Shown: positions 1-57,283 of the stretch, piece after piece | Numbering within the stretch: position 1 is the first letter of the stretch | Layout of the letters: each line of letters begins with the position of its first letter | Virus record (IMG/VR): IMGVR_UViG_3300025132_000044 | Coordinates: 1 to 57,283 of that record | Reading direction: 5' to 3' (one strand) | Source: a virus | Length of the DNA stretch: 57,283 bases | Notes under the pieces: generated by a model | Database searches by the model: none | Seen by the model: only the letters and a program-made list of their open reading frames with translations | Told to the model about the DNA's origin: nothing | Translations under genes and position numbers: made by a program

Positions 1-1
1 G

Positions 2-145
2 AAGAAAGTTACAGAAATGTATCTTGTCGAAGCAATGTCTGTTACAGAAGCAGAAGCAAAAGTAGTTAAAGATTTTGGATCTACTACATTAGAATATGAG
101 GTAAAAGCTGTCTCATCAAGTAAAATCATTAAAATTATAGACTAA
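2..145 (+). CDS. C-terminal part of a DUF4494-like protein (5' end outside window)
   Basis: The frame is open from the first full codon and ends with TAA at 143-145, leaving 47 residues. The segment KKVTEMYLVEAMSVTEAEAK resembles the core of DUF4494, a small family of unknown function that I know mainly from Bacteroidota and their mobile elements, where the usual form is K-V-T-E-x-Y-L-V-x-A-x-S-x-T-E-A-E-A. The stop overlaps the next start (TAATG), so it is the upstream member of an operon. The function is unknown. The match is from memory of the family signature, not a search, but the run of shared positions is long for a short protein. It is one of several hints of a Bacteroidota host. Confidence 0.6.
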   Translation, partial: KKVTEMYLVEAMSVTEAEAKVVKDFGSTTLEYEVKAVSSSKIIKIID

Positions 146-441
146 TGTATACTCAAGGAGAAACAGTAATTGTTACAGAATTTATCGACAAAAAAGCAAA
201 TGAAGTAAAACATTCAGTAGGTGTTATTATGAAATCATTTGTTCATAAAAAACAAATCTTTTATGATGTGCTATTAGAAAGAAGAACAGGATTATCCTTT
301 CTGAATACATCAAAGACTTCAAAATTAGCATATATTAACAGAGATCTTACTACTAAATTAATAGATTCTGATAGTATAGAATGTACTATACCATTCAAGC
401 AAATGTTAGAAATGGAAGAACTTCCTATAATGATTGCATAA
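145..441 (+). CDS. Hypothetical protein, 98 aa
   Basis: Not recognised. The protein alternates beta-type stretches (VIVTEFI, VGVIMKSF, IFYDVLLERR) with a basic character and has no signal peptide or membrane segment. The start overlaps the preceding stop by one base (TAATG), and its own stop overlaps the next start in the same way, so it is translationally coupled in a tight operon of small genes. The beta-rich N-terminal half could be a small SH3-like barrel, but this is only a guess. The coding call rests on the coupling and the continuous frame. Confidence 0.7.
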   Translation: MYTQGETVIVTEFIDKKANEVKHSVGVIMKSFVHKKQIFYDVLLERRTGLSFLNTSKTSKLAYINRDLTTKLIDSDSIECTIPFKQMLEMEELPIMIA

Positions 442-743
442 TGGCTAGACCAAAATTACCAGAAATAGACAAATTAAAAAAACGAGTCAGGAAAAGATAT
501 CCTGGCTCTTATTGTGTTCAAAATTCTATAGGAGAATATTATATAGAATGGCAATCAGAAAATTTAAATGATACATTCTTAATGGAAAATAGTTCTTCAG
601 AAATAGAAGCGTGGAGACAAGCTACTATAACAGCTAAACACGAACAACATATCAATAGAACACATCCTTTAAAAGCATTAATGTCGCAAGAACAAAAAAA
701 TCAAAATAAAGAACGTATAACTAGAAGAATAAGAAAACTATGA
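441..743 (+). CDS. Hypothetical basic protein, 100 aa
   Basis: Not recognised. I place the start at 441 (M-A-R-P-K-L-P) and not at the in-frame ATG at 381, because 441 gives a one-base TAATG overlap like its neighbours, while 381 would lie deep inside the preceding gene. Both ends are rich in Lys/Arg (KLKKRVRKRYPG near the N-terminus, ERITRRIRKL at the C-terminus). The middle (CVQNSIGEYYIEWQ) looks like a beta hairpin. A nucleic-acid-binding role would fit the charge but is unproven. The stop overlaps the next start (ATGA). Confidence 0.7.
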   Translation: MARPKLPEIDKLKKRVRKRYPGSYCVQNSIGEYYIEWQSENLNDTFLMENSSSEIEAWRQATITAKHEQHINRTHPLKALMSQEQKNQNKERITRRIRKL

Positions 744-1135
744 CACCTAAAACAATTAATCAATCCTGGGCAATACCAGAAAAATTTATTGAAAGATATG
801 GAAAAACATGGGCAGAAATTGATTTTGAAATAAATCCAAAATTATCTAACTACATGTTTAGAAATGATCCATTAAACACAACGGTTGGAACATTATTAAT
901 ATGTGGTAAAAGAATTTCATTAAAATATAAACAATTGATAAATTCTACTACGGTAATGGATCAATATAATGCAGATATATTTTTTAACAAGCCTAATAAA
1001 GATGAAACAATTGCAGTAAATATTTTTAATAATACATTATATTTAAAGAAACATGAAGTAACAAAATTATCAGAAACTATTTCAGATTCTTGTGACACAA
1101 TTATGAAATCTTATAAGTTAGGTCTATATTTATAA
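740..1135 (+). CDS. Hypothetical protein, 131 aa
   Basis: Not recognised. The start codon overlaps the preceding stop (ATGA at 740-743). The protein is soluble, with a beta-rich centre (TVGTLLICGKRISLKYKQL) and a C-terminus of alternating Lys and hydrophobic residues. The last codons (TTA TAA) lie inside a TATATTTATA element at 1125-1134 that may be the promoter of the following small gene, so stop codon and control element share bases. The function is unknown. Confidence 0.65.
   Translation: MTPKTINQSWAIPEKFIERYGKTWAEIDFEINPKLSNYMFRNDPLNTTVGTLLICGKRISLKYKQLINSTTVMDQYNADIFFNKPNKDETIAVNIFNNTLYLKKHEVTKLSETISDSCDTIMKSYKLGLYL
1125..1134 (+). promoter_or_regulatory. TATATTTATA element, candidate late promoter
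   Basis: Contains the TATTTATA core at 1127-1134, 10 bases before the ATG at 1145. It belongs to a recurrent coding-strand motif in this window (see findings). It overlaps the end of the upstream gene. Confidence 0.4.
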
Positions 1136-1144
1136 TAAAGAAAA

Positions 1145-1309
1145 ATGAATAAATATAAATACTTTTTTAAATCTGATACATCAAAAGAATCTATAGGAAA
1201 TGTTACTGCTAAAGATTTAAACGAAGCTTATATTAAAGCATCATATATTAAAAAATTAGCTCCAATGCATTTTAAAGAATTATTTGATGTCGAACAAATT
1301 AATGTATAA
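1145..1309 (+). CDS. Small hypothetical protein, 54 aa
   Basis: The ATG at 1145 is followed by 54 codons and TAA at 1307-1309. The protein begins MNKYKYFFKSDTSKESIG and continues with an alanine/lysine helix (TAKDLNEAYIKASYIKKLAP). Its last codons overlap the start of the next gene (ATG at 1302), which supports real, coupled translation. A candidate promoter element ends 10 bases before the start. The layout (aromatic/basic N-terminus, then one amphipathic helix) recalls small single-domain phage proteins, but I do not know a function. Confidence 0.6.
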   Translation: MNKYKYFFKSDTSKESIGNVTAKDLNEAYIKASYIKKLAPMHFKELFDVEQINV

Positions 1310-1757
1310 TACACTTGAAAATATAACTATTAGATTACCAGAATTAAATTATTTTCAACAGTTATTATATAAAGATAAAATATCATATTTTTTAGAATTA
1401 TTCGAAACTACAATACATTCAACAAATTTTTCTAGCACAACATTACAAGAAGGATTACAAGACTTTTTTAACGAAATATCAGAAGATGAATATGATGAAA
1501 TGCCATTTTTTGAAAGTTATGATATCAATGCTGGAAATAATACTAATCGTGTAGATATTCTTGTTGATAGAGAAAATTTAGTAGTTGAATCTAATAGTTT
1601 AAAAGCAGTACGAAGTATTCGAGATAAATTTTTAGATAATGGATATTTATTAATGCGTGATAAGATTGATGAAAAATTATTTCGCAATGGAAAAATAACA
1701 AAATACCTTAGGGTATATAAAATCATAGGTAGGGCATCCCACTTATGTTATAATTGA
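1302..1757 (+). CDS. Hypothetical protein, 151 aa
   Basis: Not recognised. I choose the ATG at 1302 (MYNTLENITIRLPELN), which overlaps the upstream stop by eight bases; an in-frame ATG at 1284 would add six residues (MMSNKL) inside the upstream gene. The N-terminal half is acidic and helical (FNEISEDEYDEMPFFESYD). The C-terminal half is basic (FRNGKITKYLRVYKIIGRA). No membrane segment or known catalytic motif is visible. It is followed by a short hairpin and the strong ribosome-binding site of the Hsp20 gene. Confidence 0.6.
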   Translation: MYNTLENITIRLPELNYFQQLLYKDKISYFLELFETTIHSTNFSSTTLQEGLQDFFNEISEDEYDEMPFFESYDINAGNNTNRVDILVDRENLVVESNSLKAVRSIRDKFLDNGYLLMRDKIDEKLFRNGKITKYLRVYKIIGRASHLCYN

Positions 1758-1774
1758 GATACGGTAGGTCTCAA
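1754..1774 (+). other. Inverted repeat just after a stop codon
   Basis: Arms TTGAGA and TCTCAA (6 bp) with a 9-base loop overlap the stop of the preceding gene and are followed by an A-rich run. It could be a weak terminator or an RNA-processing stem. There is no U-run, so a classical intrinsic terminator is unlikely. Confidence 0.3.
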
Positions 1775-1816
1775 AAATTAAATTAATAACGGTTAGCTAA
1801 TGCAACCATAAAACAC

Positions 1817-1822
1817 AGGAGG
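1817..1822 (+). promoter_or_regulatory. Full Shine-Dalgarno sequence (AGGAGG) of the Hsp20 gene
   Basis: A perfect AGGAGG lies six bases before the ATG at 1829. Most genes in the window have only AAGGA-like or no recognisable site, so this gene appears tuned for strong initiation. Confidence 0.75.
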
Positions 1823-1828
1823 TTTAAA

Positions 1829-2242
1829 ATGACACATTTTAAAGAAACATTATTACTCAATGATTTCGATTTAGTTTGGAAAAACTTTTTCGATCAAACA
1901 TCTAAATTTTTACCGGTAACATCAAATAAAATGAATTATCCAGTTGATATATTTACAACGGATACTGGAATACAGTTTGAAATTGCTGCAGTAGGTTTAG
2001 AAAAATCTGATATTGAAATATTAACAGAAGGAGAAACGTTAAGAGTTCGATATAACAAAGACAAAGAAGAAAAACGTGAATTTATTCACAAAGGAATCGC
2101 AAAAAGAGCTTTTGATTTTGCTTGGAAAATATCTAAAGAATTAGATTTAACTAAAGCAGGAGCAAAAATGGAAAAAGGATTGTTAGCAATTGATATTCCA
2201 TATGCTAAAGATAGAGCGCCAAAGCGTTTAACAATAAAATAA
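1829..2242 (+). CDS. hsp20: Small heat shock protein, Hsp20/alpha-crystallin family
   Basis: The 137-residue protein has the Hsp20 layout: a short hydrophobic N-terminus (DFDLVWKNFFDQ), then an alpha-crystallin domain from about residue 36 (YPVDIFTTDTGIQFEIAAVG) through LEKSDIEILTEGETLRVRY to the last strands (KGLLAIDIPY), and a basic tail ending in LTIK. Hsp20 proteins hold unfolding proteins in an ATP-independent way, and T4-like marine phages often carry one, presumably to protect virion assembly. The start follows a perfect AGGAGG. Length is normal for the family. It stands apart from its neighbours, preceded by a hairpin, and may be expressed separately. Confidence 0.85.
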   Translation: MTHFKETLLLNDFDLVWKNFFDQTSKFLPVTSNKMNYPVDIFTTDTGIQFEIAAVGLEKSDIEILTEGETLRVRYNKDKEEKREFIHKGIAKRAFDFAWKISKELDLTKAGAKMEKGLLAIDIPYAKDRAPKRLTIK

Positions 2243-2247
2243 GTTAT

Positions 2248-2451
2248 ATGAGACCTACCAACTCATTATGTTTTCTACCAACTATAGAATTTCAAAATAA
2301 AAGATTTAATGTTCGTAGATTAGTTAAAGAAGATCCAGATGAAAATATTGAATTTTGGAAATCATTAATTGATCATGATATTGTATTACGTAAAGATGGT
2401 TATTTATGGTTTTTAATTGAAATTTCAGATGCAGAAATTATTGAAGAATGA
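2248..2451 (+). CDS. Hypothetical protein, 67 aa
   Basis: Not recognised. The ATG at 2248 lies five bases after the Hsp20 stop. The protein ends in a hydrophobic/acidic stretch (YLWFLIEISDAEIIEE) and has a basic middle (FQNKRFNVRRLVKEDPDE). Its last codons overlap the next start by four bases (ATGA), which supports translation. No function can be proposed. Confidence 0.6.
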   Translation: MRPTNSLCFLPTIEFQNKRFNVRRLVKEDPDENIEFWKSLIDHDIVLRKDGYLWFLIEISDAEIIEE

Positions 2452-2948
2452 AAAAGAAAAAATTACCTAAATATGTTCAAGATATATTTAAAAAACAACA
2501 ATTTAAAATTGGAGACACTGTTAAGTGGGAATTCTTAGGTGAATCTGGATGGGGTATTGTTAAAAAAATATTAAAAGCAAATGATAAAATTACTTACATG
2601 GTTAAAACAGGCAAGTATACGTATCCTTGCGGTATTCAAATCAAAGAATACTCGAGCTACTATGCCGGATCAATCGACTATGAGACTTCAAAAAATAGAT
2701 CAAATAATGTCAAAGCCGGAGTTTCAACAACTAAAACACGAACTAGTAATAAAGCAAGGAAACGACTTTCTGGATCTGATAGCAACCCAATATCAAATAC
2801 AAGATCTAACAGTAGGTCAAAGAATGATACTAGGAATGGCCATGGACAACACATTAAAACAGATTCAAGAAGCACAACAACAATTAAAACAACAGAATTA
2901 GATAATGAATTTGAAAAACAGAAAAATTTTCTGCGCAGATTTACATAG
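2448..2948 (+). CDS. Hypothetical protein with an SH3/Tudor-like N-terminus
   Basis: Residues 1-70 look like an authentic small beta-barrel domain: FKIGDTVKWEFLGESGWGIV and TYMVKTGKYTYPCGIQ have the turn and strand pattern of Tudor/SH3-like domains. From about residue 72 to 150 the sequence changes to an almost purely Ser/Thr/Asn/Arg/Lys mixture with hardly any hydrophobic residue, and another frame (2662-2901) encodes a normal-looking protein across the same bases. Either the C-terminal half is a disordered tail overprinting a second gene, or the true product moves from this frame into the other by a +1 shift near 2660, or the read contains an indel. The start overlaps the upstream gene (ATGA). 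Confidence 0.55.
   Translation: MKKKKLPKYVQDIFKKQQFKIGDTVKWEFLGESGWGIVKKILKANDKITYMVKTGKYTYPCGIQIKEYSSYYAGSIDYETSKNRSNNVKAGVSTTKTRTSNKARKRLSGSDSNPISNTRSNSRSKNDTRNGHGQHIKTDSRSTTTIKTTELDNEFEKQKNFLRRFT
2662..2901 (+). CDS. Overlapping reading frame, 79 aa, possibly a frameshift product
   Basis: This frame lies wholly inside the preceding gene. It has ordinary protein composition: MPDQSTMRLQKIDQIMSKPE, then FQQLKHELVIKQGNDFLDLI, and a Gln-rich amphipathic C-terminus (LKQIQEAQQQLKQQN). It reads as a mostly helical domain, in contrast to the low-complexity product of the other frame. No good ribosome-binding site precedes the ATG at 2662, which favours a C-terminal half joined to the upstream SH3-like domain by a +1 shift over an independent gene. 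The function is unknown. Confidence 0.5.
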   Translation: MPDQSTMRLQKIDQIMSKPEFQQLKHELVIKQGNDFLDLIATQYQIQDLTVGQRMILGMAMDNTLKQIQEAQQQLKQQN

Positions 2949-2953
2949 TCTAA

Positions 2954-2961
2954 TATTTATT
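2954..2961 (+). promoter_or_regulatory. TATTTATT element, candidate late promoter
   Basis: Lies 14 bases before the ATG at 2976, with AAAAGGA between. A variant of the recurrent TATTTATA motif. Confidence 0.4.
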
Positions 2962-2975
2962 AAAAAAGGAAAATT

Positions 2976-3131
2976 ATGGATAAAATAAAAAACATAGTTA
3001 ATTCATCATGGTTTAAAGCAGCTGCTATAGGCGGTATAGGTCTTTTACTATTATTAGATAAAAATATATTTTACTCTGGTATTGCATTTGGTATTGCAGT
3101 AAGAGAGTTTTTATTAGTATTTAAAAAATAA
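2976..3131 (+). CDS. Small membrane protein, 51 aa
   Basis: The ATG at 2976 is preceded by AAAAGGA and the frame runs 51 codons to TAA at 3129-3131. Two hydrophobic segments are visible: about residues 14-28 (KAAAIGGIGLLLLLD) and 32-49 (FYSGIAFGIAVREFLLVF), with basic residues at both termini. This suggests a two-helix hairpin inserted in the host inner membrane. Small phage proteins of this shape include holins and membrane-modifying proteins, but nothing here proves a lysis role. The start is supported by the promoter-like element and ribosome-binding site. Confidence 0.65.
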   Translation: MDKIKNIVNSSWFKAAAIGGIGLLLLLDKNIFYSGIAFGIAVREFLLVFKK

Positions 3132-3150
3132 AAACAAGAAAGGTTATAAA

Positions 3151-3333
3151 ATGTCATCAAGATTTACAAAAAAAGAACAAGTTTTAGATTTAGTAGTCGA
3201 CTCTGCAGATATAGTTCGATCATTAGGTAGAAGTATTGAAAAGGGTAAAGTAGATCCAGCATCTGCATTAAATAATTTAGCATCAGCTTTAAGAAAGTTA
3301 GAAACTGCTACTGAGCATTTAAGAAAATCATGA
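3151..3333 (+). CDS. Small helical hypothetical protein, 60 aa
   Basis: Preceded by AAAGG with good spacing. The whole protein reads as amphipathic helices (VLDLVVDSADIVRSLGRSIE, then DPASALNNLASALRKLETAT). The stop overlaps the start of the following membrane protein by four bases (ATGA), so the two are coupled. The function is unknown. Confidence 0.65.
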   Translation: MSSRFTKKEQVLDLVVDSADIVRSLGRSIEKGKVDPASALNNLASALRKLETATEHLRKS

Positions 3334-4283
3334 AAAAAATATTTCCGTACATTGTACTAGTAGCAGCGTTATCGTTAGCTTCATCAGCTGCATATTATAG
3401 TGTCTACGGAATTAGTAAATTATTTTCAGCTGCAGCAATATCAGTTGCTATAATGGCAGGAACATTAGAAGCGTCAAAACTTATTGCTGCAACTTATCTT
3501 CATAGATATTGGAAAAAAATAAATTTTTTATTTAAATTATACTTAACATCAGCTGTATTAATTTTAATGATAATAACATCTATAGGAATATATGGATTTT
3601 TAACAGCTGCATATCAAACTACGGCTAATGAATTATTCGTAATAAATAAACAATCAGCTGTAATAGAAATGAAAAAATCTAGATATACAGAACAATTAGA
3701 TGGATATATATCAGAAAAAAATCAATTAGCTAATTCTATTACAGAATTAACAAAGGGTCTTTCAAATAATAAAGTACAATGGAAAGATAAAGAAACCGGC
3801 CAAATTATCACATCAACTTCAAGTAGAACAAGGAAAGTATTACAAACTCAATTAAATGATTTTAAAATTCAAAGAAATAATGTTTCAATTAAAATTGAAT
3901 CATTAACAGATTCAATAACAAAACTAGATCTACAAGTTTTAGATTTACAGTCTAATTCAGAAGTAGCTAATGAAATAGGTCCATTAAAATATGTATCAGA
4001 ATTATTAAATCGTCCTATGAATCAAGTAGTAAATTGGTTTATATTAATTTTTATATTTGTGTTTGATCCGTTAGCAGTAGTATTATTAATTGCTGCAAAT
4101 AAAGCTTTTGATATTTTAACTCCAGATACAAAAGAAAATATATATGGAGAAAAAATAATTATCGATGATGAAGAAGCAGAAAGAAGAATGGATATTATAG
4201 GCCAAAATGGTAATGAAGGATTACATTACGAGGATGAATCTCCACCATCTCCCCCACCAGGAAGAACAATAATAAAATCATGA
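3330..4283 (+). CDS. Membrane protein with a long coiled coil, 317 aa
   Basis: Four hydrophobic segments are visible at about residues 5-24, 32-55, 68-94 and 234-257. Between the third and fourth lies a roughly 130-residue hydrophilic, heptad-like region (VIEMKKSRYTEQLDGYISEK to KIESLTDSITKLDLQVLDLQ) that should form a coiled coil on one side of the membrane. The C-terminus is acidic and ends in a Pro-rich stretch (ESPPSPPPGR). Proteins of this layout recur in large marine phages without a known role; membrane remodelling or superinfection exclusion are possible guesses. It overlaps the genes on both sides by ATGA. Confidence 0.7.
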   Translation: MKKIFPYIVLVAALSLASSAAYYSVYGISKLFSAAAISVAIMAGTLEASKLIAATYLHRYWKKINFLFKLYLTSAVLILMIITSIGIYGFLTAAYQTTANELFVINKQSAVIEMKKSRYTEQLDGYISEKNQLANSITELTKGLSNNKVQWKDKETGQIITSTSSRTRKVLQTQLNDFKIQRNNVSIKIESLTDSITKLDLQVLDLQSNSEVANEIGPLKYVSELLNRPMNQVVNWFILIFIFVFDPLAVVLLIAANKAFDILTPDTKENIYGEKIIIDDEEAERRMDIIGQNGNEGLHYEDESPPSPPPGRTIIKS

Positions 4284-4426
4284 AAAAAGAAAAATCAACA
4301 AAAAAGTTACAATGTAGATGTAAAGACTGTACTAATATAGTAGAAGTTGCAAAAACATCTTTATCAGTAGTATGTTCTTTTTGCACATTTAAAATGGCAG
4401 AAGGCATATTGGAATATTCCAAATAA
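4280..4426 (+). CDS. Small Cys-rich (zinc-ribbon-like) protein, 48 aa
   Basis: The ATG at 4280 overlaps the upstream stop, and the frame ends at TAA 4424-4426. The sequence has five cysteines in two knuckle-like groups: C12-x-C14-x2-C17 and C32-x2-C35. The paired CxxC spacing suggests one structural zinc site. After the second knuckle comes a short helix (KMAEGILEYSK). Such tiny zinc ribbons in phages are often RNA-polymerase- or DNA-associated, but there is no direct clue here. Confidence 0.6.
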   Translation: MKKEKSTKKLQCRCKDCTNIVEVAKTSLSVVCSFCTFKMAEGILEYSK

Positions 4427-4440
4427 TTTATTATAATAAA
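4427..4440 (+). promoter_or_regulatory. TATAAT-containing palindrome, candidate promoter
   Basis: TTTATTATAATAAA is a perfect 14-base palindrome between a stop codon and the ATG at 4450 of the HD-domain gene. It contains TATAAT. Related sequences precede the 55152 gene, the DUF4294-like gene and the primase gene. Confidence 0.35.
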
Positions 4441-4449
4441 TAAAAAGTT

Positions 4450-5226
4450 ATGTTAGAAGCTGAAAAAATTAAATCCAATTGGGATGAATATAGAAAAAGA
4501 GTTAATACATTATTTCCAGATAGAGCGGATAAATTAAATAAACTATATGATGAATACGAAGAAAGAATAGTTATGATGCCAGCATCGTCAGTTGCACATT
4601 ATCATAATGCATTTGCTGGAGGATATATAGATCATGTACTTAGAGTAATGGACTGTGTAGAAAAATTATATGATTCTTGGAAAAGTATGGGATCTGATAT
4701 GTCTGGATATTCTAAAGAAGAAATGATGTTTGCTGCTATGCATCACGATTTAGGAAAATGCGGATTTCCAGGTAAAGGAAGAGAAGTATATCAAGTAGAA
4801 ACATCTGATTGGCATAGAAAAAATATGGGAAGAATGTATAAACATAATCAAAATATTCCTTTCACAATGGTGCCAGATTTATCTATTTATTTGCTACAAA
4901 AATATGATATAAAATTATCTTGGAATGAATATCAAGCTATAAGAATACACGACGGTATATATGATGATGCAAATAAACCATATTTTATTGCTAGATCAGC
5001 ACAAGCTAAATTAAAAAATAATTTACCATTAATATTACATCACGCAGATCATATGGCATCTCAAATTGAATATGAAAGATGGAGAAATAAAGAAAATAAT
5101 TCTGCTAAACCTGTTAATGTTAAATCAAAAGCTACTAAAAAGTCAGCTATAAAAAATTTAGCAGAACAAAATCCAGACATCGATAAATCAATTACAGATA
5201 TATTTAAAACATTTAATGCATCATGA
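4450..5226 (+). CDS. HD-domain phosphohydrolase
   Basis: The 258-residue protein carries the HD-superfamily metal-binding pattern: His62 in GGYIDHVLRV, His99-Asp100 in AAMHHDLGKCG, His167 in AIRIHDG, and the LILHHADH cluster (His197/His198/Asp200). HD proteins use a metal centre to hydrolyse phosphate esters, often nucleotides or signalling nucleotides. Residues 212-258 form a Lys-rich tail of low similarity to the domain. Substrate cannot be read from sequence; dNTP or cyclic/linear nucleotide hydrolysis are the main options, and a counter-defence role is possible. A TATAAT-bearing palindrome lies just upstream, and the stop overlaps the next start (ATGA). Confidence 0.8.
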   Translation: MLEAEKIKSNWDEYRKRVNTLFPDRADKLNKLYDEYEERIVMMPASSVAHYHNAFAGGYIDHVLRVMDCVEKLYDSWKSMGSDMSGYSKEEMMFAAMHHDLGKCGFPGKGREVYQVETSDWHRKNMGRMYKHNQNIPFTMVPDLSIYLLQKYDIKLSWNEYQAIRIHDGIYDDANKPYFIARSAQAKLKNNLPLILHHADHMASQIEYERWRNKENNSAKPVNVKSKATKKSAIKNLAEQNPDIDKSITDIFKTFNAS

Positions 5227-5516
5227 TTGAAATTATATTATTAATATTATTATCAGGAACATTATCTTATTTTGTTTATAGAGCGTATATATTAGCTGGT
5301 ACAGTTGCTGATCAAGAAGAATATATTCAAGAATTAGAAGATATGTCTCAATACATGTATGATCAAATTGAAGAATCATATAATCAAATGAAAAGAATTG
5401 ATCATAAAGGATCTTTTGCAGAAGATGATGAAGCAGGTACTACATTTACATTATTAAAAGACGTAGTAATAAATTTAGAAAAGGAATTTAATGCCGAGAC
5501 GGAAGAAAAAAAGTAA
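5223..5516 (+). CDS. Membrane-anchored coiled-coil protein, 97 aa
   Basis: Residues 2-22 (IEIILLILLSGTLSYFVYRA) form a single N-terminal membrane helix. Residues 28-60 are an acidic amphipathic helix (QEEYIQELEDMSQYMYDQIE). The following KGSFAEDDEAGTTF motif is one I associate with a conserved hypothetical protein of T4-like marine phages. The function is unknown. It overlaps both neighbours: four bases upstream and 26 bases downstream, where the sigma-factor gene starts inside it. Confidence 0.65.
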   Translation: MIEIILLILLSGTLSYFVYRAYILAGTVADQEEYIQELEDMSQYMYDQIEESYNQMKRIDHKGSFAEDDEAGTTFTLLKDVVINLEKEFNAETEEKK

Positions 5517-6192
5517 TAGATATTGGACAAAAGTAACAGAATATGCTGTTGCATCATATAACCGATGTAACGATAAACAAATTCTTAAAGAACGAATATA
5601 TCGTAGATTTATATTTCCAGCTTTTATTAAATTAACAGAAAACTTAATTAATAAAATGAAACCAGAATATATAGATTCTTCATTTACAGATTTACAAAAC
5701 GATTTAGTTACGTATTTAACTATGAGATTGGATAAATTTAATCCAAATGCTGGTAAAGCATATTCATATTATACTAGAACTGCGTTTAATTATTTAATAG
5801 CTGAAAATCAAAAAGGATATTCTAAATTAAAAAAGACTACAGAACCAATAAATATCGACGAACAACGTAATGTTCAAATAGAAATACATAATAATGAAAT
5901 GAAGGACACATTACGACACTTCATGGATGCATATGTACAATATTGTTATGATAATTTAAATTTTATTTTTACAAACGAATCAGATATACATGTTGCTGAT
6001 TCAATATTGCATATATTTGAAAATCGTCAAAATATAGAACAATATAATAAAAAAGCATTATATGTATTCATCAGAGAGCGTACAGGATTACAAACTAATA
6101 ATATTACAAGGGTAATTAAAGTCTTAAAAAAATTATACGTAGAAAAGTTTGAAGAATATGAACGTACAGAATACGTGAATTTACCCTTTTGA
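5491..6192 (+). CDS. 55: gp55-like sigma factor for late transcription
   Basis: The 233-residue basic protein has a region 2-like block at about residues 64-110: DLQNDLVTYLTMRLDKFNPN followed by GKAYSYYTRTAFNYLIAENQ. The F-x-P-x-x-G-K-A-x-S-Y signature is characteristic of gp55-type late sigma factors of T4-like marine phages, which direct host RNA polymerase to late promoters with the sliding clamp. The C-terminal half (about 185-225) is a helical, basic segment that may bind DNA or polymerase. T4 gp55 is somewhat shorter (185 aa). AAAAGGA inside the upstream gene sets the start at 5491. It is the obvious candidate to read the TATTTATA elements. A generic sigma-like protein is the alternative. 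Confidence 0.6.
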   Translation: MPRRKKKSNRYWTKVTEYAVASYNRCNDKQILKERIYRRFIFPAFIKLTENLINKMKPEYIDSSFTDLQNDLVTYLTMRLDKFNPNAGKAYSYYTRTAFNYLIAENQKGYSKLKKTTEPINIDEQRNVQIEIHNNEMKDTLRHFMDAYVQYCYDNLNFIFTNESDIHVADSILHIFENRQNIEQYNKKALYVFIRERTGLQTNNITRVIKVLKKLYVEKFEEYERTEYVNLPF

Positions 6193-6201
6193 TATTTATT
6201 A
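6193..6201 (+). promoter_or_regulatory. TATTTATTA element, candidate late promoter
   Basis: Directly follows the sigma-factor stop, 15 bases before the ATG at 6217, with AAAAGGA between. It precedes the first gene of the baseplate cluster. Confidence 0.45.
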
Positions 6202-6216
6202 TTAAAAGGATCCGTT

Positions 6217-6651
6217 ATGGATATTAAAGATCATTTATTTAAAGGTACTAGTTTTTCTGATTTAATGTCAGACGTCTATCATAATTCAAAAAAGAAAGAT
6301 AGACAAATAAATCAGTTAATATCACAATTACAACCACTTATACGAACAGCGTCTGATGCTACTATAATTGTTCCTTTAATTAAAGAATATTTAGATGTTG
6401 CTGTTAAAAATGATGATCATTTAGTTAAATTAACTGCTATTACACAACGATATATATCTACTACTCAAACTATAAGTGGCGAATCTTCTTTATTAAGTGA
6501 TGAAGAAAAAAAACAATTATTAGATATGGCATCTAAAGATTTTGAAGAAGAATTAACAGAAGAAATTGAAAAACTAGATAATGAAGAAAAAGAATTACAA
6601 GAAAAAATTTCAAACGTAAAAGAATCATTGGAGAAAAATAATGATAACTGA
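6217..6651 (+). CDS. Helical acidic hypothetical protein, 144 aa
   Basis: Not recognised. Residues 1-90 look like a helical domain (DATIIVPLIKEYLDVAVKND). Residues 98-144 are a strongly acidic coiled coil (EEELTEEIEKLDNEEKELQE). AAAAGGA precedes the start. It overlaps the gp5-like gene by 11 bases, which argues for a role in baseplate assembly, possibly as a chaperone or hub component, but this is position-based only. Confidence 0.6.
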   Translation: MDIKDHLFKGTSFSDLMSDVYHNSKKKDRQINQLISQLQPLIRTASDATIIVPLIKEYLDVAVKNDDHLVKLTAITQRYISTTQTISGESSLLSDEEKKQLLDMASKDFEEELTEEIEKLDNEEKELQEKISNVKESLEKNNDN

Positions 6652-7717
6652 AAATTCAGTAGAATTTGAGTTAGCTGAAGTATTAGAAACGTATATTAAA
6701 ACATACCAATGGATTCCAACAGATGCTTCACAAAAAATTGACAAATCAACAACAGATGATTTATTTAGTATACGAGTTAGAACATATAATGAAGAAGAAG
6801 GTCGGCCTTTTTTAGCAAGACCTTGTAATTCTAATATTAAACAAATTCCATTAGTTGGGGAACACGTTTTAGTTTTTAGAGCAATTAATCAAGAATCTAC
6901 AACTGATAAAAGAAGAGGCCAATGGTATTATTTTCCTGCCATATCAATACAATCTGCAGTTAATAATAATTCACTTCCTGGTATTGCTAGAAATAGAGGT
7001 AATGATGTTAATGAAGTTCCACAAAATATTGCAGAAAAACCATTAGGCGAAACATTTGAAGAACAAGTTGTATCACCACTACAACCATATGAAGGAGATA
7101 TTTTAATTGAAGGTAGATTTGGTAACAGTATACGATTGGGAAGTACAATACAATTAAATTCATCTGCAACTATAGATGATATAGATAAAAGATATACACT
7201 ATCACCGAGTTGGAATGGTAATTTAAATTCAGATCCAATTATTATATTGTCAAATGGACAAATAAATAAAAAAAATAAAGAATTTGTAGTTGAATCGTTT
7301 GATACAGATCAAGCTTCTTTATATTTAACTTCAACACAACAAGTTTCTGACGCTGGTATTAATTTAGAATTAAATAAACATACTTCTATATCTGAATTTA
7401 ATACTTCTCAATTAATTGGATCTGCAAATAGAATTGTATTATCTGCTAAAACAGATTCTATTATATTAAATGGATCTAAAAGAATATCATTAATTTCAAG
7501 AGAAGGTACTAGATTAGGTAAAGATGATGCTAGTAATCCTATAGTAAAAGGAAAAGAATTAAAAGAAATTTTAGCAGATTTAATAAATGTTATATTATCA
7601 GGTGTAGTATATGAACCAGCTGGAATAATATCTACACCTTTACAAAAGCAAAAATTATTAGATATACGAGCTAAACTAAATAATATAAACAGTAAAAATC
7701 ATTTTTTAGATACATAA
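6641..7717 (+). CDS. 5: gp5-like baseplate protein (hub/OB-fold)
   Basis: The 358-residue protein has an OB-like N-terminal part (LFSIRVRTYN to PLVGEHVLVFR, about 41-80) and the motif EGDILIEGRFGNSIRLGST at 151-169, which marks gp5-type baseplate proteins of marine T4-like phages. It continues with SDPIIILSNG and strand-rich repeats (ASLYLTSTQQ, RIVLSAKTDSIILNGSKRIS) of the type that precede a trimeric beta-helix. The T4 lysozyme domain is not present, so cell-wall cleavage must come from another protein, perhaps the M15-like peptidase at 22850. It is followed directly by another baseplate-type gene. Confidence 0.75.
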   Translation: MITENSVEFELAEVLETYIKTYQWIPTDASQKIDKSTTDDLFSIRVRTYNEEEGRPFLARPCNSNIKQIPLVGEHVLVFRAINQESTTDKRRGQWYYFPAISIQSAVNNNSLPGIARNRGNDVNEVPQNIAEKPLGETFEEQVVSPLQPYEGDILIEGRFGNSIRLGSTIQLNSSATIDDIDKRYTLSPSWNGNLNSDPIIILSNGQINKKNKEFVVESFDTDQASLYLTSTQQVSDAGINLELNKHTSISEFNTSQLIGSANRIVLSAKTDSIILNGSKRISLISREGTRLGKDDASNPIVKGKELKEILADLINVILSGVVYEPAGIISTPLQKQKLLDIRAKLNNINSKNHFLDT

Positions 7718-7718
7718 T

Positions 7719-8738
7719 ATGTTAACACCACCATTAAATAAAATACCAATTATACCAAATCAATTAACGGGTATATTAGACAAACAAATTACAAAATATT
7801 TAGATCAAATATTATTACAAGTAACAACAGCTGTTTCTGAAGCAATTGCATTACCAGATGATATTAAATGTGATGATCCTAGAATAGACGCACTTAGAAA
7901 AAGAATTGAAGCTGTTAACGAATTAATTCAAAAATTACAAGAAATTATACCAATTATTGATAAGATAACAGGTGGACTAAATACTATTATTGGAATAGCA
8001 AATTCAATAAAAGCATTACAGTTATTAAATCCAGTAACAGCTCCATTAGTATTAATACCTGAATTAATATTAGCCCAAAATTTAACTATAGCAAACGCAA
8101 ATACAGCTGTTAAAGAATTAATAACTACTCTAGCACCTAAAATAAATGCTAGTTTACAAGACGCAGTTGCTAGTTTAGTTCCTGTAGCTAATATTATAAG
8201 TCAAACATGTAATGAAGATGCGTCTTCATTATCAGGTACTCAAAATTTACAAAATGCAATTAATGATTTAGATTATGGAGATACTATACCAGGATATCCA
8301 GGAGGCAGATGGATATTAATATCTGGATCAGGCGTTCAGGGATCACCAACTAGTGTTCCTCCAAATCCTAGTAGTCCATTTAACGATGGCGATGGAACAT
8401 GGTTATATTCGGGTATAGGATATGATAATCCGAATGGTATTAGCTGGGGATCAGAACAAAGTAGAAACGAAGATGCTACAATTGGTACTGAATTTTATAC
8501 TGAACAAAATGTTTCAATTGATGATATGAAACAACAACTAGCATCAATAACACAATTAGTATCATCACAACAAGATTTATTAACATCGTTACAAGAAGCA
8601 CCTGCTCAATCATTTAATGGAACAACCCCTCCAACTAATGATTTAGGTAAAATTGGAGACTATTATGTCGACACTGCTAATAAAAAAATATACGGACCTA
8701 AAATAAATACTGGCTGGCCAACGCCCGTAAATTATTAA
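7719..8738 (+). CDS. Structural protein, helical N-terminus and fibre-type C-terminus
   Basis: Residues 1-175 are helical with a long hydrophobic stretch (ITGGLNTIIGIANSIKALQL and LNPVTAPLVLIPELILAQNL). A Gly/Ser/Pro-rich middle (GYPGGRWILISGSGVQ) follows. The end carries GDYYVDTANKKIYGPK (about 312-327), a short motif widely seen at ends of phage tail and fibre modules. It starts one base after the gp5-like stop, so it is part of the same unit. It may be a baseplate hub or tape-like component; I cannot name a T4 counterpart. Confidence 0.6.
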   Translation: MLTPPLNKIPIIPNQLTGILDKQITKYLDQILLQVTTAVSEAIALPDDIKCDDPRIDALRKRIEAVNELIQKLQEIIPIIDKITGGLNTIIGIANSIKALQLLNPVTAPLVLIPELILAQNLTIANANTAVKELITTLAPKINASLQDAVASLVPVANIISQTCNEDASSLSGTQNLQNAINDLDYGDTIPGYPGGRWILISGSGVQGSPTSVPPNPSSPFNDGDGTWLYSGIGYDNPNGISWGSEQSRNEDATIGTEFYTEQNVSIDDMKQQLASITQLVSSQQDLLTSLQEAPAQSFNGTTPPTNDLGKIGDYYVDTANKKIYGPKINTGWPTPVNY

Positions 8739-8744
8739 TGTTAA

Positions 8745-8752
8745 TATTTATA
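8745..8752 (+). promoter_or_regulatory. TATTTATA element, candidate late promoter
   Basis: Lies 17 bases before the ATG at 8770, in the short gap after the 7719-8738 gene. Confidence 0.45.
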
Positions 8753-8769
8753 AAAAAAGAAGAAAAATT

Positions 8770-9222
8770 ATGGAACAAAAATTTATTACAATATTACGTA
8801 AAGTTATAAGAGAAGAATTAAAAACGGTTATAAAAAGCGAATTAACTGAAATTTTGTCAGAAGGATTAAAAACTACAGTTAATGAGATAAAAAATAACAA
8901 TATAAATAAATCAAAATCGTCTCATAAAATAAATTCTAAAAATACATTTAAAGAAAATAAATTTGCAAATATTTTAAATGAAACTGAAAAATTAGTAGAA
9001 AGTAGAACATCAGCTGATTATGCAGATTTAATGAATGAAGATATTGTCATGACTTCTAAAAATGCACAAGGATTTGGAATGCAAAGAAATATGAGTCAAG
9101 TAGCTACAATAGCAGATCCTGAGTCAGGACAACAAATGCAAGTCGATCCTAGTATACAAAAGGCAATGACAAGAGACTATTCTGCGTTAATGAAAGCAAT
9201 AGATAGTAAGAAAGCAAGATAA
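8770..9222 (+). CDS. Hypothetical virion-type protein, 150 aa
   Basis: Not recognised. The N-terminus is an amphipathic helix (FITILRKVIREELKTVIKSE) of a type repeated at the start of several other proteins here. A basic low-complexity stretch (NINKSKSSHKINSKN) separates it from a C-terminal half with DYADLMNEDIVM and QQMQVDPSIQ. It sits between the gp5-like region and gp25, so a baseplate or connector role is likely, but no family is known to me. The stop is three bases from the next start. Confidence 0.6.
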   Translation: MEQKFITILRKVIREELKTVIKSELTEILSEGLKTTVNEIKNNNINKSKSSHKINSKNTFKENKFANILNETEKLVESRTSADYADLMNEDIVMTSKNAQGFGMQRNMSQVATIADPESGQQMQVDPSIQKAMTRDYSALMKAIDSKKAR

Positions 9223-9225
9223 TAA

Positions 9226-9669
9226 ATGGGATATAAAGTTCTTCCTATAAACGATATAAACTTAACTCCAAATGTTGCAATTGGTGTAAAATTTCCTTTT
9301 GACGGAAAAGGAATATTTCAAAAATCATTTACAACTGATGAACAAGCATCTACTAATATAAAAAGTTTATTACTAACTAGAAAAGGAGAACGATTTGAAC
9401 AACCAAATTTTGGTACTGATTTATTAAATGCATTATTTGAACCAAATACGTCTGAATTAAAAACGTTTATCGAAGAAACAATAACAACTGCAGTTGCTTT
9501 TTGGTTACCATATATTGAAATAGTTGATTTAGATATTGCAACACAAGAAGATGATCCATTATTAATACATAAAATTCAAATTAAAATAACATTTTCAGTA
9601 ACAGGTACAGGATCAGAACAAGTAATAACAATATTTGCAGGAGAAGATGGAATAGTAACTATTGAATAA
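9226..9669 (+). CDS. 25: gp25-like baseplate wedge protein
   Basis: The 147-residue protein has the gp25 family signature at residues 48-66 (LLLTRKGERFEQPNFGTDL) followed by LFEPN, and the GVKFPFD strand near the start. gp25 nucleates sheath assembly on the wedge in contractile tails and related injection systems. Length is close to T4 gp25 (132 aa). It lies directly upstream of gp6, the same order as in many T4-like phages. Confidence is high because the motif and context agree. Confidence 0.9.
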   Translation: MGYKVLPINDINLTPNVAIGVKFPFDGKGIFQKSFTTDEQASTNIKSLLLTRKGERFEQPNFGTDLLNALFEPNTSELKTFIEETITTAVAFWLPYIEIVDLDIATQEDDPLLIHKIQIKITFSVTGTGSEQVITIFAGEDGIVTIE

Positions 9670-9677
9670 GGTAAATT

Positions 9678-11558
9678 ATGGAGATAAAAAAAGATATATC
9701 ATACTTAGGAAAAGATTTTGGTCAATTTAGAAAAAATTTAATAGATTTTACAAAACAATATTTTCCAAATGATTATACAGATTTCAATGAATCATCTCCT
9801 GGTATGTTATTTATGGAAATGGCATCTTATGTTGGTGATGTATTAAGTTATTATTCTGATAATAATTTAAAAGAATCATTATTAGAACAAGCTGCGGAAA
9901 GAAAAAATATATATGACTTAGCAAAAACATTAGGATATCATGCTAGAAATGTTATTCCGTCATATACTACATTAGACGTATTTCAATTAGTACCAGCAAT
10001 CGGATCAGGAGTTAATAATCGTCCAGATTATACATTTGCATTAAGTATAAAGTCTGGACTTCGTGGTAAACAAAATAATGGACCTACACAATTTAGAACA
10101 TTACAAGATGTAGATTTTACTTTTTCATCGTCTTTAAATCCAACTGAAGTAACAGTGTATGAAAGTGATGATGCTACTGGTGAGCCTACATATTATTTAT
10201 TAAAGAAACAAGCCCCTGCAGTATCAGGAAATGTTAAAACAGCAACATTTACATTTGGATCTCCTAAACCGTATGATAAAATTGTTATTAATGATTCTAA
10301 TATTATAGATATTATTGGTATAACTGAATCTGACGGAGATGCATGGACTAAAGTTCCATATTTAGCACAAGATACTGTTTTTACTGAATTACCTAATTTA
10401 ATAGAAAATGATCCAGATTTTGCACAATTTAGAGACTCATCTCCATTTTTATTAAAATTAAGAAAAACATCAAAACGATATGTTTGTAGATTACGAAGTA
10501 ATAATACTTTTGAAATACAGTTTGGAGCTGGTATAAGTGATAATAATGATGAAGAAATTATTCCTAATCCAAAGAATGTTGGAAATGGATTGCAAGGATT
10601 TTCAAGAAATTTAGATGTTGATATAGATCCATCTAATTTTTTATATACAAGAGCATATGGACAAGCTCCTTCAAATACAACGTTAACAGTTACATATTCA
10701 ACCGGAGAAGGAGTAAATGACAATGTTACTTCAGGAGTAGTAACCGATATACAATTTGTAGAATTTTATGATGATCCTAATAGCACATCTAGTGCATCAA
10801 TGTTAAATTTTGTCAAATCTAGTTTAGCAATAAATAATCCCAATCCAGCTACTGGAGGTAAAACTGCAGACACTACTCAAGATATTAAAAATAATGCAAT
10901 GTCAAACTTTGCAACTCAAAACCGTACAGTAACAAAAAATGATTATATTATTAGATCATATGCAATGCCTTCTAAATTTGGATCAGTTGCAAAAGCATAT
11001 ATAGTTCCAGATGATCAATTATCACAAGGAAAATTTGTTTCAAATCGTGTTCCTAATCCATTAGCATTAAATTTATATGTATTAGGTTATAATCAAAATA
11101 AAAATTTAACACAACTAAATGATGCAGTTAAAAATAACTTGAAAAATTATTTATCATATTATAGAATGTTAACAGATGCTGTTAATATTGCAGATGCATT
11201 AATTGTTAATATAACTATAGATTTCGAAATAATAATTAGAAATAATTATAATTCAAACGAAGTATTATTACAATGTATTGATGTTCTTAAATCATATTTT
11301 AATGTTGATAATTGGCAAATTAATCAACCAATTCTAAAAGCTGAGGTAATGAACGTTTTAGGAGCTGTAGGCGGAGTACAAAATGTTGTCGGAATAGATT
11401 TTAAAAATGTATATGACTTAAATGTCGGATATTCAGGAAATGTATATGATTTAGTAGGAGCTACAAAACAAGGAGTAATATATCCTCCATTAGATCCTGC
11501 AATATTTGAAATTAAATATCCTAATCAAGACATTAAAGGAAAAGTAGTAAATTATTAA
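9678..11558 (+). CDS. 6: gp6-like baseplate wedge protein
   Basis: The 626-residue protein has the N-terminal gp6 signature: SPGMLFMEMASYVGDVLSYY followed by ESLLEQAAERKNIYDLAKTL, then GYHARNVIPS. It ends with a conserved region (RTVTKNDYIIRSYAMPSKFG and the helical block before VGGVQNVV). gp6 dimers link wedges into the baseplate ring. T4 gp6 is 660 aa, so it is full length. AAGG lies upstream of the ATG, eight bases after the gp25 stop. It is expected to work with gp25 and the following structural genes. Confidence 0.9.
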   Translation: MEIKKDISYLGKDFGQFRKNLIDFTKQYFPNDYTDFNESSPGMLFMEMASYVGDVLSYYSDNNLKESLLEQAAERKNIYDLAKTLGYHARNVIPSYTTLDVFQLVPAIGSGVNNRPDYTFALSIKSGLRGKQNNGPTQFRTLQDVDFTFSSSLNPTEVTVYESDDATGEPTYYLLKKQAPAVSGNVKTATFTFGSPKPYDKIVINDSNIIDIIGITESDGDAWTKVPYLAQDTVFTELPNLIENDPDFAQFRDSSPFLLKLRKTSKRYVCRLRSNNTFEIQFGAGISDNNDEEIIPNPKNVGNGLQGFSRNLDVDIDPSNFLYTRAYGQAPSNTTLTVTYSTGEGVNDNVTSGVVTDIQFVEFYDDPNSTSSASMLNFVKSSLAINNPNPATGGKTADTTQDIKNNAMSNFATQNRTVTKNDYIIRSYAMPSKFGSVAKAYIVPDDQLSQGKFVSNRVPNPLALNLYVLGYNQNKNLTQLNDAVKNNLKNYLSYYRMLTDAVNIADALIVNITIDFEIIIRNNYNSNEVLLQCIDVLKSYFNVDNWQINQPILKAEVMNVLGAVGGVQNVVGIDFKNVYDLNVGYSGNVYDLVGATKQGVIYPPLDPAIFEIKYPNQDIKGKVVNY

Positions 11559-11566
11559 GGTAAAAA

Positions 11567-12727
11567 ATGTTTAAAATAATATATCCATCAGCTGACGCAA
11601 CATTATATGAATCATTATCAACATATAATACTGGATTAGATGAAGTATTAGAAGTAGGAAAACGATTAAGTACGTCTGGAAGTAATTTTTTAAAGTCAAG
11701 ATCGTTAATTAAATTTGATATGAATGATGTAACTAATGCAGTCGACAAATATAATGTTGATTTAAATAGTTGTAAATTTATGTTAAAACTTTATACGACT
11801 CATGCAAAAAATTTACCAGCAACCTATACAATAGATGCAAATCTAGTAGGAGATGATTGGGATAATGGAACAGGATTCCAAAATGTAACAACTCCAATTG
11901 TTGATGGATGTTGTTGGGATAGTCCCAAATCAGGATCATTCTTTTGGACTTCTGGATCTCAATTACAACAAGTAAATGAAACAAGTTTATATATAAGCGG
12001 ATCTGGAAAAGGTGGTAGTTGGTTATATCAATCAGGATCTGGAGTTTATAGTTCTAGTTTTTTCTCACAATCATTTTTTGATCAGCCTGGATTAAATGTC
12101 TCTGAATCATTTGATTTACGACCTACTGATCTTAATATAGATGTTACAGGAGCAATTATTACTTGGATAAGTGGATCAGATAATAAAACAATTCCTAATT
12201 ATGGATTTTTATTAAAATTTTCAGAAGAAGATGAAGCTAGCACAAATGTTTCTGGATTTGTAAGATTTTTTAGTAGAGATACTCATACTATATATGTTCC
12301 TAGAATATTAATGTTATTTGACAAATCATCATTTGATACAGGATCGCTATCAGAATTTGATTTAGATTCATATAAAATATATACAAATTTACAAAAAGAA
12401 TATAAAGATACTAGTGTAAATAAAATTAGAATTTATGCTCGAGATAAATATCCACAAAAATCTCCAACTAATTTATTTCCGCAACAAACCGTAAAATATT
12501 TACCAGCAGATACATTATATTCAGTTATTGACGCAGGAACTGAAGAAGTTGTTATACCATATGATTCTCAATATACAAAAATAAGTTGTGACTCTATAGG
12601 AAATTTTATTAATATTGATATGACAGGTTTAATGCCTGAGCGATATTATAGATTAGCATTTAAAGTAGTTTCTGGTTTTTATGAAGAATTTATTGAAGAT
12701 GATTTATTTTTTAAAGTTGTAAGATAA
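11567..12727 (+). CDS. Baseplate-region structural protein with DNRLRE-like N-terminus
   Basis: The start IIYPSADATLYESLSTYNTG resembles the DNRLRE domain, a beta-sandwich often found in surface and appendage proteins (Y-P-x-x-D-A-x with a following N-x-G). The middle is Ser/Gly-rich (SGSGKGGSWLYQSGSGVYSS). The C-terminal third has an FN3-like feel (NKIRIYARDKYPQ; LMPERYYRLAFKVVSGFYEE). 386 residues. It lies directly after gp6, where T4-like phages have wedge genes gp7/gp8, so a wedge or peripheral baseplate role is likely, but I cannot align it to T4. Confidence 0.6.
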   Translation: MFKIIYPSADATLYESLSTYNTGLDEVLEVGKRLSTSGSNFLKSRSLIKFDMNDVTNAVDKYNVDLNSCKFMLKLYTTHAKNLPATYTIDANLVGDDWDNGTGFQNVTTPIVDGCCWDSPKSGSFFWTSGSQLQQVNETSLYISGSGKGGSWLYQSGSGVYSSSFFSQSFFDQPGLNVSESFDLRPTDLNIDVTGAIITWISGSDNKTIPNYGFLLKFSEEDEASTNVSGFVRFFSRDTHTIYVPRILMLFDKSSFDTGSLSEFDLDSYKIYTNLQKEYKDTSVNKIRIYARDKYPQKSPTNLFPQQTVKYLPADTLYSVIDAGTEEVVIPYDSQYTKISCDSIGNFINIDMTGLMPERYYRLAFKVVSGFYEEFIEDDLFFKVVR

Positions 12728-12728
12728 T

Positions 12729-14915
12729 ATGTTAATAAAAAATTTAAAAAAATATCCAAAACAGTCCCAATTGGGATCTAATATTAGTAATATATTAGGA
12801 AATGCTCAAGGGATTGTACATCAAGCTGTAAGTAATGCAGTACAAGAAAATTTATATACAGCTGGTGGTGAATATGAATTGCCTGATGGAACTGAATTCA
12901 TAGGAGATTATCATATTCATCCAGTACAAGGACCCATGGTTGGGGCTACTCATTCGAGAGGTGCACATGCTTCATTAACTTCAATTAACACTTTAAGTTC
13001 TAATAGACCAATTATTCCTGTAAATACTAATAGACCAACTACAACTGTCGGCGGAGCATTAGTAGGAAGATCTAATACCGGAATGGCTCCTCCACCACCA
13101 ATAGCTCCTACTATGCTATCTGATTTAGAATATGAAAAATATCGTGTTAGTGGATCTGTATATAAATCAAATATTAAATCATTTAATGATCGTGATTTAA
13201 AAGGAAATATACAATTAAATGAAAGTGCTAGTTTAATATCTGGTAATATCAATGAAAAATTAGTATTTGAACCAATTTCAAATAATTTTACAAATAGATC
13301 TGTTTTATCTGCAATTGATACCCAATTTACATTTTTTAAATTTCCAGCACAAATATCAACCACTGTTCAAGATTTAGAATTTGATGAATCAACATTAGAT
13401 ATTGATGTACAAGCTAGTATATTAAGCGATCCATATCAAGGTAAATTAATTAGAAATCAAGCAGACTTTAGTAAAGGACTTTATCTTGTACAAGGAACAG
13501 GAAAACGAAAATTTGAAATAAGAGCTAATAGTATATGGGCATTAAAAAATAATTTGAATCCATTTTCAAATATAAATGATAATATAGATGGTAAAGATGC
13601 CGGCCAAAGAAATGATACGGGCGATGATGGTGTTTTAGATAATACGTTTTTAAATGTATCTCCAGGAATTTTTGATGGGTATGAAATTTTAGATCCATAT
13701 TATCCAGAAGATGCATTTGCAGAAGGAAATGTATATGGAAAAATACAAGTTACACTAACAGAACGATATACAGGATTACCATTACCAACACAACCTTCTC
13801 CTAAATATGCAATTGAAATAATAGGTAGTAGTTTTGGTAAGATAGAATATAGTGATATTAAACCTGATACTTTTAATCCCTCAGATGTTGACTCTGTAAG
13901 GAGAAATAAAACAACAAGACTTGCTGAATTTGATATTGATGAAATGTTAAACAGTACTATACAAATTAATGGTAATTTACCAGATGATTCAAGTTTTACT
14001 GGTACATATAATGACTCATATGCAAACTATCTATCTAATAATGTAAGTATAGATTTAACAAATGGATCTTCTTATCTTAATTTTGTACAAAATGCATTTA
14101 GAAATTTTGTTGCGGGAAATAGTCAAGGATGGGATATTCAACAAATTGCTAAAAGAGATATAAAACCTAAAAACTTTTTAGATGGATTAAAAAGTCCTGG
14201 CGATCCGTCTGGTAATTCAGGATGGGGCGGAAATGTAACATATTATAGAATACAATCTGGTAGATTAGATGAAGAGGATGAAAAAACTAGATTATATAGA
14301 CTTAGAATTCCAATTCCATCAACTGCATTAACAAATAACGGATATAGTTATAGAATATACGAAAATAATACAGATATTACTAATTTGCTTTTAACCAGTA
14401 CTGGAATTCGAGCTAAGACACATGAAAATATTGCAGCTAATTCTGGAGTACCTTTTGAAGATACTACAAATCCTTCAAATGATCGTAATGGATTTTCTTT
14501 AGATATGAATGAAGTATTTCCAAACAATTCATTTCCTAAAAATTCTACAAGAAATATTGAAATTGAAATTGACACATTTGCTCCAGCTGGAAATACTGTC
14601 GACTTATCATTTATATTTGTTGGATTAAATAGATGGGCTAATGGAACTTCAAATTCAGTTGGATCTGATATTCCAACCACCTCCATACAAGTTGTTCCAA
14701 ATACTATTCTGTTTGAAACTCCAAGTTCTGGAGATCAAATGTGGAATTCTAATACACAAGATTACAGTCGAAATTACGATAGAGTTGATAATCTTAAAAA
14801 TTGGAAAGGCTATAATAATGACGGCGGACAATATTTAGAAACCAATTGGAATAGTTCTACTAATATTAGAAAAGTTCCTAATGGAAATGGAGTATATTAT
14901 GGATTTATAAACTAA
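12729..14915 (+). CDS. Large baseplate-type structural protein, 728 aa
   Basis: The protein begins with a helical segment (residues 1-40) and then a conserved motif: GGEYELPDGTEFIGDYHIHP at 46-65 and GPMVGATHSRGAH at 68-80. I associate that motif with virion proteins of T4-like marine phages. The several His/Asp residues (HIHP, THSRGAH) could bind metal, but no enzyme family is apparent. The rest is beta-rich, with many Asn/Gly/Ser and acidic loops. The start is one base after the previous stop. It probably builds the peripheral baseplate or short tail fibres. Confidence 0.6.
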   Translation: MLIKNLKKYPKQSQLGSNISNILGNAQGIVHQAVSNAVQENLYTAGGEYELPDGTEFIGDYHIHPVQGPMVGATHSRGAHASLTSINTLSSNRPIIPVNTNRPTTTVGGALVGRSNTGMAPPPPIAPTMLSDLEYEKYRVSGSVYKSNIKSFNDRDLKGNIQLNESASLISGNINEKLVFEPISNNFTNRSVLSAIDTQFTFFKFPAQISTTVQDLEFDESTLDIDVQASILSDPYQGKLIRNQADFSKGLYLVQGTGKRKFEIRANSIWALKNNLNPFSNINDNIDGKDAGQRNDTGDDGVLDNTFLNVSPGIFDGYEILDPYYPEDAFAEGNVYGKIQVTLTERYTGLPLPTQPSPKYAIEIIGSSFGKIEYSDIKPDTFNPSDVDSVRRNKTTRLAEFDIDEMLNSTIQINGNLPDDSSFTGTYNDSYANYLSNNVSIDLTNGSSYLNFVQNAFRNFVAGNSQGWDIQQIAKRDIKPKNFLDGLKSPGDPSGNSGWGGNVTYYRIQSGRLDEEDEKTRLYRLRIPIPSTALTNNGYSYRIYENNTDITNLLLTSTGIRAKTHENIAANSGVPFEDTTNPSNDRNGFSLDMNEVFPNNSFPKNSTRNIEIEIDTFAPAGNTVDLSFIFVGLNRWANGTSNSVGSDIPTTSIQVVPNTILFETPSSGDQMWNSNTQDYSRNYDRVDNLKNWKGYNNDGGQYLETNWNSSTNIRKVPNGNGVYYGFIN

Positions 14916-14927
14916 TAGAATGTATAT

Positions 14928-17900
14928 ATGTTAAAACAATATTCAAATAAAAAACAAATAATAGATGCTCCAAGTGCTATTGAAGCACAACGATATTCTG
15001 GTGTTGATAAGAATACATTTATTAGAAATATTAATCAATTTATTTTTAATCAAGCTTTTCCTGACGTAGAGTTTCATGTATATGCAGGAGAAGATTGGAT
15101 TACTGGAAAATATGATTCTGTAAATTTATATAGTATAATTGATAAATCAAAATTTATTGATGAAAATAATAATATAATATTAAGTAATTTTCCTTTAAAA
15201 TTAGATTTATTTGAACAATTTAATGACTTAAGTTTAACAGCTGGTAATTACAGATTCATATTAAATTTCTTTGAAAATAAAATTGGTAATTACAATTCGC
15301 CAGCATTAGCTATTGATAAAATAGCTCCAAATAAAAAAGAAATACGTTTACGATTAATTGACGATCAAAACGGACAACATTTACAAGGAATGGCTAGTTG
15401 GGCAGCAAATGTAAATCAAACTGCATTTAATACTCAAACACATGAAACATATGTATTAAATTTTGGACGTAATCAAACAATACATTTTGTTAATAGTGTT
15501 ATTATAGGAAAATATTTATTTGTCAAAACATTAGATCCTGTCGACACTTCAATGTTTAAAAAGAATTTTAAATGTTGGGTATCCAAAGAACTTAAATTAC
15601 CATATGTAGATTCAGTATCAATTACACCAGCAGCTATTATAGAGCAATTTAATACTTTACAAGGTGTTAATTGGCAAGCGTATGATGATGCATTTATGTC
15701 ATCTGAAACTACATTAAAAAATTGGAATGACTTATTAGGATCATCATTACAAACATCTCAGCAAATTATTGATACTTATTTTTCAGGATCATTATCAGGA
15801 GTAAATTTAAATATTGATTATACCGATTTTAATAATTTTGTTTTTTATAGTTCGGCTACAGAGCGATTATCAAATTTTAAATATAAATTAGAACTTCTAG
15901 AATATTATACAAAACAATCTGCATCTAATTCTGCATTAAGTGGAGGAACATCTACAACAAATGCAGCTGATTTTAAATCATTACATGATAACTTAATTGG
16001 AACATTTGATCATTTTGAAAACTTTTTATATTACAAATCTGAATCAGGATTATTTACTAATGACATTCCATTAATTGATCCAAATGTATCATTCATAACA
16101 GGTAGTTATATAACACCAGTACCAAAAAGTAATTTGAATAGACCATATACATTGTATTCTGTTTCTAGTAGCAATTTTGAAAATTGGTATTCTGGAACAT
16201 ATTCTTCTGCATCATTATATGATAAACGTAATAATAATCGTTTAACAAGAACAGTACCAGAATTTATTTTATTAGATGAAAAAAATGAACAGTTAGAAAC
16301 ATTTGTAAATATGTTAGGACATCATTATGACTTATTGTATACATATACAAAAGAAATGATGAAAATACATAATAGAGATGAACATCCTCAAGTTGGAATG
16401 CCAAATGAATTATTATATTCAGTTGCAAAACAATTTGGTTGGACTTTAACAAATGGACATCAATATCAAAATTTATGGGAATATATATTAGGCACTGACG
16501 AATCTGGAACTCCTTTAACTGGATCTAATACTGTTGGAGAACCTTCATTACCAGGCCGAGAAATGACTTATTTAGTATGGCGTAGAATTGTAAATAATAT
16601 ACCAGCATTATTAAAGTCAAAAGGAACAAAACGAAGTATTCAAGCATTATTAGCATGTTATGGTGTACCACAATCATTAATAACAATAAAAGAATATGGC
16701 GGTCCTAGAATTGCAAGAAAACCAGTATATGAAAAACTAAATTTTGATTATGCATTAGATTTAATAGATAATAGTGCTGGTATTGTACAAGTAGATTATA
16801 AGCAACCAATCAATTCAGTTGAATTAAGATTTAAAGTAGATGATGTAATAAAAAATCCTACAGTACCAAGTTCAATGAACTTATATTCTATCGGATCTAA
16901 TAATGTTACTATTGATTTTGTACGTGGAACATTAGGTACATTAAGTATAAATGGAAGTGCTACACAACAAATTGAATGTTATAATGGAGAATATTTAAAT
17001 ACCATATTAAGAAGTGGTTCATTAGGAACATTAGAATTAGTAGTACAAAAATCAAAATTTGGAAAAATTGTAGCTGCAGTTTCTTCTTCAGCAACAGCAA
17101 ATTTTGCCAGTACTGGAACATTGACGATAGGAGGAACTTCTGGTGGTTCTAGATTAGAAGGACAAGTACAAGAACTACGATTATGGACATCTAGTTTGCA
17201 AGATGATCCATTTACTAATCATACAAAAGCTCCTTCTGCGTATGATGGAAATAATAGTGCATATGATGAATTAGTATTTAGATTACCATTAACAGAAAAT
17301 ATAAATCATTCAATAACTTCTAGTTTGGGAGGAGTAGAACCAATTTCTTCTAGTATTTCAGCATCATTTATTGGGTGGAGTTCTGATAATCCATATGATT
17401 CACTTGAAGAAACATATTATTATGATGGTATTTCTATAGGAGCTGGAACCTATGATGATAATAAAATTCGTATAGAACCATATACATTAACTGATAATTT
17501 GAGTAGCACTAATAGAGCTTCATTAGCTAAATATGATACGGCTCCATTGGATTTAAATAAATTAGGAGTATATTATTCTCCTCAAACAATGATAGATGAA
17601 GATATTATAGCACAATTAGGATATCAAAGATTAGATCAGTTTATTGGCGATCCAGAAGATATGAATAAAAAATCATATCCAGAATTAATACAATTAGCTG
17701 CGTCATATTGGAAAAAATATAGTAGTAAAAATGATATTAATGCATTTATTGAATTATTTTCATTATTTGATTTATCATTTTTTAGGCAATTAGATCAATT
17801 AATACCAGCTCGTGTTGATAAAATAAAAGGATTATTAATACAACCTAATTTACTAGAACGAAGCAAAGATTCAGTTTTTAGTAAACCTGTACAATATAAA

Positions 17901-18779
17901 AATAATACATATTCTTCATCAATTGATGACATTCCTCCAGTTATAAGATCTATTAATAACACATTTACTTCTTTATTGTCTGACACATCTCCTGATTTAA
18001 TTGCAAAAGTTAATAATACGTCCGGATCGTTAGCTATTAGAAACATGTATGTAGCAAATAGTTCAGCATTAGGTCATAATATTAATGCAAATATTTCTGC
18101 AGAAGCTTCTTTAGGTGCAATAAATCACAGATATAATGGGTGTAAATTAACCGGCCCTGGAATTAATATTCCAACACAAAATTTTCCAGATGGAGCTCCT
18201 GTTATAACTAAAACTAAAGTTGAAACTAGCAAATTGCGCACAGGCGAAGGAAATACTGATAAAATATTTAGTGGTGATAATGATGACGAAATAATAATAA
18301 AAGAAGATCCAGAAGTAATAATTAGTAAAAATGATCCTACAATTGAAACTATAAAAAATAATCCAGTTAAACCTGGAGGTAGTATTTATAAACGTAGTGA
18401 AGAAACACCTATTAAAAAACCACCAACTACAAAACCAATTAATAGAGGGCAAGGTGGGAAAACAGAAAATACTAAACCTGTAACAAGAAGAGGTAATACA
18501 ACAAGAACAAATACAAGAAGTGGTGAAACAACAAGAAGTGGTGAAACAACAAGATCTAATCAAACTTCAAGAACAAATACAAGAAGTAGTGAAACAACAA
18601 GATCTAATCAAACTTCAAGAACAAATACAAGAAGTAGTGAACCAACTAGAACAAATACAAGAAGTAGTGAACCAACAAGCAATAGGTCAAATACAAGAAG
18701 TAGTGAACCAACAAGCAATAGGTCAAATACAAATAATAGATCAAATAGAAATAATAGATCAAATAGAAATAACTACTAA
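14928..18779 (+). CDS. Giant baseplate/tail structural protein with LamG-like domain and RSNT repeat tail
   Basis: The 1283-residue protein has a central segment (about 540-590) with VWRRIVNNIPALLKSKGTKR and ALLACYGVPQSLITIKEYGG. This K-G-T motif is shared by wedge/gpI-type tail proteins. It is followed by a concanavalin/LamG-like region (about 615-765; VELRFKVDD to LEGQVQELRLW). A helical block (YPELIQLAASYWKKY, FIELFSLFDLSFFRQ) comes near 930-970. The last ~100 residues are a tandem-repeat tail of Arg, Ser, Thr, Asn, Glu and Pro. The tail looks disordered and positively charged, and may contact DNA, polysaccharide or other virion parts. Role as wedge or adsorption protein is inferred. Confidence 0.65.
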   Translation: MLKQYSNKKQIIDAPSAIEAQRYSGVDKNTFIRNINQFIFNQAFPDVEFHVYAGEDWITGKYDSVNLYSIIDKSKFIDENNNIILSNFPLKLDLFEQFNDLSLTAGNYRFILNFFENKIGNYNSPALAIDKIAPNKKEIRLRLIDDQNGQHLQGMASWAANVNQTAFNTQTHETYVLNFGRNQTIHFVNSVIIGKYLFVKTLDPVDTSMFKKNFKCWVSKELKLPYVDSVSITPAAIIEQFNTLQGVNWQAYDDAFMSSETTLKNWNDLLGSSLQTSQQIIDTYFSGSLSGVNLNIDYTDFNNFVFYSSATERLSNFKYKLELLEYYTKQSASNSALSGGTSTTNAADFKSLHDNLIGTFDHFENFLYYKSESGLFTNDIPLIDPNVSFITGSYITPVPKSNLNRPYTLYSVSSSNFENWYSGTYSSASLYDKRNNNRLTRTVPEFILLDEKNEQLETFVNMLGHHYDLLYTYTKEMMKIHNRDEHPQVGMPNELLYSVAKQFGWTLTNGHQYQNLWEYILGTDESGTPLTGSNTVGEPSLPGREMTYLVWRRIVNNIPALLKSKGTKRSIQALLACYGVPQSLITIKEYGGPRIARKPVYEKLNFDYALDLIDNSAGIVQVDYKQPINSVELRFKVDDVIKNPTVPSSMNLYSIGSNNVTIDFVRGTLGTLSINGSATQQIECYNGEYLNTILRSGSLGTLELVVQKSKFGKIVAAVSSSATANFASTGTLTIGGTSGGSRLEGQVQELRLWTSSLQDDPFTNHTKAPSAYDGNNSAYDELVFRLPLTENINHSITSSLGGVEPISSSISASFIGWSSDNPYDSLEETYYYDGISIGAGTYDDNKIRIEPYTLTDNLSSTNRASLAKYDTAPLDLNKLGVYYSPQTMIDEDIIAQLGYQRLDQFIGDPEDMNKKSYPELIQLAASYWKKYSSKNDINAFIELFSLFDLSFFRQLDQLIPARVDKIKGLLIQPNLLERSKDSVFSKPVQYKNNTYSSSIDDIPPVIRSINNTFTSLLSDTSPDLIAKVNNTSGSLAIRNMYVANSSALGHNINANISAEASLGAINHRYNGCKLTGPGINIPTQNFPDGAPVITKTKVETSKLRTGEGNTDKIFSGDNDDEIIIKEDPEVIISKNDPTIETIKNNPVKPGGSIYKRSEETPIKKPPTTKPINRGQGGKTENTKPVTRRGNTTRTNTRSGETTRSGETTRSNQTSRTNTRSSETTRSNQTSRTNTRSSEPTRTNTRSSEPTSNRSNTRSSEPTSNRSNTNNRSNRNNRSNRNNY
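18549..18776 (+). repeat. Tandem in-frame repeats coding the RSNT-rich tail
   Basis: A 48-base unit at 18549-18596 is repeated at 18597-18644 with a single base difference. A 36-base unit at 18675-18710 is followed by a partial copy from 18711. An 18-base unit (AGATCAAATAGAAATAAT) is repeated at the end. All periods are multiples of three, so copy-number change keeps the frame. The encoded units are variants of TRSNQTSRTNTRSSET and TSNRSNTRSSEP. Such arrays expand and contract by slippage. Confidence 0.85.
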
Positions 18780-18795
18780 AAATTTTTGATTATGA

Positions 18796-18803
18796 TATTT
18801 ATT
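18796..18803 (+). promoter_or_regulatory. TATTTATT element, candidate late promoter
   Basis: Lies 19 bases before the ATG at 18823, with AAAGGA between, in the 43-base gap after the repeat-tailed gene. Confidence 0.45.
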
Positions 18804-18822
18804 AAAAATAAAGGATATAAAC

Positions 18823-19500
18823 ATGGGATATTTAGATAATACATCAATAACGGTTGATGCAATATTAACAAATAAAGGACGTGAATTATTAGCACAAGGA
18901 GCTAATGCGTTTAATATTACACAATTTGCGTTAGGAGATGATGAAATAGATTATACGTTATGGAATCCTGCAGATACTAGAGGTACTGCGTTTTATGGAT
19001 CTGTAATAGAAAATATGCCAGTAACAGAAGCTATTCCAGAACAAACTAAAGCTTTACGATATAAATTATTATCATTGCCAGGAAATAACGCTCAGTATAT
19101 ACCAAAAGTATCTTTAACTCCGCTAGCTCCAGGAACAGTCAATGGAGATGGAGGAACAATTACATTTAACATTGCAACATCAAATTATCCAAATGCAAAT
19201 CAAACATTAGGATATACTGCGATATTACAAAGTGATGCATTTGGAACGTTATCACCAGCTGCTGGTACAGCTTTACAACAACAACCAGCTATTTCTACAG
19301 ATCCTGGATCAATTGCTGTTGTTGGTACTGGTAAATTTGATTTAATTGTTGGGCCAAATCCATCAACTACAAAAACAAGATCAACAACATTAACATTCTT
19401 TGCAAACGAAACAGGAGGTGAAATTTCTGTAGATGTAACTCAAGCTATTAGAACTGCTTTAGCTTCTACTATTGTAGCGAATAATATTGCAACTTTTTAG
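18823..19500 (+). CDS. Virion structural protein, 225 aa
   Basis: The N-terminus (YLDNTSITVDAILTNKGREL, then ALGDDEIDYTLWNP) is a motif I know from structural proteins of T4-like marine phages. The T-N-K-G-R-E-L core resembles the start of many tail-associated proteins. Residues 110-200 are beta-rich (GDGGTITFNIATSNYP). It is followed by two proteins with related C-termini, suggesting an adsorption or tail-tip set. AAAGGA and a TATTTATT element precede the start, so this may head a new transcript. Confidence 0.6.
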   Translation: MGYLDNTSITVDAILTNKGRELLAQGANAFNITQFALGDDEIDYTLWNPADTRGTAFYGSVIENMPVTEAIPEQTKALRYKLLSLPGNNAQYIPKVSLTPLAPGTVNGDGGTITFNIATSNYPNANQTLGYTAILQSDAFGTLSPAAGTALQQQPAISTDPGSIAVVGTGKFDLIVGPNPSTTKTRSTTLTFFANETGGEISVDVTQAIRTALASTIVANNIATF

Positions 19501-19509
19501 GATATTAAA

Positions 19510-20619
19510 ATGAATCAATTAATTTTAAAATTAAAAAAATTATCAAATCAAAGTCAAACATTTCAACAATTAGGAATCAATGATATAATTGACGCGTCTA
19601 AAGAAACAGTTACAGATGCGTTATGGAGTGATGATGCATCAGCATTATCAACATTTTTTACATCTTCAACATTAACTAATGCACAAAAAGAATATTATGT
19701 TAATGTAAGTCAAAAAGCACCTAATGATACTGGGTCAGCTGTACAATTTGCTATAGCATTTGGTGATCAACGTGGGAGTGGATCTTTAAATAATGGTGGT
19801 GGAACATTAGGAGATGCTCCAAGTAAAGCAATTTATTCTCAATATAAACAACTTTTATTAGGAGAAGCTGAATCTGCGTTTACATTTGCAACTGGATCAT
19901 CTACTTATACTACACCTTCGATTTATGTTTTAAATATTCAAAGAGCAAGAACAAAAGAAAGATTAGATCCTGGAAATTGGGAACTGCCATTGGTTAGTAT
20001 TGGATCGAGAGAAACAAATGGTACCGGTAGTGTTGTTTTAACTGGTACTACTAAATTATTATTAATTGACGATTCGTCTACAGAAACCGGAGTTTCAGAA
20101 ACAGAAATTGCTGACTCATATAATATAGTTTCTGGAAGTATAACTGATGGTATTCATAAAAGAAATTCAACAGAAATACAATATTATGGAAAAGTTTATC
20201 CACAACATAGTGTATTAGTTTTAGATGCAGAAAAATTAGATAGACAATTGGCATTTGATACTAATACCGGATCAAATTCAGCTGGTCATAATCATTATAC
20301 ATTATTTCATTCAATATCTGGATCTGCATCTGCAGGATCAGGATCATTTAAAGCAAGAAATAAAGAAACTGTAAGTAGCACTTTTTATTTTGTAAGACTT
20401 TTTAATGGTGATTTTAATTATTCAAATAATCCATCGTATACAACGGGAAGTGATTATCAAATTGTAAACGAAGGTTATTGGACAAATCCAGTATCATATA
20501 TAACTACAGTTGGATTGTATAATGATAGTCAAGAATTACTAGCTGTTGCTAAATTAAGTCAACCAATTAAAAAAGATAAAAAATCAGAATTAAACATTCG
20601 AGTTAAATTAGATTATTAA
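19510..20619 (+). CDS. Tail/adsorption structural protein, 369 aa
   Basis: Not assigned to a named family. It contains a segment typical of phage structural proteins (AIYSQYKQLLLGEAESAFTF and PSIYVLNIQRARTKERLDPG). Its C-terminus (SYITTVGLYNDSQELLAVAK, then LSQPIKKDKKSELNIRVKLDY) is nearly the same as that of the next gene (YITSIGLYDPAGRLLAIGKL, GQPIKKRDNVDMNILVRLD). The shared end probably docks both proteins on the same partner. AGGA precedes the ATG. It ends just before a hairpin that surrounds a promoter-like element. Confidence 0.6.
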   Translation: MNQLILKLKKLSNQSQTFQQLGINDIIDASKETVTDALWSDDASALSTFFTSSTLTNAQKEYYVNVSQKAPNDTGSAVQFAIAFGDQRGSGSLNNGGGTLGDAPSKAIYSQYKQLLLGEAESAFTFATGSSTYTTPSIYVLNIQRARTKERLDPGNWELPLVSIGSRETNGTGSVVLTGTTKLLLIDDSSTETGVSETEIADSYNIVSGSITDGIHKRNSTEIQYYGKVYPQHSVLVLDAEKLDRQLAFDTNTGSNSAGHNHYTLFHSISGSASAGSGSFKARNKETVSSTFYFVRLFNGDFNYSNNPSYTTGSDYQIVNEGYWTNPVSYITTVGLYNDSQELLAVAKLSQPIKKDKKSELNIRVKLDY

Positions 20620-20635
20620 TTTTTTCATTGATTTT

Positions 20636-20669
20636 AACCCTGTTATATTTATATTAAAATAACAGGGTT
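20636..20669 (+). other. 11-bp inverted repeat with a promoter-like loop
   Basis: Arms AACCCTGTTAT (20636-20646) and ATAACAGGGTT (20659-20669) pair perfectly around a 12-base loop ATTTATATTAAA. The TATTTATA element (20646-20653) spans the left arm/loop border. The structure could terminate the preceding transcript while the same DNA starts the next one. No long U-run follows on the + strand. Confidence 0.6.
20646..20653 (+). promoter_or_regulatory. TATTTATA element inside a hairpin, candidate late promoter
   Basis: Lies 25 bases before the ATG at 20679, at the left edge of the hairpin loop described above. Confidence 0.45.
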
Positions 20670-20678
20670 TAAACTATT

Positions 20679-22292
20679 ATGTCATCAATTACAGATTATC
20701 CCGGAGAAACGGTAAGTGCATTGAAAAAAATTGATCCAAGCGATCTTAAATTTCACACAATGCAATTAAATAAACGTTTTACGATGTTATCTGGGAGTAC
20801 TACTTTACATACTCCGTTACAAGCATATTATATTGATAAAGTGTTAGAAACATATGTAACTGGCGAACAAAATAGTAATGGAACATATAAAACAATAATA
20901 TATAAATCAATTGATCAGTTATTTTATAAATTTAATAATAGTCCTACTGATTTATATCAAACGTCTTCAATATTTAGTATACCGCAAAAGAAAATGGGTC
21001 AACAAATTAAAAATGACTCTTTTACATATTCTAGTGCTTCATTAAATTTAGCTTCATATAGTTCTGGTTTAGTTTATGATAGTAATATGATTACTTCTTC
21101 ATTTCCTAACACATTAGTTTTTTATGAAGGATTTAATCAATATTTTAACGAAACAAAAATAGCATATACAGAGAGTCAGAACGTTAGTTATGTAGATGGA
21201 GTAACAACTTCAGATGGTAAAGAACAGCCTATAGGATTATCTGCATTATTTTCTGGAAATGGTTATATATCTAGAAATATACAAGGAGAATATAATAAAC
21301 AAAAAAATTATGCTATTTCATTTTTTATATCAGGAACTAATAGTGCAAATTCAGATCAATTAATTTTGTCAAAAGCAGATCAATTAAGTACATTACCATG
21401 TCCATTTAATGTAGAACTTAGTGGTAGCAATCAAATTAAATTTAGTATTCGTGGTAATAATATAAATAATATTGCATTAATTACATCATCTGCAGATGTA
21501 TCTTCATCTTGGACTCATGTTGTTTGTCAAAAAACTGGTAGTGATATTGAATTGTATATTAATGGAACAAAACATTCGTCTGGTAGTTTTGATTTTTTAA
21601 CTGATAATTTAAATACATATGTAAATTCGCCAAGTAATATTTCAAACAATTACAATCTAAATATAGGCGGTTATAACACAAATAACACTAATTTACAAGG
21701 TTATCTAGATGAAATTAGGATTTATAACAAAGGATTAACAAACTTGGAGATAAGCACTTTATCGGACCGTAGCGAAGGTGGAGGAATGCTTCAAACAAAT
21801 ATTGTTGGAAATGTTTTTAGTAAAAAAGGATTTGTCATAATATCAACTCCAGACTATCGATTTAATAATTTAATAACTAGTGCATATACTGCTAGTTATG
21901 AAAGTTCAATTACAATGCATGAAATGAATTCATTATGTAGAATAAATTCTGGAGAGTTCAATGTTACACAAAATCATTCTGCATTAACAGAAAATAATAA
22001 TCAATATTTAAATTATTTAACTGGTAGTATATTTACTCCATATATAACTTCAATAGGATTATATGACCCAGCTGGACGTTTATTAGCAATTGGAAAATTA
22101 GGACAACCAATTAAGAAACGAGATAATGTTGATATGAATATTCTTGTTCGATTAGATTTAGATACAAAACCATTTAAAATATTAAATGAAATTACTTCAT
22201 CTACAAATACTATAACTACTAATATCAATACTAATACAACTAGTATTCCTACTGCAACAACTAGTACTTCTACCGGTGGAGGAGGGTACTAA
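20679..22292 (+). CDS. LamG-domain tail/adsorption protein, 537 aa
   Basis: Residues about 185-355 form a LamG/concanavalin-like domain: SALFSGNGYISRNIQGEYN, SWTHVVCQKTGSDIELYING, and YLDEIRIYNKGLTNLEISTL near the end. These domains commonly bind carbohydrate and are frequent in phage adsorption proteins and in Bacteroidota surface proteins. The C-terminus carries the same docking-like block as the upstream gene (GLYDPAGRLLAIGKLGQPIK), followed by a Thr/Asn/Ser-rich tail ending in Gly-Gly-Gly-Gly-Tyr. The stop overlaps the next start (TAATG). Confidence 0.7.
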   Translation: MSSITDYPGETVSALKKIDPSDLKFHTMQLNKRFTMLSGSTTLHTPLQAYYIDKVLETYVTGEQNSNGTYKTIIYKSIDQLFYKFNNSPTDLYQTSSIFSIPQKKMGQQIKNDSFTYSSASLNLASYSSGLVYDSNMITSSFPNTLVFYEGFNQYFNETKIAYTESQNVSYVDGVTTSDGKEQPIGLSALFSGNGYISRNIQGEYNKQKNYAISFFISGTNSANSDQLILSKADQLSTLPCPFNVELSGSNQIKFSIRGNNINNIALITSSADVSSSWTHVVCQKTGSDIELYINGTKHSSGSFDFLTDNLNTYVNSPSNISNNYNLNIGGYNTNNTNLQGYLDEIRIYNKGLTNLEISTLSDRSEGGGMLQTNIVGNVFSKKGFVIISTPDYRFNNLITSAYTASYESSITMHEMNSLCRINSGEFNVTQNHSALTENNNQYLNYLTGSIFTPYITSIGLYDPAGRLLAIGKLGQPIKKRDNVDMNILVRLDLDTKPFKILNEITSSTNTITTNINTNTTSIPTATTSTSTGGGGY

Positions 22293-22837
22293 TGATTAAG
22301 TTAAAAAAAATATTAACAGAATTAAGTAGTGATCGTGCAGATCAATTATTAGATAAAATTAAAAATAAACAATTTTCATTTATAGGAAGTGGAGATAACG
22401 GAAAAGTATATCAACTTGATGGAGAAGATTTATTATTTAAAACAACTACTGAACCAGATGAAAAAGCAGTAGCTGATGTTATAGTAGGTCGTTCTAATGA
22501 ATTTAATACATTTATTCCAGTACATTATAGTCATGATACTAAAAACATGTATATTTTAAGTAGAGCTGAAAATTTATCTGAACGAGAAAAATCTGAGTTA
22601 CAATTATTTTATAATAATTTTAAACAATATATGCGACAAGAAGGTCCTAATGCTACAATATTTGATTATTTAAATACAGAAGAAACAAGACAATACTCAA
22701 CTATATTAATTAATTTTTTACGAGCTTTAGAACAACAAGTCAGAAAAACTAACATTGGAGATCTAGATCAAACATTAGATTTTAAACCAGACAACATAAT
22801 GAAATGGAATGGAAATCTGGTAATGATAGATTGGTAA
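22292..22837 (+). CDS. Minimal protein-kinase-fold protein, 181 aa
   Basis: The protein keeps the core kinase motifs in order: a glycine loop (IGSGDNGKVY, 31-40), a VAIK-type lysine (LLFKTT, Lys50), a catalytic loop (TLDFKPDNIM, with Asp163, Lys165 and Asn168) and a DFG-type aspartate in VMIDW (Asp180). It stops one residue later, so the activation segment and the whole distal C-lobe are missing. At 181 aa it is far smaller than ordinary kinases. The N-terminus (IKLKKILTEL) resembles other head/tail proteins here. It could be a compact active kinase, an aminoglycoside-phosphotransferase-like enzyme or a structural pseudokinase. It is coupled to the LamG protein by TAATG. Confidence 0.6.
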   Translation: MIKLKKILTELSSDRADQLLDKIKNKQFSFIGSGDNGKVYQLDGEDLLFKTTTEPDEKAVADVIVGRSNEFNTFIPVHYSHDTKNMYILSRAENLSEREKSELQLFYNNFKQYMRQEGPNATIFDYLNTEETRQYSTILINFLRALEQQVRKTNIGDLDQTLDFKPDNIMKWNGNLVMIDW

Positions 22838-22845
22838 TATTTATA
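22838..22845 (+). promoter_or_regulatory. TATTTATA element, candidate late promoter
   Basis: Begins immediately after the stop of the kinase-like gene and ends four bases before the ATG at 22850. If it is a -10 element, the transcript start would fall inside this gene, so here the motif may instead serve another gene or role. Confidence 0.3.
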
Positions 22846-22849
22846 TAAA

Positions 22850-24175
22850 ATGAATAACAAGAAATATATAGAAAATATAGTATTAGAACAATATTATAAA
22901 TTAGCAGTAGAATCGCTGTTTGAACAAACTTCTGTTCCCGATTATAAATTACGATCAATAACAATTGACCCGTTAACGGATAAACAAAAATCTGCATTGA
23001 AAAAAATACCAGGCCGAGTACGAGGATTTCAAATAATTGTAAAAGGAAAAAATTTAAAAAATAATATTACTCATAAACAAATTGTTAGAACTATACAATT
23101 AAGTAAACAATATGGAGATGCCAGTGCATATGGAACAGGAGTTTCTAGACTGTTTGTTGTCGACAAAGTAGATTTAAAGAAAAAAGAAAATAGAAAACAA
23201 ATTTGGATAGTTTTTATAGCTGAATTAAAAGAGGATGATATAAAAAAAATAAATAAACTACCTAAAATTGGAAATTCAAGTTATATTATTCCTAAATCTA
23301 ATTTTCGATCTGTTGATCCTGATTTAGATAACAAAGTAACAGTTGTGTCTAATCCAATTAAAGTTGATATAGAAAAAACAGATAATGAAGATGATCCAGT
23401 TACATCAAATGATGAAGAAGAAATTACAAAGGTTGATGCAGAAAAACCTACATCTGAAGGAGTTCCTTCGTTGGCACCAATGAAAACTTTTGGCCCGTTC
23501 CCAGAAGGTACACCTCCAGCATCAGAAACATATGGATTTACAAATTTAAAAACTGCATTTTCACACGAAAAAAATGGAAGTTATTCAAGAACAAAACCTA
23601 TGTTGTTAACATTTTTAAAACCATTTCAAAGTATACCTGGATTTGGACTTACTTCTACTAAACGAGAAGGTGAAAGGACTGCAAAGGGATATATATCTGA
23701 TCATTATTTTAAAAATCCTGCATCATATGGTGTTGATATAGCATTAAAAAATAGTGAAATAAACGTTGGTAGTGAAAAGGACAAAGATGTTGTTAAAAAC
23801 ACTATAGGCGATAAAATATTTTTATCCATAATGAAAGCTATTGGAAAAGGTATTCCAACAAAAGGAGACGTATTTAATGCAAAATATCCAAATAAAGACT
23901 TTAGAATTCAAGTAATTTGGAGAGATAAAGATCATTATGATCATATACATGTAGGATTAAAAAATCTTAAAGCATTTGATACATGGGAAAAAAAACCTGA
24001 TACCCTTAATAATCCTGATCCTAATAATTCTGATAAAAATACTACAGATAAAAATACTACAGATAATACAGTTGAACCAAATGATAACGAACAGCCAGAC
24101 AATGATAATGTAAACAAAGGTACACCACAACTATCAGATAAATCAACTAACAATATCAAAAAGCGAAAAGCTTAA
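22850..24175 (+). CDS. M15-like peptidase (tail-associated or lytic), 441 aa
   Basis: The protein has an N-terminal helical region with LEQYYKLAVESLFEQ, an acidic linker (about 175-205), then a region that looks like the M15/hedgehog peptidase fold. GYISDHYFKNPASYGVDIAL (about 281-300) supplies a zinc-type His and Asp, and DHYDHIHVGL (about 361-370) gives the final His-x-His. Such enzymes cut peptidoglycan cross-links. The C-terminus is Asp/Asn-rich repeats (DKNTTDKNTTDN) and basic end KKRKA. Because the gp5-like protein lacks lysozyme, this may be the cell-wall enzyme, either in the virion or at lysis. Active-site assignment is from motif spacing only. Confidence 0.6.
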   Translation: MNNKKYIENIVLEQYYKLAVESLFEQTSVPDYKLRSITIDPLTDKQKSALKKIPGRVRGFQIIVKGKNLKNNITHKQIVRTIQLSKQYGDASAYGTGVSRLFVVDKVDLKKKENRKQIWIVFIAELKEDDIKKINKLPKIGNSSYIIPKSNFRSVDPDLDNKVTVVSNPIKVDIEKTDNEDDPVTSNDEEEITKVDAEKPTSEGVPSLAPMKTFGPFPEGTPPASETYGFTNLKTAFSHEKNGSYSRTKPMLLTFLKPFQSIPGFGLTSTKREGERTAKGYISDHYFKNPASYGVDIALKNSEINVGSEKDKDVVKNTIGDKIFLSIMKAIGKGIPTKGDVFNAKYPNKDFRIQVIWRDKDHYDHIHVGLKNLKAFDTWEKKPDTLNNPDPNNSDKNTTDKNTTDNTVEPNDNEQPDNDNVNKGTPQLSDKSTNNIKKRKA

Positions 24176-24176
24176 T

Positions 24177-25139
24177 ATGAATAGAAATAAATTAAAAAAT
24201 ATAATTTTAGAAGAATATCAAAAAATTAAACATGATTTGCAAGAGCAAAGTATGGGTGGACAATCTATGTCTACTGGCGGTCAGCCGTTTATGAATAAAT
24301 CTGCAGATCCTGTTAAGACTCCGTATGCACAAACAATATATAAAGGCGTTAGTAGTGGGAAAGAAGTAAGTATCGAAACTTTAAAAAAATGGTATGAAGA
24401 AGATATAACAGCTGATGACAGATCTGCCGGTTATTCTTTTAATGATTATTTAGATCAATTAGTAAAAGAAAAAATAATAACTAAACAATCAAAAACAGCT
24501 GGAGTTAATCAAATTGGTATGCCTAATGAAACAGATAAAACTACAATTGCATTAGCAGCTGGAGCTTCTGGAAAACTTGCAAGTGGTTTAGGAGGCACAA
24601 TTGAAAAATTAATTGACGCAGCAATATATGGCGGAACATATAAAAATGTAAAATTACAAGGAATTACAGATCTAAAAATTATGAAAATAGTATCTAATAA
24701 TTTACAAAAATTACTAAAGTCATTAAATACATATGATACAATTCTTGATCAAGAATATCTTGCTTTACGTGATAGTAAAGCTGTAGCCATGAAAAAATCT
24801 GTAGTTAGAACAAGAACTGGAGGATTATCTGCAGAAGATGTTAGATTAAATTTAACTAATATAGTAAAGTATGCTATAATGTCAGATGGAGCGTTAGATT
24901 CAGTTGGATTTACAGATAACACTTTAAAAAATGGAATATTTGGTATACTTGATAGTGAATTTGAAGGTCGTGTGTTAGATAAATATGCATTACATTTTTT
25001 AAATAATGGAATGGCTCAAATTTCTATTGCTGATTCAGCTGTTGTACCATTAGATGGAACAGGATATAAAATTGCTTTAACACAATCACCAATTGAATTA
25101 CCTGATAAAGTTAATGGTATTACACAATATCAATTATAA
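24177..25139 (+). CDS. Hypothetical virion-associated protein, 320 aa
   Basis: Not recognised. The start NKLKNIILEEYQKIKHDLQE is an amphipathic helix like that of the preceding protein, ending in L-Q-E-Q, a possible prohead-protease site. Gly/Met-rich MGGQSMSTGGQPFMN follows. The centre has Ala/Gly-rich LAAGASGKLASGLGGTIEK, and RTGGLSAEDVRLNLTNIVKY lies in a helical region near 215-235. It begins one base after the preceding stop and is surrounded by virion genes. An internal or tail protein is the likeliest role. Confidence 0.55.
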   Translation: MNRNKLKNIILEEYQKIKHDLQEQSMGGQSMSTGGQPFMNKSADPVKTPYAQTIYKGVSSGKEVSIETLKKWYEEDITADDRSAGYSFNDYLDQLVKEKIITKQSKTAGVNQIGMPNETDKTTIALAAGASGKLASGLGGTIEKLIDAAIYGGTYKNVKLQGITDLKIMKIVSNNLQKLLKSLNTYDTILDQEYLALRDSKAVAMKKSVVRTRTGGLSAEDVRLNLTNIVKYAIMSDGALDSVGFTDNTLKNGIFGILDSEFEGRVLDKYALHFLNNGMAQISIADSAVVPLDGTGYKIALTQSPIELPDKVNGITQYQL

Positions 25140-25154
25140 ATAAAGAAACAAGTT

Positions 25155-25628
25155 ATGAAAAATCATTGGCACTCTAATAATAAACAACGCCAAGCGGCGT
25201 ATAAATACGGATATCGATCTGGCTTAGAATTAAAAGTTGCAGATCAAATTAAAGAATCAAAATATCCAGTAAATTATGAAACAGAAACTTTACAATACAT
25301 AGTCCCTCAAAAAAATTCAAAATATACACCAGATTTTGTTTTTACAAAAAAGAATGGTAAAACAATGTATATTGAAACTAAAGGAAGATGGACTAGTACT
25401 GATAGACAAAAAATGAAAAATATATTGGCTTCAAATCCTGATATAGATTTGAGAATAATATTTCAAAATCCAAACCAAAAAATTTCTAAAGGTTCAAAAA
25501 CAACATATGAATCATATGCATTAAAAATTGGTATTAAACATGTAGCAAAAAAAGAAATGCCAATAGAATGGTTAGCAGAGTGTTGTAAAGTCGACGAAAA
25601 GCCAACTATAACAAATTTTTTTAATTAA
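25155..25628 (+). CDS. T7 endonuclease I-like Holliday-junction nuclease
   Basis: The 157-residue protein matches the endonuclease I fold by order of residues: Glu25 in YRSGLELKVAD, Asp60 in YTPDFVF, and Glu74-Thr-Lys76 in MYIETKGRW. These correspond to T7 gp3 Glu20, Asp55, Glu65 and Lys67. The C-terminal part (LRIIFQNPNQK, KGSKTTYESYALKIGI) follows the same family. It resolves branched DNA during recombination-dependent replication and before packaging. Size is near T7 gp3 (149 aa). In T4 the same job is done by gp49, of a different fold. It lies 26 bases before a small non-coding gap and the DUF4294-like gene. Confidence 0.8.
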   Translation: MKNHWHSNNKQRQAAYKYGYRSGLELKVADQIKESKYPVNYETETLQYIVPQKNSKYTPDFVFTKKNGKTMYIETKGRWTSTDRQKMKNILASNPDIDLRIIFQNPNQKISKGSKTTYESYALKIGIKHVAKKEMPIEWLAECCKVDEKPTITNFFN

Positions 25629-25654
25629 TTCTTGGATATTTCATATTAATTTCT

Positions 25655-25664
25655 TATTATAAAG
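25655..25664 (+). promoter_or_regulatory. TATAAAG-type element, candidate promoter of the DUF4294-like gene
   Basis: TTATTATAAA lies about 14 bases before the ATG at 25679. It resembles the TTATTATAATAA elements at 4427 and 55131. Confidence 0.3.
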
Positions 25665-25678
25665 AAAAAAAATAAGAT

Positions 25679-26236
25679 ATGAAAACGTATATAATATTAG
25701 CATTAACAATTTTATTTTCTAATGCAAATTTTAGTCAATGTGTAGATCCATTTGGTAAACCATGTGATTATATTTATCAAGTAGGACAATTACCTACATA
25801 TACAATAAGAGTTTTTAAAAATAATCGAAGTAAAAATCAATATTATAAATTAGTTGCAAAAGTTAAAAAAGTATATCCATATGCTCAAATAGTAGGACAA
25901 CGATTATTAGAATGTGAAAATGAATTAGCATCGATGTCTACGGAACAAAGAAATATTAATTCTAAAAAATATTATAAACAAGTTGAGGATCAAATTAAAA
26001 CTGAATTTGATAAAGACATGAGACGGCTAACAGTTTTTGAAGGACAATTATTAATTAAATTAATAGATCGTGAATGTTCTAGAACAGGATATAATTTAGT
26101 AAAAGATTTAAGAAATGGATTTACAGCATGGGGGTATCAGCAATTTGCTAGAATATGTGGTACTAATTTAAAAAAATCATATGATCCGCATGGTGACGAT
26201 AAGGATATTGAAGAAATAATTACTTTTCTGATATAA
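25679..26236 (+). CDS. DUF4294-like protein of Bacteroidota type
   Basis: Residues 1-20 form a signal peptide (MKTYIILALTILFSNANFSQ) of flavobacterial type. The mature part follows the DUF4294 pattern: YYKLVAKVKKVYPYAQIVGQ, then RRLTVFEGQLLIKLIDRECS, then GFTAWGYQQFARICGTNLKK and SYDPHGDDKDIEEI. I know DUF4294 as a chromosomal protein of Bacteroidota with no firmly established role. Finding it full length in a phage structural region suggests capture from a host. It has its own short leader with a TATAA-type element. A cell-envelope role during infection is plausible because of the signal peptide. Confidence 0.7.
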   Translation: MKTYIILALTILFSNANFSQCVDPFGKPCDYIYQVGQLPTYTIRVFKNNRSKNQYYKLVAKVKKVYPYAQIVGQRLLECENELASMSTEQRNINSKKYYKQVEDQIKTEFDKDMRRLTVFEGQLLIKLIDRECSRTGYNLVKDLRNGFTAWGYQQFARICGTNLKKSYDPHGDDKDIEEIITFLI

Positions 26237-26241
26237 TATTA

Positions 26242-26249
26242 TATTTATT
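26242..26249 (+). promoter_or_regulatory. TATTTATT element, candidate late promoter
   Basis: Lies 19 bases before the ATG at 26269 with AGGA between. Confidence 0.45.
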
Positions 26250-26268
26250 AGTAAATAGGATTATCAAA

Positions 26269-26652
26269 ATGAATAAATTACAAACAAATATGCGAAGATT
26301 TCGAACTAAAAATTTGAATGAAGGATATGTTGATGTTGGAAAATTAGTATTTAGAAAAAAATCAATTGAATCATTAATAAAGGAAAAGGATCCTAAAAAA
26401 ATGATGCAAATAGCAAAAACTATAGTAGATGATTTAGGAGGTACAGAAGAAGCTGAAGAAACTGTACTAGGAGCGTTAGAAACAACAGAACAAATAATTC
26501 CTATAATTAAAGCAGTATTACCAGATAATCCGGTACCGGTTAATAAAAAAGTAATGGTAACATTAGTAAAAGCATTAGCTCCTAATAAATATCAAGAAAT
26601 TTATAAAGAATTAACACAAATAATCAAAAGATTAGGTGTAAATATAGTATAA
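26269..26652 (+). CDS. Small helical hypothetical protein, 127 aa
   Basis: Not recognised. A basic N-terminus (NMRRFRTKNLNEGYVDVGKL) contains L-N-E-G, a good match to the T4 prohead-protease cleavage pattern (L/I-x-E before A/G), so it may be an internal head protein whose first 18 residues act as a targeting peptide. The rest is helical, with a Val/Pro-rich turn (IKAVLPDNPVPVNKKVMVTL). It has its own TATTTATT element and is followed by the largest gap in the window. Confidence 0.6.
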   Translation: MNKLQTNMRRFRTKNLNEGYVDVGKLVFRKKSIESLIKEKDPKKMMQIAKTIVDDLGGTEEAEETVLGALETTEQIIPIIKAVLPDNPVPVNKKVMVTLVKALAPNKYQEIYKELTQIIKRLGVNIV

Positions 26653-26668
26653 TTAACTTGGATCTTTG

Positions 26669-26687
26669 AAAAATAATCATTATTTTT
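26669..26687 (+). terminator. A/T-only hairpin after a stop codon, candidate terminator
   Basis: AAAAATAAT-C-ATTATTTTT is a perfect palindrome that can fold with a 3-base loop, ending in a run of seven T. It lies 16 bases after the stop at 26652. The stem has no GC pairs, so termination would be weak. Confidence 0.4.
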
Positions 26688-26800
26688 TTAATGTAAGTAA
26701 TAAAAAGATGAAATCGTTTAATATAATGTATATTATTAAATGATGATTCGTTAGACCGATTAATTGTGTCTAACTATTAATATATAATAAACCAATACTT

Positions 26801-26828
26801 TTGATCTTTCAGTAAATTTTCTTATAAT
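26801..26828 (+). promoter_or_regulatory. Sigma-70-like promoter before the primase gene
   Basis: TTGATC (26801-26806), a 16-base spacer and TATAAT (26823-26828) lie just before the ATG at 26837. The spacing is near optimal, but the transcript would start almost at the ATG, so the mRNA would be nearly leaderless. There is no TATTTATA element here, unlike the virion genes. Confidence 0.45.
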
Positions 26829-26836
26829 AAATTAAT

Positions 26837-27781
26837 ATGAAGAACTTAAAACTACTTCAATTATTGGAATCTGTTCTAGGAAAAGGAAAACAAACATCTG
26901 GAGATAATATTGCATTTTTTTCGCCATTTACTTCTCATTATAAACCTAAATTAGAAATTAATATTAATACAAATTCAGATGGACAAAATCCATGGCATTG
27001 TTGGATATCTGATAAAAAAGGAAGATCGATACATTCATTATTTAAACAATTAAAATTATCAAAAGATAAATTTGAAAAATTAAATAAAATAATTGAAAGA
27101 TCTAAGTATAGAAATACTGCTAGTATAAAAGAAACTGAAGAAGTAATACAATTACCAGATGAATATAAGCCATTATGGTTAAAACAAAATACTCCAGACT
27201 ATCGTAATGCAATGTATTATTTAAAAACTAGAGGTATAACATTATTTGATATAATTAGATATAGAATTGGATATGCAGAATCAGGAGCATATTCTGGCAA
27301 AATTATTATTCCTAGCTATGATTCATCCGGTCAATTAAATTATTTTGTATCAAGAGCGTTTTATAAAAATGATCCATATAAACATAAAAATCCTAAAATA
27401 TCAAAAGACATTATTGGATTTGAAATGTTAATTAATTGGAATGAACCTATTATATTATGCGAAGGCGCATTTGATGCAATCACAATTAAAAGAAATGCAA
27501 TTCCACTATTTGGTAAAATAATTAATCCAATGTTACAAATAAAAATTATAGAAGAACATGTTAAAGATATTTACATATGTTTAGATCAAGATGCATTTAA
27601 AAACGCAATGGATATAGCAAAAACATTTATGGCAGAAGGATTAAATGTTTATTTTATAAAATTAGAAACAGAAGATCCTAACGAATTAGGATACAAAAAA
27701 ATTACTGAAAAAATTCAAGATACTTACAAGTTTTCATTTGAAGAAATGATGACACTGGAAATAAACTCATTATGGAAATAA
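26837..27781 (+). CDS. 61: DNA primase, DnaG/gp61 type
   Basis: The 314-residue protein has a TOPRIM domain: Glu209 in PIILCEGAFDAI and Asp250/Asp252 in DIYICLDQDAF, the metal-binding residues of DnaG-type primases. It makes RNA primers for lagging-strand synthesis, working with a gp41-type helicase. The N-terminal zinc-ribbon region (FFSPFTSHYKPKLEIN at 27-42 and WHCWIS at 53-58) aligns with the FxCPxC...WxCWxC pattern, but three of four expected Cys are replaced (Ser29, Thr32, Ser58; only Cys55 remains). It overlaps the SbcDC gene by ten bases and has a sigma-70-like promoter. Confidence 0.85.
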   Translation: MKNLKLLQLLESVLGKGKQTSGDNIAFFSPFTSHYKPKLEININTNSDGQNPWHCWISDKKGRSIHSLFKQLKLSKDKFEKLNKIIERSKYRNTASIKETEEVIQLPDEYKPLWLKQNTPDYRNAMYYLKTRGITLFDIIRYRIGYAESGAYSGKIIIPSYDSSGQLNYFVSRAFYKNDPYKHKNPKISKDIIGFEMLINWNEPIILCEGAFDAITIKRNAIPLFGKIINPMLQIKIIEEHVKDIYICLDQDAFKNAMDIAKTFMAEGLNVYFIKLETEDPNELGYKKITEKIQDTYKFSFEEMMTLEINSLWK

Positions 27782-30700
27782 AAACACTAAAAACAAATAT
27801 TCAATCAATTGATAAAATATTTCATATATCTGATATTCATATTAGGACATTAAAACGACACAAAGAATATCAAGAAGTATTTGATACATTATTTTTACAT
27901 ATTGCTCAACATGCAACGGATCAAAGTATTTGTGTAGTAACTGGAGATATAGTACATTCTAAATTAGATATGTCGCCAGAATTAATTAACATGCTAACAA
28001 AATTCTTTAATGGATTTCATATTCCAACAATTGTAATATTAGGTAATCACGATATGAATTTAAATAATTTATATAGATTAGATGCTATATCGCCAATATT
28101 AGATGTTATTGATAATACAAATATATACTTTATAAAAGAAAATGGGTTATTTAAATTTGCAAACGTTGTATTTAATCATATGGCTGTTGATGTAGCTCCA
28201 AAAGACTATATTCAAGCTAAAGACTTCGATGCTCATTATAAAGTAGCATTACATCACGGAGCTGTACATAACGCAAAAACAGATATTGGATTTCAAATAT
28301 CAAATGATCATGTTACAACAGATTTATTTGAAGGACATGATTTAACATTATTAGGTGATATACATAAGCCTGCACAATTCTTAAACAAAGAAAAAACAAT
28401 TGGATATCCTGGATCATTAATACAACAAAATCATGGAGAAGCACTTAATCACGGCATATTAGTATGGGATTTACCAGATCGATGTTCAGAATTTATTGAA
28501 ATAGAAAATAAATATGGATATGTAACCTTTGAGGTAGATAATGGTAAAATTATTAATTCTCCTAAACGTGTTCCTAATAAACCTAGAGTACGAATTAAAT
28601 TTAATGATACTGATGCATCTGATATTAAAAAGTTAATTGCAACTATTAGAAAAAAATATAAAGTTCAAGATATATCTATACAACGATCTGCAAATCATAT
28701 TGATAATAATCAAAATGGATCAATTGCAATTGGAAATGTTAGAGATGTAGAACATCAAAATAATTTAATAACAACGTTTATTGAAGATAATTATCCAGAA
28801 GCAGATAAAAAAGAATTAGATGCTATACGACATATTAATAGAACAATTAACTCAAAACTGCCAATACTAGAATCTGTAAGAAATGTAACATGGCATCCAA
28901 TATCATTTGAATTTAATAATATGTTTTCATATGGCGAAAATAATAAAGTAGATTTTTCAAAATTATCTGATGTTATAGGATTATTTGCAGCAAATGCATC
29001 AGGTAAATCATCACTTTTAGATGCAATAACATATACAATATTTGATAAATGTAGTAAAACAAGTAAATCAAAAGAAGTTTTAAATAATAAAAAGTCTGGA
29101 TTTAAAGGAGTATTTAAATTTATGTTAAACAATAAATTATATACTATCGAGCGAGAAGGAATAACATTAAAACATGGCCATGTTAAAGTAAATGTAAATT
29201 TTTACAATGAAGATCAAAATTTAAATGGAGAAGAAAGAAGTGATACAAATAAAAGTATTAGAAGATATTTAGGAACGTACGATGATTTTATTTTAACTGC
29301 ATTTTCATTACAAGCAGATAATAATAATTTTATAGAAAAATCTCAAAGAGAACGAAAAGATTTATTATCACAATTTCTTGATACAACAGTATTTGAACAA
29401 CTATACCATTTAGCATCAGAAGAAATAAAAGAAACTTCTGGTAAATTAAAAGAATATAAAAAAACTGATTTTGGTTTAATTATACGTGAATCGGATGATA
29501 TAATTTTAAAAAATCAAGATAAAATTATTGAATTGGAAAAAGGAGATACTGATTTACAAGAATCAAGAAATAATCTACAAAATCAAATAGTAGAATTAAT
29601 TGAGTCTAAACAACCAATGTCATATGATGGTCCAAATATCAAAAAACTACAACAAGATGAATCATCTTTAATTAAAGAAATTGAAGATATAGATATTAAT
29701 TGTAATTCATTAGAAAATAAAATTAATAGTAATAAATCTAATATATCATCATATCAAACAACAATTAATAAAGATCAATTTGAAAAAATATCAAACGAAT
29801 TATCAGATATTATTAAGAAAAAAGATGTAATATCAAATGAAATAAGTACATTAACAAGTTTAATAACTTCACAAAAAAAGAAAATAGATCATTTAAAAAC
29901 TCATGAATATGATGATACATGTAAATATTGTATTGAAAATATATTTGTTAAAGATGCATTAGAAGCAAAAAGATTACTTCCTGGAAATGAATTACATTTA
30001 AAAAATAAAATAGGAGCAGCTGAATTCTTTCAACAACGTATTGATAGATTAAATTCTTCAATTCATGAATATCAAGAAAAAATAAATTTAAAAAATAAAA
30101 TTGAAAAATTAGAATTACAATTACAAATTTTAGAAAGCGATATACAAACAAAAGAATCAGAATTAGAAACTAATGCTGAACGACAAGAATTATTTCGAAA
30201 AAATGAATCAGCTATTACTTATAATGAAACTATAGATAAAAAAATAGAATCAAAAAAGAAATTAATTTCTGAAACCACAACGTTAATAAAAGATATTACA
30301 GATAAAATTAAATCAAATCACGGAGAAATAGAAGTTGCTAAAACACAAAAGAAAACAGCATTAGAACAATTGGATACATATAAACAATTAGAAACTGAAT
30401 ATAAAGCATATGAATATTATTTACAATCTGTAAAGCGTGATGGTGTTCCTTATGAATTAATTAAAAAAGCGTTACCTAAAATTGAAACAGAAATAAACAA
30501 TGTATTAAATCAAGTAGTAGATTTTAATATGGTGTTAAATACAGATGGTAAAAATATTAACGGATATATTATATACGACGAAGATAATTTCTGGCCATTA
30601 GAATTAACATCTGGTATGGAAAGATTTATATCATCATTAGCAATTCGTGTAGCATTAATTAATGTTTCTGCATTACCAAGACCAAATTTTATAGCTATTG

Positions 30701-30882
30701 ACGAAGGTTGGGGTAGTTTAGATAGAGAACATATTTCTGCAGTTACTAATTTATTTGAATATTTTAGAACCAAATTTGATTTTTCTATCATTATATCGCA
30801 TGTCGAATCAATGAGAGATATGGTAGATAACTTAATTGAAGTAAATAAGATTAAAAATTTCAGCCAGATTCTACATACATAA
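27772..30882 (+). CDS. 47-46: Fused SbcD-SbcC (gp47-gp46) recombination nuclease/ATPase
   Basis: One 1036-residue chain holds both halves of the Mre11-Rad50 complex. The nuclease half has HISDIH (18-23), VVTGDIVHSK (56-64) and LGNHDMN (90-96). The ATPase half starts near residue 375 (FEFNNMFSYG) with Walker A ANASGKSS (407-414), a long coiled coil with the zinc-hook CKYC (Cys717/Cys720), the signature LTSGMERFISSLA (about 941-954) and Walker B FIAIDEGWGS (974-983). T4 encodes these as separate genes. The complex processes DNA ends for recombination-dependent replication and helps degrade host DNA. The fusion would enforce 1:1 stoichiometry. It overlaps the primase gene. Confidence 0.9.
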   Translation: MEIKTLKTNIQSIDKIFHISDIHIRTLKRHKEYQEVFDTLFLHIAQHATDQSICVVTGDIVHSKLDMSPELINMLTKFFNGFHIPTIVILGNHDMNLNNLYRLDAISPILDVIDNTNIYFIKENGLFKFANVVFNHMAVDVAPKDYIQAKDFDAHYKVALHHGAVHNAKTDIGFQISNDHVTTDLFEGHDLTLLGDIHKPAQFLNKEKTIGYPGSLIQQNHGEALNHGILVWDLPDRCSEFIEIENKYGYVTFEVDNGKIINSPKRVPNKPRVRIKFNDTDASDIKKLIATIRKKYKVQDISIQRSANHIDNNQNGSIAIGNVRDVEHQNNLITTFIEDNYPEADKKELDAIRHINRTINSKLPILESVRNVTWHPISFEFNNMFSYGENNKVDFSKLSDVIGLFAANASGKSSLLDAITYTIFDKCSKTSKSKEVLNNKKSGFKGVFKFMLNNKLYTIEREGITLKHGHVKVNVNFYNEDQNLNGEERSDTNKSIRRYLGTYDDFILTAFSLQADNNNFIEKSQRERKDLLSQFLDTTVFEQLYHLASEEIKETSGKLKEYKKTDFGLIIRESDDIILKNQDKIIELEKGDTDLQESRNNLQNQIVELIESKQPMSYDGPNIKKLQQDESSLIKEIEDIDINCNSLENKINSNKSNISSYQTTINKDQFEKISNELSDIIKKKDVISNEISTLTSLITSQKKKIDHLKTHEYDDTCKYCIENIFVKDALEAKRLLPGNELHLKNKIGAAEFFQQRIDRLNSSIHEYQEKINLKNKIEKLELQLQILESDIQTKESELETNAERQELFRKNESAITYNETIDKKIESKKKLISETTTLIKDITDKIKSNHGEIEVAKTQKKTALEQLDTYKQLETEYKAYEYYLQSVKRDGVPYELIKKALPKIETEINNVLNQVVDFNMVLNTDGKNINGYIIYDEDNFWPLELTSGMERFISSLAIRVALINVSALPRPNFIAIDEGWGSLDREHISAVTNLFEYFRTKFDFSIIISHVESMRDMVDNLIEVNKIKNFSQILHT

Positions 30883-30890
30883 TATTTATA
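30883..30890 (+). promoter_or_regulatory. TATTTATA element, candidate late promoter of the fibre gene
   Basis: Starts right after the SbcDC stop and lies 18 bases before the ATG at 30909. Confidence 0.5.
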
Positions 30891-30908
30891 AAAAAAGAAT
30901 ATTATAGT

Positions 30909-33900
30909 ATGAAGAAAGCTATAGCTAATTTACAGAACTTAGATCGTTTAGATACATATATTACAGATACATCATTATTATCTCCTAATATATTTAATAT
31001 TACACTTTTACCTGATAAATTAACATTAGGTAAAAATTTATTTAAATTAAAAGGAGTACCTAATATATTTCAACCAGGTACTGATTTACAAATTGAAATT
31101 TTAGATTCTAATGGTAATCCAATTTATCATGAAGTGGTTAATAAAATTGATCCAGATAATTCAAGATTTATTGCAATTTATATTTATGACAATACTCCAA
31201 GTGGAGATTGTTTAATAACATTAGCTGCAACATTAGATTCATATAATAACGAATCAATTCCTGCGAGTTGGAGAAATATTGTTAATGCAAAATGGAGTGT
31301 AACTACTCCAGTCGATACAAAATCACCTAATGTAAATAATATTATATTTGATTCATTAAATTTACCAGAAGCAACCGTTTCAGAACAAATTGGAGTACGT
31401 TTAGATAGACAATATAATGATAATACTCAATTTCCAATTTTTTCAGATGGATTAATTGAATTTGAAACCAAAGAAAATTCATCTATAGCAAAAATAACTG
31501 GAGGAGAATTTAGACCAGATATGGTTGGAGGAACATTAACAGTTACATCGCCAGTAAATCCTACACCGTTATCAACTATACCAACATCTTCTGCTAGAAT
31601 ATATTCTTCTACTATTAAAAAAGTATTAAGTAAAGATTTTATACAATTAGATAATAAATTTGTATTTACATTAAGTCAAAGTTTATCTCAACATCAATAT
31701 ACAAAATTTGATCCATCTTCATATACTATAGAATATGAAGCAGCTCCAAATTATATAGGTACCCAACATTCTGAATCATTTGCATTAACTGAAATTACAA
31801 AATTAGATCCAGCAATTGGGGATATTTCAAGAATTAAATTATATATTAATAGTTCAGCAACAATTGGAACATTTGAATTAATTAATGATATCTTATTAGA
31901 ACCAACTGAAATATTTGTAGATGCAACTGGATCAATATTACCAGATGTTGGAGTTGGTTTTTTTACATCTCAAAGCATTATTGATGAATATTGGGAATCA
32001 CATACATATATTGGAAAAACAGAAGATGGTGCGCCTACATTAACATTTACAACAAGCTCATTAAATAATGCTGTTTCAATATTACCTTCGATTGATTATT
32101 CAAATGATGATAGTGTTTTAATATTTCAAACAAAAGAATCATTACCAGGAGTATTTGTAGAAAATTCTGAATATAAAATAATCTTTGACGCAATTGCAAC
32201 AAAAAATTCTTTAAGTAATTTTCAATCTCCTAAACTTTCAATATATTTATCAGGCTCATCTTTTTTTAATGATGTTGTAAATACATTAAACGGAGCTTTA
32301 CCAGTATCATTAGGAAGAAAAATTGGTGAACTAGTAATTGATGCTAATCAACAGCGATTAGATGATCAACAATTTGTATTTAATGCTGATAAAACAGGTA
32401 ATGGATCTTTATTATTTGTTATAGAATCTGGAGAATGGCAATTTTCAGATATTAGAACATTGACATCAGCTGAAAATGGATTCACAGAAAATTATACAAG
32501 ATTTAGAACAGATATACCAGTAAAACATAAATCAAATAATGAGTTACAATTTAAAATAGAATATTATAATATAGCTGGTGTTAAAAGTGAACATGAAACA
32601 ATTATAGGAAATAAAGTATTTGAAGGAGGAAATCGTTATATCGACGGCGATTTTTCAATGTTAACTGGTTCATTAACCGTAGCAGATTCTTTAAATTCAG
32701 GTGTTGAAATTGTAGGACTTCAAAATACTGGATATATTAGATCATTAGGATATGAAGGATTTAATCAAGCAACCGGGTCTGGAGGAGGATTTTTATTATT
32801 TTCAGGATCTGCTTTACCACAACAGTCAGAAACATCATATAGTGGAGTTGGTTTAGAATTAGTTGCAAACGAAAATAATTTTTTTAAATATAGAACAGAT
32901 CCTAGTATATTAGACATACATACACAAACATTCTTTTTAGGAAATGAAGCAACTCAATTCATAAGTGGATCTGCAGGACAATTAGAAATATCTTCTTCAG
33001 GATATCATATACAAAATAACGGAGATATTACAGCTTCTAGAATATTAATTGAAGGCGGTACTATAACAGATAATGTAACAATTTTAGGATCTGTCTCTGC
33101 TAATAGTATATTAACACCAGCAATAATTAATGGAAATCCTTCAAACGAAAATAATGCATCTTCATCAATTTCAGATCAAGGATTTGCAAGATTTGTATCT
33201 GCATCTATTGCAGGGTTTGTTGTTAATACTGAAGAAATAAAATCTGCAGATGAATCATTAAGATTAAAATCAGAAGGTCAAATAACGGCATCAAGAGTTT
33301 TATTAGAAGGAGGAACAATAACAGATGGAGTAACAATTTTAGGATCTGTTACAGCAAATAGTATTCAGACTCCAGCTACAATAGGAGGATCTCCTTCAAC
33401 TCCAGCAAATGCATCATCTTCTATATCTTCTACCGGACTTGCAATATTTAAGTCTGCATCAATTGGTGGATGGGATATAACAACTGGCTCAATTGAAGGC
33501 GGTAATCTTATAATGAAACCCGAAGGTATATTACAAACAAAAGATTTTGCTAGTGGATTTAAAGGATGGAAAATATCATCACAAGGAAATGGTACTGCAG
33601 AATTTGAAAATGTAAGAATTAGAGGTACCTTAAGAACAACTACATTTGAAAAAGAATCAGTTAATGCTATTGGAGGACAAGTTTGGGTTGCAAATGCAAC
33701 TACAATAACAGGATCGGGAGTTGCAGCTACTGATACTACGATGTCAGTAAAAAATGCTAGTGGATTTGCTGTTGATGAAATATTATTAGCTAAAAAAGTT
33801 GATTCAACCGGATTTCAGACAGAATATTTACTAGTTGAATCTGCTTCATTAGATGGAGATAATTCAAATGAAGATGAAGTGTTTGGTAGAATATATGTTC

Positions 33901-36900
33901 AGCGTGGATATGGATCTGGTAGTGGTGGTGACTTTGTAGGTGACTTAGCTTCAACATCACAATCATATGATGAAGGACAAGTTATAGTATCAACAGGAAA
34001 AATTGGTACTGGGTATATTAAGATAAATGCAAATCCTAATGACACTGATACTCCATTTATTGATATTGTTGAAAGAACTGGTAGTGGATTATATGATGTA
34101 CAATTGAAAGCAAGATTAGGAGATCTTAAAGGATTAGCTAATTCTGATAGAGTATTCGGAAATTCAAATCCAGGCTTTGGATTACAAACAGATAATGTAT
34201 TTTTGCAAGGAGGTATTAGAGCTAATACAGGTTCTATTGGAGGAATACATTTAGAAGATAATAAATTATATATTGGAGTTGGAAACCATGCAAACGCAGA
34301 TACTGGATTTTATGTTGATTCTAGTTCTAAATTTTCATTAGGAGATAAATTAACATGGGATGGGTCTGCATTAACTGTACGAGGGCAATTAAGATTAGAT
34401 TCAGGACAAAATGTACAAGATGCTATTAATGAAGCCACTGCTTCAAATACAGCAAAAACATTAGTTTTAACTTCAGATTCACAAATTTTTGCATTTGAAA
34501 GTGCAAGTGATAGCACAGCAGATCCAACTAATATTATATTTAAAATAGCTCAACAGAATTTAAATGCTAGTATATCTGCTAGTAATATTACTATTACAAC
34601 CCCCGCAGGAGCAGCTGTTACAAATTTTGATTTTGATACCGGAAGCGTTTCTCCAAATTCATCAGTACCACCGTTATATAGTGGTGTAGTTAGCGGAAGT
34701 TTAACATTTGCAGGAGCTTTGGATGCTGGAGGTTTAAATAGCGATAAAACAAATCTTCCAGTAACTATAGTTGCAACAAGGGATGGATTATCAGACACTA
34801 CAACTATATTCAAAATACAAGGTGGCTCATCTGGGTCTGATGGTGTTAGTGGGCAAAGTGCTAAATCATTAGTAGCATCTGTAGATTCTCAAGTATTTGC
34901 ATTTGATAGCGCTAGTGACAATACAGCCGATCCATCAAATATTATATTTAGTTTTAATCAACAAAACTTAACAAGAGCATTAGCATCAACAGATGTACAA
35001 GTTAAAACAGCTGGAGGTTCTGATATAACTGGATTTAGTTTTGATAATAACAGTATAACAAGCGGAACAGGTATAGTTAGTGGTAGTATAGTATTTGCAA
35101 GTGCATTAGGTAGCGGAGGTGTAGGAGCAGATAAAGCAAATCTACCAATAACAATTACAGCTAGTTTAGACGATTTAACAGATATTATAAAAGTATTTAA
35201 AGTTCAAGGTGGATCATCTGGTTCTGATGGTACAGACGGTACAGATGCGGTAACAGCATTTTTAACCAATGAAGCTCATACATTTGCGTCATTAAACAAT
35301 GGAACAATCGTTTCATTTACAGGAGGAACTTCAGATATGGAAGTATTTGAAGGTATTACAAATGTTACTGCAAATTACACATTCACCGGATCTAATTCAG
35401 ATGGTGTTACCGCAACTAGTTCAAGCAATAGCCTTACTATAACTGGAATGAGTTCTGATAGCGGATCTATTAACTTTACTGCAAAATCAGCGAGTGTTAG
35501 CTTAACCAAAACAATGACATTGGCTAAATCTAAACAAGGAACACAAGGACTATCAGGAGCAAATGCTAAATTATTAACAGTAACGTCAGACTCACAAGTA
35601 TTTTCATTTCCATCTGCGTCATCCAATACACCAATTGATAATGATATATTGTTTATAATTAATCAACAAAATTTATCAACAGAAATTGATAGTTCTGAAA
35701 TTTCAATTACTACACCAGGAGGATCTGCAATAACTGGCTTTTCATTAAAAACTGATGTGGCAAATAATTCTGGATTATTTACAGGTGAAGTTTCTGCTAG
35801 CATTTCATTTACTGGTGCAACGGATGCAGGAGGATTAAATTCAAACAAATCAAATTTACCGTTAACTATCACAGTATCATCTGGATCATTGAATGACACA
35901 ACAAAAATCTTTAAATTAGAAGGAGGAAGTTCAGGTTCAGACGGAACAGACGGAACAGACGGAGTTACAGCATTTTTAACTAATGAATCTCATACTTTTC
36001 CAGCAGATCAAACTGGTACAATTGCATCATTTGCTGGTGGAGAAACAGAAATGGAGGTTTTTGAAGGTATTACAAATGTTACTACAAATTATACCTTTAC
36101 AGGATCTAATTCTGAAGGAGTAACTGCTACCAGTTCAAGTAATAGTTTAACAATTACAGGATTATCAAAAGATTCTGGATCAGTTAATTTTACAGCTAAA
36201 TCCGCTAGCGTATCAATTACTAAGACAATGTCGTTAGCTAAATCCAGACAAGGTCAATCTTCAATAACTGCATTTTTAACTAATGAGTCCCAAACATTCC
36301 CAGCTAATTCATCTGGTGTTGTTTCTAGTTTTGCTGATGGAACAACTATAATGGAAGTATTTAATGGACTAAATAATGTAACTTCCAGCTTTGCATTTAC
36401 TGGATCAAATACAGACGGAGTTACAGCAACTAGTTCTAGTAATGAAATACAAGTAACCGGAATGGCACATGATTCTGGTTCTATAACATTTACAGCAAAA
36501 TCTGGATCAGGTGACGGATTAGTTTCAATTTCAAAAATATTTTCATTAGCTAAATCAAGAGCTGGAGTAGACGGATCAGGTGCAAGTGCCAGAATGTTAT
36601 CAGTAACAACAGATTCTCAAATATTTTCATTTGCGTCTGCATCATCAGATATTGCATTAGATGATGATATATTAATAATAATTAATCATCAAAATTTAAC
36701 TAGTTCACCATTACCAAGTGATATTACAATAAAAGATTCAAATGGTACTACCATAACAAATCCTACATTTGTTTCATCATCCACATCAGGCACTGGTCAA
36801 GTTTCTGGTAGTATAACATTTAGTAGTACATTGAGTGGTACTAAAAGTAAATTGCCTATAACAATTGAAGCGTCAAAAGATTCTGTTAGTGATATAACAA

Positions 36901-39900
36901 CAGTATTTGGACTTAATGGAGGTTCAGATGGTACCGACGGAGTAAATGGGGCAACTGCTAAATCATTAATAGCGTCTGTCGACTCACAAGTATTTTCTTT
37001 CTTAAGTGCAAGTGATAGCACAGCAGATCCAACTAGTATTATATTTAGCTTCAATCAACAAAATTTAAATGCGGCTATTGATAGTTCTGATGTCACAATA
37101 TCAACTGCTGGCGGAAACGTTACAAATTTTGATTTTGATAATAATAGCGTAACAAATTCAGGAGGTAATTTTAGTGGTATAGCATCTGGTAGTATATCAT
37201 TTGCTGGAGCGTTGGATGCTGGAGGATTATCATCTACAAAAACAAATCTGCCAGTAACTATATCAGCTACAAAAAATAGTTTAACAGATACAATAAAAAT
37301 ATTTAAAGTTCAAGGTGGATCATCTGGATCAGATGGAAGCGATGGAAGCGATGGTACTGATGCTGTAACTGCATTCTTAACTAATGAAGCTCATACATTT
37401 GCAGCACAAAATAACGGTACTGTTGTATCATTTACAGGTGGTACTACTGATATGGAAGTATTTGAAGGTATAACTAATGTAACTTCTAATTACACGTTCA
37501 CCGGATCTAACTCAGACGGCGTTACTGCAACAAGTTCTAGTAACTCATTAACAATTACAGGTATGAGTCATGATAGTGGATCTGTTAATTTTACTGCAAA
37601 ATCTGCTAGTGTTAGTCTAACAAAAACTATGACACTAGCAAAGTCAAAACAAGGTACACAAGGTTTAAGTGGAGCAAATGCTAAATTATTAACAGTTACA
37701 TCTGATTCTCAAGTATTTGCATTTCCGTCTGCATCTTCAAATGATGCTGTTGATAACGATATTTTATTTATAATCAATCAACAAAATTTATCAACAGAAA
37801 TTGATAGTTCAGAAATATCTATAACAAATCCTGCAGGATCAGCAATAACCGGATTTTCATTAAAAACCGATGTAGCAAATAATTCTGGTTTATTTACCGG
37901 AGAAGTTTCAGCAAGTATTACTTTTACAGGAGCTACAGATGCCGGCGGATTAAATTCAGACAAATCAAATTTACCATTAACTATCACAGTAACATCAGGA
38001 TCATTAACAGACACTACTAAGATTTTTAAATTAGAAGGCGGTTCTTCAGGGTCAGATGGATCTGATGGCGCTGCAGGATCTGATGGCGCTGATGCGGTAA
38101 CTGCATTTCTTACAAATGAAGCACATACCTTTGCCGCAGATCAGGCTGGAAATATAGCTTCGTTTGCTGGTGGTACCACTGACATGGAAGTATTTGAAGG
38201 CATTACAAATGTTACTGCAAATTATACATTTACTGGTTCAAACTCTGAAGGAGTTACCGCAACAAGCTCAAGTAATAGTCTTACTATAACTGGGTTATCA
38301 CAAGACTCTGGATCTGTTAATTTTACTGCAAAATCTGCAAGTGTATCAATTACTAAGACAATGTCTCTTGTAAAGTCTAGGCAAGGGCAATCTGCAATAA
38401 CTGCATTTTTAACTAATGAGTCCCAAACATTCCCAGCTGCAGCTAATGGAACTATATCTGACTTTTCTGTTGGTACAACAACAATGCAGGTATTTGAAGG
38501 ATTAACAAATGTAACATCTAGCTTTGCATTTACAGGTTCAAATTCTGATGGAGTAACTGCTACTAGTTCTAGTAATGAAATTCAAATTACTGGTATGTCT
38601 CATGATTCTGGTTCTATAACTTTTACTGCAAAATCTGGATCTGGTGATGGATTAGTGTCAATATCAAAAGTATTTGCATTAGCTAAATCAAGAGCAGGTA
38701 CAGATGGTACTCCTGGTTCTAGTGCAAAATTAATTACATTAACAACCGATTCTCAAATATTTTCATTTCCATCTGCATCTAGTAGCGATGCTATTGATGA
38801 TGATATACTATTTATTATAAATCAACAAAATTTAGATTCTGCAGTTGTAACTGGTAATATTACTATAAAAGATTCAGGAGGATCGACATTAACTAATCCT
38901 AGTTTAGAAACAGACGTTACATCAGGAACAGGTCAAGTATCAGGTAGTATTACATTTAGTGGTACAGTTGGAGGAGATAAAACTAAACTTCCTTTAACAA
39001 TTGAAGTAGCTCGTGATAGTGTTAGTGACACAACAAGAATTTTTAAATTAGAAGGAGGTTCATCTGGATCAGACGGATCAGACGGATCAGACGGACAATC
39101 AGCAATAACTGCGTTTTTAACTAATGAATCTCATACATTCCCAGCTGCAGCAAACGGCACTGTTCCAGACTTCTCTACTGGAACTAGTGATATGATCGTG
39201 TTTTTAGGTTTAGATAATGTTACATCTAATTTTACATTTACTGGATCTAATTCTGATGGTGTTACTGCTACAAGCTCAAGTAACTCATTAACTATTACAG
39301 GAATGAGTCACGATTCGGGATCTATTAATTTCACAGCAGTTAGTGCAAGTGTTAGTTTAACTAAAACAATGAATTTAGCTAAATCAAAAACAGGCGAAAC
39401 TGGATCTACTGCTAAAACATTAACATTAACAACTGATTCTCAAATATTTTCATTTTTATCTGCTTCATCTAACGATGCAATTGACGATGATATATTGTTT
39501 ACAATTAATCAACAAAATTTATCAGGAACAATTGGAAGTGGTGATATAACAATATCAACAGCTGGTGGAGTTCCTACTCTTATTACTAATTTCTCATTAG
39601 ATAATAACAGTGTTACATCTGGGACAGGAATTGTATCTGGAAGTTTAACCTTTACGGGAGCAACAAATGCAGGAGGATTAAATTCAACAAAAAGCAATCT
39701 TCCAGTAACAATTACTGTAACAAAAGACAGCTTAACAGATACAACTAGAATTTTTAAATTAGAAGGCGGATCATCTGGATCAGATGGATCAGATGGAGCT
39801 GCTGGAGCAGACGGAGCTCCTGCGGTAACCGCATTTCTTACAAATGAAGCTCATACATTTCCTGCAGATGTTAATGGAACTATTTCTAGTTTTACCGAAG

Positions 39901-42900
39901 GTAGTTCATCAATGGTTGTTTTTGTTGGACTTGAAAATTCAACATCTAGTTTTAGTTATTCAAAAACAGATAGTACAGGAGTTACCTCAACATTATCTGG
40001 AACAGATGGAAATATAATAGCTATATCTGCCATGGCTCATGATTCTGGATCTGTTGATATAACTGCAACTAGTGCAAGTGTTAGTGTTACTAAAACAATG
40101 ACTCTAGCAAAATCAAAACAAGGTGCTCAAGGAACCGCTGGAGCAACTGGTGCTACTGGTCCCAATTTTGATTTTTTAACTGGATCTATATCTGAAATTA
40201 ATACTCAAGGAGGATTAAATGCAGGATTGTTAATGACTTCTGATGTATTAGGATTTCATGGTAATATTTCTGCAGGAGATGGAACCAATGCAAAAGTAAC
40301 TGACTTTATATCATTTTTAGACTCATCTGGTAATTTCTTTATAGGATCACAATCATCAGGACATTTTGCATATTCTCAAGCAACTGGAGAATTATTAATA
40401 AGTGGATCAAATGTTGATATAAGAACTCCTAAATTCTTTTTAGGACAAGAAAATGTACAATTTATATCTGGATCTGATGCAAAAATAGAAATATCATCAT
40501 CTAATTTTCATTTAACTCCTGAAGGCAATGTTACCATGTCTGGAACAATCACAGCAACAGCTGGTACTATTGGAGGATTTGAAATAACTGATACTCAAAT
40601 TAATTCTTCAAATGATAATTTAATTCTAAAATCATCAGGACAAGTAACTGCATCTACGTTATTATTAACTGGAGGATCTGTTGCCGGTATGCCAGTTAGT
40701 TCTGATGAAATATCAGTAGGAAGTGTTTTAAAATTAAAAGATTCTGGTCAAATAACTGGATCAAAAGTATTATTTAGTGGTGGTACTATTGGAGGATTTG
40801 ATTTAACATCAACTCAAATTAATTCTACTAATAACAATTTAATATTAAAAGACTCTGGCCAAATAACTGGATCTAATGTGTTATTCGATGGAGGAACAAT
40901 TGGAGGATTTAACATTTCTAGTGATGCTATTTCAGATACAAGCAATAATCTTGTTTTATCAGGTTCAGGTAAAATTACTGCTAGTGCTGGATTAATAGGA
41001 GGATTTGATTTAACGTCTGGAGAATTACGAGGAGGAGTTGAAAATCAATCGTATATAAGTCAATCTACATCAATAACACTTGTTTCTGGAAGCTTTCAAG
41101 GTCAGGTTCAAAATAACAAAAACAGTATTGGAGGAATTTCTCAAATTAGCACTAATGCAACAAATTTTGAAGGAGTTTTAGATCCAGCAACAATTGTAAA
41201 TACTACAACTAATCCTAGTGCATCTGAAGATGTTTTTGTAGTTGCTTTTGCTGAAGGTGCTTATGTTAATGCGTTTACCAACACTGCAACATCTGCAGCA
41301 ACTAGCATAGCTAAAGTAGCTGGATTTTCTAATTTAGAAGCCGGTCCTGTTGAATTTAGCCAAGTTTCATTAGACGGATTTACAGGAAATGCAGTAGATA
41401 CTTGCAATTTCAATTTTATTACTAGTACTGCAGCAACTCCACTGACTCCGGACGTATTTAATCCATCATCTGGATATGAATCATCTTCAGTTATAAATCA
41501 TAGTTTAACTAGAACACTTACAAAAATAAAATTAGATTCTGATAATAGATCAATATCAATTAACACTTCTAGTTTTGGAAGTGATGGAATACAACTAGAA
41601 GTAGATTCAAGTACAAATCGTCCAAGATTTTTTGCAGGATCTAATACAGGAAGTTTTTTCAAATATGATGGTACAGATATTGCAATTTCAGCTTCTAATT
41701 TTAGTGTATTAGACGGAGATATAACTGCAAATCGAATAGAATTAGCAGAATATTCTAAAGCTGATTATTTTGTATTTAAATTAATAACAATAACAGAAGC
41801 AACATCAGGTTCTTATTTTGAAGAATATACTTTAAGTGGCGACACATATTATAAATTAGTATTAGATGGAACATTAGGAGGATCTATAGCACAGTCTGTT
41901 AGAATAAATGTAACTCCAGAATATCCAATTGGAATGATACAACCTCCTGTAAAATTGAATAATCAAGGACATGAAGTAACAATTGAATCTGGAATTGGTA
42001 CTGGAATTGGTTATTCATCAAGAGTTGCAGTTAGTGGAAGTAATATATATAGTTACGGATTTTCAGCTGATAATGATGATTGGTTCAATCAATTATTTCA
42101 AACGAGAGTTTATCCAGCTGGCGGAAGTACTACATATGGAGGCGGTAGCGTAGGAGATCTAGGAGCATCTGCAGGTCGTGTAATGGTACAAAACATAGGT
42201 CAACGATTTAAATTTGTTAGATCAGCATTTGATTTTAGATTATTAGGAATATCAAGTTATGATACTACAGCAGATGGAAACTTTAATTCACAAGGATTAA
42301 TAAATTTCTTTTCAGGACTTCGTGCAAGTAATGGTCCTATAGGAATTGGAATTACTGGTACTAACAAAATGACTGCAGGTTATGCTTTAGAAGTTAACAA
42401 TATTGTTGATAGAGCTGGAACTACTACCGATGATGTATTATTTCATGGTAATGTAAGTGGTAGTGTATTTTCTGGATCTTTTGTTGGAGACGGATCAGGA
42501 TTAACCGGAGTATCAGGTGGCGGTGGTGGTAGTGGTGATATAACAGCTGTTACAGCCGGCAATGGATTAACAGGCGGAGGAACAACAGGAGCGGTATCAT
42601 TAGCAGTAGGAGCTGGTACGGGTATAGACGTTACTTCTACAACTGTTGCGGTTGATGTATCTGATTTCATGAGTAATGGTTCTAATAACAGAGTAGTTAC
42701 TGCTACCGGAGCAGACGGAATGAATGCCGAAGCTAACATGACATTTGATGGTACTAATTTATTAGTTAGCGATGATACAGCAGGAGCATATGCAAATATT
42801 GGTAGAACAAGAGTTGGTTATACAGCTTATACTGATTATGCACACATTTCACATAGAGATTTAACATCTGCAGGAGAATATGCATTATTACAATCTGCTG

Positions 42901-43472
42901 CAGGAGATACATTTATAAATGCTAAAAGTGGCAAAACACTTCATTTACGAATAAATAATTCATCGATAGCTAGTATAACCTCAACCGGATTTAATAATTT
43001 ATATTCAACCGGTAAAATAGGATATGATACAACAGATTATATTACATTCACAAATAATACTAGAATGGATGTTTATATAAATAATAGTAATGAATTTAGA
43101 TTTGAATCAGATGGTGACTTTCATGCTGATGGAGATGTTATAGCATCATCAACTACTGTATCTGATTCTAGATTAAAAGACAATATAATACCAATTGGTG
43201 GAGCGTTAGACAAAATAAAATCTTTAAGAGGTGTTTCATATACATGGAATTCTGGAAAGAAAAAAGGTAAACAAGATATAGGTTTAATAGCACAAGAAGT
43301 AGAAGAAGTATTACCAGAAATAGTTAAAGATAAAAAAATGCCATTAATGGATGGTATAGATTCAAATGAAACATATAAAACTATTGACTATGAAAAAATT
43401 ATTGCAGTACTTGTAGAAGCAGTTAAAGATCAACAAACACAAATAGACGAATTAAAAAGAAAAATTAAATAA
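30909..43472 (+). CDS. Giant tail fibre, 4187 aa, with module array and S74 chaperone
   Basis: Residues 1-1180 are an N-terminal attachment and shaft region with recurring strand motifs (SGQITASRVLLEGGTI-like). Residues 1182-3085 are 16 modules of two types: type A (about 123-139 aa; starting AK-L-L-T-V-T-S-D-S-Q) and type B (100-113 aa; starting VTAFLTNE), joined by Gly-x-Asp collagen-like linkers such as GSDGTDGTD. Residues about 3090-4080 hold further shaft motifs (GGTIGGFDLTSTQINS). The end (from about 4083; VSDSRLKDNIIPIGG, GLIAQEVEEVLPEIV) is an S74 intramolecular chaperone with the self-cleavage Ser and Lys five residues apart. The fibre probably recognises host surface glycans or proteins. 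Confidence 0.9.
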   Translation: MKKAIANLQNLDRLDTYITDTSLLSPNIFNITLLPDKLTLGKNLFKLKGVPNIFQPGTDLQIEILDSNGNPIYHEVVNKIDPDNSRFIAIYIYDNTPSGDCLITLAATLDSYNNESIPASWRNIVNAKWSVTTPVDTKSPNVNNIIFDSLNLPEATVSEQIGVRLDRQYNDNTQFPIFSDGLIEFETKENSSIAKITGGEFRPDMVGGTLTVTSPVNPTPLSTIPTSSARIYSSTIKKVLSKDFIQLDNKFVFTLSQSLSQHQYTKFDPSSYTIEYEAAPNYIGTQHSESFALTEITKLDPAIGDISRIKLYINSSATIGTFELINDILLEPTEIFVDATGSILPDVGVGFFTSQSIIDEYWESHTYIGKTEDGAPTLTFTTSSLNNAVSILPSIDYSNDDSVLIFQTKESLPGVFVENSEYKIIFDAIATKNSLSNFQSPKLSIYLSGSSFFNDVVNTLNGALPVSLGRKIGELVIDANQQRLDDQQFVFNADKTGNGSLLFVIESGEWQFSDIRTLTSAENGFTENYTRFRTDIPVKHKSNNELQFKIEYYNIAGVKSEHETIIGNKVFEGGNRYIDGDFSMLTGSLTVADSLNSGVEIVGLQNTGYIRSLGYEGFNQATGSGGGFLLFSGSALPQQSETSYSGVGLELVANENNFFKYRTDPSILDIHTQTFFLGNEATQFISGSAGQLEISSSGYHIQNNGDITASRILIEGGTITDNVTILGSVSANSILTPAIINGNPSNENNASSSISDQGFARFVSASIAGFVVNTEEIKSADESLRLKSEGQITASRVLLEGGTITDGVTILGSVTANSIQTPATIGGSPSTPANASSSISSTGLAIFKSASIGGWDITTGSIEGGNLIMKPEGILQTKDFASGFKGWKISSQGNGTAEFENVRIRGTLRTTTFEKESVNAIGGQVWVANATTITGSGVAATDTTMSVKNASGFAVDEILLAKKVDSTGFQTEYLLVESASLDGDNSNEDEVFGRIYVQRGYGSGSGGDFVGDLASTSQSYDEGQVIVSTGKIGTGYIKINANPNDTDTPFIDIVERTGSGLYDVQLKARLGDLKGLANSDRVFGNSNPGFGLQTDNVFLQGGIRANTGSIGGIHLEDNKLYIGVGNHANADTGFYVDSSSKFSLGDKLTWDGSALTVRGQLRLDSGQNVQDAINEATASNTAKTLVLTSDSQIFAFESASDSTADPTNIIFKIAQQNLNASISASNITITTPAGAAVTNFDFDTGSVSPNSSVPPLYSGVVSGSLTFAGALDAGGLNSDKTNLPVTIVATRDGLSDTTTIFKIQGGSSGSDGVSGQSAKSLVASVDSQVFAFDSASDNTADPSNIIFSFNQQNLTRALASTDVQVKTAGGSDITGFSFDNNSITSGTGIVSGSIVFASALGSGGVGADKANLPITITASLDDLTDIIKVFKVQGGSSGSDGTDGTDAVTAFLTNEAHTFASLNNGTIVSFTGGTSDMEVFEGITNVTANYTFTGSNSDGVTATSSSNSLTITGMSSDSGSINFTAKSASVSLTKTMTLAKSKQGTQGLSGANAKLLTVTSDSQVFSFPSASSNTPIDNDILFIINQQNLSTEIDSSEISITTPGGSAITGFSLKTDVANNSGLFTGEVSASISFTGATDAGGLNSNKSNLPLTITVSSGSLNDTTKIFKLEGGSSGSDGTDGTDGVTAFLTNESHTFPADQTGTIASFAGGETEMEVFEGITNVTTNYTFTGSNSEGVTATSSSNSLTITGLSKDSGSVNFTAKSASVSITKTMSLAKSRQGQSSITAFLTNESQTFPANSSGVVSSFADGTTIMEVFNGLNNVTSSFAFTGSNTDGVTATSSSNEIQVTGMAHDSGSITFTAKSGSGDGLVSISKIFSLAKSRAGVDGSGASARMLSVTTDSQIFSFASASSDIALDDDILIIINHQNLTSSPLPSDITIKDSNGTTITNPTFVSSSTSGTGQVSGSITFSSTLSGTKSKLPITIEASKDSVSDITTVFGLNGGSDGTDGVNGATAKSLIASVDSQVFSFLSASDSTADPTSIIFSFNQQNLNAAIDSSDVTISTAGGNVTNFDFDNNSVTNSGGNFSGIASGSISFAGALDAGGLSSTKTNLPVTISATKNSLTDTIKIFKVQGGSSGSDGSDGSDGTDAVTAFLTNEAHTFAAQNNGTVVSFTGGTTDMEVFEGITNVTSNYTFTGSNSDGVTATSSSNSLTITGMSHDSGSVNFTAKSASVSLTKTMTLAKSKQGTQGLSGANAKLLTVTSDSQVFAFPSASSNDAVDNDILFIINQQNLSTEIDSSEISITNPAGSAITGFSLKTDVANNSGLFTGEVSASITFTGATDAGGLNSDKSNLPLTITVTSGSLTDTTKIFKLEGGSSGSDGSDGAAGSDGADAVTAFLTNEAHTFAADQAGNIASFAGGTTDMEVFEGITNVTANYTFTGSNSEGVTATSSSNSLTITGLSQDSGSVNFTAKSASVSITKTMSLVKSRQGQSAITAFLTNESQTFPAAANGTISDFSVGTTTMQVFEGLTNVTSSFAFTGSNSDGVTATSSSNEIQITGMSHDSGSITFTAKSGSGDGLVSISKVFALAKSRAGTDGTPGSSAKLITLTTDSQIFSFPSASSSDAIDDDILFIINQQNLDSAVVTGNITIKDSGGSTLTNPSLETDVTSGTGQVSGSITFSGTVGGDKTKLPLTIEVARDSVSDTTRIFKLEGGSSGSDGSDGSDGQSAITAFLTNESHTFPAAANGTVPDFSTGTSDMIVFLGLDNVTSNFTFTGSNSDGVTATSSSNSLTITGMSHDSGSINFTAVSASVSLTKTMNLAKSKTGETGSTAKTLTLTTDSQIFSFLSASSNDAIDDDILFTINQQNLSGTIGSGDITISTAGGVPTLITNFSLDNNSVTSGTGIVSGSLTFTGATNAGGLNSTKSNLPVTITVTKDSLTDTTRIFKLEGGSSGSDGSDGAAGADGAPAVTAFLTNEAHTFPADVNGTISSFTEGSSSMVVFVGLENSTSSFSYSKTDSTGVTSTLSGTDGNIIAISAMAHDSGSVDITATSASVSVTKTMTLAKSKQGAQGTAGATGATGPNFDFLTGSISEINTQGGLNAGLLMTSDVLGFHGNISAGDGTNAKVTDFISFLDSSGNFFIGSQSSGHFAYSQATGELLISGSNVDIRTPKFFLGQENVQFISGSDAKIEISSSNFHLTPEGNVTMSGTITATAGTIGGFEITDTQINSSNDNLILKSSGQVTASTLLLTGGSVAGMPVSSDEISVGSVLKLKDSGQITGSKVLFSGGTIGGFDLTSTQINSTNNNLILKDSGQITGSNVLFDGGTIGGFNISSDAISDTSNNLVLSGSGKITASAGLIGGFDLTSGELRGGVENQSYISQSTSITLVSGSFQGQVQNNKNSIGGISQISTNATNFEGVLDPATIVNTTTNPSASEDVFVVAFAEGAYVNAFTNTATSAATSIAKVAGFSNLEAGPVEFSQVSLDGFTGNAVDTCNFNFITSTAATPLTPDVFNPSSGYESSSVINHSLTRTLTKIKLDSDNRSISINTSSFGSDGIQLEVDSSTNRPRFFAGSNTGSFFKYDGTDIAISASNFSVLDGDITANRIELAEYSKADYFVFKLITITEATSGSYFEEYTLSGDTYYKLVLDGTLGGSIAQSVRINVTPEYPIGMIQPPVKLNNQGHEVTIESGIGTGIGYSSRVAVSGSNIYSYGFSADNDDWFNQLFQTRVYPAGGSTTYGGGSVGDLGASAGRVMVQNIGQRFKFVRSAFDFRLLGISSYDTTADGNFNSQGLINFFSGLRASNGPIGIGITGTNKMTAGYALEVNNIVDRAGTTTDDVLFHGNVSGSVFSGSFVGDGSGLTGVSGGGGGSGDITAVTAGNGLTGGGTTGAVSLAVGAGTGIDVTSTTVAVDVSDFMSNGSNNRVVTATGADGMNAEANMTFDGTNLLVSDDTAGAYANIGRTRVGYTAYTDYAHISHRDLTSAGEYALLQSAAGDTFINAKSGKTLHLRINNSSIASITSTGFNNLYSTGKIGYDTTDYITFTNNTRMDVYINNSNEFRFESDGDFHADGDVIASSTTVSDSRLKDNIIPIGGALDKIKSLRGVSYTWNSGKKKGKQDIGLIAQEVEEVLPEIVKDKKMPLMDGIDSNETYKTIDYEKIIAVLVEAVKDQQTQIDELKRKIK
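34860..36956 (+). repeat. Six-module superunit, first copy (A-B-A-B-B-A)
   Basis: Modules A2-B1-A3-B2-B3-A4 have lengths 130, 105, 133, 100, 108 and 123 aa. They match the next block in order, type and length. Confidence 0.8.
36957..39104 (+). repeat. Six-module superunit, second copy (A-B-A-B-B-A)
   Basis: Modules A5-B4-A6-B5-B6-A7 have lengths 136, 105, 139, 100, 109 and 127 aa. The copy abuts the first one exactly and points to an ancient duplication of about 2.1 kb. Confidence 0.8.
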
Positions 43473-44209
43473 TGTCAGGTGGTACTGATGATATATCAAT
43501 GATACAAATTGCAGCTTCTGGAAGTTTAGATCCCAGTAATATAAGTTTACAAACTATATATACTTCTTTTATAAATGGAGATGCAGCTGGAAATTTTGCA
43601 TTAGATGATATGGCAAGTAAAGATTATCCTACAGTTACAACAAACGCTGCCTCTTCTGTAACCCAAACTAGTATGACATGTAATGGAAATGTTTCTGGAT
43701 ATGGAAATATTACTATAGGATTACAGAGAGGATTCTATTTTGGGACAAGTACAAATTATGCATCAAACACAAAAGTAAATGCAGGAGGGACTGGAACAGG
43801 AGCATATACATTATCTAGAACAAGTTTAACCGGTGGTACAACATATTATATAACGGCGTATGCATTAACGGCGTATGGTGAAAGACAAGGCTCGACAGTA
43901 GCTCAAGCAACAACGGCACCTCCTTCATTAACATCATTTACTGCGATATTACCAAATACTGGAGGAAGCAATCCTGTTTTCGGCAGTGCAGGCGCAATGT
44001 GTGAAGCTTACGAAGAAGGTAATACCACAAATACAATATATTATCACGATGGTGATGGAGCAACTCCTACATCGGGAGATGATGTTTATATAAATAGCGG
44101 AGGAACAACCGCTGTAGCTAATGGGGCTATAGGTATGGCTGTAGGTAGAGCTATTCAAAACCTAACGATTTCAGGTGGAACAGTTTCTGAAACGCCGGGT
44201 AGTTGTTAA
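43472..44209 (+). CDS. Fibre-associated FN3-like protein, 245 aa
   Basis: Residues about 52-150 resemble the fibronectin-like repeat typical of Bacteroidota surface proteins: YPTVTTNAASSVTQTSMTCN, then RGFYFGTSTNYASN, then GGTTYYITAYALTAYGE. The rest is Gly/Thr/Ser-rich, ending in ISGGTVSETPGSC with a terminal Cys. It overlaps the giant fibre stop by one base (TAATG), so it is probably produced with the fibre, as an adaptor, an assembly factor or a tip adhesin. The FN3 call is by pattern. Confidence 0.65.
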   Translation: MSGGTDDISMIQIAASGSLDPSNISLQTIYTSFINGDAAGNFALDDMASKDYPTVTTNAASSVTQTSMTCNGNVSGYGNITIGLQRGFYFGTSTNYASNTKVNAGGTGTGAYTLSRTSLTGGTTYYITAYALTAYGERQGSTVAQATTAPPSLTSFTAILPNTGGSNPVFGSAGAMCEAYEEGNTTNTIYYHDGDGATPTSGDDVYINSGGTTAVANGAIGMAVGRAIQNLTISGGTVSETPGSC

Positions 44210-44808
44210 TGAATATTATAGATCAACATACAGAATACTTAAATAATAAAGTTTATTTCATGAAAGATAACAGACTACTAACTCCTCTTGCCCAACCGGT
44301 TATGATGGGATGGGAAGATCCTATAATGAAAGAAGCTGCAGAATTAATATGTCATAACAAAGGAAAAATACTTAATGTAGGATTTGGATTAGGACTTATA
44401 GACACTTATATTCAATCTCATCAAGTACAAGAACATTGGATTATAGAAGCTCATACAGATGTACAAAATAAAATGAAAAAAGATGGATGGGATAAAAAAT
44501 CCAATGTTACATGTTTGTTTGATAAATGGCAAAATGTATTAGATAAATTACCCAAATTTGATGGTATCTATTTTGATACTTGGAAAGAGTTGTTAGATCC
44601 ATTTCATGAAATAGTACCTAATATATTAAAGCCTGGAGGTAAATACACATATTGGTCACCTGAAGATTTGGAAGTACATTCTGTGTTTAAATCAAATGAT
44701 TATAAAGTAGAAAAAGGTACTATAAAATTAGAGCATATAGCATCAAATCAAAAATATTATAATACTTCTAAAGATTTATTTAACTATAAGATAATAACTA
44801 GAAAGTAA
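44209..44808 (+). CDS. GAMT/RMT2-like SAM-dependent methyltransferase
   Basis: The protein follows the guanidinoacetate/arginine (delta-N) methyltransferase pattern: PVMMGWEDPIMKEAA (30-44), glycine-rich motif I ILNVGFGLGLIDTYIQ (54-69), acidic WIIEAHTDVQNKM (77-89), FDGIYFDTW (117-125) and the FHE...LKPGGKYTYW segment. Such enzymes methylate guanidino groups. I start at 44209 (TAATG overlap with the FN3-like gene); an in-frame TTG at 44203 would add only two residues. It sits directly after the fibre operon, so methylation of an arginine on a virion protein, or of a host small molecule, is possible. Substrate is unknown. Confidence 0.7.
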   Translation: MNIIDQHTEYLNNKVYFMKDNRLLTPLAQPVMMGWEDPIMKEAAELICHNKGKILNVGFGLGLIDTYIQSHQVQEHWIIEAHTDVQNKMKKDGWDKKSNVTCLFDKWQNVLDKLPKFDGIYFDTWKELLDPFHEIVPNILKPGGKYTYWSPEDLEVHSVFKSNDYKVEKGTIKLEHIASNQKYYNTSKDLFNYKIITRK

Positions 44809-44836
44809 AATTAACTAATGAATTATTTAAAAAGGA

Positions 44837-44844
44837 TATTTATA
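44837..44844 (+). promoter_or_regulatory. TATTTATA element, candidate late promoter
   Basis: Ends four bases before the ATG at 44849, with the same layout as at 22838 (TATTTATATAAAATG). A normal -10 role at this distance would give a transcript starting inside the gene. Confidence 0.35.
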
Positions 44845-44848
44845 TAAA

Positions 44849-46852
44849 ATGAATAATGTAACAGTATTATTTCCAGGAGGCTTTAAGCCAATAACAGGAG
44901 CTCATATGGCTCTTGCACAACGTTACGCACAAAATCCTAGCGTCGACAAAGTTATTATGTTAATAGGTCCAAAAGAACGTCAAGGTATAACACAACAAAA
45001 TAGTATTAAAATGTTTAATTTATTGAATAGAAATAATAACATTGAAATACAAACTACAAAATTTAATTCGCCAATTATGGCTGCATACGAATATTTATTT
45101 GCATTGCCACAAGATAATCAAGGACAATATGCATTAGCAGCTTCTGAAAAAGATGAAGATTATGTTCGTGTTAAATCTTTTTTACCAAATGTAGATAAAT
45201 ATAAAACAATAGGAGATCGTAACGGAAGAAAAATACCAAACGGGGTTGATGCAGTTGAATTAACAGTTTCTGTAGATCCTTTAAAATATAAAGATGGTGA
45301 AGATAAAGGTAAATCAATATCTGCATCTGCAGTAAGAGCGGCATTAAATGCAGATTCATATAGTAAATTCAAAGCAAGTTATCCAGGATATGATGAATCT
45401 ATTATAAAAAATATTTGGCAAATGCTTGGCGGAGCTCCTACATATAGAGATGTAATGGGAGTAAAAGAACAGATGGGTGTTGGTTACATGACTCCAAAAG
45501 GCACAAAGGCACATTCTAAAAAAATTAAAAAATTAAGAAAATTTTTAAATAAATCAGATGATAAAGGATTTGAATATAATTTTAATCAATTTCCAAAAAC
45601 AGTATTTGGTACTCCATATATAAATGAAGGCGGATTAGCTGGACATATGGCACATCCATTTGATAAAGATCAATCACAATCATTATCATTTGCAGATATG
45701 AAAGAAATGATTGCGAGGGGATTGCAAGGTAGATTAGATATAGAAGATGCTGTTACTGAAAAAACCGATGGACAGAATATTTTTATGACAGTTAAAGACG
45801 GCCAAGTAAAATTTGCTAGAAATAAAGGAGAACGTATAAATCCATTAACAGTTAAAGAACTTCAAGCAAAGTTTGCAGGAAGAGGTTCTTTGTCTGATTC
45901 ATTTGGAGAAGCTGGCACAGATTTAGCTGCAGCATTTTCAAAAGTAGGAACAGATAAATTAAATAGTATATTCCAAAATGGTAAAGTTTTTGCTAATATG
46001 GAAATTATTTATCCAGCAACAGCTAACGTTATTGCATATGATGCAGCATTTCTTCAATTTCATAATTTAGTTGAATATGATGAAAATGGTAATGTTGTAC
46101 AAACTGATATGTCTGGTGGAAATACGGTACAAAAAGCAATCACTGATGCAAATGCTGATCTACAAAATACATTTAATTTAATACCTCCGCAAAAGATAAA
46201 AATTGGTGCAGTTGAAGATTTTCAAGATTATCAAGATGCATTATTTAAAGAATTAGATCAATTACGTGATAGATATAAATTAAGTGATAAAGATCCAATT
46301 GCAGAATATCATAAAGCTTGGTGGAAAGACGTTATACGTGAAAAATCAAAAAGTTTTGATTATGATATATCTGACGAAATGTTAGATACATTAATGAATA
46401 GATGGTCATTTAATATTAAAACTCCTAGAATTGATCAATTAGCTAAAATGATAGATAACGAAGAATTTGTACAATGGCTTCGAGTATTTGATAAAAAAGA
46501 TTTTAAAAAATATCAAAAACAAAATGTAGAACCATTTGAATCAATATTTTTAAAACTAGGAGCAGAAATAATGAAAAATGCTTCTAATTTTTTAGCAGCA
46601 AATCCTGCTAAAGCAGTACAAGATATTAGAAAAGACATAGCACAAGTTATTAGAGATTTAAGATCTACTGGAGATATATCTAAAATGGAGATGTTAAAAA
46701 CACAATTAGATCGTATAAAGCGATTAGGAGGATTTGAAAAAATAGTCCCTATAGAAGGAATTGTATTCACATACGGCGGTAATACATTTAAATTAACCGG
46801 TGCATTTGCACCTATAAATCAGATACTAGGAACATTAAAGTATATTAGATAA
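44849..46852 (+). CDS. Cytidylyltransferase-like domain fused to a DNA/RNA-ligase-like domain
   Basis: Residues 1-195 are a nucleotidyltransferase (NMNAT-like) domain: FPGGFKPITGAHMAL (8-22) is the HxGH-type motif and GKSISASAVRAAL (about 153-165) the SxSxxR-type motif. The second part (about 250-667) carries covalent-nucleotidyltransferase motifs: motif I EKTDGQN (Lys305), a motif III-like FANMEIIY (about 383-390), motif IV IEGIVF (Glu636) and motif V FKLTG (Lys648). Ligases or capping-type enzymes form a lysyl-NMP there. Marine T4-like phages carry related separate genes. Together they may salvage NAD or repair nucleic acid ends. Reaction and substrate are inferred. Confidence 0.7.
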   Translation: MNNVTVLFPGGFKPITGAHMALAQRYAQNPSVDKVIMLIGPKERQGITQQNSIKMFNLLNRNNNIEIQTTKFNSPIMAAYEYLFALPQDNQGQYALAASEKDEDYVRVKSFLPNVDKYKTIGDRNGRKIPNGVDAVELTVSVDPLKYKDGEDKGKSISASAVRAALNADSYSKFKASYPGYDESIIKNIWQMLGGAPTYRDVMGVKEQMGVGYMTPKGTKAHSKKIKKLRKFLNKSDDKGFEYNFNQFPKTVFGTPYINEGGLAGHMAHPFDKDQSQSLSFADMKEMIARGLQGRLDIEDAVTEKTDGQNIFMTVKDGQVKFARNKGERINPLTVKELQAKFAGRGSLSDSFGEAGTDLAAAFSKVGTDKLNSIFQNGKVFANMEIIYPATANVIAYDAAFLQFHNLVEYDENGNVVQTDMSGGNTVQKAITDANADLQNTFNLIPPQKIKIGAVEDFQDYQDALFKELDQLRDRYKLSDKDPIAEYHKAWWKDVIREKSKSFDYDISDEMLDTLMNRWSFNIKTPRIDQLAKMIDNEEFVQWLRVFDKKDFKKYQKQNVEPFESIFLKLGAEIMKNASNFLAANPAKAVQDIRKDIAQVIRDLRSTGDISKMEMLKTQLDRIKRLGGFEKIVPIEGIVFTYGGNTFKLTGAFAPINQILGTLKYIR

Positions 46853-46860
46853 TATTTATA
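46853..46860 (+). promoter_or_regulatory. TATTTATA element, candidate late promoter
   Basis: Starts right after the preceding stop and lies 25 bases before the ATG at 46886, with AGGA between. Confidence 0.5.
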
Positions 46861-46885
46861 TAAAATAATATAACAGGACGTTAAC

Positions 46886-47746
46886 ATGAGTAAACATAAA
46901 CAACCAAAAAATGAAAAGCATAAAGCTAGAAAAGATCTAAAAGATTATACAGGCGAAGGAACAAATGATTGTCAATGGGAGGCGTCAGGAGAAATTTTAC
47001 CAGGTGATAGAAAAGATGATAAATTTCCAAATCCAGATGATAAAATATATCCATTTGTAGCAAATCATGATAATGATCGTGAAAAAATATCTATGACTCC
47101 AGAAATTAAAGATGCTGACAGAATATATCCTATTAAAGATATGCAAGATGGAAATCCTAAAATGGCAGCACATGCAAAAGCAACATTTGAAAAAAATGTA
47201 GAAAATGATGCTAAAGATTTAATTGATACGTTATCAAAAAAAGATGGAGGTTATATGTCTCAAATAAAAAAATTAACAAAAGAACAAAAAGAAAAATTAG
47301 TTCGAGAAATTGTTAAACGTCGAATTATTAATTTTATAAATGAACAAGAAGAACCAGAAGAACCTGCAGAACCAGAAACACCAGACGCACCAGACACACC
47401 AGATGCTACTGATACACCAGAACCTGCAGCAGCACCAGATACTCCTGATGCTCCAGAAACTCCGGAAGTAGCTCCAGAGCCAACAGACGAACCAGCTAGT
47501 CCAGAAGAACCAGCTAGTCCAGAAGAACCACCAGCTGATACAGATAGTGCAGGGAGTGATGCTAGAATTGATAATTTTGTAAAAGCATTAGAACAAAAAC
47601 CAGGTACATTAATGCAAGTTAAACTATTAATGGGTGTAATAAAAAAATTATTGAATGATAAAAATCCAAAACAAAAACTTCAATTATTAGCTTTTATGAA
47701 ACGATTAATAGATAGATCATTACAAAAACAATCACCAATAGAATAA
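46886..47746 (+). CDS. Acidic hinge protein with Pro/Glu/Thr repeats, 286 aa
   Basis: Residues 1-150 are basic/acidic mixed (HKQPKNEKHKARKDLKDYTG) and end in a helix with RRIINFINEQ. Residues 155-222 are a low-complexity Pro/Glu/Asp/Thr/Ala hinge (PDAPDTPDATDTPEP and repeats such as EPASPEE). The last 60 residues form a helical domain (VKALEQKPGTLMQVKLLMGV). I-N-E-Q at 151-154 is a possible processing site by gp21. A head-internal or scaffold-accessory role is possible. No family is known to me. Confidence 0.6.
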   Translation: MSKHKQPKNEKHKARKDLKDYTGEGTNDCQWEASGEILPGDRKDDKFPNPDDKIYPFVANHDNDREKISMTPEIKDADRIYPIKDMQDGNPKMAAHAKATFEKNVENDAKDLIDTLSKKDGGYMSQIKKLTKEQKEKLVREIVKRRIINFINEQEEPEEPAEPETPDAPDTPDATDTPEPAAAPDTPDAPETPEVAPEPTDEPASPEEPASPEEPPADTDSAGSDARIDNFVKALEQKPGTLMQVKLLMGVIKKLLNDKNPKQKLQLLAFMKRLIDRSLQKQSPIE

Positions 47747-47750
47747 AAAT

Positions 47751-48389
47751 ATGTCAAAAAAGTTACAAAATATAAAAGCCATTCAACAAATGTTGGATGG
47801 TACCCATAGATTCCAAACTAAAAAAACAACTGGATTTTCTGATGCTAAGCAATTAGCTGAAAAAAATAAAAAACGTGAAGTTGGAGACACGTGGGAAGAA
47901 AAAATTGGAAATACTGTTTATATAATTACACAAGAAAATGGATTTCGTGTTAAAAAACCAAAAAACTCAGTATCTGCAGAAGTTCGTGAATATTTAAATT
48001 CATATCCTAATTGTAGAGAATCATGTTGTAAAACAAGTTATAATCATTTAGATAAAAAAATGAGAACAATTCATGGAATGTGTTTTGATTGTGTTGTAGA
48101 AATGGAACATGAATTAAGAAAGCAAGGAAAATATGAAGAGTATGAACAAAAGAAAATTCATGAAAATGCAGTAGCATGGCTTAAAAATGCAGAACAAGAT
48201 GTAGAACAATTAAAAAAAATATATACAGAAACACAACAATACGTAACTAATGCAGATGGAGCATTAGAAACGTGGGATGCAAAAATGACTGTAGAAAAAT
48301 TTGATGAAACTATACAAACACAATTCGAAGAGTTTAAAACAAAGTTTCTAAATAATTTAACTAAAACAACAAAGGATAATAATGATTAA
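47751..48389 (+). CDS. Conserved phage protein with Cys cluster, 212 aa
   Basis: The centre has C-x3-CC (YPNCRESCCKTS) and, about 20 residues later, GMCFDCVVEMEH. The two groups probably hold one zinc ion. The rest is helical (EHELRKQGKYEEYEQKKIHE, and a Gln/Glu-rich C-terminus). I recall similar hypothetical proteins in T4-like marine phages (the HGMCFDCVV block). It starts four bases after the hinge-protein stop and overlaps the next gene by eight bases. Function is unknown. Confidence 0.65.
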   Translation: MSKKLQNIKAIQQMLDGTHRFQTKKTTGFSDAKQLAEKNKKREVGDTWEEKIGNTVYIITQENGFRVKKPKNSVSAEVREYLNSYPNCRESCCKTSYNHLDKKMRTIHGMCFDCVVEMEHELRKQGKYEEYEQKKIHENAVAWLKNAEQDVEQLKKIYTETQQYVTNADGALETWDAKMTVEKFDETIQTQFEEFKTKFLNNLTKTTKDNND

Positions 48390-48714
48390 AAAATATTGGA
48401 AATTAATTGTAAGTATTATTGCTGGTATCTTTGGATTGATATTTATATTTAGTAAAAAATCTAATTCAAAAAAAGCAGCTGATGCTAAGAAAAAAATTGA
48501 TGATAATAATAAATCCATAAATCAATTAGATGGAAGAATTGAAGAAATAAAAAAACAAAAAACAGCTGTTAAGAAAAAAGCTGCTACTACAAAAAAGAAT
48601 ATTGAGACTGCTAAAAAATTAAAAAAACAATCTCCTCCAAAAAAAGTAGTAAAGTCAAAAGATGAAGCAGTTAAATCAGCTGCAGCAAATATAAGAAGAA
48701 GAACTAGGAAATGA
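48382..48714 (+). CDS. Membrane-anchored Lys-rich coiled-coil protein, 110 aa
   Basis: Residues 7-25 (KLIVSIIAGIFGLIFIFSK) form one N-terminal membrane helix. The rest is very rich in Lys and Ala with heptads (AADAKKKIDDNNKSINQLDG) and a basic end (IRRRTRK). It overlaps both neighbours by 4-8 bases. With the next gene, which is also secreted or membrane-anchored, it may form a pair acting at the host envelope (spanin-like). That reading is speculative. Confidence 0.6.
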   Translation: MIKKYWKLIVSIIAGIFGLIFIFSKKSNSKKAADAKKKIDDNNKSINQLDGRIEEIKKQKTAVKKKAATTKKNIETAKKLKKQSPPKKVVKSKDEAVKSAAANIRRRTRK

Positions 48715-49091
48715 AAAAAATTTTTATTATATTATTTATATGGCCATTAATAACATTTAGTCAAACAGTAGATACATGTTTTACAAGTGAAGAAATTATA
48801 GATATTTCAGAAACATTGGATTCGTTATATTACTTAGATTCAATTAATAATGAAATTATTTCTCAACAAGAAATATTAGTGTCAGAATTAGAAACAGTTA
48901 TTAAATTAGATTCAATTGAAATGTTGTATACAACTAAAAAAATAAATTTATTAGAAAGTAATATTGAATTATATATACAACGTGAAAAATATTTAAAACC
49001 TAAATGGTATGATCATAAAGTTATATGGTTTGCATCTGGTATAATAACTGCAGTAGCAACAGGAAAAATGGCCGTTGAAGTACTTCAGTGA
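48711..49091 (+). CDS. Secreted/membrane protein with flavobacterial signal peptide, 126 aa
   Basis: Residues 1-18 (MKKIFIILFIWPLITFSQ) are a signal peptide of the TFSQ type common in Flavobacteriia. A coiled coil of about 80 residues follows (IIDISETLDSLYYLDSINNE), then a C-terminal hydrophobic segment (VIWFASGIITAVATGKMAVE). This suggests a periplasmic coiled coil with a C-terminal membrane anchor. Similar small proteins occur in Bacteroidota phages. Its role may be in lysis. It overlaps the upstream gene and the GTG of terminase (GTGA at 49088). Confidence 0.65.
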   Translation: MKKIFIILFIWPLITFSQTVDTCFTSEEIIDISETLDSLYYLDSINNEIISQQEILVSELETVIKLDSIEMLYTTKKINLLESNIELYIQREKYLKPKWYDHKVIWFASGIITAVATGKMAVEVLQ

Positions 49092-50668
49092 GTAATAAAC
49101 AAAATATTAAATTAATAATAAAAGAGCAATACAAAAAGTGCGCAGAAGATCCTGTTTACTTTATGCGTCAGTATTGTTATATTCAACATCCCACAAAAGG
49201 TAAAATTAAATTTAATTTATTTCCATTTCAAGAAGAGTCATTATCTACATTACAAAATAACAGATACAATGTTATTCTTAAATCAAGACAATTAGGTATA
49301 TCAACATTATCTGCAGGATATGCTTTATGGTCAATGTTATTTAATGAAGATTTTAATGTATTAGTTATTGCAACTACTCAAGACGTAGCAAAAAATTTGG
49401 TAAGTAAAGTTCAAATAATGAATGAAAATTTACCAAGTTGGTTAAAAACAAATATAGTTACAAATAATAAACTATCATTGAAATTTGCAAATGGATCTCA
49501 AATTAAAGCAATATCAAGTGCATCTACCGGAGCACGATCAGAAGCATTATCATTATTAATAGTTGATGAAGCTGCATTTATTAGAAATATTGAAGAAATA
49601 TGGGTAGCATCTCAAGCAACATTATCTACTGGAGGAGGAGCTATTGTATTATCTACTCCTAATGGTATTGGTAATTGGTTTCATCAAACATGGGCAGACG
49701 CTGAAACTGGAGTTAATGGATTTCAAACAATTAAATTAGATTGGAAATTACATCCAGAACGAGATCAATTATGGAGAGATGAACAAACGCAATTATTAGG
49801 AGAACGAGGCGCAGCTCAAGAATGTGATTGTGATTTTATATCATCTGGACATACTGTAGTAGATGGATTAATATTACAAGAATATGAACTTAAATGTATT
49901 GAGCCAATAGAAAAACGAGGATACGACAATGGATATTGGATATGGGAATATCCAGATTATACAAAAAATTATATTGTAGTTGCAGACGTTGCTAGAGGTG
50001 ATGGAGCAGATTGGTCAGCTTTTCACGTAATTGATGTACAAGATATAAAACAAGTAGCAGAATACAAAGGAAAACTTCCGCCTAAAGACTTTGGTAACAT
50101 GTTAGTAACAGTTGCAACAGAATGGAATAATGCATTATTAGCTATAGAAAACGCAAATATCGGATGGGCAGCAATACAGCCAGCATTAGATAGAAATTAT
50201 GAAAACTTATTTTATACATATAAAGATGATGGATATGTCGACTTAGATATACAATTAAGAAAAGGATATGATCAAAAAGATAAATCACAAATGGTACCAG
50301 GTGTGTCGACAACTTCTCGAACAAGACCATTAATGATATCTGCATTAGAAATGTATATGCGAGAAAAAAGTCCTGTTATACATTCTAAAAGATTAATACA
50401 AGAGCTATTCGTATTCGTTTGGTTAAATAGTAAACCTCAAGCACAAGTTGGATATAATGACGATTTGGTAATGAGTTTTGCAATTGCTTTATGGTTACGT
50501 GATACAAGTTTAAAATTAAGACAGCAAGGTATTGAATTGAATAAAAGAGCTTTATCTCAATTTCAAAAATCAGATACAACCATTTATACTAATAAAAATA
50601 AACATTCTGAACAAGGGTGGGATTGGAATAATGGGTATGATAATGAAAATTTAACCTGGCTTCTGTAG
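49088..50668 (+). CDS. 17: Terminase large subunit (gp17)
   Basis: The 526-residue protein has a packaging ATPase half with a Walker A-type KSRQLGIST (65-73) and Walker B LLIVDEAAF (156-164, Asp160/Glu161). The nuclease half has Asp300 in VVADVARGDG, Glu354 in LAIENANIG, and Asp458/Asp459 in GYNDDLVMSF. It cuts concatemers and pumps DNA through the portal. T4 gp17 is 610 aa. The start is GTG at 49088, overlapping the preceding stop (GTGA). The Lys of the usual GKT is Ile, but Lys65 of KSRQ can take its place, as in other terminases with this motif. Confidence 0.93.
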   Translation: MSNKQNIKLIIKEQYKKCAEDPVYFMRQYCYIQHPTKGKIKFNLFPFQEESLSTLQNNRYNVILKSRQLGISTLSAGYALWSMLFNEDFNVLVIATTQDVAKNLVSKVQIMNENLPSWLKTNIVTNNKLSLKFANGSQIKAISSASTGARSEALSLLIVDEAAFIRNIEEIWVASQATLSTGGGAIVLSTPNGIGNWFHQTWADAETGVNGFQTIKLDWKLHPERDQLWRDEQTQLLGERGAAQECDCDFISSGHTVVDGLILQEYELKCIEPIEKRGYDNGYWIWEYPDYTKNYIVVADVARGDGADWSAFHVIDVQDIKQVAEYKGKLPPKDFGNMLVTVATEWNNALLAIENANIGWAAIQPALDRNYENLFYTYKDDGYVDLDIQLRKGYDQKDKSQMVPGVSTTSRTRPLMISALEMYMREKSPVIHSKRLIQELFVFVWLNSKPQAQVGYNDDLVMSFAIALWLRDTSLKLRQQGIELNKRALSQFQKSDTTIYTNKNKHSEQGWDWNNGYDNENLTWLL

Positions 50669-50675
50669 TTAGTTA

Positions 50676-50683
50676 TATTTATA
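50676..50683 (+). promoter_or_regulatory. TATTTATA element, candidate late promoter of portal gene
   Basis: Lies 19 bases before the ATG at 50703 in the gap between terminase and portal genes. Confidence 0.5.
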
Positions 50684-50702
50684 TTAAATTAAAGATAATA
50701 TT

Positions 50703-52517
50703 ATGGCGTCGTTAAGAAAACGTTTACAAAATTTATTTAGTACAAATGTCGTAGTTAGAAAATTCGGCAAAGAAAAATTACGTGTTGTTGATACAAATCG
50801 ATTACAATCAGTAGGAAATATTTCTGCTACAAAAATAACTGATCGATATTCAAGATTACATGGATCGAATAGATATGGATACGGATCATATGGATCTGCT
50901 TATGGAGGGTATGATTCAAATTACTATTCACAACAAAATAGAAAACAATTATATACTGATTATGAAATGATGGATAAAGATCCTATTATTTCTTCTGCAT
51001 TAGATATATACTCTGACGAATCAACCTTAGAAGATCAGTTTGGAGATATATTAACAATAAAAACTAATAAAACACATATCCAAAAAATATTATACAATTT
51101 ATTTTATGATGTATTAAATATTGAATTCAATATGTGGCCTTGGATAAGAAATATATGTAAATACGGAGATTTCTTTTTAAAATTAGATATATCAGAAGGA
51201 ATTGGTATAATTAATTCAAGACCATTATCTGCATATGAAGTAGAAAGAATGGAAGTATTCAATGAAGAAACGGGAGAATATGAAATTAAATTTCGTCATT
51301 CTATTACAGAACAAATTGAATATGATGTTTTTGAATTAGCACATTTTAGAATGTTATCAGATTCAAATTTTTTACCATATGGTAGATCGATGCTAGAAGG
51401 AGCAAGACAAGAATTTCAAAAATTAACAATGTTAGAAGATGCAATGTTAATACATAGAATTATGAGAGCTCCAGAAAAAAGAATTTTTAAAATTGATATT
51501 GGTAATATTCCACCAAATGAAGTTGATTCATTTATGGAACAAATTATTAATAAAATGAAAAAAGTTCCTTTTGTCGATAAAGAAACAGGTAACTATAATT
51601 TAAAATTTAATTTGAATAATATGTTAGAAGATTATTACTTACCAGTTCGTGGAGGTAATAGCCAAACACAAATAGATACATTACCAGGAATGCAATTTAC
51701 TGGTATAGATGATATTGAATATGTAAAAAATAAAATGATGGCTGCTTTAAAAATACCTAAACCATTTTTAGGATATGATGAAGGTGTTGAAGGAAAAACT
51801 ACATTAGCAGCTATGGATATACGTTTTGCTAGAACAATAGAAAGAATTCAAAAAATTGTTGTATCAGAACTATCTAAAATTGCTATAGTACATTTATATT
51901 CTCAAGGATTTGAAGGAGAAGATTTAATCGGATTTGAATTATCTTTAACTCCTCCATCTATTATATATGATCAACAAAAAGTTGCATTAATGAATGAAAA
52001 AATCCAATTAGCAGTTGCAATGAAAGATTCTAAATTATTGTCAGACAAATATATTTATGAATACATATTTAATATGTCTGAAGATGAATGGTTACAAGAA
52101 AGAAATGATATAGTTGAAGATTTAAAATTACGTTTTAGACAAAATCAATTAGAACAAGAAGGCAATGATCCAACGGTAACTGGAGAATCATTTGGTACTC
52201 CTCACGATTTAGCTTCAATGCATATGAGTCACGATGATGTAACAGATAAAGATCAAGGAGGCCGACCTCCCGAAGGAATAAAATACGGACAGCATAAAAA
52301 TCAAATGGGATGGGATCCGACTGGAGCAAAAACATTAAAACAAGCAACTAGTACTACATTTCAACCAGATTCTAGATATAAAAAATCTATTAAAGTTGCA
52401 ACAGAAAATGCTGATATACTAAAGAAATTAAAACAAAATAAATCAAAAATCATAAATGAAGATTCAAAAATAGAAGATGAAAATCTTTCTATGTTGGATG
52501 AAAACAATATTTTATAA
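50703..52517 (+). CDS. 20: Portal vertex protein (gp20)
   Basis: The 604-residue protein matches T4-type portals: DYEMMDKDPIISSALDIYSD near residue 90, MWPWIRNICKYGDFFLKLD, LSAYEVERMEVFNE, YLPVRGGNSQTQIDTLPGM with the following MQFTGIDDIEYVKNKMM, and ALKIPKPFLGYDEG. The N-terminus is basic with a Tyr/Gly/Ser-rich stretch (RYGYGSYGSAYGGYDSNYY), and the C-terminus carries an acidic/helical extension (residues 500-604) not needed for the portal fold. T4 gp20 is 524 aa. Twelve copies form the channel for DNA at one vertex. It has its own TATTTATA element. Confidence 0.93.
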   Translation: MASLRKRLQNLFSTNVVVRKFGKEKLRVVDTNRLQSVGNISATKITDRYSRLHGSNRYGYGSYGSAYGGYDSNYYSQQNRKQLYTDYEMMDKDPIISSALDIYSDESTLEDQFGDILTIKTNKTHIQKILYNLFYDVLNIEFNMWPWIRNICKYGDFFLKLDISEGIGIINSRPLSAYEVERMEVFNEETGEYEIKFRHSITEQIEYDVFELAHFRMLSDSNFLPYGRSMLEGARQEFQKLTMLEDAMLIHRIMRAPEKRIFKIDIGNIPPNEVDSFMEQIINKMKKVPFVDKETGNYNLKFNLNNMLEDYYLPVRGGNSQTQIDTLPGMQFTGIDDIEYVKNKMMAALKIPKPFLGYDEGVEGKTTLAAMDIRFARTIERIQKIVVSELSKIAIVHLYSQGFEGEDLIGFELSLTPPSIIYDQQKVALMNEKIQLAVAMKDSKLLSDKYIYEYIFNMSEDEWLQERNDIVEDLKLRFRQNQLEQEGNDPTVTGESFGTPHDLASMHMSHDDVTDKDQGGRPPEGIKYGQHKNQMGWDPTGAKTLKQATSTTFQPDSRYKKSIKVATENADILKKLKQNKSKIINEDSKIEDENLSMLDENNIL

Positions 52518-52526
52518 TTTACTTTA

Positions 52527-52534
52527 TATTTATA
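52527..52534 (+). promoter_or_regulatory. TATTTATA element, candidate late promoter
   Basis: Lies 21 bases before the ATG at 52556. Confidence 0.5.
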
Positions 52535-52555
52535 TGAAAAGAAGTATGCACTAAC

Positions 52556-53407
52556 ATGAAAAACTTAAAACATTCAAAGTATAAAAATACCGCTATTCTT
52601 TTTGAAATGTTAGTAAGAAAACTTACGTCAGAAACATTAACATCTGATAAAACTGTAACTGTTGAAATAATTAAAAAATATTTCGGTAAAAATACAGCGT
52701 TATCAAAAGAATTACAGTTATATAATGCACTAATTAAAGAAACAATTAATTCAGAAGCAAAAGCATTAGATTTTATTAGAAGTTGTAAAGACTCTCATAA
52801 TAGGTTAAGCAAAACTTCATTAAAAAGACAACGTTATAATTTAGTTAAAGAAATTTCTGAAAATTTTGATTTTCAAAAAATATCAAAAATACGTATAAAT
52901 AATTATAAAGAATTAGCATCTATATATAAATTATTTGAATATAGTGAAGTTGATAATCCAAAAGTATTGTTAGAATGTAAAACTTCAATTGTTAATCATT
53001 TAATGGGAAAACAAGAATCAATTGATACATCAAATGCATTAATTGAAACATATAAAACTCATGATAAAAATGTTAGATTATTAGCATATAAAATTCTAGT
53101 AGATAAATTCAATAAAAAATATTCAACATTAGATGAAAATCAAAAACAAGTTTTAAATAAATTTATTACTCACGTTAATGATTCAGAATCAATTAAACAA
53201 TATTTTGAAAAAATTATTCCTTCAATTAAAAAAGATTTAAAAGAGCAAGTTAATAAAATAACAGATGCTGCTACAAAAATAAAAGTAGATAAATTATCAG
53301 AAATGCTTTGTAATGTAGAAACTATAAAAGTAATCAAAGAATCTCATGTATTAACTATATTGAGATATTATGATTTAATTAAAGAACTAAAACAGGTAAA
53401 TAAATGA
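52556..53407 (+). CDS. Conserved head-region protein, 283 aa
   Basis: A helical, Lys-rich protein beginning MKNLKHSKYKNTAILFEMLV, a motif I associate with conserved proteins between portal and protease genes in marine T4-like phages. It continues with helical repeats (SLKRQRYNLVKEISENFDF; LLAYKILVDKFNKKYSTLDE). No enzyme motif is seen. It overlaps the next gene by four bases (ATGA), and position suggests head assembly. The function is unknown. Confidence 0.6.
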   Translation: MKNLKHSKYKNTAILFEMLVRKLTSETLTSDKTVTVEIIKKYFGKNTALSKELQLYNALIKETINSEAKALDFIRSCKDSHNRLSKTSLKRQRYNLVKEISENFDFQKISKIRINNYKELASIYKLFEYSEVDNPKVLLECKTSIVNHLMGKQESIDTSNALIETYKTHDKNVRLLAYKILVDKFNKKYSTLDENQKQVLNKFITHVNDSESIKQYFEKIIPSIKKDLKEQVNKITDAATKIKVDKLSEMLCNVETIKVIKESHVLTILRYYDLIKELKQVNK

Positions 53408-54120
53408 AATCATTATTAAAACAAATTGAATCTAAATTTCAAAATTTACAAGAACAAGATCAAGATGGTGATAAAGATCAAGACTTTGCAGATGTTCAAA
53501 TTGCAAGAATGGTAGCATCTGGAATGTCTAAAGAAGATGCAATAAAAAAAGTTAAAAGTAAAAATTATAACGAAGAAGCTAAACCTGACTTTTTAGATCT
53601 AGACGGAGATAATGATAAAGAGGAGCCAATGAAGCAAGCAGCTGCACAAGCAAATGAAGCTACTATTGAAGTACCTCAAGAAAAATTAGCTCAAGTTAAA
53701 GCACAAGCAGACGATGATGACACTATAAAAGTTGTTGATGAACAAAACGTTACTGCAAATTTAGACGGAGGAGCTGGACCTCCAAAAACGCCATATGCAT
53801 TTGGAAAGAAAAAAAGAAAATACACATACGCATCAGTATCAGAAGCTATGGATCAAAAATATGCAGCAATGATTGAATCATATTCAAGATTTGCAACTGG
53901 TAATCCAAAGTCGACTCCATCACAAACTGTTAATGGTACTATAAAAGAAGTAGCAAAAAAATTACAAGAGATAGAACAATTAGTTAAATACACTTCTAAA
54001 TTAAAAAATGAATCTGGCATAGCTGGATCAACATATGGAAAATCTACTCATAATGCATTAAAAAGAATTTCTGAAAGACTATTGAAAATTTCTGAAAGAG
54101 TTAGAAGTTTAGGAGAATAA
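53404..54120 (+). CDS. Acidic EF-hand-like head-region protein, 238 aa
   Basis: The N-terminus (MKSLLKQIESKFQNLQEQDQ) has L-Q-E-Q, a possible gp21 cleavage site. Two acidic Asp-rich loops follow: DQDGDKDQDFADVQ (about 19-32) and FLDLDGDNDKEEP (about 63-75), which resemble EF-hand/dockerin calcium loops. The second half is helical (GTIKEVAKKLQEIEQLVKYT; NALKRISERLLKISERVRSL). It sits between a conserved head-region gene and the protease. A prohead core or internal protein is likely. Confidence 0.6.
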   Translation: MKSLLKQIESKFQNLQEQDQDGDKDQDFADVQIARMVASGMSKEDAIKKVKSKNYNEEAKPDFLDLDGDNDKEEPMKQAAAQANEATIEVPQEKLAQVKAQADDDDTIKVVDEQNVTANLDGGAGPPKTPYAFGKKKRKYTYASVSEAMDQKYAAMIESYSRFATGNPKSTPSQTVNGTIKEVAKKLQEIEQLVKYTSKLKNESGIAGSTYGKSTHNALKRISERLLKISERVRSLGE

Positions 54121-54121
54121 T

Positions 54122-54748
54122 ATGAATAAAGCTTTATTAGTAGAATATATGCCATTTAAACCAATTGGTGCTATGAATGAACAATCAGGAGCTAAATTTG
54201 GTGTTCCTGGAGGATTGGTAGTACAAGGAGTATTACAACGAGCAGGTGCCAAAAATCAAAATGGTAGAGTATATCCAAAAAATATATTAGATCGTGAAGC
54301 TAAAAAATATCAAACAGATTATATTGATCAGAATAGAGCATTAGGCGAATTAGACCATCCAGATTCTTCAGTTGTTAATTTAAATAATGTATCACACAAT
54401 GTTTTAAAAATGTGGTGGGATGGTGATGATTTATGTGGAGCTGTACAAATATTAGAAACACCAGCTGGAAAAATTTTAAAATCATTATTTAAAGCTGGTA
54501 TTACATTAGGAATATCAAGTAGAGGTTTAGGAAGCGTAAAAGAATTATATAAAGAATCTGCAGTAGAAGTTCAAGAAGATTTTGAATTAATATGTTTTGA
54601 TTTTGTATCTAATCCATCAACCCATGGAGCATTTTTAAGACCAATGAATGAATCAAAAAAAATTAATAACAAAAAAAATTATCAACAAGTAAATAATATT
54701 ATTACATCAATATTGTGTGATAGTGGCAAATGTAGGATTTTACCATGA
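54122..54748 (+). CDS. 21: Prohead maturation protease (gp21)
   Basis: The 208-residue protein shows the T4-type prohead protease layout: VVQGVLQRAGAKNQNGRVYP near the start, the catalytic His79 in ALGELDHPDSS, and the catalytic Ser132/Ser133 region LGISSRGLGSV (129-139), then FVSNPSTHGAFL. It cleaves scaffold, major capsid and internal proteins during maturation and then itself. T4 gp21 is 212 aa. It lies between the acidic head protein and conserved small genes, in the standard gene order before gp22. Confidence 0.88.
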   Translation: MNKALLVEYMPFKPIGAMNEQSGAKFGVPGGLVVQGVLQRAGAKNQNGRVYPKNILDREAKKYQTDYIDQNRALGELDHPDSSVVNLNNVSHNVLKMWWDGDDLCGAVQILETPAGKILKSLFKAGITLGISSRGLGSVKELYKESAVEVQEDFELICFDFVSNPSTHGAFLRPMNESKKINNKKNYQQVNNIITSILCDSGKCRILP

Positions 54749-55110
54749 GAATAAAAGAATTATTAGAAGCATTAGAAAGAGAACCAATACAAATAACTAC
54801 AGAACAAAAACAAGAATTTTTGCAGTCTGTTAAATCTTTTTCTCAATTAGGTGAAGGTGTTTATAGCAAAACAAATTTAAAAGAATTATGTGAAAAAGTA
54901 AAGTATATGGTTGAAATGGCTAATCAAGTTACACTATCTGAAGGAGATTGGTTTGACGGAATTACCGTTAATAGAAACATGAAAGAAATTGCTAATTCAT
55001 ATAAAGTATTTGAAAAAACAGCTCAAGAAATGAATGTTTTACAAGAAAGATTAACTGCTGCATATGAAGATATTGGAACAGGCTTGGGTAGATATTTTGA
55101 AATAGATTAA
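54745..55110 (+). CDS. Conserved T4-like phage protein, 121 aa
   Basis: A helical protein with WFDGITVNRNMKEIANSYKV and ERLTAAYEDIGTGLGRYFEI near the end. I know this layout (W-F-D, K-R-N-M-K-E, Y-E-D-x-G) as a conserved small protein of the head region in T4-like phages. Function is not known. The start overlaps the gp21 stop by four bases (ATGA), so it is translated together with the protease. Confidence 0.6.
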   Translation: MRIKELLEALEREPIQITTEQKQEFLQSVKSFSQLGEGVYSKTNLKELCEKVKYMVEMANQVTLSEGDWFDGITVNRNMKEIANSYKVFEKTAQEMNVLQERLTAAYEDIGTGLGRYFEID

Positions 55111-55130
55111 TTTTGATAATTGAAAAAAAA

Positions 55131-55142
55131 TTATTATAATAA
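55131..55142 (+). promoter_or_regulatory. TATAAT-containing palindrome, candidate promoter
   Basis: TTATTATAATAA is a perfect 12-base palindrome 9 bases before the ATG at 55152 with AAAGGA between. It is nearly the same as the element at 4427-4440. Confidence 0.35.
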
Positions 55143-55151
55143 AGGAAATAG

Positions 55152-55526
55152 ATGTCAAATATAAATAATATGTATCATCAGCATTTTGGTTTAAAGAAAA
55201 CAAATGAAGCAGATCTGGTAAATAAAATATCAGACTATAAGGGAGGATTTCTTTATAAACTAATAGATCCAGCAACTGCAGGAAATGTAAAAGCTGATAT
55301 CCAAGCATTTTTGAATAAAAAAGGAATGCATGTTATTAAAACAAAATTTAACGACGCAGCTGGTAAAGGATTCTTTTATGTTAGATTAGGAGAAGACCCT
55401 GCTAAAGAATCACAAAGAATACAAGGATTTGTAAGTCAATTACCAGAAGTTTCAAAATTTAAATTTACATTAAGACCAATACAAAAACAAGTTACAAATA
55501 ATTCAGATAATGAACAAACAATCTAA
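55152..55526 (+). CDS. Hypothetical protein, 124 aa
   Basis: Not recognised. The ATG follows AAAGGA and the TATAAT palindrome. The protein has an alpha/beta character (NVKADIQAFLNKKGMHVIKT; AAGKGFFYVRLGEDPAKESQ) that could be a small ferredoxin-like domain. It overlaps the next gene by 17 bases. It lies inside the head cassette, yet has an element like those of auxiliary genes. Confidence 0.55.
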   Translation: MSNINNMYHQHFGLKKTNEADLVNKISDYKGGFLYKLIDPATAGNVKADIQAFLNKKGMHVIKTKFNDAAGKGFFYVRLGEDPAKESQRIQGFVSQLPEVSKFKFTLRPIQKQVTNNSDNEQTI

Positions 55527-55746
55527 ACACCACAAATCAATAGTTCCAGGAAATGCATTTTCAACAAAAGTAATAGGCAAAGATATAAATTTTGCAATTA
55601 GAAATTGGAAAAAACAAACTAAAACATCTGGTATACTAGATATATTAAAATCAAAACAAGAATTTCAAAAAGCAAGTATTTTAAAAAGACAAATGCTTTC
55701 TGCAGCTAAATACAAACAATATATTCAAACATTAAAAGAAGATTAA
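55510..55746 (+). CDS. Small basic protein resembling ribosomal protein bS21
   Basis: The 78-residue basic protein has NFAIRNWKKQTKTSGILDIL at about 27-46, followed by basic KQEFQKASILKRQMLSAAKY. This resembles bS21, with the consensus A-L-R-R-F-K-R followed by S-G-I-L-x-E-L-R and Y-E-K-P-S-x-x-R. Homologues of bS21 are known from some marine phages, where they may bias host ribosomes. The YEKPS part is not well kept (FQKAS), so this is a suggestion. It starts within the preceding gene and ends before the leader of the scaffold gene. Confidence 0.45.
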   Translation: MNKQSKHHKSIVPGNAFSTKVIGKDINFAIRNWKKQTKTSGILDILKSKQEFQKASILKRQMLSAAKYKQYIQTLKED

Positions 55747-55765
55747 TCTTTTTTTACTTACTCCA

Positions 55766-55773
55766 TATTTATA
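55766..55773 (+). promoter_or_regulatory. TATTTATA element, candidate late promoter of gp22/gp23
   Basis: Lies 97 bases before the ATG at 55871, so the transcript would carry a leader with two hairpins. It is the longest leader in the window. Confidence 0.5.
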
Positions 55774-55779
55774 GTAAAT

Positions 55780-55799
55780 ACGCTATCTCTATATAGCGT
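55780..55799 (+). other. Leader hairpin 1 of the scaffold/capsid transcript
   Basis: Arms ACGCTAT and ATAGCGT (7 bp) with loop CTCTAT. It starts seven bases after the TATTTATA element, close to where a transcript would begin. Confidence 0.5.
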
Positions 55800-55821
55800 C
55801 AATTATTATTAATATTCTTAT

Positions 55822-55841
55822 TAAGATTCACAATAATCTTA
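55822..55841 (+). other. Leader hairpin 2 of the scaffold/capsid transcript
   Basis: Arms TAAGATT and AATCTTA (7 bp) with loop CACAAT, ending about 17 bases before AAGGAG (55858-55863) of the scaffold gene. Confidence 0.5.
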
Positions 55842-55857
55842 TTTCCAACAAAAAATT

Positions 55858-55863
55858 AAGGAG
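55858..55863 (+). promoter_or_regulatory. Shine-Dalgarno AAGGAG of the scaffold gene
   Basis: A strong site seven bases before the ATG at 55871, supporting high expression of the scaffold. Confidence 0.65.
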
Positions 55864-55870
55864 TAAACGT

Positions 55871-56968
55871 ATGGACGTAAAATCGGACTTACTAAAAGAA
55901 GCAATTGCAGATGCAAAAGCTGTTAAAGAAACAGCGTTAGCAAATGCAAAAATAGCTCTTGAAGAAGCTTTTGCTCCTAGACTTCACAACATGTTATCAA
56001 CAAAAATTTCAGAAGAAATGGATGAACCCATGGAAGATGAAATGGATGTAGATATGGATATGGATATGGAAGCACCTACTGAAGAACCAACAGTAACTGT
56101 CGACGGCGAAAAATATGTAAAAGCTGACGACGAAGCTGGTGAAGAGGTAGATGCAGCCGCTGTATCAGATGACATGGATGCAATTGGGGATATGCATGCA
56201 GAAGGCGAAGAAGCCGAAATGGATGCTGAACCTGTAGATGTTGCTGCTGAAGATCTAGAATTAGAAGCTATTATTAGAGAGTTAGAAGAAGATTTAAATG
56301 AAGAAGAAATAACTGAAGAGTTAGATGAGGCTCATTGTGGTACTGGAGATGAACCCGACGATAAGAAGGAGAAAAACGAAGGTAAACACGAAGAAGAACC
56401 AAAAGACACAGATAAAGTTGAAGAGTCATTAAATATTGATGAAATTATTGAAGAAATACTTTCAGAAGATGAAAATGATGAAACTGGTGATGAGCATAAA
56501 AATGGCAAAGAAGTTGACGAAGCTTTAGATTCATCTGGTATCGGAAAAGGTACTGGTATGAAGCAAGCTGACGATCACACTGATGATCCACAAGGATCTA
56601 AATTAGTGGAAGAGTTAGACGAAGCTTATGATACTATTGAGTCATTAAGAGACACTATCAATGAAGTTAATCTTTTAAATGCAAAACTTCTTTACACGAA
56701 TAAATTATTTAGAAATTTTGAATTATCAGAAGATCAAAAAATGAAAGTAATAGAAAATTTTGATAGAGCTGGTAATACAAGAGAAGTTAAACTAGTATTT
56801 AGTACATTAGCAGAAAATTTTACAGTACCTGTAAAAAAGAGAAAAATGGTAAAAGAAGGAATTGCTTCTAAACCAGTTCAATCTACTGCTCCTGCAACTA
56901 AAACTATAATCAATGAAGGTAATCAATTAGCTAATAGATGGAAGAAATTAGCTGGATTACTAGATTAA
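55871..56968 (+). CDS. 22: Prohead core scaffold protein (gp22)
   Basis: The 365-residue protein is highly acidic (Asp/Glu/Met repeats such as DEMDVDMDMDME). The C-terminal part has the gp22 signature DTIESLRDTINEVNLLNAKL followed by LYTNKLFRNFELSEDQKMKV and REVKLVFSTLAENF. T4 gp22 is 269 aa; the extra length lies in the acidic region. It forms the inner core of the prohead and is then degraded by gp21; V-K-E-G and I-N-E-G near the C-terminus match its cleavage pattern. It is followed by the capsid gene after 18 bases and preceded by a leader with two hairpins. Confidence 0.85.
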   Translation: MDVKSDLLKEAIADAKAVKETALANAKIALEEAFAPRLHNMLSTKISEEMDEPMEDEMDVDMDMDMEAPTEEPTVTVDGEKYVKADDEAGEEVDAAAVSDDMDAIGDMHAEGEEAEMDAEPVDVAAEDLELEAIIRELEEDLNEEEITEELDEAHCGTGDEPDDKKEKNEGKHEEEPKDTDKVEESLNIDEIIEEILSEDENDETGDEHKNGKEVDEALDSSGIGKGTGMKQADDHTDDPQGSKLVEELDEAYDTIESLRDTINEVNLLNAKLLYTNKLFRNFELSEDQKMKVIENFDRAGNTREVKLVFSTLAENFTVPVKKRKMVKEGIASKPVQSTAPATKTIINEGNQLANRWKKLAGLLD

Positions 56969-56986
56969 AAAAAAGGAAAATTAAAA

Positions 56987-57283
56987 ATGGAAATTTCATC
57001 TTTATTAGAAGATAATAACTTTTCCCAAAGAAAAGCTGTTGTTAATTCAGTTAGCAAATGGGAAAAGACTGGTCTATTAGAAGGTTTAAAAACCGAGACC
57101 GAAAAAGCCGGAATGGCTCAGCTTCTAGAGAACCAAGCAAGACAACTTGTAAAAGAAGCGTCTGCTACTGGTACAACTCAAGGATCTGAAGAATGGGCTG
57201 GTGTAGCACTTCCATTGGTAAGAAGAATCTTTGCTGAATTTGCAGCTAAAGAATTTGTTTCTGTACAACCAATGAACTTGCCA
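56987..57283 (+). CDS. 23: Major capsid protein gp23, N-terminal part (3' end outside window)
   Basis: The ATG at 56987, after AAAAGGA, opens 99 codons without a stop to the window end. The sequence follows T4 gp23: an N-terminal targeting region, then a processing site LVKE-A (cut predicted after Glu57; T4 cuts after Glu65 in FLTE-A), then SEEWAGVALPLVRRIFAEF and KEFVSVQPMN, which matches the T4 V-Q-P-M-N stretch. Cleavage by gp21 would remove about 57 residues. It is directly coupled with gp22 in the order known from T4. Confidence 0.88.
   Translation, partial: MEISSLLEDNNFSQRKAVVNSVSKWEKTGLLEGLKTETEKAGMAQLLENQARQLVKEASATGTTQGSEEWAGVALPLVRRIFAEFAAKEFVSVQPMNLP

Follow-up and report, generated by a model that had tools for sequence, protein, structure and literature searches.

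Genes and features in the window

The window, by which we mean the whole 57,283-nucleotide stretch of DNA that was analysed, comes from an uncultured T4-like phage (IMG/VR record IMGVR_UViG_3300025132_000044) whose relatives infect Bacteroidota. All of its genes point right. Within it, coding-strand copies of the octamer ATATTTAT precede genes, alongside a gene for a putative sigma factor, a promoter-like sequence of another class, two stem-loops and the beginning of a capsid gene. In the list below, distances to the ATG are measured from the end of the 8-mer used in an earlier sequence-only reading of this DNA unless the motif start is stated, and fractions give the orthologs in which the site is kept.

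1126..1133, + strand: ATATTTAT site before ORF 1145, distance 10, overlapping the upstream gene's 3' end; 2/2 non-redundant orthologs
2953..2960, + strand: ATATTTAT site before ORF 2976, distance 14; kept 7/8
4409..4437, + strand: promoter-like sequence of another class, TTGGAA...TTATTATAAT, preceding the operon 4450-6192, to which the sigma-like gene belongs
5491..6192, + strand: protein of 233 aa, sigma70-like but divergent, a candidate for the factor that recognises the late promoter
6192..6199, + strand: ATATTTAT site before gene 6217, distance 16, sharing sequence with the sigma-like gene's stop codon; kept 27/63
8744..8751, + strand: ATATTTAT site before gene 8770, the first of the baseplate block, distance 17; kept 12/12
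18795..18802, + strand: ATATTTAT site before gene 18823, distance 19; kept 4/4
20632..20673, + strand: hairpin AACCCTGTTAT...ATAACAGGGTT, with the 20645 site in its loop
20645..20652, + strand: ATATTTAT site before gene 20679, distance 25, in the hairpin loop; 29/29 orthologs
22837..22844, + strand: ATATTTAT site before gene 22850, distance 4; 13 from motif start to ATG
26241..26248, + strand: ATATTTAT site before gene 26269, distance 19
30882..30889, + strand: ATATTTAT site before gene 30909 (4187 aa), distance 18; kept 8/9
44836..44843, + strand: ATATTTAT site before gene 44849, distance 4; 13 from motif start to ATG; kept 20/20
46852..46859, + strand: ATATTTAT site before gene 46886, distance 25; kept 15/15
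50675..50682, + strand: ATATTTAT site before portal gene 50703 (PHROG), distance 19; kept 30/40
52526..52533, + strand: ATATTTAT site before gene 52556, distance 21; kept 42/43
55765..55772, + strand: ATATTTAT site before gene 55871, distance 97; 106 nt from motif start to ATG
55780..55799, + strand: stem-loop ACGCTAT...ATAGCGT where the capsid-block mRNA is predicted to begin, from an alignment of relatives
56987..57283, + strand: start of a T4-type major capsid gene, cut by the window end; 55% identity to the capsid of Flavobacterium phage immuto, 107 aa

At 6192, 22837, 30882 and 46852 the site touches or overlaps the stop codon of the gene before it. The last site heads the major-capsid block, and in aligned relatives the equivalent position holds ATATTTAT or ATATATAT.

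The motif is enriched in gaps on the coding strand

The sequence-only reading had listed 14 sites, all of which are present, and had placed them usually 10-25 bases before the ATG, a spacing found at 11 of the 14 (gene 55871 lies at 97, and genes 22850 and 44849 at 4). The core in the window gaps is ATATTTAT[A/T] on the coding strand, one base to the left of that reading's 8-mer; we rejected TATTTATA as the core because ATATTTAT[A/T] performs better. In the gaps extended by 10 nt (1454 nt), ATATTTAT occurs 14 times on the coding strand and never on the other, against a mean of 1.07 and a maximum of 6 in 1000 shuffles. The corresponding figures for TATTTATA are 10 and 1 (shuffle mean 1.12, maximum 5). 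The comparison with shuffled sequence that the reading had proposed shows enrichment for gaps and the coding strand only: across the whole window, neither TATTTATA (23 on both strands versus a shuffle mean of 23.0) nor TATTTATW (44 versus 50.0 in shuffles) is in excess. Whole-window counting alone would have meant rejecting the motif.

The same genes carry the motif across a large phage family

Marine and freshwater phages of a large family carry the motif before the same genes. It is kept upstream of orthologs of site-bearing genes in 194 of 243 non-redundant regions, and it occurs in 4 of 392 such regions for orthologs of genes that have no site in the window. Among pooled relatives, ATATTTATA is found in 111 of 306 unique gaps (0.06 expected), with its reverse complement in none. 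For ATATTTAT, the gap counts are 37 versus 1 in the near-full relative G001 and 21 versus 1 in the cultured immuto. In immuto, 8 of 21 structural genes and none of 20 metabolism genes have the motif immediately in front of them; within 4 kb, these numbers become 20/21 and 4/20. As positive controls, the same method recovered the coding-strand T4 late box TATAAATA in T4 (24 versus 0.7 expected) and in cyanophage S-CAM9 (7 versus 0.2). Over the 240 kb tested, ATATTTAT is not enriched in the uncultured phage LR756508, though the sigma-like family is present there (33%), and RM378 is without the motif.

Downstream adenines and a hairpin point to a rightward element

In a logo of 150 unique sites, positions +12 and +13 (counting from the start of the motif) are each A in 93%, compared with 48% and 42% for the same 8-mer inside genes. 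Positions +8 to +13 are almost only A/T, and no -33/-35 box appears upstream. The position of these downstream bases is constant relative to the motif and not relative to the ATG. Measured from the start of the motif, distances to the ATG show a sharp peak at 12-13, and four relatives share a spacing of 13 at gene 44849. The earlier reading had seen the four-base distances as a problem for a -10 role; given this peak they are no obstacle, and fit leaderless mRNAs.

At 20645, the hairpin surrounding the site is present in 25 of 29 orthologs, with two-sided changes in 6 of 10 pairs (covariation). Its 3' arm begins close to the predicted transcription start, and in many relatives a T run follows the stem, as in an intrinsic terminator. 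The gene family downstream (20679) is partly similar to an immuto region annotated as hypothetical and tail fibre. With a promoter in the loop, read-through RNA would carry the hairpin and late RNA would not. At the capsid block, gene 55871 has a long structured leader, and its stem-loop has no Rfam match. Terminators just upstream of sites are modest in G006, Mel and immuto, and a crude detector found none in the window; we therefore do not use them as an argument.

An RNA-level element UAUUUAUA, acting as a processing site or translation signal in polycistronic mRNA leaders, would also lie mostly near start codons, be strand-specific and yield downstream 5' ends. We consider it quite unlikely: the downstream bases are fixed relative to the motif, the site can be 97 nt from the ATG or on an upstream stop codon, it sits in a hairpin loop in 25 of 29 orthologs at one gene, and its core is common to a promoter class with an upstream box. 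This early-type class of immuto-like phages, which in immuto itself stands before small early-type genes, reads GTTG-N20-TATATTTA[A/G]G and has the same core on the same strand as the late motif.

The motif had been described as the reverse complement of the T4 late promoter, a description that is misleading and arises because the motif is near-symmetric. The hairpin, the +12/+13 adenines, the gene spacing and the immuto early-type promoters together indicate a rightward -10/-7 type element. A left-facing T4-type TATAAATA promoter making antisense RNA would account for the reverse strand reading TATAAATA(T), yet there is no target gene to the left of sites in this rightward genome, and it is to the right that the hairpin's 3' arm, the two conserved adenines and the spacing to an ATG are found. 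TATAAATA itself has a single coding-strand copy in the window gaps, against 14 of ATATTTAT. We give the left-facing promoter next to no weight.

A divergent sigma-like protein is a candidate reader

The sequence-only reading had also named a gp55-like factor at 5491. A sigma-family protein is plausible here: the protein family matches gp55 weakly but consistently, and sigma region 2 weakly, and the profile matches belong to orthologs, not to the window protein. In immuto the family is represented by gp118. The gp55 profile phrog_234 picks the orthologs in immuto (E 0.008) and G003 (E 0.0135) as the sole match in each genome, with none in G001, G002, G006 or Mel-JY01, and Sigma70_r2 picks the G003 ortholog (E 0.011). 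By sequence, the window protein has no useful match in PHROGs, Pfam or PDB. Folding used an alignment without the immuto and Mel rows; sigma factors headed the Foldseek hits, and in a first search nearly every chain listed was of the sigma70 family, with all Foldseek E values above 0.09, and hhalign probabilities for sigma matches were 23-48%, so that every sigma match is individually weak. Y97 of gp55 aligns with an invariant Tyr. LSm4 matches to the protein were weak, and we rejected them as chance. A search for related loci with the Mel homolog as query found nothing. A gp44-type clamp loader is present in G001 and Mel-JY01, with none recognisable in immuto, G002 or G003; gp33 was not found, and the gp33 and gp45 profiles matched T4 only.

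A model for late transcription

The motif resembles a re-lettered classic T4 late promoter and marks the starts of late gene blocks. With considerable confidence, we read ATATTTAT[A/T]WW(A)AA on the coding strand as the late promoter of this T4-like lineage, following T4 logic; we infer its start point, its timing and its pairing with a sigma factor from sequence. Host RNA polymerase with a phage gp55-like sigma, most likely the 5491-6192 protein, would read the motif as a lone -10/-7 element with no -33/-35 box. Transcription would start ~12-13 nt past the first motif base, at the conserved AA. An ATG placed 12-13 nt after the start of the motif would leave the mRNA leaderless; otherwise its leader would usually be about 10-25 nt. 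At 20645, the two RNA forms would be distinguished by the hairpin, as at T4 gene e. Of the earlier proposal of a late promoter adapted to a Bacteroidota polymerase, what survives is a phage late promoter in a Bacteroidota-linked lineage, with a gp55-like factor as its probable reader; the claim that the motif reads the other way is not supported.

Comparison with known promoter systems

Our literature search found no paper describing late promoters of such phages. In this large lineage the box has changed, the sigma candidate can barely be recognised, and some close relatives have a clamp loader while others do not. It is a natural experiment in how a phage late sigma shifts specificity with the host polymerase and in whether clamp coupling is required. 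The cultured member immuto makes the late-promoter reading testable, and with the motif, late genes and transcription units can be called on uncultured contigs by the hundred.

The T4 late promoter combines the box TATAAATA with gp33, gp45 and the sigma70-family phage factor gp55 (PMC2988020, PMC7892883); according to a review, the late boxes of T4, KVP40, 44RR, S-PM2 and Aeh1 are TATAAATA or close to it. Like that promoter, the motif is an 8-bp box near -10 with no -35 box, AT-rich just downstream and ahead of structural genes, and its putative reader would also be a sigma70-family phage factor. Unlike it, the box is ATATTTAT: with the first A at -12, it matches the T4 box except for TT in place of AA at -9/-8, which are then gp55 base-pocket positions. 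The gp55 candidate is barely detectable, no gp33 was found, and immuto-like relatives are without a recognisable gp44-type clamp loader. Tentatively, a T4-type late system may have been re-specified for a Bacteroidota polymerase, keeping the A(-12) pocket while its residues and the -9/-8 bases changed together; in the immuto branch it may work with no T4 sliding-clamp loader, uncoupled from a T4-type activating clamp.

The -9/-8 TT is close to the T run of the Bacteroidota sigma-A -7 element TAnnTTTG, a likeness that had been pointed out from the sequence and that extends to the preceding A, with A and TTT at the same spacing. It breaks down at the nearly invariant G(-5), which is A here, at T-12, which is not conserved, and at the missing -33 box (TTTG in the host), for which the immuto early-type class has GTTG. 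A host housekeeping variant (sigma-A), or the canonical RpoD-like sigma that G001 and G006 encode and that could be involved, might read the motif with no special late factor; the shared A and TTT favour this, as does the weakness of the -33 box in F. johnsoniae (PMC6847099). We judge it improbable, given the changed positions, the separate GTTG class in immuto, and the fact that immuto carries the late motif but no Sigma70_r2 match.

The 20645 arrangement recalls the hairpin with a nested late promoter at T4 gene e and soc (PMC3014915), where likewise the promoter lies in the hairpin region and late mRNA would lose the 5' arm. In contrast to T4, the site of this phage is in the loop, and many relatives add the T run after the stem.

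A conserved element precedes late genes

The 57,283-base window, with 29% GC and every gene rightward, covers the late-gene portion of a T4-like phage genome and is a virus record in its own right.

Landmark genes of the window
9226 and 9678, rightward: baseplate wedge proteins
26837, rightward: primase
49088, rightward: terminase
50703, rightward: portal
56987, rightward: gp23-type capsid gene, start only

Terminase comparison identified Microcystis phage Mel-JY01 (57%) and Flavobacterium phage immuto (53%) as the nearest named relatives, alongside very many IMG/VR contigs. One 4187-aa gene fills 30909-43472; its positional counterpart in the relative G001 was called at 1949 aa (33820). A Hsp20-type small heat-shock protein gene (1829-2242) has a leader with a strong Shine-Dalgarno-like sequence (ACAGGAGGTTTAAA).

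The sequence-only reading had described a short motif recurring before genes. Counted on both strands of the entire window, TATTTATA sits at chance level (23 seen, 23.0 expected), and enrichment over shuffled sequence emerges only for gaps and the coding strand. There, ATATTTAT occurs 14 times, where 1000 shuffles averaged 1.07 and never exceeded 6, and is absent from the other strand, confirming the motif before genes. Among close relatives, ATATTTATA occupies 111 of 306 unique gaps and its reverse complement 0 of 306 (0.06 expected). Enrichment is equally clear in the near-full relative G001, in G006 and in immuto, and weaker in Mel-JY01 (20 versus 5 gaps). As positive controls, gap counting recovered TATAAATA in T4 and cyanophage S-CAM9 in the known orientation.

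For every window gene we then took the 70-base upstream stretches of its orthologs and reduced them to clearly different sequences; orthologs and gene starts came from mechanical calling, with a simple mismatch threshold to define non-redundancy. Orthologs of motif-bearing genes retain the motif in 194 of 243 upstream regions, compared with 4 of 392 for genes lacking it, which is our strongest single result. Retention was 42/43 for 52556, 20/20 for 44849, 15/15 for 46886, 30/40 for the portal gene and 26/26 for 20679 (29/29 non-redundant orthologs in a separate hairpin survey). The motif is real and strongly conserved. It is most likely a late promoter, with predicted timing, start points and sigma pairing.

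Gaps of Rhodothermus phage RM378 (L270, L382-L385) are rich in a different motif, TTATTTAAA, on both strands, and TATTTAAA occurs in 27 and 17 gaps on the two strands. Mel-JY01 (L085-L088) has CTTGCATA on the coding strand of 10 gaps and reversed in 0; it is possibly that phage's own early promoter element.

Shape, predicted start point and direction

Bases after the core are nearly all A/T across 150 unique gap sites, with 93% A at both +12 and +13; +14 and +15 are unconserved, and the -33/-35 region holds no conserved signal. Intragenic copies of the same 8-mer lack this A pair (A in 48% at +12, 42% at +13). The T4 late box is numbered -13 to -6. It lies roughly one turn ahead of the start site (PMC2988020), and flavobacterial promoters run from T-12 A-11 to +1 (PMC6847099); both geometries would place +1 at +11 to +13 of the motif. 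Spacing from motif start to ATG spikes at 12-13 (10/150 sites; 8/40 in the immuto group), as expected from leaderless mRNAs, a 5.5% minority in Flavobacterium (PMC9723704); few sites of the window group fall at 14-20, before a broad hump at 21-36. The four-base gap to ATG at 22837 and 44836, earlier regarded as a problem, fits this reading, both sites belonging to the 12-13 class. At 44849, the spacing of 13 recurs in four relatives; in others the start codon is the same but the leader is longer.

Three features point to a rightward element. First, a second class, found in immuto-like phages ahead of genes that are small and presumably early, reads GTTG, ~20 bases, then TATATTTA[A/G]GTAT (n = 23). 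A similar GTTG-type class lies at 168-170 kb in G001. It shares the ATATTTA core with the late class in the same direction, but only the GTTG class has an upstream box. Second, the motif before 20679 lies inside a hairpin loop, and 25 of 29 non-redundant orthologs have the stem, an unbiased count. Pairing reaches 95% of cells in an alignment of 16 sequences, a percentage biased upward because most rows came from a stem-requiring scan; two-sided changes add to the survey, numbering 19 versus 4.6 in shuffles, with far lower values when slid. With the predicted start point lying close to the beginning of the 3' arm, the hairpin would not form in late RNA. Third, a long conserved leader, opening with a stem-loop just past the predicted start, precedes 55871 and the capsid gene that follows.

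That leader (55765-55870; alignment A6) comprises a 5' stem-loop, ACGCTAT...ATAGCGT, a second conserved stretch, TTCTATTAAGATT...AATAATCTTA-TTCC, and TTAAGGAG ahead of the ATG. An Rfam search gave no match.

A sigma-like candidate and the clamp

The 233-aa product of 5491-6192 belongs to a family found in the window group, immuto (gp118, 33%), Mel-JY01 (39%) and the uncultured phage LR756508 (33%). A gp55-like factor, as proposed for this position, is a plausible reading with weak matches. Against whole genomes, the gp55 profile matched only family members, in immuto (E 0.008) and the relative G003 (E 0.0135), and Sigma70_r2 matched the G003 member (E 0.011; T4 gp55 itself, 0.0045). The sequence libraries searched gave the family no name. 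Two AlphaFold models are all-helical (pLDDT 79 and 81, pTM 0.46 and 0.61); sigma70-family chains dominate the PDB matches of the first and lead those of the second, none at E <0.09.

Ahead of operon 4450-6192, which contains this candidate, stands another promoter-like class, TTGGAA...TTATTATAAT; this would suit a middle gene. The related TTGG/TTGA...TTATTATAATAAA class, at 4428, 25654, 26822 and 55131 and many times in loci L255-L263, precedes genes for phosphohydrolase, primase and other non-structural proteins and is possibly a middle promoter.

G001 and G006 also encode a 247-aa RpoD-like sigma (L263:9381-10124, G001 169381-170124) adjoining early-type promoters. Its best cellular matches are nearly all Bacteroidota (30-38%), supporting a Bacteroidota host for this group. 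Immuto lacks it, which leaves the 5491 family as what the phages with the late motif share.

A T4-type clamp loader and a family B polymerase occur in G001 and Mel-JY01. Immuto (L081-L084), annotated with family A polymerases, and the relatives G002 and G003 are, by contrast, T4-like phages in which the loader profile found no gp44-type match. Late transcription in immuto may be either clamp-free or served by the host clamp. Profiles for gp45 and the coactivator gp33 matched T4 only, a weak result given that a clamp is expected in Mel-JY01 and G001. A 235-aa protein adjoining the G001 loader genes (L260:17047-17754) is a candidate sliding clamp by position; its Mel-JY01 homolog had no PDB match.

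Relation to the T4 late promoter

If the first A of (n)ATATTTA is placed at -12, the motif departs from T4 TATAAATA at -9 and -8 only. In gp55, the pockets for -12, -9 and -8 are formed by Y97, N13/H95 and T99 (PMC7892883). In a weak profile alignment, the counterpart of Y97 is an invariant Tyr, residue Y93 in the window protein, that of H95 is Tyr and that of T99 is Thr or Gly; given this alignment and the assumed motif register, a match of pocket residues in the 5491 family is a suggestion only. The late element is most likely a variant of a known late-promoter type rather than a new type.

Follow-up and report, generated by a model that had tools for sequence, protein, structure and literature searches.

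Persi et al. (2016; PMC5120217) used Nei–Gojobori dN/dS to set repeats inside one protein against their orthologues in other species; they found fixed repeats to be under purifying selection, yet diverging faster within a protein than from one species to another. Theirs is the one directly relevant paper that was found in the literature on codon diversification in repeat proteins, and searches on the length of homology at T4 deletions and on the repeats of adhesins yielded nothing that was used. The window analysed here (W), which is the 57,283-nucleotide IMG/VR record IMGVR_UViG_3300025132_000044, encodes a long tail fibre built in part of repeated modules; its relatives are designated by L-numbers (L001, L003 and so on). 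Matches in sequence and in predicted structure give the fibre a likeness to tandem Ig-like tail proteins, such as the T5 pb4-like protein of Pectobacterium phage My1, and to PHROGs 33923 and 38396 and Enterococcus phages 9181 and VRE9_4. The isolate fibres examined contain one to three recognisable copies of the modules, whereas the W fibre contains 16 of them and a block duplication.

The fibre gene and its module array

The tail fibre ORF predicted from the sequence (30909..43472, plus strand) encodes 4187 amino acids, and its C-terminus is a Peptidase_S74 domain, an intramolecular chaperone. Its PHROG matches are tail proteins, including the long tail fibre distal subunit, and its structural context within the window consists of a T4-like portal, a T4-like terminase and a baseplate wedge gene. 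The S74 C-terminus, the distal-subunit match and the T4-like portal and terminase make up its likeness to T4-type long tail fibres and S74 fibres. To our knowledge, the T4 fibre has no Ig-like repeat array. In the W fibre, 16 Ig-like modules with Gly-rich linkers occupy 34452..40157 (plus strand) in the order A1 A2 B1 A3 B2 B3 A4 A5 B4 A6 B5 B6 A7 B7 A8 B8, the A modules being about 125 and the B modules about 95 residues long. An AlphaFold2 model of B1–A3 built from a 52-row alignment shows two all-beta beta-sandwich domains (pLDDT 91, pTM 0.56), and the structures that Foldseek matches best to it are tandem Ig-like domains and phage tail proteins. The ORF is thus predicted to encode an Ig-like modular tail fibre of a T4-like phage. 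The linkers within 34452-40157 are rich in Gly-x-y, as in GSDGSDGAAGADGAPA and GAQGTAGATGATGP, and look collagen-like by eye, which suggests that they may be short collagen-like trimer segments between the Ig-like domains. A second, shorter repeat family is seen in the same fibre at 40539-41014, with a spacing of about 110 nt and a DNA identity that reaches 84% across 73 nt.

Six modules of the array are repeated as a block of about 2.1 kb. Unit 1 of this super-repeat (A2 B1 A3 B2 B3 A4) lies at 34860..36956 and unit 2 (A5 B4 A6 B5 B6 A7) at 36957..39104, both on the plus strand. The conserved core B1 A3 B2 of unit 1 (35250..36263, plus strand) has 90–93% protein identity to the core B4 A6 B5 of unit 2 (37365..38396, plus strand), and codon identity between the two cores is at the random level. 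The longest exact DNA repeat of the array is 44 nt in length, with one copy at the end of B2 running into B3 (36262..36305, plus strand) and the other at the end of B5 running into B6 (38395..38438, plus strand).

Codon and protein divergence between the repeat units

The super-repeat contains two stretches of 77 codons in the frame of the fibre ORF, one running from B1 into A3 (35370..35600, plus strand) and the other from B4 into A6 (37485..37715, plus strand), for which the first-pass annotation had counted 36 synonymous differences and 3 amino-acid changes. This count is exact: 38 codons are identical, the amino-acid changes are A/S, S/H and I/V, and DNA identity is 79.7%. The 36 synonymous differences comprise 30 confined to the third position, 4 Leu TTR/CTN exchanges and 2 Ser box switches, the last being the AGC/TCA and TCA/AGT changes that had been claimed. 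Independent draws from the fibre's own codon usage would leave 39.9 ± 3.9 of the 74 conserved codons identical, compared with the 38 observed; codon agreement between the two stretches is therefore fully randomised, neither above nor below random. Ser boxes are not random, with 8 of the 95 conserved Ser positions over the whole super-repeat switching box against about 40% expected at random. Since Ser boxes are this far from random, the super-repeat copies are clearly homologous and have changed mostly by single-step synonymous mutation.

Module-pair dN/dS was calculated by the Nei–Gojobori method for all A and B pairs in W, and dS over these pairs ranges from 0.57 to 2.48, mostly 0.8–1.8. Protein identity, dN/dS and codon identity are 92.6%, 0.032 and about 0.52–0.53 for B1/B4, 92.0%, 0.056 and 0.59 for A3/A6, and 90.5%, 0.043 and about 0.50–0.51 for B2/B5. 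The expected codon identity for these three core pairs is 0.54–0.55 and their dS is 0.95–1.71, and so dN/dS values of 0.03–0.06 go together with saturated synonymous sites. Protein identity is lower in the other super-repeat pairs, being 67% for A2/A5, 63% for A4/A7 and 83% for B3/B6, the last of which still shares codons (59 of 80 identical, z 3.9). Since synonymous sites are saturated, maximum-likelihood dS (GY94) often ran to very high values, reaching about 100, or to its bounds, and it was left out of dating.

Relatives, age of the duplication and non-duplicated controls

Both the repeats and the N-terminal part of the fibre have relatives in IMG/VR. L001 and L002 carry the super-repeat in the same order as W, orthologous module by module, whereas L003 and L005 carry a single unit, with 10 modules. 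Since the super-repeat is common to W and L001, the duplication is older than the split between them. A switch between TCN and AGY at a conserved Ser needs two steps and is hence slow, and it was used as a clock. The switch rate is 0–1% between W and L001, 5–8% between super-repeat paralogues and 10–15% between W and L003, compared with about 40% at random, and so the L003 split would have come before the duplication and the duplication before the L001 split. These sequence comparisons place the duplication before the W/L001 split and probably after or near the L003 split, a date that we infer from the switch rates. Four-fold site identity is 0.41 between the W core paralogues, 0.43 between W and L003 orthologues, 0.83 between W and L001 orthologues and 0.45 at random; dS is thus no guide to the age of such repeats, but Ser-box switches remain usable. 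At the level of whole units, paralogues and W–L003 orthologues look alike, with 80% protein identity and 0.595 codon identity between units 1 and 2 of W, and 75–82% and 0.59–0.63 between W and L003. Core protein identity is 90–93% between the two W units and 78–87% between either unit and L003. The low dN/dS of the core, the presence of the super-repeat in L001 and the Ser-box date bear out the earlier proposal that strong purifying selection acts on an old duplication.

It had also been left to comparison with orthologues whether the scrambling is an excess specific to repeats, and for this module class it is not. The non-duplicated module L030_B3 has 94.7% protein identity to L031_B2, 92.6% to L003_B4 and 91.6% to W_B7, and its codon identity is at the random level with each of them (about 0.51–0.52, 0.54 and about 0.49–0.51, respectively), with 44 of 87 codons identical to those of L031_B2 where 0.51 is expected. 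When all pairs with at least 90% protein identity are ranked by codon identity, W_B7/L030_B3 and W_B2/B5 are the lowest, followed by L030_B3/L031_B2 and then by B1/B4. The A module adjoining L030_B3 still shares codons with its orthologues, and within L030 6048-8156 the single module L030_B3 looks like a replacement by a diverged version.

Residual codon agreement, defined as the observed minus the expected codon identity divided by one minus the expected, is about 0 for the core repeats of W and about 0.16 (pooled) for those of L001. The single-copy SbcCD, terminase and portal genes have residual agreement of 0.24–0.31 at 90.6–91% protein identity. Since these three genes are less scrambled, the modules sit at the low dN/dS end for the phage group. 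A survey of 36 contigs at 0.80–0.95 protein identity gave a residual of 0.04–0.11 for within-genome pairs and 0.29–0.51 for between-genome pairs, the within-genome pairs being far more codon-diverged on average because none of them is young, whereas most of the between-genome set are young orthologues.

Three other ORFs of the window were noted. One ORF of 1036 residues (27772-30882) combines an SbcD-like phosphoesterase (residues 15–199) with an SbcC-like ATPase (residues 382–638 and a C-terminal SMC part), and by its sequence it is a fused gp47/gp46-type protein. A 441-residue protein (22850-24175), whose DHYDHIHVGL motif is by eye like that of M15-type peptidases, has 71–72% protein identity to its L018 counterpart, yet 93% of the conserved codons are identical (dS 0.23, dN 0.20, ratio 0.89), which is the opposite of the fibre-repeat pattern. 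A 127-residue ORF (26269-26652) has 87% protein identity to L001 with dN/dS of about 1 and dS of 0.05.

Origin of the codon divergence

These observations are best explained by ordinary ageing of an old block duplication under strong protein selection, with no special anti-recombination code, and we give this reading a probability of roughly 0.8. Before W and L001 parted, a block of several modules would have been duplicated, or a second copy of it taken up. Purifying selection would then have kept the protein identity of B1/B4, A3/A6 and B2/B5 near 92% as ordinary, mostly single-step mutations carried synonymous positions to saturation by drift, and short recombination tracts and linker crossovers may still occasionally reshuffle the array. 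We infer both the duplication mechanism and the structural nature of the constraint, which would be folding and trimer assembly.

The array itself has changed between relatives. Two blocks of two modules distinguish W from L001, A7–B7 (38724..39410, plus strand) being found only in W and B1–A2 only in L001. Where A7–B7 is missing, the L001 linker is B6-side sequence in its left part and A8-side sequence in its right part; the A1–A2 linker of W similarly joins parts of the two L001 linkers. Since close orthologues of A7–B7 hold the same relative place in L003, the absence of this block from L001 is most simply a deletion. Relatives thus differ by whole modules, and therefore codon divergence is no bar to module loss. 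Young internal duplicates were not found in 24 multi-module fibres (0 of 261 same-type within-fibre pairs with at least 50% protein identity), which may reflect repeat instability, import of diverged modules or collapse in short-read assembly; several relative contigs end inside the fibre. The six isolate phages fetched have 1–3 recognisable modules each, too few to serve as a young-duplicate control, and a DNA-level search of phage isolates gave a single match of 76 nt.

Codon avoidance was examined by permuting synonymous codons within each of eight arrays while keeping the protein unchanged. A deficit of exact shared tracts relative to the shuffled genes was not found in any of the eight; there is an excess instead, which has the same sign at k=12–24 in 8/8 arrays, although it is not significant in every array. 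The W array has 102 exact shared 21-mers compared with 22 after shuffling, and its longest exact repeat of 44 nt compares with a mean of 28 nt. Identical codons are clustered between units 1 and 2 of W (p<0.001), weakly between unit 2 and L003 (p=0.03) and not between unit 1 and L003 (p=0.81), which fits short tracts of recombination within the genome. At doubly varying synonymous sites, those at which each of the two modules compared has changed between the two genomes, 7 disjoint contig pairs give 153 matches within genomes and 164 across genomes (p=0.33). W/L001 alone leans towards avoidance, with 26 matches within and 44 across (p=0.057), and when this comparison is made on matched pairs, which are non-independent, the mean difference is -0.01 (Wilcoxon p=0.014). 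A weak effect may exist, but the codon shuffles, the matched W/L001 sites and the 7 disjoint contig pairs give no convincing sign of active codon avoidance.

The first-pass annotation had offered selection against DNA repeats as the alternative to purifying selection; synonymous changes that break identity would then be advantageous, since recombination between identical modules leads to their deletion. The greater codon divergence of high-identity within-genome pairs, relative both to the average between-genome pair and to the three single-copy genes, would favour this if the survey were taken alone, and the lean in W/L001 and the lack of a young duplicate in any of the arrays examined point the same way. 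Exact tracts are in excess of those in codon-shuffled genes, however, the genome shows clustering of its identical codons, the 7 contig pairs show no significant deficit, core codon identity equals the random level rather than falling below it, and the non-duplicated L030_B3 is just as scrambled against its orthologues; such selection is therefore very improbable. Survivorship, in which recombination removes identical repeats and leaves the diverged copies with no selection on individual synonymous changes, agrees with the absence of young duplicates from the 24 fibres, with the longest exact repeats of 25–63 nt in the eight arrays measured and with the occurrence of module deletions at linkers, but identical repeats may cause short-read assemblies to break or collapse, so that the absence of young duplicates may be an artefact, and we consider survivorship unlikely. 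A further reading, in which the recombination system of the phage removes identical copies, codon divergence is the condition for repeat persistence and arrays are built and kept only from DNA-diverged modules coding for near-identical protein, is rather doubtful, even though exact repeats in these eight arrays do not exceed about 60 nt. Were it true, the repeats open to a phage fibre would be limited by homology-dependent deletion, which these data do not show.

Import of unit 2 from a diverged relative, with codons different from the outset, would produce an identical picture and is a somewhat unlikely but tenable source of the second copy. The lineages do exchange modules, W_A7 being 93% identical to L003_A4 and 63% to W_A4, and the apparent replacement in L030 is of this kind. 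The core modules of units 1 and 2 are nevertheless closer to each other than to those of L003, and no donor turned up in the collections that were searched. Convergence, or independent recoding of one protein, would also bring codon identity to the random level, but Ser boxes are kept at 92% of the conserved Ser positions compared with about 60% at random, which requires common descent and rules convergence out.

The fibre repeats are a clear case in nature of synonymous saturation under tight protein constraint within a single gene. In agreement with the pattern described for repeat proteins (PMC5120217), most W module pairs have dN/dS of about 0.2–0.6 within the fibre and mostly 0.04–0.17 between W and L001. 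The three core pairs show the opposite, since their dN/dS of 0.03–0.06 within the protein is at or below the value of about 0.09–0.15 obtained for the same modules against L003. The core of the super-repeat is therefore an unusually conserved exception among the W modules.
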